IMG/VR virus record: IMGVR_UViG_3300021409_000001
Location: 1 to 37,451 of that record
DNA: 37,451 nt
Reading direction: 5' to 3' (one strand)
DNA from: a virus
Shown here: positions 1 to 37,451 of the stretch, one piece after another
Numbering within the stretch: the first letter of the stretch is position 1
Layout: each line of letters starts with the position of its first letter
The notes under the pieces: generated by a model
The model's database searches: none
What the model was told of the DNA's origin: nothing
What the model saw: the letters and a program-made list of their open reading frames with translations, nothing else
Translations under genes and position numbers: made by a program

Positions 1-100
<100 letters not shown>

Positions 101-127
<27 letters not shown>

Positions 128-172
128 ACAGTTTGCGGGGCTTTACGCACATTCTTGCGACCGATATTATCG
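101..172. promoter_or_regulatory. Integrase arm-type sites, int-proximal arm (2 copies)
   Basis: The 9-mer CGATAATAT occurs at 101-109, within CGATAATATACAGT at 101-114, and inverted as ATATTATCG at 164-172. The second copy contains the stop codon of the integrase gene. The same 9-mer occurs twice more at 37257-37277 on the other side of the core. Four copies of an AT-rich 9-mer around the core of an otherwise GC-rich genome fit arm-type integrase binding sites. This is inferred from placement and repetition. Confidence 0.65.
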
Positions 173-1312
173 GCCTTTCCAGGGCAATTTCATGTCGAGC
201 GCCGATGTCGTCGGCACCGCTTCCTTGATGTAGATCTCCGACGTCTTCACGCTGGTGTGCACCAGTCTATCCCGAATCGCTTCCTTCGCACTGCCCTGCT
301 TCGCGGCGTCCGTGGCGCCCAGCGAGCGGAGGTCCTTGAACTGGATCATCTCGCCGAACTCCCGCCCTTCCTTCTGCGAAATCGCCGCAGCGCGCTCCCG
401 CGCACGGTCCCACATCGATATCAGGCCGGTCTTCGCGTACGGCGTGCCCTTCCGAGTCGGAAACAGGTACGGGCTGATCAGCTGCCTGGCCCGCTTCAGC
501 GCCCGCGCGCGCTCGATGACTTCCCGGATCTCGGCCGTAATAGTGATGTCCAGCTGCAGGCCGCTGCTCTTTTTCGTTTTCGACGGCTTCAGGCTGATCA
601 GGCCGCCACCGCCGGGCAGATCCTCGATCTGGCTTTCCTTCAGCGTCCGGATGTCGATCGCGCGCGCCCACAGCAGATAGGTCATGTCGACGATACAGGC
701 GAACATCGGCCCGCTCTGGGTGGGCTTGCCGTCGACGCCCGTGAAGCCGGCCGCGCGGATCGCCGCCACCTGGTCGTGCGTAGCTAGCACCGTGCGGCGC
801 TCAACCTCGAATTCTTCCAGGTCGATCTGATCCATGGGATTGTCCTGGCGCAGGCCGAGTACGCCGATCGCGTAACGGAACAACTTGCCCAGCAGCGCGC
901 TGTACTTGCGCGCCGTGTTCGCTTTCTCGGCGAAGTTATTGCGGAGGAAGTCGGCGCAGGCCTTGGTCGTCACCTGGGCGACACTGAAGGCCTCGAAGTC
1001 GTTGGCAATCACGTCGAGGAAGCGGGTGTACTGCTCCTGCGTATCCTTCCCATACTTGCCCAGCTTCTTCGCCTTGAACTCGGCGCACAGGTGCACCATC
1101 GTCCCTTCGGTCGCCAGCTTGTCGCTCTTGAGGGTGGACAGCGCGGACAGCATAGCCGCCTCGCCCTCTTCCACGCTGGCCAAGCGGATCCAGAATTTCA
1201 GCTTTCCGTCCGCTGGATCGCGGATCTTCTCGGGCGCCATGAATTTGTAGGCGCCGTCCTTGATGTACACCCGGGCGGGCAGGCCGCGCCCGGTCATTCG
1301 TTTTCGATTCAT
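167..1312 (-). CDS. int: Tyrosine integrase
   Basis: Site-specific recombinase of 381 residues that would integrate the phage at tRNA-Pro and, with an excisionase, remove it. A basic N-terminal arm-binding part and a SAM-like core-binding part (about 70-170) are followed by the catalytic domain. Catalytic residues that can be placed are Arg217 (in ARAID), a Lys in the beta-hairpin near 243-248, Arg329 in KDLR, His352 in VHTS and Tyr361 in IYIK. The usual HxxR box reads KxxR here, a tolerated variant. I chose the ATG at 1312 because it forms an ATGA overlap with the upstream DUF4224 gene; the open frame extends to 1405 without a better start. It lies next to the att core, as expected, at the far end of the leftward operon. 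Confidence 0.95.
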   Translation of the reverse strand: MNRKRMTGRGLPARVYIKDGAYKFMAPEKIRDPADGKLKFWIRLASVEEGEAAMLSALSTLKSDKLATEGTMVHLCAEFKAKKLGKYGKDTQEQYTRFLDVIANDFEAFSVAQVTTKACADFLRNNFAEKANTARKYSALLGKLFRYAIGVLGLRQDNPMDQIDLEEFEVERRTVLATHDQVAAIRAAGFTGVDGKPTQSGPMFACIVDMTYLLWARAIDIRTLKESQIEDLPGGGGLISLKPSKTKKSSGLQLDITITAEIREVIERARALKRARQLISPYLFPTRKGTPYAKTGLISMWDRARERAAAISQKEGREFGEMIQFKDLRSLGATDAAKQGSAKEAIRDRLVHTSVKTSEIYIKEAVPTTSALDMKLPWKGR

Positions 1313-1536
1313 CTTCTCGCTGATTTCAGTTGCGGCCCATCGTTCGCCGGCGCGCCTGCGCCCGGCAGCGAAGCTGGGTTGGTGACGTACATCCGGAGAA
1401 CGCACACCGTATTGTCCACGCGCCGCGTGGCTGGGATCCGCATGCGCGCCAGCTCGCGGAGCTGTTCCTTGGCGCGCTTGCAGTGCGTGATCTTATAGAT
1501 CTCGTCTGGCGACAGTGTTGGGTCAAAGTTTTCCAT
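1309..1536 (-). CDS. DUF4224 protein, probable excisionase
   Basis: A protein of 75 residues. Its N-terminal half (LSPDEIYKITHCKRAKEQLREL, then a turn and a short basic strand) matches DUF4224, a small family usually encoded next to phage integrases. Its stop overlaps the integrase start (ATGA), so the two are probably translationally coupled. By position and size it is the best candidate for the recombination directionality factor (Xis); that role is inferred from context. The start at 1536 lies 2 nt after the stop of the ASCH-like gene. The frame is open to 1617, but that extension overlaps the neighbour and reads poorly. Confidence 0.75.
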   Translation of the reverse strand: MENFDPTLSPDEIYKITHCKRAKEQLRELARMRIPATRRVDNTVCVLRMYVTNPASLPGAGAPANDGPQLKSARR

Positions 1537-1538
1537 AG

Positions 1539-2147
1539 CTAATCCACACGTTTGAATTCGATTGCCCACACCCACGGGTTGGCGGCCCAGCTGCCGGCGC
1601 CGTTGATCTGCTCCCACAGATCGCAGTACCAGTCGCGTGCCGCGTCCGCGTGCACCTCAGGGTCGTCGGACATCTCGGGCCGGCGCTGCCACCCTTCCGC
1701 CGCTGCGTCGGCCTCGCTGATCTCCTGCAGCCGCTCGACGCGCACCGAAACGATTTCGAGCAGGATCCGGCTGGCCGTGCGGGGCATATGAATGCTGGGT
1801 TTCCACCCCGTCCATGCGCCGTCGAGATGGGGGCGATCAGGCTCGCCATCTGCACGGTACTTCCATTCGATGTGCCAGCGCTCGGTGGGCGCGCCGGGCA
1901 TTTCAGGATGGTCGCACCAGTCATATACCTCGCCGAACGTCTCGCGCACGTAAAGACGGTCGCCTGCCAGACCGTGCGGGCACTTTGTCACCAGGTTGGC
2001 CAACTCGCGCGCCGCTGTCTCGTCGCCGTGGGTCCGCGCATCGATGGCGTAAAGCCCGGTGTTGGCCACGCGCCGCGTCTGCGTCTTCGTGCCATCGAGC
2101 AGCGCGCGCACCATCGGCGCGCTGAACAGGATTCCTCGTTCTTTCAT
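1539..2147 (-). CDS. ASCH/PUA-like phage protein
   Basis: A protein of 202 residues preceded by a near-perfect Shine-Dalgarno sequence (AAGGAGG, 6 nt before ATG). The N-terminal pattern ILFSAPMVRALLDGTKTQTRR, a central VRETF, PSIHMPRTASRI and a C-terminal WVWAIEFKR are typical of a widespread phage family related to ASCH domains, a PUA-like beta-barrel fold associated with RNA or nucleotide binding. The biological role is unknown. The start overlaps the upstream gene's stop (ATGA at 2147). It sits between the modification/recombination genes and xis-int. Confidence 0.8.
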   Translation of the reverse strand: MKERGILFSAPMVRALLDGTKTQTRRVANTGLYAIDARTHGDETAARELANLVTKCPHGLAGDRLYVRETFGEVYDWCDHPEMPGAPTERWHIEWKYRADGEPDRPHLDGAWTGWKPSIHMPRTASRILLEIVSVRVERLQEISEADAAAEGWQRRPEMSDDPEVHADAARDWYCDLWEQINGAGSWAANPWVWAIEFKRVD

Positions 2148-2473
2148 GCGATACCTCCTTCCTGGCCGGCGGCCGGCTTCATTGCGTCGAACACGTCGAT
2201 CGCCACATTGCGCCCTATGGGCTGGCCGTGGTCGTACTTGACGGCGGCGCCGGCGGCGATCTGCTCACTGGCGAGGTAGCCGACTGGCTGCTCGTCGTCC
2301 TTCAGCAGCTTCCCGATCGTCTCGGCAGTGCCGATGACCACATACCGCTGCGGGTCGGTGCCTGGGATCTCGATGACGGCGCTGTCGATCCGTTCGTGCT
2401 GCAGAAGCTCCAGGGCGGTGGCCAGCAGGCGTAGGCGCTTGCCCTCACGGAGGGCGTCGGTTATTTCGGTCAT
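2144..2473 (-). CDS. Conserved phage protein of unknown function
   Basis: A protein of 109 residues with no family I recognise with confidence. An acidic/basic helical N terminus (about 1-30) is followed by a beta-rich segment (about 33-65) and a C-terminal part that reads like a short alpha/beta domain. I prefer the ATG at 2473, preceded by GAGGAATACC, over the in-frame GTG at 2491, which overlaps the stop of the DndC-like gene as GTGA; both are possible. The end overlaps the next gene's start (ATGA). Confidence 0.7.
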   Translation of the reverse strand: MTEITDALREGKRLRLLATALELLQHERIDSAVIEIPGTDPQRYVVIGTAETIGKLLKDDEQPVGYLASEQIAAGAAVKYDHGQPIGRNVAIDVFDAMKPAAGQEGGIA

Positions 2474-2487
2474 GGTATTCCTCAAGT

Positions 2488-3717
2488 TCACAGTTCGTTT
2501 TCGGAAAACAGCCGCGGCTGCACAGCGCCGTTCTGGTAGACCACATCCATGATCGTGGTAGCGATCGGCTCGTCGCCCTCCCAGCCCTGCGGCCAGGTCT
2601 CCAGCGCGATCAGCTCGCGGATGCGCGCCTCCTCTTCCGCGTTGATCAGGTCTATCTCCGGCCGGCCCAGCGCCCGGGCAGCGGCGTTCACCTCGTTCTG
2701 GATGCCGAGCACGCGCTCCAGGCCCATCAAGCGCGCCTCCAGGGTGATCGGTCCCATGCGCTGCGGATTCTTCGCAATGCTGCCGTCTTTCAGGTGCTCA
2801 GCGCCGGCCTTGCGCAACCGGTACTGCGGCTCGCGCAGCTCGCGCCACAGCGGACGGAGGCGCTTGAGCGGCGCCAGGTAGGACCAGGCCGGCAGCTGCA
2901 GCACGCTGTCGAGGGCCTTGTCTTCCTGGGCCAGCGCGCAGCCAATGCAGCCCGTGCGCGCGTTGATCTCTTCCGCCTCGTCGCCGCCGTAGGCATCCGC
3001 GATCATCGCCGTGCTCCAGTCGCCGAATTCAGCGGCGGGCGCCCAATGCTTCAGCCACTCCCACACGTGGCAGACACGCCAGTGCAGCAGAGGCGCCAGG
3101 GTGGCCAGTCGACCTCGCAGCCCCTTCGCGTTCGGCAGCACTTGCTGATACCAGCCCTGGCCGCACTCGGCGCCATCCTTCCCACAGCTCATCTCGATGC
3201 GGCGGTCGCGGATCGCACTCTCGCCCTGGCGCACGCCGGTGATCATCAGGATCTGGCCGTCCAGCTGCTCGAGGCGATCGCGCAGCGCCTGCTCCATCGG
3301 GTCGATCTTGATCTGGCGCGTGCACCAGCGCAGCGTGTTGTTGTTCGGTGGCGGCACGCCGCGCCCCAGGATGTAGACCATGAAGCGCTTGTCCATCGGC
3401 GCCGTCACCACCTCACAGCGGATGCCGCGCTCCTCGAGCTCGTCCATGATCTGGCGGGCGGCCACGGCCAGCGGCGGAAGCTCCTGGCGCGTGTCGGCGT
3501 AGAACACGGTCAGCGACTTCGGGCGCTGGATCTTGCCGGTGTCGAGCAGCCACATGATCAGCGTGAGCGTGGCGGAGCTGTCCTTCCCGCCGGACCAGGC
3601 CAGACCCCAGTGCTCGTGCGTGGCGCCGTAGGCTTGCAGGGACTGGATCGTCAGCTCGATCGATTCGGTCATCTGCAAGCGGCGCGCGCCAGCGCCGAAG
3701 ATGTCGGCCTGGTTCAT
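2488..3717 (-). CDS. DndC-like / PAPS reductase-family protein
   Basis: A protein of 409 residues. It has the adenine-nucleotide alpha-hydrolase PP-loop SGGKDSS (42-48), FYADTRQEL (72-80), RWCTRQIKI (130-138), GVRQGES (161-167) and a C-terminal pair C257-x-x-C260. With C132, C178 and C185 these could hold an Fe-S cluster. This layout matches the DndC branch of the PAPS reductase superfamily. DndC activates and transfers sulfur in DNA phosphorothioation. No DndA, B, D or E partner is encoded here, so full phosphorothioation is not supported by this genome alone. It could act with host factors, modify another substrate or serve in anti-restriction. It is coupled to the upstream 83-residue gene by TAATG. 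Confidence 0.8.
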   Translation of the reverse strand: MNQADIFGAGARRLQMTESIELTIQSLQAYGATHEHWGLAWSGGKDSSATLTLIMWLLDTGKIQRPKSLTVFYADTRQELPPLAVAARQIMDELEERGIRCEVVTAPMDKRFMVYILGRGVPPPNNNTLRWCTRQIKIDPMEQALRDRLEQLDGQILMITGVRQGESAIRDRRIEMSCGKDGAECGQGWYQQVLPNAKGLRGRLATLAPLLHWRVCHVWEWLKHWAPAAEFGDWSTAMIADAYGGDEAEEINARTGCIGCALAQEDKALDSVLQLPAWSYLAPLKRLRPLWRELREPQYRLRKAGAEHLKDGSIAKNPQRMGPITLEARLMGLERVLGIQNEVNAAARALGRPEIDLINAEEEARIRELIALETWPQGWEGDEPIATTIMDVVYQNGAVQPRLFSENEL

Positions 3718-3968
3718 TACCGCATCCTGTGCACGGTCGTGCCCGTGATTCCCGACGGCAGCTGTGCCGGAGCCGGTTCCATGAAGCCGCTGCCGTCACT
3801 GCTGGTCGCTTTGACGAATTCGACCTCAACCTTGGCAGAATTAACCATCACCTGGGCCAAATCCGATACAGTCCTCGCCCGATCAAGCGGCATGCTGCCG
3901 TCCCTGACAGATGCGATGGTTTCGAACAGCACGGCGCGCAGGTCCTCAATTGTTTTATGCTGTGACAT
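3717..3968 (-). CDS. Small conserved phage protein
   Basis: A protein of 83 residues with a helical N-terminal part (about 5-55: KTIEDLRAVLF..., RARTVSDLAQVMVNSAKVEVEFV) of a kind often seen in phage early operons. The tail is Pro/Gly-rich and probably disordered. Function unknown. The RBS GAAAGGA precedes the ATG at 3968. Its stop overlaps the DndC-like start (TAATG), so the two are likely translated together and might work together. The start overlaps the end of the HNH gene by 14 nt. Confidence 0.75.
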   Translation of the reverse strand: MSQHKTIEDLRAVLFETIASVRDGSMPLDRARTVSDLAQVMVNSAKVEVEFVKATSSDGSGFMEPAPAQLPSGITGTTVHRMR

Positions 3969-4644
3969 CTTTTTCCTTTCGATTGATACTTCGTGTCAGG
4001 ACACCGCGCAGGCGTACCAGGTCGACCAGTTCCTTCGGCATGTTGTGAACGGTATTGCGACGCATGTTCTCGGCCAGGCTGATGCACTCGACGCGGTCGA
4101 CCGTGATCTCCTCGAGCACGTTGGTGCGCATGCCGGGCTTGAAGACGACGATGTGCTTCGGCGGCAACGGCCCATTCACTTCAGTCCAGACCAGTTCGTG
4201 CACGCCGCGCCATCGAGCACTGTTGTTTCCCGACGCGTTGCTCACCTTCCGCTGCAGCGTGCCATCCTTGTCGAGCTTCAAGCTCCCGATCGGCAGCGTG
4301 TTGTGGGGTGTCTGCCCAGGCTTGAAGTGCGTGGCGCGGCAGGCCTCCTGCACGCCGGCGACGCCCTTGACGCCCTTATTCCACGGCACCAGACCCTTCT
4401 GGAAGCGGCTTTCGCGTGCCGGATGATCGGGCCGATTCAGCTGGCGGGCCGACTCTGCTGCGATGAACTCGGCCGTTTTCTTCAACCCCATACTGTTTGC
4501 CTTGCGGTAGACAGTCTGCAGGGGCTGTCCGATCATGAAAGCAATGTCCTCACTCCTGTAATTGGGGTAGAGGCGGCGAAGCGTCTCGATCTGTTCGTCC
4601 GTCCAGACGGCCTTTGGTGCGTTGATGCCGCGGGACTTGGTCAT
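3955..4644 (-). CDS. HNH-type endonuclease-like DNA-binding protein
   Basis: A protein of 229 residues. The N terminus has a Myb/SANT-like helical module (WTDEQIETLRRLYPNYRSEDIA, about 14-55) that suggests DNA recognition. The C-terminal half resembles HNH_3 nucleases: VHELVW (about 148-153), GPLPPKHIVVFKPG, a treble-clef-like segment, and CISLAENMRRN near 185-195. The position normally held by the second catalytic His reads Phe (VVFKPG), as in many phage relatives, so nuclease activity is uncertain. It lies in the middle of the leftward operon and overlaps both neighbours (ATGA at its start). It could be a free-standing homing-type gene or a regulator. Confidence 0.75.
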   Translation of the reverse strand: MTKSRGINAPKAVWTDEQIETLRRLYPNYRSEDIAFMIGQPLQTVYRKANSMGLKKTAEFIAAESARQLNRPDHPARESRFQKGLVPWNKGVKGVAGVQEACRATHFKPGQTPHNTLPIGSLKLDKDGTLQRKVSNASGNNSARWRGVHELVWTEVNGPLPPKHIVVFKPGMRTNVLEEITVDRVECISLAENMRRNTVHNMPKELVDLVRLRGVLTRSINRKEKDVTA

Positions 4645-4838
4645 GCTGGTCTCCAGCTACACGCCGGCGGCTCGCAGTACGCCAGCGACTGGTCGCCGTC
4701 GCTGATTCGCAGCGTCGTCCTCGAGCAGCCGGCCGCCTGCAGGAGCGCGGCGCCGGCGGCCTCAATCTGCACGCGGCGCGCCGGCTCGAAGTTCAGCACG
4801 TTGCGCCAGGCTCCGGAATCCTTCACCTGGAGCTTCAT
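4641..4838 (-). CDS. Small phage protein
   Basis: A protein of 65 residues starting MKLQVKDSGAWRNVLNF. An N-terminal beta hairpin and a central helix (about 20-42) with Ala-rich faces can be guessed. I do not recognise a function. The frame is open to 4928, but the ATG at 4838 follows the previous stop by 2 nt and gives the typical small-protein start. Its stop overlaps the HNH start (ATGA). Confidence 0.65.
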   Translation of the reverse strand: MKLQVKDSGAWRNVLNFEPARRVQIEAAGAALLQAAGCSRTTLRISDGDQSLAYCEPPACSWRPA

Positions 4839-4840
4839 GG

Positions 4841-5356
4841 TCAGGCCGCCTTCTCGAACAGCTCGCCCATGGTCTGCGGCGCCGGCGGCAGCAGATCCAG
4901 CCCGATGTCGCGCTGCATGAATTCGCACAGCTTGCCAACGTCCTCGGTCTCCGGGTGGGCGATGATGCGGAAGGTGATCACGACGGATCCACCGTTATGC
5001 GCTTCGATCTTGAAGTGGTCGACCTTGCAGTCGTTCAGCACGATGTTGCTCTCGCCGCCCATTCCATAGTCGACGGTGGCGGTGTAGCCGGTGCCTTCCC
5101 AATCCCACTTGATGGCGCCCATCTTCGGGTAGCGCAGCGCGGTCAGCGCATCGCTGTCGGTTGCCTGGTCGACCAGGTCAGGCGACTCGTCTTTCTTAAA
5201 CAGGTGCTGGCGCAGCTCCGGGTGGAAATAGGCGAGGATGCTGCTCGAGCACGTGGCCTCGATCTTCAGGTCGAAGGCGGGCTTCGGGTCTTCGCCGTGC
5301 ATCTCCGCGCGCGGGTTGACGTTGGCCAGTTTGACGGGCTGCTTGAGTTCGAACAT
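4841..5356 (-). CDS. Conserved phage protein in the recombination operon
   Basis: A protein of 171 residues, beta-rich, with conserved-looking segments FELKQPVKLANVNPRAE at the start and YFHPELRQHLF near 43-53. Proteins of this type are common next to RecT and YqaJ exonuclease genes in phages of Burkholderiales. A part in the recombination complex, for instance as a ssDNA-handling accessory, is a guess from position only. RBS GGAG lies 9-12 nt before the ATG. Genes on both sides are spaced by 2-3 nt. Confidence 0.75.
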   Translation of the reverse strand: MFELKQPVKLANVNPRAEMHGEDPKPAFDLKIEATCSSSILAYFHPELRQHLFKKDESPDLVDQATDSDALTALRYPKMGAIKWDWEGTGYTATVDYGMGGESNIVLNDCKVDHFKIEAHNGGSVVITFRIIAHPETEDVGKLCEFMQRDIGLDLLPPAPQTMGELFEKAA

Positions 5357-5359
5357 GGG

Positions 5360-5602
5360 TTACTTCTCCTGGGTGGTTTGATTTTTAGGGTCCTGCAGGT
5401 ACTGCTGGTAGCGCTGGCGGATCCGCTCGTTCCAGCGCGCCTGGGCGGCTGCGTCGCGATCCAGCTCCGCGCGGGAGCCGACTTCGCACAGCTCCTTCAC
5501 ACGGCTGGCGGCGGCTTTCTCGTCGGTGACGCCGAGGAACTGCTGGAACGGCTGCTCCTTGCACCGCAGGACGGTCCAGGTGCATGGACGCAGGCCGGCC
5601 AT
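5360..5602 (-). CDS. Small phage protein
   Basis: A protein of 80 residues. Its N-terminal part has two Cys (C7, C14), followed by KEQPFQQFLGV. A helical, charged C-terminal half includes an RWNERIRQRYQQYL segment. I recognise the general type as a small protein often encoded beside phage recombinases, but no function is known to me. It starts 1 nt after the exonuclease stop and ends 3 nt before the next gene. Confidence 0.7.
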   Translation of the reverse strand: MAGLRPCTWTVLRCKEQPFQQFLGVTDEKAAASRVKELCEVGSRAELDRDAAAQARWNERIRQRYQQYLQDPKNQTTQEK

Positions 5603-5603
5603 T

Positions 5604-7325
5604 TCAAGCGGCCTTGGCCTGGGCCACGGCGGTGACGTGACGGATCAACGCGGCGCACATCGATGGGAAGTCGGCTTCGCGGTACAGCACCGCGGCACGA
5701 TCGCGGCCGGTAGCGGCGAAGCCCAGGGACGCGAGGAAGTCGGCGGTGAGGCTGAAGCCCAGGCGCTCGGCGATCTGGCCGAGGCGCAGGGTCGGCGCCG
5801 TGGCCTGTGCTGCTGGGCGCGCTGCGGCGATTGGCGTCACCTGAGCCGGCGCCGCTTGCACTTCCTGGAAGTCCGGGTCATTTTTCGGCGTCTCGGCAAC
5901 AGGCGCCGGCGCGGCGCTGGCTTGCTGCGCAGCCCGTGGGGCAGCTTCCTCGCGGGCGCGCGCCGTGGCCTCTTCCTGCGCCCGGGCAGCGGCCTCGGCA
6001 CGCTGGCGCGCTTCCTCCTGCTGCTGGCGCGCACGCTCCGCCTTCTCGGCCTCTTGTCGCTTGTGGTTATCGATGCGCGTGCGCACCACCAGCTGGAAGT
6101 CCTCGTCACCCTTCTGGATCACGCCCTGCAGGTCGGCAAACAGGAACTGATGATCAGCGGCATGCTCGCGGTACCAGGCCAGGCGCCCGCGCACCCCGGC
6201 GGCGATCGCGTCGACGGTGATCTTGGCGTTGGCCAGCTCGGTGTCGACGGCATCCTGCAGCGTGGCCAGCGTGCGCTTGTTCTTCATGGCGCCGGCGAAG
6301 TCGCGGGACTGGAACACAAGGCGCAGCGGCGAGATCTCGCGCTCGAGGCCAGCGACGTGCTCAGCAAACGCCAGCTTCACCTGGTTCAGGATGCTCGCCT
6401 TGATCAGCTCTTTCTTGTCCTTCACCGTACGGGACAGGGTCAGGCGCTTGGCGCGCAGCTGCTCGCTGATCAGGTCGATGGTGCGCATCAGCTCAGCGAT
6501 GTCGGCGGTCTGCTCGAGCGCGGCGCGCTTGGCCTGCTCGAGGTCGCCCTCGGCCTTCTCGCAGAATTTAACCGTGGCCTCAGCATCGGCGAAGTCCTGG
6601 TCGGTGACCAGGTCGGTTTTGATGCTGGCAATGAATCGCTCGGCTTTCGCCTGGAACGCTGGCAGGTTGCTGGTGGCCACCTCGCCGCGGATCTGGATGA
6701 CGAGCGCCGGCAGGGCCATGATCGGCTCGCTTTCCGGTTTTGCCGCGTATTCCCGAGGCTGGTAATTGGCCAGGTCGACCTCGAACTGGGCCCAGCCGGC
6801 GCGGATGCGCTCCTGCCAGGCGGGATCTGGCAGCACATCCATGTACAGGAAGTTGTCAGCGGTACCGTCCGACACTACGAACACGACCTTGCCGCAGCCG
6901 GTCACCATCATGATCTGCTGGCACTGCGGCTGGTATTCGTCCGGCAGCACGTGGTTCGCGACCGACTCGGCCAGCGCTGCATTCCACTGCTTATGCTCGA
7001 AGGCGATGTCTTCCGCCATGGTCAGGCCGTCGCAGGAAGCCGACAGCAGGCCGTCCGAGCAGGTCACCGGATAGAGCTCGGTACCGATCAGGTCTTCGAC
7101 CAGCGGGCGCGCCAGTGCTTCGACGTGGTGGCCATGGTCGAGGATGTTGGTCTGCACCCAGTTGCTGAACTCCTGGGCGGTGCCGGTTGCCTTCATGTGC
7201 AGCAGCTCGGTGCGTGATACGCGCGAGGAGATGCCCAGCATGGCAGCGGCTTCGCTGGCGCCACGCATGACCAGGCGGTATTCCTTCCACTCCGGACTTC
7301 CCTGGACGAGATTATGGATTTGCAT
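5604..7325 (-). CDS. YqaJ-type exonuclease with C-terminal coiled coil
   Basis: A protein of 573 residues. Residues 1-190 form a YqaJ/lambda-Exo-like nuclease: QGSPEW at 8-13 with a following RGASEAAAMLG helix, E69 in HHVEA, D99 in SCDG, E110 and K112 in FEHKQ, and the helix YQPQCQQIMM (131-140). This is the metal-dependent D...E-x-K site of the PD-(D/E)XK fold. Residues about 250-470 are predominantly helical, with a long charged Ala/Glu/Gln/Arg coiled coil near 425-470 and a Pro/Ala linker near 470-510. A small globular domain follows (about 515-573). Partner of the RecT gene just upstream, together forming a double-strand-end annealing pair. It is more than twice the usual size of the nuclease alone. 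RBS AAGGA precedes the ATG. Confidence 0.88.
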   Translation of the reverse strand: MQIHNLVQGSPEWKEYRLVMRGASEAAAMLGISSRVSRTELLHMKATGTAQEFSNWVQTNILDHGHHVEALARPLVEDLIGTELYPVTCSDGLLSASCDGLTMAEDIAFEHKQWNAALAESVANHVLPDEYQPQCQQIMMVTGCGKVVFVVSDGTADNFLYMDVLPDPAWQERIRAGWAQFEVDLANYQPREYAAKPESEPIMALPALVIQIRGEVATSNLPAFQAKAERFIASIKTDLVTDQDFADAEATVKFCEKAEGDLEQAKRAALEQTADIAELMRTIDLISEQLRAKRLTLSRTVKDKKELIKASILNQVKLAFAEHVAGLEREISPLRLVFQSRDFAGAMKNKRTLATLQDAVDTELANAKITVDAIAAGVRGRLAWYREHAADHQFLFADLQGVIQKGDEDFQLVVRTRIDNHKRQEAEKAERARQQQEEARQRAEAAARAQEEATARAREEAAPRAAQQASAAPAPVAETPKNDPDFQEVQAAPAQVTPIAAARPAAQATAPTLRLGQIAERLGFSLTADFLASLGFAATGRDRAAVLYREADFPSMCAALIRHVTAVAQAKAA

Positions 7326-7383
7326 TTTCGTTTTCCTTGATGGGGTTGAGGTGGTGCCCCGCTTGCGCGAGGCGGCCGGGGGA

Positions 7384-8373
7384 TCAGTCGTTCTCGTGAG
7401 CCCAGCTGTCGATCGTCAGCTTCTGGTCCTGGGTGAGGATCTGGCGGGTTTCGATCATGGCCACCAGTTCGGCCACGGTCTTCTTCTTGTCGACGATCTG
7501 CTGGCGCCACCCGGCCTTGTTCTTGTCGAAGTTCTCGGCCGTGCACGTCGGGAGGTCGCCGCGCGCTGCCGGTACATTGCTGACGGCCGCGCCTGTGCTG
7601 CGCACTTCGCCGGTGTCCTGGTTCACTTCGTCCTCGCGCTCATCTTGGCCGTTATCGATCACCACCATGTCGCTGTCGATCGTGAAGCCCTTGCCGGCGT
7701 CTACCGCGGTGGCCACGTCGACGGCGCGCTGCACCTCGATCGATTTCGGCATGTACTTGAGCACCTGGAGCAGCACCACCTTGCGGGCGTACATTTCCAT
7801 GTTCTGGCCGTTTTTCTCCAGGGCGTAGTGGCGGCCGCCGACCTTGTTGAACTTGTTCAGGTGCTTGACCACGCGGTCCATGCTCCACACCTCGAGCACC
7901 GGGTATTCGCTGCCATTGACGCGGCCAACGGCGTAGACGTGCGTGATATCGCGGTAGCTGTCGCCGCCGGCGCCGGGCCGGTGCTTGATGAAGGGGCGAT
8001 CGCCCAGCGCCCAGTCGAACTCGTCGCCCACGTAGACGGCGCCGGTCCAGACGGTGGCGCGGCCAGCGCGCGAGACCAGGTCGACCAGACCCTGCCAGCC
8101 CGGGACGAAGGTGGCCTTGGTACCGTACGGGACGAGATAGCCCTGGCCGCCGACGCCGATCTCCAGGCCCAGCTGCGCTGCAACGACGACCGACCCGAAG
8201 ATCGTATGCAGGTCGCACTTCTGCAGCGCAGGGTTCTGGCTGAACGCGGTCATAGTCAGGCGGACCATGCGATCGGCCGTGATGTGCTTCGGCAGCGCGT
8301 TGGCGATTTGGCCCTTGTATTTGTCCAAGAATGTACTGAGGCTCTTGGCCGGGCTGGCGACTACTTGATTCAT
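7384..8373 (-). CDS. recT: RecT-family single-strand annealing protein
   Basis: A protein of 329 residues. The RecT core spans about 20-230. Diagnostic stretches include ALPKHITADRMVRLTMTAF, GLEIGVGGQGYLVPYG and TFVPGWQGLVDLVSRAG (about 88-104). It would coat ssDNA produced by the exonuclease encoded next and anneal complementary strands during phage recombination or replication. The C terminus (about 235-329) is acidic then helical and probably regulatory. RBS GAGGAATCACCCC-ATG is good. The 58-bp gap to the exonuclease gene holds only its RBS and a weak GC stem. Confidence 0.93.
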   Translation of the reverse strand: MNQVVASPAKSLSTFLDKYKGQIANALPKHITADRMVRLTMTAFSQNPALQKCDLHTIFGSVVVAAQLGLEIGVGGQGYLVPYGTKATFVPGWQGLVDLVSRAGRATVWTGAVYVGDEFDWALGDRPFIKHRPGAGGDSYRDITHVYAVGRVNGSEYPVLEVWSMDRVVKHLNKFNKVGGRHYALEKNGQNMEMYARKVVLLQVLKYMPKSIEVQRAVDVATAVDAGKGFTIDSDMVVIDNGQDEREDEVNQDTGEVRSTGAAVSNVPAARGDLPTCTAENFDKNKAGWRQQIVDKKKTVAELVAMIETRQILTQDQKLTIDSWAHEND

Positions 8374-8391
8374 GGGGTGATTCCTCTCTGG

Positions 8392-8508
8392 TTAAAAGCC
8401 GAAAATGTAGGTGCGCAGCGCGCGGCGTGCGGCCTTGCGCGGGCCAAAGCCAGCGCGCAGGGACAGCAGGTATTGCGTGCGGTAGTGCTTGCGGAAGCGG
8501 GCGATCAT
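8392..8508 (-). CDS. Very small basic protein
   Basis: A protein of 38 residues, rich in Arg, Lys and aromatics (MIARFRKHYRTQYLLSL at the start). Short proteins with this RAGF...RRALR pattern are frequent in phage early operons. It starts 2 nt after the stop of the 69-residue gene and ends 18 nt before recT, which fits an operon member. The RBS is weak (GGTGG). Function unknown. Confidence 0.5.
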   Translation of the reverse strand: MIARFRKHYRTQYLLSLRAGFGPRKAARRALRTYIFGF

Positions 8509-8510
8509 GA

Positions 8511-8720
8511 TCACCACCCGTTGATCCGGCGGCGCTGCAGCTGCAGCTTCACCTGGTGGTGGTGCACGCGTGCGACGCCGCGGGCGTTGCCGACCTCGGC
8601 CAGGCGGGCCAGCTCGAACTCCGATTGCTTGAAGCGCCAGGCGTTCAGCCAGAGCAGCGCCGGCTTGGCCAGCTTGCGGAACATGCGGCGCGGGACGCGG
8701 TACAGGGTGGTGCTGGTCAT
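8511..8720 (-). CDS. Small basic phage protein
   Basis: A protein of 69 residues with high positive charge. A helical N-terminal half (RRMFRKLAKPALLWLNAWRF) is followed by QSEFELARLAEV and a basic C terminus. RBS GGGAGAACCAGC-ATG is good, and the gene follows the roughly 380-bp untranslated stretch. Possible nucleic-acid binder; function unknown. Confidence 0.65.
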   Translation of the reverse strand: MTSTTLYRVPRRMFRKLAKPALLWLNAWRFKQSEFELARLAEVGNARGVARVHHHQVKLQLQRRRINGW

Positions 8721-9099
8721 GCTGGTTCTCCCGTTGTTGGCGCCGGCGCGGCCGGCTTCGTTGTTGGTCCCGGCCTTTCACCGGGTGGCGAGCTCTAACC
8801 GCGCTCGTCGCGGGCCTATGCGCAATCAGGCTAGCGAGTGGTGGCCAGCAGGCCGCCGGTACTTCAGAAAGCGGTGCAGGCGCTTGGCGGCACCGCTGAC
8901 TACCACACAGAGGGCGGCTGGTGCAGAAACCTTAGAGAACGGACTGCACCCGAACTCAACGTCATCAACCGCCCTCTGTGTGGTGCCTGTCTGTTCCAGG
9001 CTGCCAGGGCATTCGAGATCCCACTCCCTCTATTTCCTGACCCGAGATTCAGGGCAAAGCGCACGTTGTGTTCCGAGGCGCGCCGCTTCGGTAAATCGG
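8721..9099 (-). other. 379-bp intergenic stretch inside the leftward operon
   Basis: No convincing gene on either strand. The plus-strand open frame at 8838-9125 has no RBS and reads like a shadow. The stretch contains a 16-bp perfect inverted repeat (listed separately). It also holds a 21-codon minus-strand reading frame (ATG at 8966) that runs through the loop and ends TGG-TAG in the second arm. A weak TTGAGT-17-TCTAAG promoter-like pair overlaps it. It may be an untranslated leader or a regulatory RNA region for the recT-exo genes. Confidence 0.5.
8902..8984. repeat. 16-bp perfect inverted repeat with nested stem
   Basis: Arms ACCACACAGAGGGCGG (8902-8917) and its exact complement (8969-8984) are separated by 51 nt. 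Inside, GGTGCAG (8920-8926) can pair with CTGCACC (8944-8950), giving a two-level stem. There is no T-run on either side, so it is not a simple intrinsic terminator. I saw no target-site duplication, so a MITE is not supported. Confidence 0.85.
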
Positions 9100-9453
9100 T
9101 CAGGCGTTCTCGCGATTCCAGATAGCCGCGTCGATCCGGGCTTCGTCGGCGTCATCAGCGCCCTCCTTCTCGAGGCGGGCCAGCTCCTGCTCGGCGCGCA
9201 CCTCGGCTTCGGCCCACACCAGGTCGCCGAGGATTTTCGTGAAGGGATTGCCGCCGGCGGCGGTCTTCTTCAGCAGATCGAAGCGCGCCTGGTCGTCCTG
9301 CATGAACTCGCCCAGGGCTTCGTCGATCACCGCCATCATTTGCGGCAGGCCTGCGGCGATGGCGCCGTTGATGTTGTCGGCGGCTTCGCGGGTCAGCTCG
9401 GCCAGGCGCTCGTCGCGCTTCTCGTCAGCTTCGGTTGGGTCGTAGAGGGCCAT
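9100..9453 (-). CDS. Phage protein of unknown function, helical
   Basis: A protein of 117 residues, acidic and mostly helical, with a strong heptad-like pattern between about 10 and 60 and another charged helix near 80-100. The ATG at 9453 (MALYDPTEADEKR) follows the previous stop by 2 nt (TGACCATG). The open frame begins 15 nt further upstream inside the neighbour. Function unknown. Last gene before the untranslated stretch. Confidence 0.7.
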   Translation of the reverse strand: MALYDPTEADEKRDERLAELTREAADNINGAIAAGLPQMMAVIDEALGEFMQDDQARFDLLKKTAAGGNPFTKILGDLVWAEAEVRAEQELARLEKEGADDADEARIDAAIWNRENA

Positions 9454-9455
9454 GG

Positions 9456-9653
9456 TCAGGTCCCCCACTGTGGGTTTTGCTGCACGCGCTGCGCGGCGAC
9501 GATCTGCAGGTCTTCCATGTTCAGCTCGGTAACGTCGGTCCAGCCAGCGCAGCGCTCAGGGACGTTCGCAGGGTCGACCCATTCGGCTTCGCGACCGTCA
9601 GGGCTCAGCAAGAAGACTTGGCCTTCATGTACAGGTGGGATAGGCACGCGCAT
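9456..9653 (-). CDS. Small phage protein
   Basis: A protein of 65 residues starting MRVPIPPVHEGQVF, probably a small beta-rich fold with EWVDPANVPERCAGW in the middle. RBS GGAGAATACTG precedes the ATG at 9653; the upstream in-frame extension overlaps the 51-residue gene and has no RBS. Function unknown. Confidence 0.65.
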   Translation of the reverse strand: MRVPIPPVHEGQVFLLSPDGREAEWVDPANVPERCAGWTDVTELNMEDLQIVAAQRVQQNPQWGT

Positions 9654-9672
9654 CAGTATTCTCCGATCGCGA

Positions 9673-9828
9673 TCAGTAGCCGAGCCAGCCGAGAACTTCG
9701 GCGCCCTGGTAGACATCCTTGTCGCCTACATCGGCGAAGAACTCGCTCTCGCTGGCGCCGTGGCGGCGCACTTCGGCGAGCGCCTGGCTGCGGGTAACTT
9801 TGGTGGTGACTGCGTCTTCGTAGGACAT
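9673..9828 (-). CDS. First gene of the leftward early operon, small acidic protein
   Basis: A protein of 51 residues starting MSYEDAVTTKVTRSQALAEV, with a helical N-terminal half and SEFFADVGDKDVYQGAEVL after it. RBS GGAGAACGCC precedes the ATG at 9828, and the start lies about 45 nt after the predicted PL transcription start. I do not recognise the family. Being first from PL, where lambda has N and related early regulators, it is worth testing as a regulator; that is position only. Confidence 0.65.
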   Translation of the reverse strand: MSYEDAVTTKVTRSQALAEVRRHGASESEFFADVGDKDVYQGAEVLGWLGY

Positions 9829-9880
9829 GGCGTTCTCCAGTTCGCTGCTCGGCGGATGCTGAGCTCGTTTCGATGGAGAG

Positions 9881-9909
9881 ACTATACGTAATCGTATTGA
9901 TCTGGTCAA
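9881..9909 (-). promoter_or_regulatory. PL-like leftward early promoter
   Basis: On the minus strand, -35 TTGACC (9909-9904), a 17-bp spacer and -10 TATAGT (9886-9881), placing transcription start near 9874. It drives the leftward operon. Two repressor operators overlap its -35 and -10 regions. Confidence 0.85.
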
Positions 9910-9922
9910 TACGAAAACGCAT
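9884..9922. promoter_or_regulatory. Operators OL (two copies of ATRCG-N4-CGYAT)
   Basis: ATACG-TAAT-CGTAT at 9884-9897 covers the -10/spacer of PL. ATACG-AAAA-CGCAT at 9909-9922 touches the -35. Centres are 25 bp apart. The same palindrome occurs three times between the divergent repressor and cro-like genes, so these are almost certainly binding sites of the CI-type repressor, the Cro-like protein or both. Confidence 0.85.
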
Positions 9923-9938
9923 AATTTTTTGCGAGGCG

Positions 9939-9962
9939 AAAAAAAACCCGCTCAACGGCGGG
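9939..9962 (-). terminator. Intrinsic terminator of the repressor operon
   Basis: On the minus strand, stem CCCGC (9962-9958), loop CGTTGA and GCGGG (9951-9947) are followed by eight T (9946-9939). It lies 24 bp after the lipoprotein stop and just before PL, so it separates the lysogeny transcript from the PL operon. Confidence 0.85.
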
Positions 9963-9985
9963 CTCGATTCCGGTGGCTTACCTGC

Positions 9986-10345
9986 TTACAGCTTCCACTC
10001 CACGGGGGCGGCGGCGGAACACGACGTGATCCCCGAGAGACCATTCCGTCCGATGGAGATCTTGATGCGCTGCTCGTTCACCGGCAGGATGTCCTTTCCG
10101 CGTGCTTTGGCTATGGCCCAGGCAGTGCTGGTCAGTGCAGCTTTGCAGGCTATTGCGACGGCCCCGCTCTCCGGAATGAACTGGTAACGGGAATAAGAAA
10201 CGGCCAAGTCAAATCCATCGGACCTTTCGGCGATCGAATACTGCGTATCCTTATCGATCTGCGTCATTGGTCCGCCGTTATGGTTTACAGGCGCAGCGCA
10301 TCCGGCCAGTAAGGCCACAGCAATTAATACAGCGATACTCTTCAT
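9986..10345 (-). CDS. Lipoprotein expressed with the repressor (lysogenic conversion candidate)
   Basis: A protein of 119 residues with a type II signal peptide: MKSIAVLIAVALLAGC, lipobox LAGC, modified Cys16. Ala at +2 would sort it to the outer membrane. The mature part has two Cys (a disulfide is possible) and no domain I recognise. The ATG at 10345 has GGAAATGAG upstream; the in-frame start at 10375 would spoil the signal peptide. It is last in the cI operon and is followed by a terminator, so it should be made in lysogens. Phage lipoproteins made in lysogens can block receptors or DNA entry (T5 Llp is a known example). The role here is inference. Confidence 0.8.
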   Translation of the reverse strand: MKSIAVLIAVALLAGCAAPVNHNGGPMTQIDKDTQYSIAERSDGFDLAVSYSRYQFIPESGAVAIACKAALTSTAWAIAKARGKDILPVNEQRIKISIGRNGLSGITSCSAAAPVEWKL

Positions 10346-10371
10346 TCGAAGCTCATTTCCGATTAAGTAGA

Positions 10372-10629
10372 TCAAAATGGCACTTCTGGCTCACCGGGCA
10401 GTTCAAACTCACGCCACACTAAATCTTCGTCGGTCGCCAATTCCTCCGAGACGGGCGCGCCGTGCGTCCTGAACTGACCGGCGGCATCCCAGCTGACAAG
10501 GGCGACAGGTGACATGAAATGCTTCTCGAGTGCGCGCACCAGCTCGGCCGCGGCGCTATCCGAGAGATGCGCTTGGTCAGGCTGCACCGCAAACGTGGGC
10601 GGCGCGGTCGGGATGATCGTGTAGAACAT
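10372..10629 (-). CDS. Unknown protein in the repressor operon
   Basis: A protein of 85 residues starting MFYTIIPTAPPTFAVQPDQ, acidic toward the C terminus (SEELATDEDLVWREFELPGEPE). It starts as TGATG with the previous gene's stop and has GAGG just upstream. Function unknown. Being in the lysogeny transcript, it is a candidate for an immunity, exclusion or host-modifying role. Confidence 0.7.
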   Translation of the reverse strand: MFYTIIPTAPPTFAVQPDQAHLSDSAAAELVRALEKHFMSPVALVSWDAAGQFRTHGAPVSEELATDEDLVWREFELPGEPEVPF

Positions 10630-10904
10630 CAGGCCGCCTCCTCGAGGATCAGGCCGAGCTCGGCCCATTCTATCTCCCGGGCTTCGAGCAGCGCATAAAG
10701 ATATGGCTCTGCTTCGAAGTTGGCGTGCACGCGAGCGCCGGCCCAGACTGCCTCATCCCTCGCTACCAGCATCACGGGGACCGATAATTTTTCCTCGACA
10801 AGCTGGATAAGCCGTCCCGCTCTGGGGGCGACAAAATCACGGCGCTCGACTAATACAGCTGCAACTCGCACTTCTCCACTGCGAACCATTGAATACTGAA
10901 TCAC
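10629..10904 (-). CDS. Unknown protein downstream of the repressor
   Basis: A protein of 91 residues. I place its start at GTG 10904, which overlaps the repressor stop (GTGA) and has GAGG 4 nt upstream; the ATG at 10889 lacks an RBS. The start VIQYSMVRSGEVRVAAVLVE suggests a beta-hairpin start, then helix and strand (RLIQLVEEKLSVPVMLVARD). It may form a small alpha/beta fold together with the 85-residue neighbour: both contain a PVxLV segment after a helix, so the two could be diverged duplicates. Function unknown. Confidence 0.65.
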   Translation of the reverse strand: MIQYSMVRSGEVRVAAVLVERRDFVAPRAGRLIQLVEEKLSVPVMLVARDEAVWAGARVHANFEAEPYLYALLEAREIEWAELGLILEEAA

Positions 10905-11608
10905 AAAGCCTCGCTGTGTTTCAAAACTGCTTGTCCAACAATAATGCATTCGCCATCTTTGCATTGGCGACGATAAAACTGTGGGTCAGTGTTATCTGAA
11001 CTCAACCACCACTGCCCTGCATCCCTGGTGAGCCGCTTGATAACCGGCTCGCCATCGAAATTCACCGCGAATATTTTCTCGTTCCTCGGTTCAGTTTGCC
11101 CGGTGTATATCAGCACCCAGTCGCCATCGAATAGTGTCTTCTCCATGCTGCGGCCGCTGACGCGCACCCACATCAGCCCCTTCGGGTCGTAGCCATGGCG
11201 ATCGGCCCACTCGCGAGAGACGGTCATCGTTGCGCCATCAAATCGCTCAGGTTCGGTTTGAAAACCGGAGATGCCGGCAGCCACGCGTAGCCGCACCTTC
11301 GGCACGCGCACGACGCGCGGATCATCGGCGCCGACTACCTCGGCCGGCCGGAACGTCGCGTTCGATTCAACTGCCAGGCTCCCTGGCGTAGTCAGGTCAC
11401 GATCGCGCAGATCCGCAACGGACACATTGAAGAAATCAGCCAACGGCTGGAGTGTCTTCGTTCGGGGGTCGCTACTTTCTCCCGTCAGGATCCGATGAAT
11501 AGTGGGCTGGGGCACGCCGGTCGACTTCTGCAGTTCGTACGGGCTCGTCTTCCTCTGGGCTATCAGCCACTCCAGATTCTTCTTAACAAGTAGCTCAGGG
11601 GTATTCAT
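10901..11608 (-). CDS. CI/LexA-type self-cleaving repressor
   Basis: A protein of 235 residues. An XRE-type helix-turn-helix spans about 8-66 (SPYELQKSTGVPQPTIHRILTG, with the recognition helix after GVPQ). The C-terminal S24 peptidase domain spans about 100-230. It has an Ala111-Gly112 cleavage site, catalytic Ser154 in SGRSM and Lys191 in VIKRL. This is the architecture of repressors that self-cleave when RecA is activated. It should maintain lysogeny by binding the five palindromes at PL and PR. I take the ATG at 11608, which coincides with the predicted PRM transcription start; the frame is open to 11635 but that start lies upstream of +1. It is followed by three coupled genes. Confidence 0.93.
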   Translation of the reverse strand: MNTPELLVKKNLEWLIAQRKTSPYELQKSTGVPQPTIHRILTGESSDPRTKTLQPLADFFNVSVADLRDRDLTTPGSLAVESNATFRPAEVVGADDPRVVRVPKVRLRVAAGISGFQTEPERFDGATMTVSREWADRHGYDPKGLMWVRVSGRSMEKTLFDGDWVLIYTGQTEPRNEKIFAVNFDGEPVIKRLTRDAGQWWLSSDNTDPQFYRRQCKDGECIIVGQAVLKHSEAL

Positions 11609-11614
11609 CCCGAG

Positions 11615-11643
11615 AATATGCGTCAACGCATACATGTTAGCAA
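11615..11643 (-). promoter_or_regulatory. PRM-like promoter for the repressor, leaderless
   Basis: On the minus strand, -35 TTGCTA (11643-11638), a 17-bp spacer and -10 CATATT (11620-11615). Counting 7 nt from the end of the -10 puts +1 at 11608, the A of the repressor ATG. No Shine-Dalgarno sequence is present upstream of that ATG. Lambda PRM likewise gives a leaderless cI mRNA. Operator 11618-11631 covers the -10, which suits negative autoregulation. Confidence 0.7.
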
Positions 11644-11685
11644 TCCTTTATGCGTCTTCGCATTGACACCAATACGTTTTCGTAT
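11618..11685. promoter_or_regulatory. Operators OR (three copies of ATRCG-N4-CGYAT)
   Basis: ATGCG-TCAA-CGCAT at 11618-11631, ATGCG-TCTT-CGCAT at 11650-11663 and ATACG-TTTT-CGTAT at 11672-11685. Centre distances are 32 and 22 bp, near whole helical turns. The first covers the PRM -10, the second abuts the PR -35 and the third fills the PR spacer. Arms are perfect in all three. Confidence 0.9.
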
Positions 11686-11690
11686 AGAAT
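11663..11690 (+). promoter_or_regulatory. PR-like rightward early promoter
   Basis: -35 TTGACA (11663-11668), a 16-bp spacer and -10 TAGAAT (11685-11690), giving a start near 11697, 22 nt before the cro-like ATG. Two operators lie on it. It drives the cro-like gene and, past the terminator, the replication genes. Confidence 0.88.
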
Positions 11691-11718
11691 GACCGAAAAC
11701 AACTAACCCCTGACGACC

Positions 11719-11937
11719 ATGACCCTTCGTACCGCTCAAGAGGCTGCCCAGTCTCTGATTACTGCTGGCTTCTCGCAAGCAGCCATCGCTACGCGCGCCG
11801 GCGTAAAGCAGCCGACGATCAGCCGCATCATTTCGGGCGAGCTGAAAGATCCTGCTGGATCCATCCTGGTCAAGCTCAACGAGTTCGCCGACGAGGTCGC
11901 GAATACTCCCCTCCCGCTTGAGTCGCAGCCGCAGTAA
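11719..11937 (+). CDS. Cro-like helix-turn-helix protein
   Basis: A protein of 72 residues with a compact HTH: AAQSLITAGFSQAAIATRAGVKQPTISRIISG (about 8-40), where AAIATRAG and QPTISRIIS are the two helices of the motif. By position (first gene from PR, divergent from the repressor) and size it is the Cro counterpart, expected to bind the same palindromes and turn down PRM. The upstream sequence has no strong Shine-Dalgarno. The C-terminal tail is short and Pro-rich. An intrinsic terminator overlaps its stop codon. Confidence 0.85.
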   Translation: MTLRTAQEAAQSLITAGFSQAAIATRAGVKQPTISRIISGELKDPAGSILVKLNEFADEVANTPLPLESQPQ

Positions 11938-11951
11938 CACCGCGGCTTTTT
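11927..11951 (+). terminator. Intrinsic terminator after the cro-like gene (tR1-like)
   Basis: Stem AGCCGC (11927-11932), a 9-nt loop containing the stop codon, GCGGCT (11942-11947), then a T-run ending at 11951. It should limit rightward transcription beyond the cro-like gene unless antitermination or readthrough occurs. The 103 bp that follow (11952-12054) hold a 6-bp inverted repeat AGTTGA...TCAACT and the next gene's RBS, and nothing else that I can see. Confidence 0.75.
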
Positions 11952-12054
11952 CTGCGTCTAAAAAGTTGCCCGTAGGAAGTTGATTCCCGTCGATTCAACT
12001 GCATCACCCCGTCCTGAACCATCCTCGTAACCCGCACCACCAAGGAGAAATCAC

Positions 12055-12306
12055 ATGAGTTTGAACCCCGCAGTACGCACTGAGTGCCTGGAAACTCTGC
12101 TGAATCCGGCAGAGATGAACGGCTTCACCGCGTTGAGCAAGCTGCTCGGTCTATCGAAAAGCGCCCTCAATCGCAGCCTCATCAACAGCGCAGTACGCAC
12201 GCATGGTACGGCGTCGACTAACGGCAAGGAATCCCGAGGATGTCCGGGTCCTGGGCGGCCAGCTGGTCGCGGTCGCGGGGTCAGCAATGGCCGGAGGCAC
12301 CTTTAA
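12055..12306 (+). CDS. Small HTH protein, C-terminal half doubtful (possible frameshift)
   Basis: A strong RBS (AAGGAGAAATCAC-ATG) precedes a 45-residue segment that reads as a helix-turn-helix (MNGFTALSKLLGLSKSALNRSLI, about 21-43). It occupies the position of cII/early regulators in lambdoid phages. After about codon 50 the frame loses the genome's codon preference and becomes Gly/Pro/Arg-rich. The +1 frame over the same bases reads like protein and stays open to 12370. Either two genes overlap or one gene has been split by an indel (real or from sequencing). I am sure of the N-terminal half only. Confidence 0.6.
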   Translation: MSLNPAVRTECLETLLNPAEMNGFTALSKLLGLSKSALNRSLINSAVRTHGTASTNGKESRGCPGPGRPAGRGRGVSNGRRHL

Positions 12307-12370
12307 GGGGTTTCGGCTGCGCGGCCAGGTAATGGCCAAAAGAACACCCCGGGGAGAAGCCGGGCCATGA
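12203..12370 (+). CDS. Overlapping +1-frame ORF, possible true C-terminus of the HTH gene
   Basis: A frame of 55 codons from ATG 12203 (no RBS), or 27 codons from ATG 12287. It contains NPEDVRVLGGQLVAVAGSA and GGTFKGFRLRGQV, with codon choice like the neighbours (GTC, CTG, GGC, CAG). It ends in an ATGA overlap with the next gene, as is usual here. It may be a small gene or the displaced C-terminal half of the gene starting at 12055. Confidence 0.4.
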   Translation: MVRRRLTARNPEDVRVLGGQLVAVAGSAMAGGTFKGFRLRGQVMAKRTPRGEAGP

Positions 12371-12585
12371 AAGGTAAAGAGGCAATGAACGAATTATCAC
12401 CAACATGCAAAGCGGCGACCAAGGTCATCGCCAAGGCTTGCAACTGGGCGGCGCGGCGCAAGGCTGTGCAGATCGCTCCACCTGGTCAGCAAGCACGAGA
12501 AGCAGGCCGGTATGAGGCAAGCGGTAACGAGCTGGCCGAGGCCGTCGAGAAATACCAGCAGAGCGGGAAAGCAGGTCAGCCATGA
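12367..12585 (+). CDS. Small phage protein
   Basis: A protein of 72 residues, basic and helical, with MNELSPTCKAATKVIAKACNWA near the start. An alternative ATG at 12385 exists; the first is preceded by GGGGAG and overlaps the preceding stop (ATGA). Function unknown. It ends in an ATGA overlap with the next gene. Confidence 0.6.
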   Translation: MKGKEAMNELSPTCKAATKVIAKACNWAARRKAVQIAPPGQQAREAGRYEASGNELAEAVEKYQQSGKAGQP

Positions 12586-12793
12586 CGGAATCCATCATCT
12601 CCCGCGAAACCATCCGCGCCCGGGCCCGCGCTGCATTCCAGCGTGGCGCCGGCCGCAACGACCACAAGATGAATCCCGACGCAGCTGCTGTCGCCGACTG
12701 GCAGACCGAATGGGATTGCTGCGCCGCTGAACAGGTGCAGGACCAACGCCGCAAGTCCGGTACTGTGCTCCAGCAGCTGGAGGTTTCGCCGCC

Positions 12794-12797
<4 letters not shown>
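12582..12797 (+). CDS. Small phage protein
   Basis: A protein of 71 residues: TESIISRETIRARARAAF, then GRNDHKMNPDAAAVADWQTEWD. The general pattern is familiar from small early proteins of Burkholderiales phages, but no function is known to me. It is coupled on both sides by ATGA overlaps, the second with the replication gene. Confidence 0.65.
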
Positions 12798-13887
<1,090 letters not shown>

Positions 13888-13888
<1 letters not shown>

Positions 13889-14376
13889 TGCATACCCACG
13901 AAGACCGCGTGGCTGACCGCCCTGGCCACCTCTGCGCCGCCTACGGCTGCCCGCTGATCGGCTCGATGTGCAGCAGCACTTCGGGCTCAAGCGAATGGTG
14001 GTGCTTCGCCCACTTCGGCGCCAGCGCCGGCCGACTCCAGGCGATCACCTCCGAACTCACGCGCCTGCGCTGGCTGACGATGGCAGTGCACGACGTGCGG
14101 TTCCATGACAGGCCTGGCACGCAAGCATCGCGCGCAGCGTTCAACCTCATCGAGAACGAGCTGAAGGCGCATAAGCGGCCCGACCTGCTCTGGCGTCGAC
14201 CGGACGCTGATCGTCCGATGGGGGAGAAGCGATACCTCTGGCTTGAGCGCCTCGAGAACGAGCTGCGCGCCCAGCTGGCCAGCGTCATGGATCCGTCCTC
14301 GTTCGAACCGAAGCTGGCACTGCAGGACGGGAAACCCAGCACTTTCACCCAAGTCGGCTTCGACATGCCCGTCTAA
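13888..14376 (+). CDS. Phage protein with N-terminal Cys-rich (zinc-like) motif
   Basis: A protein of 162 residues. C16, C21, C28 and C39 (CAAYGC, MCSS, WWCFAHF) with a following His suggest a zinc-binding knuckle in the first 42 residues. The rest is helical and charged (ELTRLRWLTMAV; RYLWLERLENELRAQL), possibly DNA-binding. I do not know a function. It is between the replication protein and the resolvase and is coupled to the former by TGATG. Confidence 0.7.
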
Positions 14377-14400
14377 CAATTCGAAAATTACAGGAGAACC

Positions 14401-14886
14401 ATGAACATTCTTGCAATCGATATCGGCACCACCACCGGCTGGGCCCGCTGCGCACGCGACGGCAAGGTCGCCAGCGGCAGCGAGTCGTTCGCACCACGCC
14501 GCATGGAAATGGCCGGCCAGCGCTGGCTCAAGTTCCGCGCCTTCCTCAACGAGCAGCGCATCGGCGCCGGCGAGATCCACGCGATCTACTACGAGGACGT
14601 GAAGAACCACGCCGGCACGCTGGCCGCGCACGTGTACGGCGGCTTCCTCGCATGCCTGGAGATGTGGTGCGCATCGAACAACGTGCCGCTGCGCCCGGTC
14701 GGCGTGGGCGTCGTGAAGAAGCACTGGACCGGCAAGGGCAACGCGGATAAGGACGCCATGATCGCGACCGCGCGCGCCAAAGGGTTCGCACCGGTCGACA
14801 GCAACCACGCTGACGCGCTGGCAATCCTGTCGCTGGCGCGCTCGATCGAGCTGCTGCCCGTGGCCGAAGCGCCGGTGCCGTTTTAA
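14401..14886 (+). CDS. RuvC-like Holliday junction resolvase
   Basis: A protein of 161 residues with an RNase H-like fold. The first strand is AIDIGTTTGWA with acidic Asp7, the second acidic residue is in YYEDVKNH (Glu65 or Asp66), and the C-terminal helix is NHADALAILSLA with Asp138. VVKKHWTGKGNADKDAM (about 104-120) is typical of phage crossover-junction endodeoxyribonucleases. It probably resolves branched DNA before packaging or during recombination with the RecT/exonuclease pair. RBS AGGAG precedes the ATG. Confidence 0.85.
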   Translation: MNILAIDIGTTTGWARCARDGKVASGSESFAPRRMEMAGQRWLKFRAFLNEQRIGAGEIHAIYYEDVKNHAGTLAAHVYGGFLACLEMWCASNNVPLRPVGVGVVKKHWTGKGNADKDAMIATARAKGFAPVDSNHADALAILSLARSIELLPVAEAPVPF

Positions 14887-14895
14887 GGGGAGAAG

Positions 14896-15189
14896 ATGCC
14901 GGAAAAGCGCCGTGCATCCCTCCTTACGCGTGCGCGCGCGTTTGGGCAGCGATCCAGCGACGTTCGCGTCGACTGGTTCCGCCTGCTCGGCCACCTCAAG
15001 GACGAGGGCTACAGCCTGTACGACGTCTCGTTCTTCACCGAAATCCCGAAGAGCACCCTGATCGGCTACAAGAACGGTTCGCAGCCGTCGTACCACCAGG
15101 GGCTGTGCCTGGTGCAGTTCTGGGCCGAGGCTACGGGCGAATCCATTGCCGACGTGCCAACGGTCAGCCAATTCTCGTTCATGGCCTGA
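14896..15189 (+). CDS. HTH protein, possible late regulator
   Basis: A protein of 97 residues. After a basic N terminus, residues about 25-85 form a helix-turn-helix: FRLLGHLKDEGYSLYDVSFFTEIPKSTLIGYKNG, with STLIGYK as the probable recognition helix. It is the last gene of the early rightward block and lies directly before the structural operon, where lambda has Q. A late-gene regulatory role is inferred from this position. RBS GGGGAGAAG. Confidence 0.65.
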   Translation: MPEKRRASLLTRARAFGQRSSDVRVDWFRLLGHLKDEGYSLYDVSFFTEIPKSTLIGYKNGSQPSYHQGLCLVQFWAEATGESIADVPTVSQFSFMA

Positions 15190-15198
15190 ATCGATTTA

Positions 15199-15216
15199 GT
15201 CGGGATTCCGACCGGC
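15199..15216 (+). repeat. 18-bp boundary element, copy 1
   Basis: GTCGGGATTCCGACCGGC, preceded by ATTTA, 10 nt after the HTH gene stop and 55 nt before the first structural gene. Identical 18-mers occur at 18782-18799 and 33047-33064. The core GTCGG-GATT-CCGAC is an inverted repeat. Candidate regulatory site or late promoter element. Confidence 0.8.
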
Positions 15217-15271
15217 CGCCGCGCCGATACTCCGTGACGTTGCCACCGATTAACGTCCTCCGGAGTCCGTC

Positions 15272-15721
15272 ATGCCCCCAAAGAATTCCCGCGTCACCAA
15301 CGTCCTCGTGCCAGGCGAACAGCCAGCCAAAGCCCCCGAAGAGCTCACCGGCACCGCCGGCAATACCGCTGACCTGGCCAACGCCGGCAGCACGCCACCA
15401 GCTGGCGGTACCGACCACGGGACTCTCCTCGAAAGCGATACCGGCGCTGCCGGCGCCACCGCAGCACCGGCGCTCGACGTCGACGCGCTGCGCGCCCAGA
15501 TCCGCGCCGAAGAGATGGGCAAGCTGCAGGACGAGCTGGCGCAGCAGCTGCAGGCGGCCAGCACCGTCGTTGGCAACAGGGCCACGCCCGCCCCGGCCGC
15601 GCCGCGCTCGAAGTCCGACTACCGCAACATGCGCGCCACCGACATCGATCCCACCACCCTCACCGCCCCGGTCATGACGCTCGACGGCTACCTGTGCCCT
15701 GTGGCGCCGGAAAAGAAGTAA
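15272..15721 (+). CDS. Unknown protein starting the structural operon
   Basis: A protein of 149 residues. The N-terminal half (about 1-70) is rich in Ala, Gly, Thr and Pro and is probably disordered. A coiled-coil-like helix spans about 75-100 (DALRAQIRAEEMGKLQDELA). The C terminus has DYRNMRATDIDPTTL followed by a short hydrophobic end. RBS CCGGAG. Function unknown; by position and order it precedes the small and portal proteins. Confidence 0.7.
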   Translation: MPPKNSRVTNVLVPGEQPAKAPEELTGTAGNTADLANAGSTPPAGGTDHGTLLESDTGAAGATAAPALDVDALRAQIRAEEMGKLQDELAQQLQAASTVVGNRATPAPAAPRSKSDYRNMRATDIDPTTLTAPVMTLDGYLCPVAPEKK

Positions 15722-15754
15722 CCGATCAACCATCGCAACAACGCAAGGAACCCC

Positions 15755-15973
15755 ATGTGCGGAAGCTCCCCAGATCTCCCACCGGAGAAAGACCCGAAGG
15801 TCGAGCGCGAGAAGGCGGAGGCTGACGCTACCGTCGCAGCCAACGCCAAGAGCGCGGCCAACCGCCGGGCCAAGCGCGGCCAGACCCTGCTCGCAGCCGG
15901 CGCCCAAGGCGCAACCGGTACCGCCACGACCAGCAGCGTGCTGGCCCAGGGCAAAGACCGGCTGGGAGGCTGA
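15755..15973 (+). CDS. Small phage protein preceding portal
   Basis: A protein of 72 residues beginning MCGSSP, with an Ala/Lys/Glu-rich helix (about 12-45) and a short Thr/Ser tail. Small MCGxSP proteins are commonly encoded just before or among head genes of podoviruses; their job is not known to me. RBS AAGGAA. Two nt separate it from portal. Confidence 0.7.
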   Translation: MCGSSPDLPPEKDPKVEREKAEADATVAANAKSAANRRAKRGQTLLAAGAQGATGTATTSSVLAQGKDRLGG

Positions 15974-15975
15974 CC

Positions 15976-17583
15976 ATGTCCGATCTCGCAGTGCAACTGC
16001 TTCGCAGGAAATCGTCGCTCGAGCAGCTGCGCACGCCGCATGAACAGCTCTGGCGCGACTGCTTCGACTACTCGTTCCCGGAGCGCGGCGACGGCTTCAA
16101 CGGCGAGAAGAACGATGCGCCCGCGCTGCAGGCCAAGCGTGCGCGCCTGATGGACTCGACATCGACCGACGCCGGCCAGATCCTGGCGGCCGCCATCATG
16201 TCCGGCGGCACCCCGAGCAACTCGCGCTGGTTCGGCCTCTCGACCGGCCAGGACACCGACGAGGAGAAGCGCTGGTTCGACCTGTGCGCCGAGACCATCT
16301 TCGAGAACATCCACGGTTCGAATTTCGATGCCGTCGGCTTCGAGGCCTGCACCGACATGGTCCCGGCCGGGTGGTTCGTGCTGTTCATCGACGTCGACCG
16401 CGACCAGGGCGGCTACCACTTCGAGCTCTGGCCAATGGCATCGTGCTACATCGCAGCGTCGAAGGCTGGCGGCCTGCCGGACACCCTGGTGCGATCGTAC
16501 GAGCTCTCGGCCGAGCAGGCGATCAAGGACTTCGGCCACGACAACGTCAGCGAGAAGGTGCGCAAGCTGGTCGACGAGGGCAAACCTGACGAAAAGGTCA
16601 AGTTCTGCCAGTCGATCTACCCGCGCAGCGCCGAGGCGACCGGCGTGCGTGCGAAGAACCTGGCGTTCGCCTCGGTGCACATCGAGGTCGACACCAAGCA
16701 CGTGGCGCGCGAATCCGGCTTCCACGAGTGCCCGTTCGTGGCGCCCCGCTGGGCCAAGCTACCGAACAGCGAGTATGCGATCGGGCCGATGTTCCGCGCC
16801 CTACCCGACGTCAAGCAGCTCAATCGTCTGGTCTACCTCGAGGACACCAACCTCGACATGGCCGTCTCGGGCATGTGGATCGCCGAGGATGATGGCGTCC
16901 TCAACCCGCGCACCGTCAAGGTCGGCCCGCGCAAGATCATCGTGGCCAACAGCGTCGACAGCATGAAGGCGCTGCAAAGCGGGGCGAAGTTCGACCTGTC
17001 GTTCACGAAGAAGGAGCAGCTGCAGGCCGCTATCCGCAAGACGCTGATGGCCGACCAGCTGGCGCCGCAGGATGGCCCGGTGCGCACGGCCACCGAGATC
17101 CACGTGCGCACCCAGATGATCCGCCAGCTGCTCGGCCCAATTTACGGCCGTATGCAGGCCGAGTGGTACGCCCCGATGATCAACCGCTGCTTCGGCCTGG
17201 CGCTGCGCGCACCTGGCGTGCTGCCGCCACCGCCGCAGTCGCTGGCCGGCCGCTCGTACAACGTGAAGTTCGAGTCCCCCAACGCGAAGGCCCAGAAGCT
17301 CGAAGAGGTCAACGCGGTCGAGACCTCGCTGGCGGCCGTGGGCCAGATCGCACTGGCGACGCAGGATCCCACCGTCTGGGACACGATCGACATCGAGGAG
17401 AGCGTCAGCGTCATCCTGGAGGGCCGCGGCGCGCCGGCGCGTGTCGGTCGCTCGAAGGAAGACATCCAGGCGATCCGCGACAACCGCGCCAAAGCCCAGC
17501 AGCAGGCGCAGCAGCAGCAACAGCAGGCTGAGATGGCCCAGAAGATGGCGCCGCAGATGGCCAAGAACATGGCGCCAGCATGA
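15976..17583 (+). CDS. Portal (head-tail connector), T7 gp8 type
   Basis: A protein of 535 residues that forms the dodecameric DNA gate at the head vertex. The start (LLRRKSSLEQLRTPHEQLWRDCFDYSFPER) and the following TDAGQILAAAIMSGGTPSNSRWFGL match the head-to-tail connecting protein family of T7-like podoviruses. DMVPAGWFVLFIDVDRD and WVAEDDGV-like strands follow, and a helical crown region ends in a Gln/Met-rich tail (about 505-535). The next gene starts inside its stop (ATGA). Confidence 0.92.
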   Translation: MSDLAVQLLRRKSSLEQLRTPHEQLWRDCFDYSFPERGDGFNGEKNDAPALQAKRARLMDSTSTDAGQILAAAIMSGGTPSNSRWFGLSTGQDTDEEKRWFDLCAETIFENIHGSNFDAVGFEACTDMVPAGWFVLFIDVDRDQGGYHFELWPMASCYIAASKAGGLPDTLVRSYELSAEQAIKDFGHDNVSEKVRKLVDEGKPDEKVKFCQSIYPRSAEATGVRAKNLAFASVHIEVDTKHVARESGFHECPFVAPRWAKLPNSEYAIGPMFRALPDVKQLNRLVYLEDTNLDMAVSGMWIAEDDGVLNPRTVKVGPRKIIVANSVDSMKALQSGAKFDLSFTKKEQLQAAIRKTLMADQLAPQDGPVRTATEIHVRTQMIRQLLGPIYGRMQAEWYAPMINRCFGLALRAPGVLPPPPQSLAGRSYNVKFESPNAKAQKLEEVNAVETSLAAVGQIALATQDPTVWDTIDIEESVSVILEGRGAPARVGRSKEDIQAIRDNRAKAQQQAQQQQQQAEMAQKMAPQMAKNMAPA

Positions 17584-17816
17584 GCGAACAGCTCCCCACC
17601 CCCGAGGAATACAGGGCACTTTTCGAGGACGACCGCCGCGGCGTGGCCATCCTCGAACACCTGACCCGCACCTTTGCCCGCCCCGCCGTCGTCAAGGGTG
17701 GCATCGATGCGGTGCTCGAAACCTACCAGCGCGACGGCCAGCGTCGCGTGCTCGAATTTATCGTCAACCAGATCAACCGCGCCCACGGCGTGGACGTCAA
17801 CAACCAGGAAGGATAG
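17580..17816 (+). CDS. Bbp19-like small phage protein
   Basis: A protein of 78 residues matching the Bbp19-like domain first named in Bordetella phage BPP-1: YRALFEDDRRGVAILEHLTRTF near 11-32, GQRRVLEFIVNQINRA near 53-68. Mostly helical. It is encoded between portal and scaffold in several temperate podoviruses; its function is not established. Coupled to portal by ATGA. Confidence 0.8.
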   Translation: MSEQLPTPEEYRALFEDDRRGVAILEHLTRTFARPAVVKGGIDAVLETYQRDGQRRVLEFIVNQINRAHGVDVNNQEG

Positions 17817-17820
17817 ACAC

Positions 17821-18720
17821 ATGTTCATCAAAGGACTCATCAGGCGTTACATGCAGGAAGCCGGCGCCGAGGGCGCAGCGGGTGGCGCGGCGGGCGCAGG
17901 CGCCGATGCAGGCGCCGCCGGCGCAGCAGCTGGTGCCGGTGCAGATGCTGCCGGCGCTGCGGCCGGTGGCGCTGGCGCGGCTTCGGTGCTGGCCGGCGGT
18001 GCGGCCGCTGCTGCCGACGGTGCACCCACCACCGACTTCATCCCCGAGAAGCTGCGCGTGCTGAAGGAAGACGGCACCCTCGACCTGGACGCCTCGTCGC
18101 GCAAGATGGCCGACGCCTACGGTAGCCTGGAGAAGCGCTTCGGTTCGGGTGAAGCGCCACCGAAGGACGCCAGCGAGTACAAGATCACAGTGCCGGAGAC
18201 GCTCAAGGAAGCGTTTGACCCCGCCACCGACGCCGGCATGCAGGGCTTCCTCACCGGCGCGCACGCCGCAGGCCTGAACCAGGCACAGGTCGACTTCGTC
18301 ATGGGCAAATACTTCGAGATGGCCCCGACGCTGGCCGCCGGCGCCGTCCTCCACGACGCCACGACCGCGACCGCCGAGCTGAAGAAGACCTGGGCGACAG
18401 ACGCCGACTTCACCCGCAACGTCAAGAACGCGTATGTCGGCACCAACGCGGCCGCACAGAAAGCGGGCCTGAACGTCGACGAGATCATGAACGGGCCGCT
18501 CGGCAACAACCCGCAGTTCCTGCGCTTGATGGCCGCACTGGGCCCCGAGTTCCAGGAAGACGCCGGCGCCGGCGGCGCGAGCATGATCACCCAGGACGAT
18601 ATCACCACCATGCTCAGCTCGGAGGCATACACGAATCCACGCCACGCCGACCATGCGAAGGTCAGCGCGAAGGTCAAACAGTATTTCGAGCGCAAGCACG
18701 GCACTGAAGCCGCCGGCTGA
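17821..18720 (+). CDS. Capsid scaffold protein
   Basis: A protein of 299 residues from ATG 17821, preceded by GGAAGGATAGACAC. Residues about 12-65 are almost entirely Ala/Gly with scattered Asp (low complexity). A helical acidic body follows (DASEYKITVPETLKEAF; MQGFLTGAHAAGLNQAQVDFVMGKYF), with a basic C-terminal helix (VSAKVKQYFERKHG) of the kind that binds capsid protein in scaffolds. Position between portal and capsid matches T7 gp9. A terminator follows its stop. Confidence 0.85.
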   Translation: MFIKGLIRRYMQEAGAEGAAGGAAGAGADAGAAGAAAGAGADAAGAAAGGAGAASVLAGGAAAAADGAPTTDFIPEKLRVLKEDGTLDLDASSRKMADAYGSLEKRFGSGEAPPKDASEYKITVPETLKEAFDPATDAGMQGFLTGAHAAGLNQAQVDFVMGKYFEMAPTLAAGAVLHDATTATAELKKTWATDADFTRNVKNAYVGTNAAAQKAGLNVDEIMNGPLGNNPQFLRLMAALGPEFQEDAGAGGASMITQDDITTMLSSEAYTNPRHADHAKVSAKVKQYFERKHGTEAAG

Positions 18721-18741
18721 TCGCCTCGTAACCCCCACACG

Positions 18742-18763
18742 GCCCGCCTTGAGCGGGCTTTTT
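18742..18763 (+). terminator. Intrinsic terminator after scaffold
   Basis: Stem GCCCGC (18742-18747), loop CTTGA, GCGGGC (18753-18758), then five T (18759-18763). It is followed 18 bp later by copy 2 of the 18-bp boundary element, so the capsid gene needs readthrough or a new start. Confidence 0.88.
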
Positions 18764-18781
18764 CGTTTCCGATTGCAAATA

Positions 18782-18799
18782 GTCGGGATTCCGACCGGC
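18782..18799 (+). repeat. 18-bp boundary element, copy 2
   Basis: GTCGGGATTCCGACCGGC immediately after the scaffold terminator and 158 nt before the capsid ATG; the preceding bases are CAAATA. I saw no good sigma-70 promoter nearby (TTGCAA upstream has no partner -10). Confidence 0.85.
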
Positions 18800-18865
18800 C
18801 AACGGCGCAATCATTGCCAGCAATCAAGGCCTGCGGTGGCGCGCAGACAACCTTCAAGCCCGTAA

Positions 18866-18903
18866 CCCCGCATACAGCCGTGCGGGGCCCGAAAAACAGG
18901 CCC
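18866..18903 (+). promoter_or_regulatory. Structured capsid leader with two competing hairpins
   Basis: CCCCGCA (18866-18872) pairs with TGCGGGG (18881-18887). GGGCC (18885-18889) can instead pair with GGCCC (18899-18903). The two stems share GGG 18885-18887, so they exclude each other. Either may stabilise the capsid mRNA or control its expression. Confidence 0.5.
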
Positions 18904-18957
18904 GGTAACGGACAACCTGACAGGCGAAAAAACAATTCAACTACTCAGGGATTCCTT

Positions 18958-19824
18958 ATGACCGCAACCATCACCCAAGCCTTCGTGCAGCAGTTCGACA
19001 CCACGATCCGCACCCAGGCACAGCAGAAGACCTCGCGCTTCGAATCGCGCGTCACCGACCGCGGCAGCATTACCGGCGAATCGTTCACCGCCAACAAGCT
19101 CGGCATGGTGGAAGACACGCCCGAGAACAACGTGCGCCACGGCGACACCCAGTGGAGCGAAATCGCCCACGCCACGCGCGTGGCCCTGATGCGCGACTTC
19201 TACCAGGCGCTGCCGGTCGACCGCGCGGACGAGCCGAAAGTGCTGGCCAACCCGACCGGCGACTACATGTCCTCGCTGCTGGCCGCCTGGAATCGCCGCA
19301 AGGACGCGATCATCTACGCCGCCGGCCTGGGTAACTCGCAAACCAAGGAAGGCGACCAGATCGCGCTGCCGGCTGGCCAGAAGATCGTCGCCGGCGGCAC
19401 CGGCTTCACCAAAGCCAAGCTGATTACGGCGAAGAAGATTTTCCGCGCCAACGAATGCGACAGCGAAGCGGATGATCCACAGGAGCTGTACATCACCTAC
19501 ACCTCGGAAATGCTCGAGGACATCCTGGCGGACGCCACCCTGACCAGCGCCGACTTCATGGCGGTGAAGATGCTCCAGGAAGGCAACCTGGCTGGAAAGT
19601 GGATGGGCTTCAACTGGGTGCCTTACGAGAAGGTCAACAACGTCGGCGGCACCTACAGCGCGATGGCCTGGGCGAAGAAGGCGATCCACTTCGGTACCGG
19701 CTTCTTCGAAGGCAAGAGCCAGCGCCGCGGCGATAAGAAGGACACGATGCAGGTCTCGGCGGCCGGCTCGGTCGGCGCAGTCCGCGTCTGGGAAGACGCT
19801 GTCGTCCAAATCGACTTCGTCTAA
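18958..19824 (+). CDS. Major capsid protein
   Basis: A protein of 288 residues from ATG 18958 (CAGGGA 6 nt upstream). The sequence FVQQFDTTIRTQAQQKTSRFESRV at the start, a central region with KAKLITAKKIFRANECDSE, and the C-terminal AGSVGAVRVWEDAVVQIDFV fit the HK97-fold capsid proteins of BPP-1-like temperate podoviruses. It lies after scaffold and before a small probable head-decoration gene, flanked on both sides by terminators as a separate unit. Confidence 0.85.
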   Translation: MTATITQAFVQQFDTTIRTQAQQKTSRFESRVTDRGSITGESFTANKLGMVEDTPENNVRHGDTQWSEIAHATRVALMRDFYQALPVDRADEPKVLANPTGDYMSSLLAAWNRRKDAIIYAAGLGNSQTKEGDQIALPAGQKIVAGGTGFTKAKLITAKKIFRANECDSEADDPQELYITYTSEMLEDILADATLTSADFMAVKMLQEGNLAGKWMGFNWVPYEKVNNVGGTYSAMAWAKKAIHFGTGFFEGKSQRRGDKKDTMQVSAAGSVGAVRVWEDAVVQIDFV

Positions 19825-19890
19825 GTCGCCCCGTAGTGGCCGCCAGCCCGGCGGCCGCATCGAACCCACCTCATTTCATAGGAGCCAAAC

Positions 19891-20346
19891 ATGGCTGAAG
19901 TAAATACCACCCAGGGCGCTGCCCTCGCCGCACGCAAGAAAGTGCTTCCCCATGAATCGCAGGGCCGCGTCCGCATCCTGGCTTCGAAGATGCCGGCCGT
20001 GCACGCCGGCGCCGCCATCAACGACACGATCTTCCTGGGCCGTCTGCCAATCGGTTCGCGAATCCTGTCCGACGGCATCGTCAGCTGCGCAGCCGGCACC
20101 GCAACTTCCGTGCTCGACATCGGCCTGCGTAAGACCCGCGATGGCGCGGTCATCAACGCGTCGGGCATTGCTGCCGGCGTCGATATCGCTGCTGCTGGTA
20201 CCAAGGCCGCCACGAACGGCGCGCTGATCACCAACGGTGCTGAGTACGTCACCCTCGAAGAGGTCGACGTCTACGCAACCGTCAAAACTGCAGCCCTTGC
20301 CGCCAACCAGGCCCTCAAGGTCGAGCTGCAGTACGTCACCGACTGA
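19891..20346 (+). CDS. Probable capsid decoration/head protein
   Basis: A protein of 151 residues, beta-rich, with few charged residues after the N terminus: INDTIFLGRLPIGSRILSDGIVSCAAGTATSVLDIGL, then repeated Ala/Gly turns and VTLEEVDVYATV near the end. RBS ATAGGAG. It is encoded right after the capsid gene and before a terminator, a common place for decoration or head-stabilising proteins. The assignment is from position and composition. Confidence 0.65.
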   Translation: MAEVNTTQGAALAARKKVLPHESQGRVRILASKMPAVHAGAAINDTIFLGRLPIGSRILSDGIVSCAAGTATSVLDIGLRKTRDGAVINASGIAAGVDIAAAGTKAATNGALITNGAEYVTLEEVDVYATVKTAALAANQALKVELQYVTD

Positions 20347-20384
20347 CCGATTCACGGTTGTCTCCTACCCCTCGGGGTATTTCG

Positions 20385-20409
20385 CCGGGGCCTTGTGCTC
20401 CGGTTTTTT
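20385..20409 (+). terminator. Intrinsic terminator after the capsid unit
   Basis: Stem CCGGGG (20385-20390), loop CCTTGTG, CTCCGG (20398-20403, one G-T pair), then six T (20404-20409). It sits where T7 has its T-phi terminator, just after capsid, and would lower expression of tail genes relative to capsid. Confidence 0.85.
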
Positions 20410-20423
20410 CTTGAAGGTCCGAT

Positions 20424-20990
20424 ATGCCAAGCTCAGTTTCCGTTTGCTCCAATGCCCTGGTGATGCTCGGCGGCTCGCCGTTCAGCTCCTTCGAGGAGCC
20501 AAAGCCGCACGTGCGCATCGCCGCCAACCTCTATCCGACCGTACGCGACGACGTGCTGCGGCTTCACAACTGGAACTGCGCCACCGACCGCGTCATTTTA
20601 GCGCCCATGGCCACCCCGCCGGCGTTCGACTTCCCCTACCAGTTCCAGCTCCCGGGCGACTGGCTGCGCACGCTCCAGGTCGGCAAGAAGGGTGAACCCC
20701 TGGAATACCGCTCCGAGCGTCAGCGCCTGCTGGCCAACGTCACCGCCCTGCCACTGGTCTACTGCTTTCGCAACACCGTCGAGGACACCTGGTCGACCAA
20801 CCTGATTCGCGTGGTCGAGCTGGCAATGGCCGCCGAGATGGCGTACGCCGTGACCTCGTCGACGTCCGTGCGCGACAGCTACCGGGACGCGTACGCACGC
20901 CTGCTCAAGGTAGCCAAGGCGATTGACGGACAGGACGACCCACCGGAAGAGTTCACCGCGGGCTCGTTCGCCGAATCGCGCTTCTCGTAA
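20424..20990 (+). CDS. Tail tubular protein A, T7 gp11 type
   Basis: A protein of 188 residues. CSNALVMLGGSPFSSFEEP at the start, YPTVRDDVLRLHNWNCATDRVIL, and QFQLPGDWLRTLQV in the middle are hallmarks of gatekeeper/tail tubular protein A, the ring that joins portal to the tail nozzle. The helical C terminus ends with residues typical of the family. RBS GAAGG. Ten nt separate it from tail tube B. Confidence 0.9.
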   Translation: MPSSVSVCSNALVMLGGSPFSSFEEPKPHVRIAANLYPTVRDDVLRLHNWNCATDRVILAPMATPPAFDFPYQFQLPGDWLRTLQVGKKGEPLEYRSERQRLLANVTALPLVYCFRNTVEDTWSTNLIRVVELAMAAEMAYAVTSSTSVRDSYRDAYARLLKVAKAIDGQDDPPEEFTAGSFAESRFS

Positions 20991-20999
20991 GGACCAGCC

Positions 21000-23231
21000 A
21001 TGCCACGCGTCACCGTCAACCAAACAAACTTCACCGCCGGCGAGATCTCCCCCAAGTGCTACGGCCGCGTCGACGTCTCTCGCTACCAGAACGGCGCGGC
21101 GGCCATGCCCAACTGCGTCGTGAACATTCATGGCGGCGCGGAGCGCAGGCCCGGGACGAAATTCATCGCCGAGACCAAGGACTCCTCGAAGCGCTCGCGC
21201 TTGGTGCCGTACATCTTCAACACGACGCAAGCCTACATGCTGGAGTTCGGGCACCTGTACATGCGTGTCTATGCCCAGAGCGCCGGCCAGGTCCTCGCCG
21301 GCGGCGTGCCGTACGAGATCGCCACGCCCTATACCGAGGACATGCTGGCCGAGATGGACTACACCCAGGGCGCGGACACGATGTTCCTCTTCCACAAAAG
21401 CGTGCCGGTCCATACCCTCAAGCGGATCGGCGCCACGCACTGGGCCCTGGCGCCCGCCCCCATCACCGTCGCGCCGTTCGACGAGATCGGAGACACGTTT
21501 CCGGTTTTGCTGACGCTGTCGGAGGCGACCGTGGGATTCGACCGGACAGCCACGGTCCCGTCCTCCATCTTCCTTCCCGGTGACGTGGGACGGCGTATTT
21601 CCTACCTGTCAGGTATCGCCCTGATCACCGCGTTCGGCAGCGGGACCTCGGTCTCGGTGAACATCCAGAACGAATTCTCGCTCGCGGCCTTACCCGCCAA
21701 CGCATGGGAGCTGCTCGACTCGCCCCAGGTCGGGATCACCCCATCCGCGAAGAGCCCGGTCGGGCAATACTGCACACTCTCCACCGGTACCCGCCTGGCC
21801 AACCCCAAATTCCCGGACCCGGAAGACCCGCCACCGAGCGACCTGATCGAAATATGGCGTCAGCAGGATGTCGGGAAGTTCGTCCGTATCAATGGCGGCA
21901 TGGTGCAGATCACCGACTTCATCAGCGCCGAGGAGGTTTACGGCGTCATTAAGGAGGAGCTGACAGCGGTCGTTGAGTCCCCGCCGAGCGCATGGACCCT
22001 CGAAGCCTCGGTGTGGAACAGCAACGCCGGCTACCCATGCACCGGCGCCCTGTTCGAGCAGCGCCTGGCCGTGGCCGGTTCGCCGCGTTATCCGCAGACG
22101 GTCTGGGGTAGCCGCTCAGGCCTGTTCTTCGATTTCACGATCGGCACCAACGCCGACGACGCCTTCAGCTTCTCCCTGCCGTCGACTGGCCAGATCAACC
22201 CGATCCTGCGCATGGTGACGGCCAAGGCGCTAATGCCGCTGACCTACGGCGGCGAATACACGATGGAAGGCGGGAATGGCGAACCGCTCACGCCGGCCAG
22301 CGTCAAGGCCAACAGCCCATCGGTCTATGGCTGCAACCACGTCAAACCCCTGCGCGTGGGTAACGAGGTGCTGTTCGTGCAGCGCGCCGGCCGTAAGATC
22401 CGCTCGCTGGCCTACCGCATCGAGTCGGACACCTACAACGCGCCCGACCTGACCGTTCTGGCCGAGCACATCACCGTCTCCGGCATCACCGACATGGCCT
22501 ACCAGCAGGAACCGTATTCGCGGCTCTGGTGCGTGCGTGCCGACGGCAAGATGGCCACGCTTACGCTCGACCGGGATGAAGGCGTGATCGCCTGGTGCCC
22601 GCAGCAGACCGATGGCATGTACGAATCCTGCGCATCGGTCCCGAACGCCACCGGCGACGAGGTGTGGTGCATCGTCCAGCGGAACATCGGCGGCCAGGTG
22701 AAGCGCTATGTCGAACGCTTCGACCCGGGCTACTACACCGACAGCGGGATTGTCGGTACCGACCAGGCAGGCAAGGCGGTGTGGGCGGGCATTGGCCACC
22801 TTGAAGGCAAGAGCGTGGCCGTCCGTGCCGACCGCGTCTACCTGGGTATGTTCACCGTCACCGGCGGCCAGGTCGAGCTGCCCCGTACCGCGCGCGACGT
22901 GCAGATCGGCCTGCCGTTCACCAACTTCGTTACGCTGCTGCGGCCAGAGATCCAGGCCGGTGACGGCACCAGCCAGGGCAATGCGCAGCGCGTGCACGAG
23001 GTTTCGGTGCTGCTCATGGAAACCGTCGGCTGCAAGATCAATGACGAAGAGCTTGCCTTCCGCGAGTTCGGGGAGGACGTGCTCGACTTTGCACCCGACC
23101 CGTTCTCGGGCTTCAAGCGCGGCGGCCTGACCGAATGGTCCAGGGGCAACGAGACGATCACGATCAAGCAGGACATGCCCTACCCCTTCCACCTGCTTGC
23201 CGTCGTCCGCAAGCTCACCGTAAACAGCTGA
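21000..23231 (+). CDS. Tail tubular protein B (nozzle), T7 gp12 type
   Basis: A protein of 743 residues. NQTNFTAGEISPKCYGRVDVSRYQNGAAAMPNCVV at the start and GGAERRPGTKFI are diagnostic of the tail nozzle family. The rest is beta-propeller-like, with GYPCTGALFEQRLAVAGSPRYPQTVWGSRSGLFFDF near 340-375 and VGNEVLFVQRAGRKIR near 450. It forms the distal tail tube, which also holds the fibre or spike. RBS AAGGACC. Confidence 0.92.
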   Translation: MPRVTVNQTNFTAGEISPKCYGRVDVSRYQNGAAAMPNCVVNIHGGAERRPGTKFIAETKDSSKRSRLVPYIFNTTQAYMLEFGHLYMRVYAQSAGQVLAGGVPYEIATPYTEDMLAEMDYTQGADTMFLFHKSVPVHTLKRIGATHWALAPAPITVAPFDEIGDTFPVLLTLSEATVGFDRTATVPSSIFLPGDVGRRISYLSGIALITAFGSGTSVSVNIQNEFSLAALPANAWELLDSPQVGITPSAKSPVGQYCTLSTGTRLANPKFPDPEDPPPSDLIEIWRQQDVGKFVRINGGMVQITDFISAEEVYGVIKEELTAVVESPPSAWTLEASVWNSNAGYPCTGALFEQRLAVAGSPRYPQTVWGSRSGLFFDFTIGTNADDAFSFSLPSTGQINPILRMVTAKALMPLTYGGEYTMEGGNGEPLTPASVKANSPSVYGCNHVKPLRVGNEVLFVQRAGRKIRSLAYRIESDTYNAPDLTVLAEHITVSGITDMAYQQEPYSRLWCVRADGKMATLTLDRDEGVIAWCPQQTDGMYESCASVPNATGDEVWCIVQRNIGGQVKRYVERFDPGYYTDSGIVGTDQAGKAVWAGIGHLEGKSVAVRADRVYLGMFTVTGGQVELPRTARDVQIGLPFTNFVTLLRPEIQAGDGTSQGNAQRVHEVSVLLMETVGCKINDEELAFREFGEDVLDFAPDPFSGFKRGGLTEWSRGNETITIKQDMPYPFHLLAVVRKLTVNS

Positions 23232-23238
23232 GGAACCC

Positions 23239-23697
23239 ATGGGAATTCGAGTAGCCACACTGGACGACCTGCCGCGCATCCTCGAGCTCGGCGAGCTGCT
23301 GCACAAAGAGAGTCCGCGCTGGTCGCGGCTTTCGTTCAACCGGGCCAAGGCCGCCCACTTCATTGCCCACCTGATCCTCGAGGCCAGCGGCGTCGTGTTC
23401 GTGGCCGAACAGGATGGCCTGGTGGTGGGCGGAATCGCCGGCATGTCGTCCGCCCACTGGTCGAGCGACGACGTCGTGGCCCAGGAGGTGAGCTTCTTCA
23501 TGGCGCCGGAAGCGCGCGGCAGCATGGTCGCGGTGCGACTGATCTGTGCGCTGCAGGCCTGGGGCGAGATTCGCGGCGCCAAGTGGCTGACGGCCGGCAC
23601 GTCGACCGGGCTCGACCCGGAACGCACTGCCGGGCTTTATGAGCGGCTGGGATTTTCCCGCTGCATGATTGGACTGGAGATCGAATATGGGAATTGA
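23239..23697 (+). CDS. GNAT-type acetyltransferase-like virion-region protein
   Basis: A protein of 152 residues with the GNAT layout: first strand/helix IRVATLDDLPRILELGELLHKE, central strands VVFVAEQDGLVVGGIAGM, the acetyl-CoA loop region APEARGSMVAVRLICALQAWG, and a final GLYERLGFSR. Genes like this often sit between tail tube B and the internal virion proteins in temperate podoviruses, in the slot of T7 gene 13. The substrate is unknown and catalytic activity is not proven by the sequence. Confidence 0.8.
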   Translation: MGIRVATLDDLPRILELGELLHKESPRWSRLSFNRAKAAHFIAHLILEASGVVFVAEQDGLVVGGIAGMSSAHWSSDDVVAQEVSFFMAPEARGSMVAVRLICALQAWGEIRGAKWLTAGTSTGLDPERTAGLYERLGFSRCMIGLEIEYGN

Positions 23698-24160
23698 AAC
23701 GGCCGCTTTGGCGGCATACGCGGCGATCGCGGCAGCTGCGGTCGGCGCCACCGCTGCGATTTACTCGGCGGACACGCAGGAAAACACGGCGGAAGCGAAT
23801 GCCGAGATGGCGCAGCGCCAAGGCAACCAGGAGAAAGACGCAGCCATGGCGCAGGCGGAGAAGATCCGCAAGGCCGGGCGCGCTGCTGCTGGCCAGGCCA
23901 ACGCATCGATGGCCGCGGCCGGGGTGTCGATCGGAGAAGGAACGCCGCTGCGCGTCAACGAGCAAATCTACAAGGATTCCGAAGACGACGCGTACAGCAC
24001 GCTGCTGACCGGCACCCGGCGGCAGCAATCGGCAAACGATCAAGGCATGCTCATGCAGGCCGACGGAGACGCGGCAAAGACCTCGGGCTACCTGAACGCT
24101 GGTGCAACCATCCTCAACGGGGTCAGCAGCTACGGCAAGTGGAAGGCAGGTAAAAAATGA
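23687..24160 (+). CDS. Internal virion protein, T7 gp14 type
   Basis: A protein of 157 residues from ATG 23687, overlapping the previous stop. A hydrophobic Ala-rich helix near the N terminus (about 6-28) could insert in membrane. It is followed by a long amphipathic helix rich in Ala, Gln and Glu (about 35-75) and SMAAAGVSIGEGTPLRVNEQIYKDSE. This is the typical appearance of gp14-like proteins ejected into the outer membrane at infection. Coupled to the next gene by ATGA. Confidence 0.75.
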   Translation: MGIETAALAAYAAIAAAAVGATAAIYSADTQENTAEANAEMAQRQGNQEKDAAMAQAEKIRKAGRAAAGQANASMAAAGVSIGEGTPLRVNEQIYKDSEDDAYSTLLTGTRRQQSANDQGMLMQADGDAAKTSGYLNAGATILNGVSSYGKWKAGKK

Positions 24161-26181
24161 GAATCCCAATGGGTAACTTCGGCAACATCGTCGCCGAGCC
24201 GCAACAGCAGGCCCAGGTGCGCAACAGCGGCGCCATCGGCCAGGCGTTGGGAAATGTGGCCAACGCGCTCGGCGGTGCCGCGCAGGACCTGCAGCAGGTC
24301 GACCGCGAGCGGCAGCAGGCCGAGCTGCAGCAGCAGCGCTCCCGGGCAGCTGCGACGGCCGCCACCCTCACCAATGAGCTGCATGACGTCCACGACCAGA
24401 TCGGCAAGGATGTCACCGAGGGCAGGATCCCGGCCGCCCAAGCAGTCCTGGAATTCCAGAAGCGCATGGGCGAGCTGACCGGGGAGCGGACCAAGGATCT
24501 GACGGCCGACCAGCGCCTGGTAATCGACGAACACCTGACCCGGGCGAGCGGCACCCTCACCCGCAACCTCAACGGCATCGCCCTCAAGCGCACGCAGAAC
24601 GAGACCGGCGCCAACCTGCTCGACATGAGCGAGCAGTTCCAGCGCGCGGCGATGCGCGACCTGCCCGGGTCGATCAACCAGTGGAACGCGGCCGTCGATA
24701 CCATGGGTCCGTCCGCCGGCTGGGATCCCGAGAAGATCGCCACGGCCAAGCAGGCATTCAAGGAAGGGGCAACCTACAATTTTGCCAACGCCACGCTCGA
24801 AGGCGCCGGCGAAACTGGAAACGCCGACCTGGTGCGCGCCGCGCGCGCGAAGCTGGAAGGACCCGAGGGTGAAGCCATCGACCCGGCCAAGCGCACCGCA
24901 CTGATCACGAAGGCCTACGGGCTCGAGCAGGGCATCGTGGCGGCAGGCGTGCGCGAGACCGAGCGTCTTAAGCGCGAGCAGGAAGCGCGCGAGAACAAGG
25001 GCCGCGATGCGTTCAAGGATGCGCAGTCCCTGGTGCTGAACGGCCGCTACATGTCGACCGAATACATTTCGGAGCTCTCGACCATCACCGCCGGCACCAG
25101 CGCGGCGCCGGCGGTACGCGAGCTGGTGCGCTCGCAGGCCGCCGTCGCCGGATTCGCCTCTCTCCCCCTCTCTCAACAAACCGCCACCATCGAGCGCCGG
25201 CGCGCTGCTGGATCGACCCGGGGCGTTGGCGTCTCGGCCGACCAGGAACAGATGACCGCCAGCATGGAGCGCATCCGCGAAGGGAGCGTCAAGGCCTATG
25301 CCGAGAACCCGTGGACGGCGGCGCAGGAGCGCGGCGTCATCCCGAGCGCGCCGGCCATGCAGATGAATGACGTCGCCGGTGCGCAGGCGGTGCTGGCCCA
25401 GCGCATGAAGCAGATCGGTACCGTGGAAGCGGCGGCCGAGCGTAAGGTATCTCCCCTGCAGCCCCAGGAGGCCGAGCAGATCGGACGCTTGGTGCAGTCC
25501 CTACCACCCGACCAGCAGGCAGCAGCACTGGCTACCTTCGGAAAAATGGTCGCGGATCCCGATCGCCTGACCTCATTGGCGCGCCAGATCGACGCCAAGG
25601 ATAAGGTGCTCGGCACCGCGATGATGGTTGGCGACCTGCAAACCACCCAGGGGCGTTACACCAGCGAGCTGATCATCAAGGGCGCGCGTGCGATCAAGGA
25701 CAAGGCGATCATGATGGACGAGCGCAAGGAGACCGGCTGGCGCGGCTCGATCGCGAAGGAGATCGGCGACGCCTTCCCGAATCAAGAGGTGCGCGACAAG
25801 ATGATCGACGCGGCTTATTACGTGCAGGCCGGGTTCGCGGCCGAAGGCGGCAGCGCCGACATCAGCCGCGCGGTGCGCATGGTGGCCGGACGCATCGTCG
25901 ACCGCAACGGCAGCAAGATCCCCCTTCCGATTGGCATGGAAGAAGGCGACTTCGAAAAACGGCTTTCGTCAATTAAAGCGGTCGACCTAGCGGCGCAGGC
26001 GCCCGGCGGCAAGGTATTCGTTGGCAAAACCGCTGTGCCGCTCGATCAATTCGTCAATTCCCTTTCCGATGCCGCCCTGGTCAACGCTGGCCAGGGCCGC
26101 TACAACATCCGCGCCGGCATGGGCCTGGTGACCAACAGCCAGGGCAAACGCATCACGATCGAGGTACGCAATGGCAATTGA
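24157..26181 (+). CDS. Internal virion protein, T7 gp15 type
   Basis: A protein of 674 residues, almost entirely helical, with a long Gln-rich coiled coil (about 40-75). It has repeated acidic/basic helices and a C-terminal smaller part (VAGRIVDRNGSKIPLPIGM). Size, position and helical nature match the middle core protein ejected with DNA (gp15-like). I see no enzymatic motif. It overlaps both neighbours. Confidence 0.75.
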   Translation: MRIPMGNFGNIVAEPQQQAQVRNSGAIGQALGNVANALGGAAQDLQQVDRERQQAELQQQRSRAAATAATLTNELHDVHDQIGKDVTEGRIPAAQAVLEFQKRMGELTGERTKDLTADQRLVIDEHLTRASGTLTRNLNGIALKRTQNETGANLLDMSEQFQRAAMRDLPGSINQWNAAVDTMGPSAGWDPEKIATAKQAFKEGATYNFANATLEGAGETGNADLVRAARAKLEGPEGEAIDPAKRTALITKAYGLEQGIVAAGVRETERLKREQEARENKGRDAFKDAQSLVLNGRYMSTEYISELSTITAGTSAAPAVRELVRSQAAVAGFASLPLSQQTATIERRRAAGSTRGVGVSADQEQMTASMERIREGSVKAYAENPWTAAQERGVIPSAPAMQMNDVAGAQAVLAQRMKQIGTVEAAAERKVSPLQPQEAEQIGRLVQSLPPDQQAAALATFGKMVADPDRLTSLARQIDAKDKVLGTAMMVGDLQTTQGRYTSELIIKGARAIKDKAIMMDERKETGWRGSIAKEIGDAFPNQEVRDKMIDAAYYVQAGFAAEGGSADISRAVRMVAGRIVDRNGSKIPLPIGMEEGDFEKRLSSIKAVDLAAQAPGGKVFVGKTAVPLDQFVNSLSDAALVNAGQGRYNIRAGMGLVTNSQGKRITIEVRNGN

Positions 26182-28441
26182 AGACCTGTTCCAAGCCGCT
26201 ACCGACAAGGTGCTGGACGACCGCGTAGCACGCCCACTGCAGGCGCCGCCCGCCCAGCGCTCGTTCGGCTCCAACCTTTGGGGCTTCCTGTCCGCGGCGC
26301 CGAAAGGCGTGGGCGCCGGCGCAAACGAGTCGGCCGGCTTTTTCTCCGACATCCTGGGCGTGTACGGCGAAATGCAGGCAGGCTATGCCCGCCAGCTCGA
26401 TCCGACCCTGATGCTCGACTCGAAGGCGGCTGACAAAGCCCGGGCGGACGGCGCTGGCGCCAGGTCGCGCATCGACAGCGGCGAGGCCTTCAGCACCGAG
26501 GCTGGCACCAACTTCCGCACCACGGCGCGTAGCTTCGCGCCAGATCCACAAAGCGCTGGCCAGGCCGAGCAGCTGCTGTTCGGCCTCGGGCGCTTTGCCA
26601 CGAAAGCGGTGGGCTATTCGCTGGCAGGGGGAGTGGTGCCGGGCGCAGTGATGACCGGCGTCGACGAGGGCATGACCGAGGCCGACCGCCTCAAGGCCCA
26701 AGGCGTGGATTTCGATACCCGCACCAAGGTGGGCGCGATCGCCGGCGCGGTGGCCGGGGTATCGGTGGCATTACCGGTCGCTGGCAAGACGTTGGCGCAA
26801 ACAGCCAGCCTGGTCGCCGTCGGTGGCCCGGGCGGTTTCATCGCGCAGCAGGCGGCCAGCAAAGCGATTCTCGAACACGCCGGCTACGACAAGCTGTCCG
26901 ACCAGTACGATCCGTTCGACCCTGTCGGCCTGGCCGTCTCGACCCTGGTGCCGGCCGGCTTCGGCGCCTTCGCCATGCGCGGCGCGCGTGCTCGAGCAGC
27001 GAACCCGGCCCCGGTTGATGCCGCTGCAGCGCGCGAATTGACCCGCATGGGCGGCAACGAACGACTGGCCCTGAAATACGACGATGCGCGCCTGGACGCC
27101 TACGCCGTGACCGCCGCGCAGCGCGAGGGAATCCCGCCCGAAGCACTGCTGGCGATCAAGAATGTCGGTGAGCGCTCCGGATCTGCCGCGGTGTCGCCGA
27201 AGGGCGCCAAGGGCGTGATGCAGTTCATGGACGACACCTGGGCGACCTACGGCAAGGGCGACCCACGTGACCCCACCGCCTCGATCGACGCCGGCGCGCG
27301 CTTCATGAAGGACCTGATCAAGCAATACGACGGCGACGTGCGCGCGGCGATCGCGCACTACAACGGCGGCGGCAAGGCCGGGAAGGCGGTCCGCGAGGGC
27401 AAGGCGCCGCCGGCGAAGGAAACCCGGGCCTACCTTGAGCGCACGGATGCCTACATCGCCGAGCGAAACGGTACCGAAGCCGGGCGCGCCGCGGCCGCCG
27501 ACCCCGACGTGGTGGCCGCTGCGCGGGTGCAGCAGGTACGCGACACCATCGAATCGTGGAACCTGCGCGACCCGGCCGACGCCGCCGGCGCACAGCAGCA
27601 CCTCGAGGCGGTCCTCCGCGCTTCCGACCAGATCGGCGCCGGCGCGCGCGTCGACGTCGGCGCCGCCATCCCTCTCGACACCCTCAGCCAGGCGCGACTG
27701 CTCGACAACATGACCACCCGCCTCGAGCAATCCCGCGCCGAGCTGCTGCCAGAAGCTGGCAACCTGGTCGACCCGGGCGTGGTGGCCCCGCTGCGCGCCG
27801 AGATCGCCCAGCTCGAGCAATCCCGTCCTGCTACTGGTGATCGGGCAGTGCGCGCGCTGGCCAAGGAGATCCAGGCCGGCCAGGGCATCAGCTACAAGGC
27901 CGCTCTGTCGGCTGCGAAAAAGGATGTCGCCACCCGCCTCGATGGTGTGGAGAAGCAGATCGGGCACCTCCGCCAGCAGCTCGACGCGCACCGCACCGCC
28001 GCCGAGACCCAGAAGCAGATTGCCGACCTCGATGGTCGGATCGCCCGGGTGAAGTCCGAAAGGGCCGCGATCGACGCCCCTACGCCGCGCCCTGCAGCGC
28101 TGGCGGTGAAGCAGGCAGTGGCCGGCCTGGGCGAATCGAAACCGGCGAAAGCTGCATCGATCCCGGAGGTTGCTGCATCAAAGCCCCAGGAAACCACATC
28201 AAACCCCGTCCCTGCTGCAACGAACCCGAAAGCCGATGCCAACCCGATGGCCGCGTCGCTGGAAGCGCAGAGCGCCGAAATCGCCAAGCTGTCGCCTGAC
28301 ATGATGGTGCAGCTGGAGGGGATGGATACGCCGATGCGCCTGGCCGATGCACTGGAAGCGGTGAAAGCGGAGGCAGCGCGCGACGTGCAGAATGCGCCGC
28401 TACTGCAGGTGGCGGCCGAATGCTTCCTACGAAGCGCCTAA
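26171..28441 (+). CDS. Internal virion protein with lytic transglycosylase domain, T7 gp16 type
   Basis: A protein of 756 residues. Residues about 310-430 form an SLT/goose-lysozyme-like domain: IPPEALLAIKNVGERSG with catalytic Glu near 334, AVSPKGAKGVMQFMDDTWATYG and AIAHYNGGG. It would open the peptidoglycan during DNA entry. The N-terminal part carries Gly/Ala-rich hydrophobic segments (about 145-260) that could form a membrane channel. The C-terminal part (about 500-756) is coiled coil and disordered. T7 gp16 has the domain at its N terminus; here it is internal, and the gp16 role may be split with the next large gene. Confidence 0.85.
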   Translation: MAIEDLFQAATDKVLDDRVARPLQAPPAQRSFGSNLWGFLSAAPKGVGAGANESAGFFSDILGVYGEMQAGYARQLDPTLMLDSKAADKARADGAGARSRIDSGEAFSTEAGTNFRTTARSFAPDPQSAGQAEQLLFGLGRFATKAVGYSLAGGVVPGAVMTGVDEGMTEADRLKAQGVDFDTRTKVGAIAGAVAGVSVALPVAGKTLAQTASLVAVGGPGGFIAQQAASKAILEHAGYDKLSDQYDPFDPVGLAVSTLVPAGFGAFAMRGARARAANPAPVDAAAARELTRMGGNERLALKYDDARLDAYAVTAAQREGIPPEALLAIKNVGERSGSAAVSPKGAKGVMQFMDDTWATYGKGDPRDPTASIDAGARFMKDLIKQYDGDVRAAIAHYNGGGKAGKAVREGKAPPAKETRAYLERTDAYIAERNGTEAGRAAAADPDVVAAARVQQVRDTIESWNLRDPADAAGAQQHLEAVLRASDQIGAGARVDVGAAIPLDTLSQARLLDNMTTRLEQSRAELLPEAGNLVDPGVVAPLRAEIAQLEQSRPATGDRAVRALAKEIQAGQGISYKAALSAAKKDVATRLDGVEKQIGHLRQQLDAHRTAAETQKQIADLDGRIARVKSERAAIDAPTPRPAALAVKQAVAGLGESKPAKAASIPEVAASKPQETTSNPVPAATNPKADANPMAASLEAQSAEIAKLSPDMMVQLEGMDTPMRLADALEAVKAEAARDVQNAPLLQVAAECFLRSA

Positions 28442-28624
28442 GCTGGAAAGATAGAAGACGCCGGCGAGAACCAGGCCGGCGCCGTAGATGCAGCCCATGA
28501 TCTTCAGGTAGGCAACGAAGGCCCGAAGGCCGTGGCGCCAATTACCCGAACCACCCCACACGGCCAGTGGAATGATGAGCGTCATGCAAAACACCGCCGC
28601 GAAGGCTTTTAATAAAGTGATCAT
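28427..28624 (-). CDS. Antisense two-TM membrane protein, probable moron
   Basis: A protein of 65 residues on the strand opposite to all its neighbours, filling the 189-bp gap between two virion genes and overlapping the end of the first. Hydrophobic segments lie at about 4-23 and 40-60, with a short basic loop (NWRHGLRAF). Codons follow the genome's preference (GCC, CTG, GGC). There is no Shine-Dalgarno; the ATG falls on the predicted start of transcription of its own promoter. An independently expressed gene in a late block is the mark of a moron. Superinfection exclusion or another membrane function in lysogens is a guess. Confidence 0.6.
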   Translation of the reverse strand: MITLLKAFAAVFCMTLIIPLAVWGGSGNWRHGLRAFVAYLKIMGCIYGAGLVLAGVFYLSSLGAS

Positions 28625-28630
28625 AAACCG

Positions 28631-28659
28631 ATGAAACCACAGTGCAGAGCAGCTGTCCA
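28631..28659 (-). promoter_or_regulatory. Promoter for the antisense membrane gene
   Basis: On the minus strand, -35 TGGACA (28659-28654), a 17-bp spacer and -10 TTTCAT (28636-28631). Seven nt beyond the -10 is 28624, the A of the ATG, giving a leaderless transcript with the same geometry as PRM. It lies within the first codons of the 830-residue gene. Confidence 0.5.
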
Positions 28660-31123
28660 GCAGGCCGCCGGCCGGGCCTTGACCGATGCCGAAGTAAAGA
28701 AGATCGACGACCGGATCGCCGCCACCATGCGCAACATGGCCAGGGCCGACCCGGCCGGGTGGCGCGCTAGGTCATCCGACCAGCGCGTGCTCGACGCCGC
28801 ACGCCAGGCAATGACCGACATCCAGGGCGAAGCGGCGCTCAAGGTGCAGCGCGCGCAGCTGCAGGTCGTGAAGACGGCATCGATGGAAACCCGGGTCGGC
28901 GACCTGATGGCGTCCTACGCGATCGGGCGTAACAAGGCGCTGGTCAAAGAGATGGAGCTGACCCACAACTACGCCGAGGGCATCAAGCGCGAGACGATGA
29001 GCAACCTGGTCGACCTGCTCGACGCGGTCGGAAACACCGACGGCACCACGGCGGGCAGGAAGGCCCTCATGTTCCTGTTCGACGCCGAGAACCCGGGCAT
29101 GTCGCGCGACCTGGCCATCGAGATCTACGGCAACGGCGCCGGCGGCACCGGCAACGCGATCGCCCAGAAGGCAGCGGTGGCCTGGCTGGAGTCGATCGAG
29201 CAGCTGCGCCAACGCTTCAACGCCGGCGGCGGCGACGTTGGTCAGCTGGACTATGGTTACCTGCCCCAGCCCCACGACCAGGGGCGCGTGCGCGGCGCCG
29301 GCGATGCCGCGGCTCGCGACAAGTGGGTGCAGGAGATCCTGCCCCTGCTCGATCGGAACCGCTACTTGCAGGAGGACGGCATCCGGCTGACCGACCAGCA
29401 GCTGGGCGACGTGCTCAATGCGGCATGGGACACCATCGCTACTGGCGGCCTAAACAAAAAGACACCCGGTCAAGGCGGCGGCAGCGGCGCGCGGGCAAAC
29501 GCCGGCAGCGAAAGCCGCCAGATCCACTTCAAGGATGCGCAGTCCTACCTGGCTTACATGGGTAACTACGGCGGCGGCAGCATGTACGACGCGATGCTGG
29601 GCCACATCGGCGGCCTGTCGCGCGACATCGCGCTTGTCGAGCGTTATGGCCCGAACCCCTCCCAGCAGATGAAGCTGCAGTTCGACCTCGCCGAGAAGAC
29701 CGACGTCGGCGTCGAGCGGTCCTTCGGATTCACCCCCCAGACCTACTGGGACCTGATCAGCGGCAAGACCGGCATGGCCGACAACGGAAACCTTGCGCAG
29801 ATCGCGCAGGACGCGCGCAACATTCAGGTGTTCGGCAAGCTGGCCAGCGCGGTGCTGTCGAGCGTGACGGACATGGGCAGCTATTTTGTGACAACCGGCT
29901 TCAACAAGCTATCGTACTGGGAGAGCCTGAAGAACATCGGCATGCAGCTCGATGGCGATACCCGCGACTTCCTGACCATGCACGGCGTGATCGCGGACTC
30001 GATGGTCTCGAACCTGAACCGCTGGAGTGGCGACAACATCCGGAACAACTGGAGCGGCCGCTTGGCCAACTCCACCATGAAACTGTCCCTGATGAACGCC
30101 TGGACGGACACGCTGCGCCGCGCGTTTTCCATGACCATGATGAACGGGCTGGCCAAGCTGTCGAGGACCGAATGGACAGCGCTCTCGGAATGGGACCGCT
30201 CGCACCTGACCCGCAAAGGCATCGACGAAGCCGACTGGGAAGTGATCCGCGCCGGCCAGCTCACGAACCACCAGGGCGCGGACTTCCTGACGCCCGAGGC
30301 GATCCACGCCAGCGGCCATACCCGCTCGAGCGAGGTGGTGGCCAAGGTGATCGGCCTGATCACGGACGAATCCGAATACGCGGTCATCAACCCCGATCTG
30401 GCCACGAAGGCGGCCGCCAGTGCGGGCGGCATGTCACGCGGTACCGTGCGCGGCGAGCTGGCCCGCTCGGTCATGCAGTTCAAAAGCTTCCCGATCGCGA
30501 TGATCTCGCGCCACTGGCGCCGGATGCTGGACGCTCCGTCCGTCGACGGCGCGCCGATGATGGCCAACCGCCTGATGTATGGCGCAGCCATGATGACCTC
30601 GCTCACCGCGCTGGGCGCCGTCGCTTACCAGACCAAGCAGATCGTTCAGGGGAAGGACCCGATCGACATGACGACGGCCAAATTCTGGACCAGGGCCATG
30701 GCCCAGGGTGGCGGCATGGGTATCGTGGGCGACTTCCTGCTGACCGATCCGACCGAGAACCCGGGCGATGCGACCGCCAACGCGATCAAGAACGTGGCCG
30801 GGCCCACGGTCGGCAGCATCTTCGACGTGGGGTACAAGCTGGGCGTCGAGAACGTCTATGAGTCGCTCAACGACAAGGACACGCACTTTGGCGCCGAGCT
30901 GGTTCGCACCGCGCGCAGCCACCTCCCCTACGTCAATCTCTGGTACGCCAAGGCAGCACTTGACCATGCCGGCCTCCATGCTCTACAAGAGAACATGAGC
31001 CCCGGATACCTTTCCCGCATGCAACACCGCGCACAAAAGGACTGGGATCAGGATTACTGGTGGAAGCCAGGCACGGGCGCGCCGGAGCGCGCGCCGGACA
31101 TGACAGCGATCGGAGGAAACTGA
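28631..31123 (+). CDS. Large internal virion protein
   Basis: A protein of 830 residues. The start AAVQQAAGRALTDAEVKKIDDRIAA and a largely helical body (SNLVDLLDAVGN; VQEILPLLDRNRYLQEDG) are typical of the very large core proteins of temperate podoviruses. A Gly-rich linker (GQGGGSGARANAGS) lies near 280. Hydrophobic segments near 630-700 (MMTSLTALGAVAYQ; GGGMGIVGDFLL) may insert in the inner membrane. It probably shares the T7 gp16-like ejection role with the preceding transglycosylase protein. The start has only a weak RBS. Its stop overlaps the TerS start (TGATG). Confidence 0.75.
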   Translation: MKPQCRAAVQQAAGRALTDAEVKKIDDRIAATMRNMARADPAGWRARSSDQRVLDAARQAMTDIQGEAALKVQRAQLQVVKTASMETRVGDLMASYAIGRNKALVKEMELTHNYAEGIKRETMSNLVDLLDAVGNTDGTTAGRKALMFLFDAENPGMSRDLAIEIYGNGAGGTGNAIAQKAAVAWLESIEQLRQRFNAGGGDVGQLDYGYLPQPHDQGRVRGAGDAAARDKWVQEILPLLDRNRYLQEDGIRLTDQQLGDVLNAAWDTIATGGLNKKTPGQGGGSGARANAGSESRQIHFKDAQSYLAYMGNYGGGSMYDAMLGHIGGLSRDIALVERYGPNPSQQMKLQFDLAEKTDVGVERSFGFTPQTYWDLISGKTGMADNGNLAQIAQDARNIQVFGKLASAVLSSVTDMGSYFVTTGFNKLSYWESLKNIGMQLDGDTRDFLTMHGVIADSMVSNLNRWSGDNIRNNWSGRLANSTMKLSLMNAWTDTLRRAFSMTMMNGLAKLSRTEWTALSEWDRSHLTRKGIDEADWEVIRAGQLTNHQGADFLTPEAIHASGHTRSSEVVAKVIGLITDESEYAVINPDLATKAAASAGGMSRGTVRGELARSVMQFKSFPIAMISRHWRRMLDAPSVDGAPMMANRLMYGAAMMTSLTALGAVAYQTKQIVQGKDPIDMTTAKFWTRAMAQGGGMGIVGDFLLTDPTENPGDATANAIKNVAGPTVGSIFDVGYKLGVENVYESLNDKDTHFGAELVRTARSHLPYVNLWYAKAALDHAGLHALQENMSPGYLSRMQHRAQKDWDQDYWWKPGTGAPERAPDMTAIGGN

Positions 31124-31494
31124 TGCGGCAGGACCAATACGAGAAATTGCAGGAGCTGACCGAGAAGCTGACGGACGCCTTCATCGGCGAAGCGGATCCG
31201 GCCGTGTGGCCAGGCCACGGCGTGGCGATCGCCGCGATGGACCAGCAAACCCGGGGCGATCGCTACTGGTGCAAGAAGAACGCTGCGGCGACGCTGTCGG
31301 TCATCGTGCGCACCACCAACCTGATCGGCATCATCCAGATGCGCGGCGCCGGCGGCGGTGCGGGTGGCGTAACCGAACCCACGCAGGCCCAGGAGGAAAC
31401 CAGCCTCGACTCCGACATGAAGGCCGCCGAGAAGGAAGCGACCAGGTTGCTCAGCCAACTGCAAAAGCGGACTGCGAAAGCCCATGGAAAATAA
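31123..31494 (+). CDS. Terminase small subunit, T7 gp18 type
   Basis: A protein of 123 residues from ATG 31123 (TGATG, RBS GGAGG); the longer open frame from 31060 lies inside the previous gene. The first 70 residues are helical with a conserved-looking AAMDQQTRGDRYWCKKNAAATL. A Gly-rich turn (GAGGGAGGV) and a charged C-terminal helix ending in Lys-rich residues follow. Directly before and overlapping TerL, so it is most likely the DNA-recognition subunit. Confidence 0.75.
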   Translation: MRQDQYEKLQELTEKLTDAFIGEADPAVWPGHGVAIAAMDQQTRGDRYWCKKNAAATLSVIVRTTNLIGIIQMRGAGGGAGGVTEPTQAQEETSLDSDMKAAEKEATRLLSQLQKRTAKAHGK

Positions 31495-33124
31495 GGTCAG
31501 CTTCCTGGCGTTCTTCGTGATGTGGGCGAAGGTCCAGGGGTGGACCGTGCCCATGCTCCACGTGCGGATCTGCCAGTGGCTGGAGACCTGCGCCGACCCG
31601 GTGCGCGTGCTGATGGTGTTCCGCGGCGCCGCCAAATCGACCATCTACGCGGTGTACAAGGCGTGGCAGCTGTACCGCGATCCCACCTGGGTGTCGCTGA
31701 TCTGGGCGGCCGACGGCCCGCTGGCCACGAAGCTGACACGCGACACCATCAACGTGCTACGCCGGCACCCGCTATGCGCCGGCATGCTGCCGACCAAGCC
31801 CGGCGCGCAGATGTTCTGGGTGGCCGGCGCCGTCGACGCGCGTAACGCCAGCATGACCGCGACCGGCGTGAACCAGAACGTCACCAGTGCGCGCGCTCGG
31901 GACATCGACTACGACGACGTGGAGGTGCCGAAGAACATCAAGACGGCCGAAGCGCGCGAGAACCTGCGCAACAAGATCCAGGAATCGACCTTCATCCTGG
32001 TGCCGGGCGGGCGCGAGACCTACATCGGCACGCCGCACACCCACAATTCGATCTATCCCGAGCAGGTAGCCGCCGGCGCGGCGCTGCTGAAAATCCCGCT
32101 GTTCGAATCGAGCGTGCGCTATGAGGAGACCAGCAAGCAGACCCGGTACCGCTTCGACTTCACACCTGGTGACGACGGCCTGTATGTGATGCTGGGCATC
32201 CACCGGTTCTCCCGCCTGCTGGTCGAAGGCACCGATTACCGGGTCGAGGGCAACGAGGTCGTGTTCGCCAACCCGCCGGGCGTGGTGTTCGATATCTACG
32301 CGCACTGCGCCTGGCCCGAGCGCTTCACCCGTGAGGACATCGCCAAGCGCCGCAAGAAGACGCGAACGCTCAATTACTGGGACAGCCAATACATGCTCGA
32401 AGCGAAACCGATTACCGAAAGCCGCCTGGATCCGGAAAGGATCAAGGCCTACGCGCTGCAGCCCACGCTCGAGCGCGCGAATCGCCAGACCCGCATGATG
32501 CTGGGCAAAGTCCAGATTGTGAGCGGCCGCGCGTATTGGGATCCGTCCCTCGGCAAAGCCAGCGGCGACGCGTCGGCTTTCTCCGTCATCTACGACGACA
32601 GCCTGGGGAATCACTATTGGCATGTGTGTGAAGGGCTGACCGGGGAATTCGCCGAGTTCAGCGATACCCGGAACACCGAGATCATCAGCGGCCAGGTGCT
32701 GCAGGCCTGCGACATCATCCAGAAAGCCAACATCCTGCACGTGTATGTGGAAACCAACAGCATCGGTTCCTTCGTCGGCAAGCTGCTGATGCGCGCGATC
32801 AAGCAGCGCCGGCTGAACTGCGGTGTGACGGAAATTGTGCAGAACGCCAACAAGAACGAGCGGATCCTCGGCGCGCTCGAGGCGCCAATGAAGTCGGGCG
32901 TGCTGTGGGCGCACGTCGACGTCCTCGACGGCCCGCTATGGGACCAGATGAAGGACTGGAACCCGGCCGTGAAGCAGCAGCCGGACGACTACCTGGACAG
33001 CGGCGCCGGCGCGATCGAGCAGGCGCCAGTGCGCATTAACCATTTGGTCGGGATTCCGACCGGCAATACACGCGAAGATTGGCGCCATTCGACGGGCGTC
33101 TTTGAGGTGACGCTCGAAACCTGA
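31484..33124 (+). CDS. Terminase large subunit, T7 gp19 (DNA maturase B) type
   Basis: A protein of 546 residues. The ATPase domain has the P-loop FRGAAKST (46-53), as in T7 gp19 (FRGIGKS), Walker B IDYDDVE (141-147) and motif III GTPHTHNSIYP (near 179-189). The nuclease domain begins around WDPSLGKASGDASAF (near 347-361), with further acidic residues in YVETN and DDYLDSGAGAIEQAP. It drives DNA into the capsid through portal and cuts concatemers, likely giving terminally redundant ends as in T7-like phages. Copy 3 of the 18-bp element lies in its last 30 codons and a hairpin spans its stop. Confidence 0.93.
   Translation: MENKVSFLAFFVMWAKVQGWTVPMLHVRICQWLETCADPVRVLMVFRGAAKSTIYAVYKAWQLYRDPTWVSLIWAADGPLATKLTRDTINVLRRHPLCAGMLPTKPGAQMFWVAGAVDARNASMTATGVNQNVTSARARDIDYDDVEVPKNIKTAEARENLRNKIQESTFILVPGGRETYIGTPHTHNSIYPEQVAAGAALLKIPLFESSVRYEETSKQTRYRFDFTPGDDGLYVMLGIHRFSRLLVEGTDYRVEGNEVVFANPPGVVFDIYAHCAWPERFTREDIAKRRKKTRTLNYWDSQYMLEAKPITESRLDPERIKAYALQPTLERANRQTRMMLGKVQIVSGRAYWDPSLGKASGDASAFSVIYDDSLGNHYWHVCEGLTGEFAEFSDTRNTEIISGQVLQACDIIQKANILHVYVETNSIGSFVGKLLMRAIKQRRLNCGVTEIVQNANKNERILGALEAPMKSGVLWAHVDVLDGPLWDQMKDWNPAVKQQPDDYLDSGAGAIEQAPVRINHLVGIPTGNTREDWRHSTGVFEVTLET
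33047..33064 (+). repeat. 18-bp boundary element, copy 3
   Basis: GTCGGGATTCCGACCGGC inside the 3' end of TerL, where it encodes part of LVGIPTG, 102 nt before the tailspike start. Here arms extend to GGTCGG...CCGACC. Being coding as well as identical to two non-coding copies makes chance an unlikely explanation. Confidence 0.8.
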
Positions 33125-33140
33125 GCGTCGTGTATATAAG
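33109..33140 (+). promoter_or_regulatory. Hairpin over the TerL stop and TATATAAG box
   Basis: GACGCTC (33109-33115), loop GAAACCT, GAGCGTC (33123-33129): a perfect 7-bp stem with the TerL stop at its edge. TATATAAG (33133-33140) follows, unusual in this GC-rich genome and 26 nt before the tailspike start. It may be a processing site, a weak terminator or a promoter -10. Confidence 0.5.
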
Positions 33141-33166
33141 GCGGCGCTCCCCTCCAGGAGTCCGCC

Positions 33167-35398
33167 GTGCCCGTATCAGCTCAAGAAACCGTATTCCAGC
33201 ATGTTGGGAACGGCGTTACCGTCTCGTTTCCCTATGGCTGCCAGGTCGCGCAAGCATCGGATCTGAAGGTCTACCTCAATGATGTAGAGGTGGCCACTGG
33301 TTATACCGTGAGCGGGATCGGCGTCCCTACAGGGGGCGCCGTTACGTTCGATGCCCCACCGTCGAACCTTTCCCAGGTGCGACTTGAGCGAGACATCGTC
33401 CTCGAGCGTCTCACGGACTACCAGCAGAATGGCGACTTCCTCGCCCGGGTCGTCAATCCGGACTTCAATCGTCTCTGGATGGCCTTGCAGCAGCACCTCG
33501 CAATGTTTCGCCGGGCAATTCTGATTCCTAAATCCGAGACGACCGGAATCAAGCCGCTGCCGAATATTGCGGACCGCGCAAACAAGTTGCTTAGCTTCGA
33601 CGCCAGTGGTAACCCAGTTGCAGTCGCGCCGGCAGCGCAGAGCGCCACCGCCTTGCAGATCCTGCTGGCCACATCGTTCGGCTCCACCCTGGTGGGCTTC
33701 CTCCAGTCTGGCGTCGGCGCCGTCATGCGCACCCTGCAGGAGAAAACGCGCGACCATATCAGCGCGTTCGACTTTATGAGCGCCGTGCAGATCGCTGATG
33801 TGCGCTCGGGCGCCGTCACGGTTGACGTAACGGCCGCACTACAGGCGGCGCTGAATGCGGCGGCCGGCAAGACCCTGCTGATCCCTCCCGGCACCTACCG
33901 CTGCAGCGCCTCAGTTCAGGTCAAAGGCAACGTCGAAGGCTGGGGCGCAACCCTGAAATTCTACGCCGCCGGGATTCCCTACCTGGTAACGCAGTCGGTG
34001 CAGGCCAGTATGCGCGGGTTTACGATCGACGGCGCCAACGTCCCGGTTTGCAAAAATGGCCTGTTCGTCGACACCGACTTCGTGCAGACGGAAACCTGCT
34101 ACTACGACCTGACGATCAAAAATATCCGCAACACCGACAACACGCAGGACTGCAACGGCGCTCTGTTCTACAAGGCGTCCAGCGCCGCCATCAACCTGAA
34201 TAGCCGGCTCGACATCAAGATCGACGTGTTCGGCGTGACTGCGACGGCAAACGGGATCATCGGCGACAACGGCGGCGCCTGCACCGGCATCTTGGTGTCG
34301 TTCAACGGTCCGGGCTGCGACAGCAACGTCATCGTGCGCGACAGCACCATCAAGGACATTTCCTCGGGCGGTGCCGACGGTGCCGAAGACTCCAACGGCG
34401 TGCACCTGTACACCGGCGACCATACCCTGACGACCTCGCGCGGCGAGTTCATCGTGCGCAACGTGAAGGTGTATAACGCGAAAAAGCGCGGTTTCAAGGT
34501 GCAGGCGGCCAATACCGTGATCGAAAACTGTGTCTGCTATGGCCAGGACACCCGCGCCGGCTTTGAGACCTACGCGATCCGCACCACGTTCCACAATTGC
34601 GCTTACCTGCTGGGCACCTATTCGGGCTTCACCACGACGGCGCCGCACACGACGATCGAGAACTGCCGCGGCCAAAGCTCGGGACTCTTCGACCTGGCGC
34701 GCTTCTATGCCGGATCGCACCATGCCGTGGTGCGCGGCCTGCTGCTGGAGACGACCGCCAATTTCCCCTCGTCCGACTACTGCGTGATGGGCTTCGACGG
34801 TTCGGAAAACTCAAGTTTCAGCGGCGTCAAGATCTACGGCAGCACCAACACCGGCGCGGCCGTCATCGTGCGCAACAGCACCAACACGCTGGCATTCGAC
34901 AAGCTGCACAGCAGCGGCATGTTGACCGGCTTCCTGCTGGCCTACAGCAGCGGCAAGCTGGTCATGCGCGACAGCGAGATCGTGGTGGCCAGCTACGGGT
35001 TCCACCGCCTGGGCAATACGGATAACCCGATCGTCGTGCATGACTCAACCATCATCGCCAACGGCATCGGCTTCTATACCGAAAGCAGCGCCGGGACCAA
35101 CAAAGCCACGGTCGACGCCGACAACGTCAAGGTTTTCTCCAACAGCCACGGCGCCCTGGTGCCCCACGGCAGCCGCTTCGTGAGCACCGAATTTACGTCG
35201 ACCGGCGTGACCGGCTACGGCATTTTGTGCGGCAACTCGATCGTGCGCGGCTGCCGGATCACCAAGTACGGCACCGGCATCGGCATCGCCTTCTCGACCA
35301 CGGCCGAGGTGTCGGACAACGTCACGATTGGTACCGTACTCCCGTACGAAACGACCGGATTCACAGCGTTCGTCTATTCCAACAACTCTTCCAGGTAA
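33167..35398 (+). CDS. Tailspike, pectate-lyase-like beta-helix
   Basis: A protein of 743 residues starting at GTG 33167 with a strong RBS (AGGAG, 6 nt). Residues about 1-110 are the tail-attachment domain common to podovirus fibres (FQHVGNGVTVSFPYGCQ... LERLTDYQQNGDFLARVVNPDFNRLWMALQQ). TLQEKTRDHISAFDFM (near 190-205) is the usual link. A right-handed beta-helix with repeated VIENC/IRGC-like rungs (about 240-700) follows. Such spikes bind and often cleave capsule or O-antigen polysaccharide; enzymatic activity is inferred. No diversity-generating repeat or reverse transcriptase is present. Confidence 0.85.
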   Translation: MPVSAQETVFQHVGNGVTVSFPYGCQVAQASDLKVYLNDVEVATGYTVSGIGVPTGGAVTFDAPPSNLSQVRLERDIVLERLTDYQQNGDFLARVVNPDFNRLWMALQQHLAMFRRAILIPKSETTGIKPLPNIADRANKLLSFDASGNPVAVAPAAQSATALQILLATSFGSTLVGFLQSGVGAVMRTLQEKTRDHISAFDFMSAVQIADVRSGAVTVDVTAALQAALNAAAGKTLLIPPGTYRCSASVQVKGNVEGWGATLKFYAAGIPYLVTQSVQASMRGFTIDGANVPVCKNGLFVDTDFVQTETCYYDLTIKNIRNTDNTQDCNGALFYKASSAAINLNSRLDIKIDVFGVTATANGIIGDNGGACTGILVSFNGPGCDSNVIVRDSTIKDISSGGADGAEDSNGVHLYTGDHTLTTSRGEFIVRNVKVYNAKKRGFKVQAANTVIENCVCYGQDTRAGFETYAIRTTFHNCAYLLGTYSGFTTTAPHTTIENCRGQSSGLFDLARFYAGSHHAVVRGLLLETTANFPSSDYCVMGFDGSENSSFSGVKIYGSTNTGAAVIVRNSTNTLAFDKLHSSGMLTGFLLAYSSGKLVMRDSEIVVASYGFHRLGNTDNPIVVHDSTIIANGIGFYTESSAGTNKATVDADNVKVFSNSHGALVPHGSRFVSTEFTSTGVTGYGILCGNSIVRGCRITKYGTGIGIAFSTTAEVSDNVTIGTVLPYETTGFTAFVYSNNSSR

Positions 35399-35405
35399 GA
35401 CGCAG

Positions 35406-35765
35406 ATGATCGAGAAACCACCAAGCCCACCCTCAAGCGAATGGGCCGAAATCCTCCCCTGGATCTGGCTCGTCCTGATCACCTTGCTGGGAGGGATTGC
35501 TTCATTCGTGCGCAAGATGCGCGACAGCCATGTTCGCGTCTGGAATTTCACCGAGTTCGTCGGAGAAATCGTCATCTCGGGCCTGGCTGGGCTGATCACC
35601 GCAAACCTGTGCCAGTGGCAAGGATGGCCCATGCCGTTGACCTATGCCCTGACCGGCATCGGCGCGCACATGGGCAGTCGCGCCCTGTTCAAGCTGGAAG
35701 CAATGTTCGCCGTCAAGTTCCCCTCCACCGCAATGCCGAAGGACTCAACCGATGAAACCCGCTGA
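35406..35765 (+). CDS. Holin (LydA/Phage_holin_3_3 type)
   Basis: A protein of 119 residues from ATG 35406; the open frame starts at 35328 inside the tailspike gene. Hydrophobic segments lie at about 17-35 (LPWIWLVLITLLGGIASF), 51-69 (FVGEIVISGLAGLITANL) and weaker at 77-93 (PLTYALTGIGAHMG). The pattern fits LydA-like holins that permeabilise the inner membrane to release endolysin. It overlaps the endolysin start by 14 nt. Confidence 0.82.
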   Translation: MIEKPPSPPSSEWAEILPWIWLVLITLLGGIASFVRKMRDSHVRVWNFTEFVGEIVISGLAGLITANLCQWQGWPMPLTYALTGIGAHMGSRALFKLEAMFAVKFPSTAMPKDSTDETR

Positions 35766-36441
35766 TCTGCCTGGATCCGTTGTATCCCCTGCACAGCTCA
35801 CAATCGACCAGCTGGCCCGCATCGGCCCCGTCGCGCGCGCGACCGCTAACCAGTTTGCCGGGCCGCTCGCCGCCGCGATGGCGCGCTTCGGCATCAGCAG
35901 CAAGGAAAGCCGGGCAGTCTTCCTCGCCCAGGTGCTGCACGAGTCGGGCAACTTGGTGCGCATGGTCGAGAGTTTGAATTACTCGGCCGAGCGCTTGATG
36001 ACGGTACCGGGCTTCAAGGGCCGCTTCACGCAGGCCCAGGCAAACCACTACGGCCGCACCGACGCGCACCCGGCGGACCAGGAAGGCATCGCCTGCATCG
36101 CCTACGCGTATCGCAACGGCAACGGCGGGCCGGTCAGCCGCGACGGCTGGCGGTTCAGAGGTCGGGGCCCCATCCAGATCACGGGCCGTGCGAACTATGC
36201 AGCATGCGGTGCCGCGCTGGGTCTCGACCTGCTGAAGAATCCCGAACTGCTCGAGCAACCAGGTGCTGGCTGTTTGTCGGCCGCCTGGTTCTGGGATCAG
36301 GGCAACAGGACCGGTCGCAGCCTGAACGCACTCGCCGACCAGGGCAAGCTAACGGCCGTGAGGGCTGCGGTCAACGGTGGCGACAACGGGCTGATGGAGT
36401 GCTTGAACATTGCCCGGCGCGCGGCACAGGAACTGGCATGA
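35752..36441 (+). CDS. Endolysin, GH19 (chitinase-like) family
   Basis: A protein of 229 residues. FLAQVLHESGNL carries the catalytic Glu64; NYSAERLM, GGPVSRDGWRFRGRGPIQITGRANY and a C-terminal AAVNGGDNGL are GH19 landmarks. It cleaves peptidoglycan glycan strands. There is no signal peptide, so release depends on the holin. It is followed by Rz with an ATGA overlap. Confidence 0.92.
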   Translation: MKPADLPGSVVSPAQLTIDQLARIGPVARATANQFAGPLAAAMARFGISSKESRAVFLAQVLHESGNLVRMVESLNYSAERLMTVPGFKGRFTQAQANHYGRTDAHPADQEGIACIAYAYRNGNGGPVSRDGWRFRGRGPIQITGRANYAACGAALGLDLLKNPELLEQPGAGCLSAAWFWDQGNRTGRSLNALADQGKLTAVRAAVNGGDNGLMECLNIARRAAQELA

Positions 36442-36920
36442 GCCGCCTCGAGCGCATCCTGGTGGGCTTGATCGTGCTGGCCGGCCTGCTGGTGCTGGGC
36501 GCGCTGGGCGTGCGCTGGTACGGCGCCCACAAGTATTCCGCTGGCCACGCCGCGGCTGTCGGCGAGCGCGCCGCAGCTGACGCCATCGCCCTGCTGCGTC
36601 GCACCGAAGAGAATTCCGCCCTGGCCGTGCACCAGGGCGCCACCAACCTGAAAATCACCGAGGTCAAACATGAAGAAATGCAGCCTGTTCGCGAGCGTAT
36701 TGTTACTCAGCGCGTGTACGTCGGTTCCGGCGTCTGTGGACCTGCCGGCGCGGCCGACGCCGAAAGCACCGCCAGCAGCGACGGCGCCAATCCACTCGGC
36801 CGGCTGGTTCGATCGGACGTTGAGCGAGATCTTGTCACGCTGAAGCTGGCTGTCGAGGAGGACTTGGCCACCGGCCGCGCGTGCCAGGCGTTCGTGCGAG
36901 AGAACGGCATGGTGCCGTGA
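36438..36920 (+). CDS. Rz: Rz-like inner-membrane spanin
   Basis: A protein of 160 residues from ATG 36438. An N-terminal membrane anchor (about 7-27, ILVGLIVLAGLLVLGALGV) is followed by a periplasmic helical segment (AAAVGERAAADAIALLRRTEENSALAV). A C-terminal part has two Cys that may form a disulfide. With the lipoprotein encoded inside it (Rz1) it would span the periplasm and fuse the membranes in the last step of lysis. The open frame starts at 36204 within the endolysin gene; the ATGA overlap sets the start. Confidence 0.82.
   Translation: MSRLERILVGLIVLAGLLVLGALGVRWYGAHKYSAGHAAAVGERAAADAIALLRRTEENSALAVHQGATNLKITEVKHEEMQPVRERIVTQRVYVGSGVCGPAGAADAESTASSDGANPLGRLVRSDVERDLVTLKLAVEEDLATGRACQAFVRENGMVP
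36670..36843 (+). CDS. Rz1: Rz1 outer-membrane lipoprotein spanin, embedded in Rz
   Basis: A protein of 57 residues in the +1 frame within Rz. The signal peptide MKKCSLFASVLLLSAC has lipobox LSAC (modified Cys16). A Pro/Ala-rich stretch (VDLPARPTPKAPPAATAP) and a short C-terminal helix (WFDRTLSEIL) follow. A lipobox plus Pro-rich tail nested out of frame in Rz is the classic Rz1 arrangement. The frame ends in TGA at 36841-36843. Confidence 0.88.
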   Translation: MKKCSLFASVLLLSACTSVPASVDLPARPTPKAPPAATAPIHSAGWFDRTLSEILSR

Positions 36921-37063
36921 TGGACTTCTACCTCGCGACAAAGGAAGGCGATGTCTACCTGTTCAGTAGCGAGGATGGCCGGGCGTACCTGGCTCCACCG
37001 GCGTCCGCCGCGCCCCAGGCAGAGCCAGCACCCGCGCCGCCACCTCCGCCGGCACCCCGCTGA
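36920..37063 (+). CDS. Small Pro/Ala-tailed protein after Rz
   Basis: A protein of 47 residues starting MDFYLATKEGDVYLFSSEDGRAYL, overlapping the Rz stop (TGATG). The tail is Pro/Ala-rich (APAPPPPPAPR). The first 25 residues read like a small beta fold. The tail overlaps an antisense gene, so part of its composition may reflect that gene. Function unknown. Confidence 0.5.
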   Translation: MDFYLATKEGDVYLFSSEDGRAYLAPPASAAPQAEPAPAPPPPPAPR

Positions 37064-37178
37064 GCGCGAGCATGCAGGATGCCTCCAGCCAAGTGATGTC
37101 CGGCAGCAGGATCAGGGCCAGGTCGACCCGGTTCGCGGTGGTAGTGTCGGCGCCGGTTTGCATGTGCAAATGGTGCAT
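36963..37178 (-). CDS. Antisense small protein at the right end
   Basis: A protein of 71 residues from ATG 37178 with GAGG upstream. The helical core RVDLALILLPDITWLEASCMLALSGVPAEVAARVL resembles small proteins often encoded at this spot, after the lysis genes, in Burkholderiales phages. It converges on the lysis operon and overlaps the 47-residue gene. Function unknown; expression from the lysogen is possible because it reads away from attP. Confidence 0.6.
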   Translation of the reverse strand: MHHLHMQTGADTTTANRVDLALILLPDITWLEASCMLALSGVPAEVAARVLALPGARRTPVEPGTPGHPRY

Positions 37179-37216
37179 CGAACGCGCCTCAGTGGCTTCG
37201 ATGCCGCGCAAATGAA

Positions 37217-37252
37217 AATGGCCGGAGGCTCTGTTCGAGCGTTCCGGCCATT
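37217..37252. terminator. 10-bp perfect hairpin, likely terminator before attP
   Basis: AATGGCCGGA (37217-37226) and TCCGGCCATT (37243-37252), a 10-bp perfect stem with a 16-nt loop. On the minus strand it is followed by TTTTCATTT; on the plus strand by TTCTCAATATT. It probably ends late transcription before attP and may insulate against transcripts entering from the host tRNA side. Confidence 0.7.
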
Positions 37253-37256
37253 CTCA

Positions 37257-37282
37257 ATATTATCGCCGCGATAATATACAGT
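37257..37282. promoter_or_regulatory. Integrase arm-type sites, distal arm (2 copies)
   Basis: ATATTATCG (37257-37265) and CGATAATAT (37269-37277) form a palindrome around CCG; the second extends as CGATAATATACAGT, identical to 101-114 on the other side of the core. They lie 48-68 bp from the core. Probably integrase or accessory-protein binding sites. Confidence 0.65.
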
Positions 37283-37324
37283 ACTGTTCGCACATACAGC
37301 TTTTGCTGTAAGCCTTTGATTTTA

Positions 37325-37451
<127 letters not shown>

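Follow-up and report, generated by a model that had tools for sequence, protein, structure and literature searches.

How does a temperate phage turn on a T7-type set of virion genes when no T7-type RNA polymerase gene can be recognised in its DNA? The window, by which the whole 37,451-nucleotide stretch is meant, raises this question. By its gene content the virus is a temperate phage carrying a T7-type virion module, since integrase, CI-like, Cro-like, RecT and YqaJ genes are present together with genes for a T7-type portal, tail tubular proteins and internal virion proteins. An exact direct repeat of 127 bp stands at both ends (1-127 and 37325-37451), and as 127 bp is a common assembler k-mer length, the repeat-flanked molecule is probably circular. 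A tRNA-Leu(CAG) call lies within this terminal repeat and the integrase gene (167-1405, minus strand) adjoins it, making the repeat a candidate attP-like site. Annotation assigned the window's long open reading frames to other functions and recognised no T7-type RNA polymerase gene, in agreement with an earlier note on this DNA, which had seen no phage RNA polymerase encoded. A PF00940 search, aimed at the single-subunit RNA polymerase of Autographiviridae, gave no match in 31 records and its positive control was likewise empty, so that the absence of a polymerase rests on the annotation of the long open reading frames.

The left arm of the phage also encodes a PAPS-reductase-domain protein of 409 residues (2488-3717, minus strand); genes of this kind are often tied to DNA modification or sulfur metabolism. 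A short, in-frame AGGGAC tandem hexamer tract lies inside the replication-protein gene (13365-13402), and an ARAGORN tRNA-Arg call inside the scaffold gene (17924-18018) is likely a false positive.

Three repeats with promoter anatomy

Which signals could control the late genes of such a phage? The 18-mer GTCGGGATTCCGACCGGC occurs exactly at 15199-15216, 18782-18799 and 33047-33064, always on the plus strand, as the earlier note had reported, and neither strand of the window holds a fourth match at up to three mismatches. Shuffled sequence contains 0.13 matches on average and never three, and, the simple hexamer tract at 13365 aside, this is the only 18-mer with three plus-strand copies in the window. 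Moreover, a matrix built from other genomes only picks precisely three sites in the window, scoring 44.0, 39.7 and 39.0, followed by a next best score of 1.9. Copy 1 begins 10 nt past the stop codon of the gene for a 97-residue helix-turn-helix (HTH) protein, HTH97, with the first late gene at 15272; copy 2 follows a terminator-like hairpin 3' of the scaffold gene and precedes the capsid gene; copy 3 lies 102 nt before the tailspike GTG, a distance that had been given correctly, while its location inside the open reading frame of the terminase large subunit (31484-33124) had been left unsaid. The features of the region are as follows.

14896-15189, plus strand: HTH97, 97-residue XRE-type HTH protein, proposed late activator; recognition helix at residues 52-59
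15194-15212, plus strand: promoter 1, predicted late; A/T pentamer (15194-15198) and 14-bp dyad GTCGGGATTCCGAC (15199-15212)
15226-15231, plus strand: GATACT, -10 hexamer (promoter 1); start site predicted close to 15238
15272-18720, plus strand: promoter 1 unit (predicted limits); small late genes, portal, scaffold/protease-like gene
15976-17583: portal gene, in the promoter 1 unit
about 17821-18720: scaffold/protease-like gene, in the promoter 1 unit
18741-18766, plus strand: terminator-like hairpin with T tract after the scaffold gene (stem 18741-18759), just upstream of promoter 2
18777-18795, plus strand: promoter 2, predicted late; A/T pentamer and dyad in the scaffold-capsid gap
18809-18814, plus strand: AATCAT, -10 hexamer (promoter 2); start site predicted close to 18821
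18958-33124, plus strand: promoter 2 unit (predicted limits); capsid, tail tubular proteins, acetyltransferase, internal virion proteins, terminase large subunit
33042-33060, plus strand: promoter 3, predicted late; A/T pentamer and dyad at the 3' end of the terminase large-subunit gene
33074-33079, plus strand: GAAGAT, -10 hexamer (promoter 3); start site predicted close to 33086, leaving 81 nt to the tailspike start
33167-36441, plus strand: promoter 3 unit (predicted limits); tailspike (33167-35398), endolysin (35752-36441)

The acetyltransferase gene (23239-23697) within the structural operon has the same place in relatives such as phage Piluca.

Comparison with relatives delimits a conserved unit consisting of the A/T pentamer, the 14-bp dyad (GTCGRGAWWYCGAC), 13 bp and a -10 hexamer of the form nAnnnT, the final bases of the 18-mer being weakly conserved. 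In the window and 30 related genomes A-11 is found in 97 of 99 sites and T-7 also in 97 of 99, the 14-mer pattern having picked nearly all of these sites and diverged versions the others, with the -10 never a criterion; the 13 bases from the dyad to the -10 are weakly conserved in the same sites. Across 108 loci both -10 bases are present in 196 of 198 sites, as compared to at most 9% at any other offset from 14 to 59, sites which are non-independent samples given the shared ancestry of the genomes and loci. A-11 and T-7 are the two bases of the -10 that are captured by sigma-70. The dyad is centred near -32.5, the place of a -35 hexamer, and a -35 is missing. The combination of a sigma-70-type -10 with a dyad at the place of the -35 argues that the elements are promoters lacking a -35. 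The earlier statement that no clear sigma-70 promoter accompanies the copies holds for the -35; a -10 stands beside each of them. Promoters with both -35 and -10 are found in the late region with no excess over chance, and opposite-strand sites are absent once six perfect palindromes that had been counted twice are removed. The -10 of promoter 3 overlaps conserved Asp-Trp codons of the terminase gene, and protein constraint may contribute to its conservation there.

How general is this arrangement? Scanning viral contigs yielded 23 loci by the 18-mer and 80 by the portal protein, and 39 portal relatives were found in named bacteria (Pseudomonas, Stenotrophomonas, Serratia, Enterobacter, Herbaspirillum, Acinetobacter and others). 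The combination of element and regulator is shared by about a hundred related viruses and prophages, and in these the protein has changed in step with its DNA sites. In the 30 related genomes, laid out by homology and including some partial records, copies, all of them on the late strand, stand after the HTH gene, in the scaffold-capsid gap and at the 3' end of terminase; looking for the element and its position in related phages, as the earlier note had suggested, returned the same places and the same strand without scatter. The prophages of named hosts have the same layout, and several Pseudomonas and enterobacterial phages carry a fourth or fifth copy. Apparent non-carriers have altered versions at identical places, including the last of them, G042, with two copies of GTCAGGAAACTGTC and one of GTCAGGAAACCGAC. 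The inducible Yersinia podovirus prophage YeP4 (PMC6548840) also carries the element, and the YeP4 papers searched do not mention promoters. Yersinia and Acinetobacter isolates are the nearest named phages, none of them close in DNA. The outgroup, Bordetella phage BPP-1, has neither element type and matches the HTH profile weakly.

In many genomes one altered version is common to all copies. Thus, GTCGAGATTTCGAC is found three times in both G008 and G019, GTCGGGAAACCGAC three times in each of G013, G047 and G048, GTCGGGAATCCGAC three times in G027 and GTCGAGATTCTGAC three times in G009, and near-identical sets occur in G025 (GCCGA/TCGGC) and G026 (GACGG/CCGTC). In other genomes the copies differ from one another mainly in the four central bases, and changes in the arms often affect both sides of the dyad. 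The copy inside the terminase gene takes part: the encoded peptide tracks the operator version, reading VGIPT, VEIST, VGKPT, VGNPT, VEILT, VEKPT, AEISA or DGIPS, and its neighbours are well conserved. Since the peptide follows the DNA between well conserved neighbours, the DNA is what is selected at this place, and the in-gene promoter appears to dictate the terminase peptide it encodes.

HTH97 and its covariation with the operator

Which protein would recognise the dyad? The AlphaFold model of HTH97 has a pLDDT of 80 for the whole chain, rising to more than 90 in the HTH core. Its best Foldseek matches are XRE proteins including C.AhdI, SinR and CylR2, with modest E-values (0.06 and above), a best probability of about 0.99 and about 20% identity to C.AhdI/SinR-type controllers. 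HTH97 is therefore predicted to have the XRE/Cro-CI HTH fold. At the sequence level it has no Pfam match at E 0.001, no NCBIfam match at E 0.1 and no family match to Mu Mor/C, lambda CII, Q antiterminators or P1 Lpa, and the HTH profile finds only weak, chance-level matches among PDB sequences. Its PHROG matches are an unknown family and one labelled 'transcriptional repressor', and in RefSeq an E. coli gene at the same position is labelled hypothetical. A profile search recovers relatives of HTH97 in nearly all element loci, most of the misses being short contigs. As a separate observation, a GC-alternating element (CTCGCGYRCGCGCGTTTGGG-like) is found at 14920-14945, about 20-30 nt 5' of the HTH core. 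In 56 of 86 distinct loci the HTH gene is preceded by such an element, and similar strings are present elsewhere too.

The main evidence connecting this protein with the element is covariation. Residue 57, located in the recognition helix, is the top-ranked HTH column for covariation with the operator. In 98 loci whose operators were found by a loose pattern plus the -10 bases, and thus under mild selection, 85 have glycine at this residue together with G at operator base 5 and 10 have another residue together with A (95 of 98 agree). The three exceptions are G008, in which Gly57 goes together with an A at base 5, and two loci of Thiobacillus whose operator is wholly different. On the portal tree 7 independent contrasts are available, of which 6.5 run in the same direction and none is opposed, giving p 0.016-0.06 in a sign test that is small. 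In addition, locus L219, with Ser57, has A at base 5 in an operator found by a search that assumed no sequence. With Gln56 an A is expected at base 2; it is present in G026, L057, L058 and L062, absent in G025, and confined to the right arm in G042. Between the HTH proteins of G024, G025 and G026 there are 15-17 differing residues, of which several lie in the recognition helix, and the three genomes have three operator versions. The covariation thus identifies HTH97 as the predicted cognate, phage-encoded DNA-binding protein of the element.

The Acinetobacter/Alcaligenes phages L222-L230, L234 and L235 have a quite different repeat, AAYACMCAACAAA, at comparable late positions. The motif of this branch, CMCAACAAA, has the same -10 spacing in 26 of 36 matches, which suggests one design with several specificities, the assignment of the branch being tentative.

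How would HTH97 act at the elements?

From anatomy, positions, strand, -10 spacing, concerted change and covariation, all of which can be read in the DNA, we infer dimer binding, activation and the start sites. The elements are very likely activator-dependent sigma-70 late promoters that are used by the host RNA polymerase and driven by HTH97. Briefly, the end of the right early operon would supply HTH97, which as a dimer would occupy the dyad and the A/T pentamer in place of a -35. Bound HTH97 would then recruit the host sigma-70 polymerase, activating and not repressing, with the consequence that the portal/scaffold, capsid-to-terminase and tailspike/lysis units would be turned on only once HTH97 has been made. 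HTH97 would in this way stand in for the T7-type RNA polymerase. The earlier proposal of late control through the copies, either as binding sites or as non-canonical promoters and perhaps by means of the 97-residue HTH protein, has thus gained strong support from the conserved positions, the invariant -10 at fixed spacing and the covariation of HTH protein and operator.

Alternatively, it could be imagined that HTH97 resembles lambda Q, loading onto the polymerase at these promoters and acting mainly as an antiterminator, with the dyad as loading site. Lambdoid phages carry the Q gene at the end of their early operon, and proteins of the Q type act at promoters too. Such a role would suit the position of the HTH97 gene at the end of the early operon, beside a RuvC-like gene and right before the first late promoter, as well as the terminator-like hairpin in the late region. 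However, the latter stands 5' of promoter 2, and no second -10-like pause element is seen, as an A at position x with a T at x+4 stays at or below 9% at every other offset from 14 to 59; antitermination is less likely for these two reasons. Furthermore, there are three or more dispersed promoters as opposed to one for Q, the dyad takes the place of the -35, unlike in lambda pR', and HTH97 has no Q family match. On balance we consider antitermination improbable.

Could HTH97 instead repress the late promoters, or could another host or phage regulator bind the sites? A dyad overlapping the would-be -35 place would suit a repressor equally well, and the label of one PHROG match points the same way. 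Yet with no -35 and a poor -10 there is little to repress, and repression is unlikely because promoters without a -35 should be weak on their own, while the covariation with the site is a property of HTH97 itself and speaks against a different regulator. Both possibilities are, taken together, very improbable.

We give hardly any credence to a third group of readings, namely linkers for module exchange or recombination joints, an RNA hairpin with a role in the transcript, or promoters read by an RNA polymerase of phage type: the elements do lie at borders of gene blocks, the dyad could form a 5-bp stem and T7 has promoters in similar positions, before capsid and tail fibre, but the invariant -10 sets the dyad upstream of the start, some versions (G009, G022) disrupt the inner pair, the window's long open reading frames have other assigned functions and the terminase copy is kept at the expense of the protein. 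Folding is clearly above that of shuffles at one of the three copies only, and the RNA hairpin was rejected; the linker idea, which the earlier note had offered, is rejected on the conserved strand and position, the copies being on one strand, unscattered and in one case within coding sequence.

Relation to known systems and significance

Activation by HTH97 can be set against several known modes of phage control. Lambda CII, a 97-residue activator, works from a position spanning the -35; its sites are TTGC direct repeats and serve lysogeny. HTH97 likewise has 97 residues and a predicted site across the place of the -35, and differs from CII in that this site is a dyad and would serve late genes. 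Lambda Q, which comes from the end of the early operon, acts by antitermination at one promoter to switch the late genes on; HTH97 shares the position of its gene with Q and is unlike it in that it would serve several promoters. With C.AhdI and SinR, HTH97 would share the fold and the character of a small dimeric binder of dyad operators, whereas the biological roles differ.

Late genes of well-studied phages are generally under positive control, and Lpa of phage P1 activates 11 late promoters with a common 9-bp inverted repeat (PMC10695390). As in P1, a phage protein is proposed here for several dispersed late promoters with a common inverted repeat; the P1 repeat, however, has 9 bp and another sequence, while here the dyad is near -32.5 and there are three to five promoters. 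The Mor and C promoters of Mu have a -10 and no -35, a dimeric activator binds inverted repeats and the sigma-70 polymerase transcribes (PMC4390567). The elements resemble them in having a -10 without a -35 and an inverted repeat in the place of the latter, and differ in the centre (-43.5 for Mor, near -32.5 here), the protein family and the type of phage. By analogy to P1 Lpa and Mu Mor/C the proposed mode of control would be known in kind. LUZ100, a temperate T7-like phage with an integrase, retains a T7-type RNA polymerase and phage-specific promoters (PMC10134795). T7-type virion genes and an integrase are found in both phages, but in the window no polymerase is recognised and a sigma-70 -10 accompanies each promoter. 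This regulator, regulon or element is not described in the papers and databases that were searched, and the exact 14-mers GTCGGGATTCCGAC and GTCGGGAAACCGAC are absent from the literature searched.

HTH97 probably belongs to an undescribed family of XRE activators of about 80-100 residues that replaces the T7-type RNA polymerase in temperate beta- and gammaproteobacterial phages with a T7-type set of virion genes and that acts from sites at T7-like places. Within this family the recognition helix and the promoters of a genome would re-evolve their specificity together, overriding the protein sequence of the terminase, and the Acinetobacter/Alcaligenes phages would use the quite different operator CMCAACAAA at the same -10 spacing. 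If true, this would explain how a T7-type virion module is expressed without a recognised T7-type polymerase and would assign a role to a family of proteins currently labelled hypothetical. Moreover, the phages would offer a natural series of matched pairs of regulator and promoter, with about ten operator versions including the trio of G024, G025 and G026, which would be useful for studying how specificity changes when several sites must shift together and as mutually independent expression parts.
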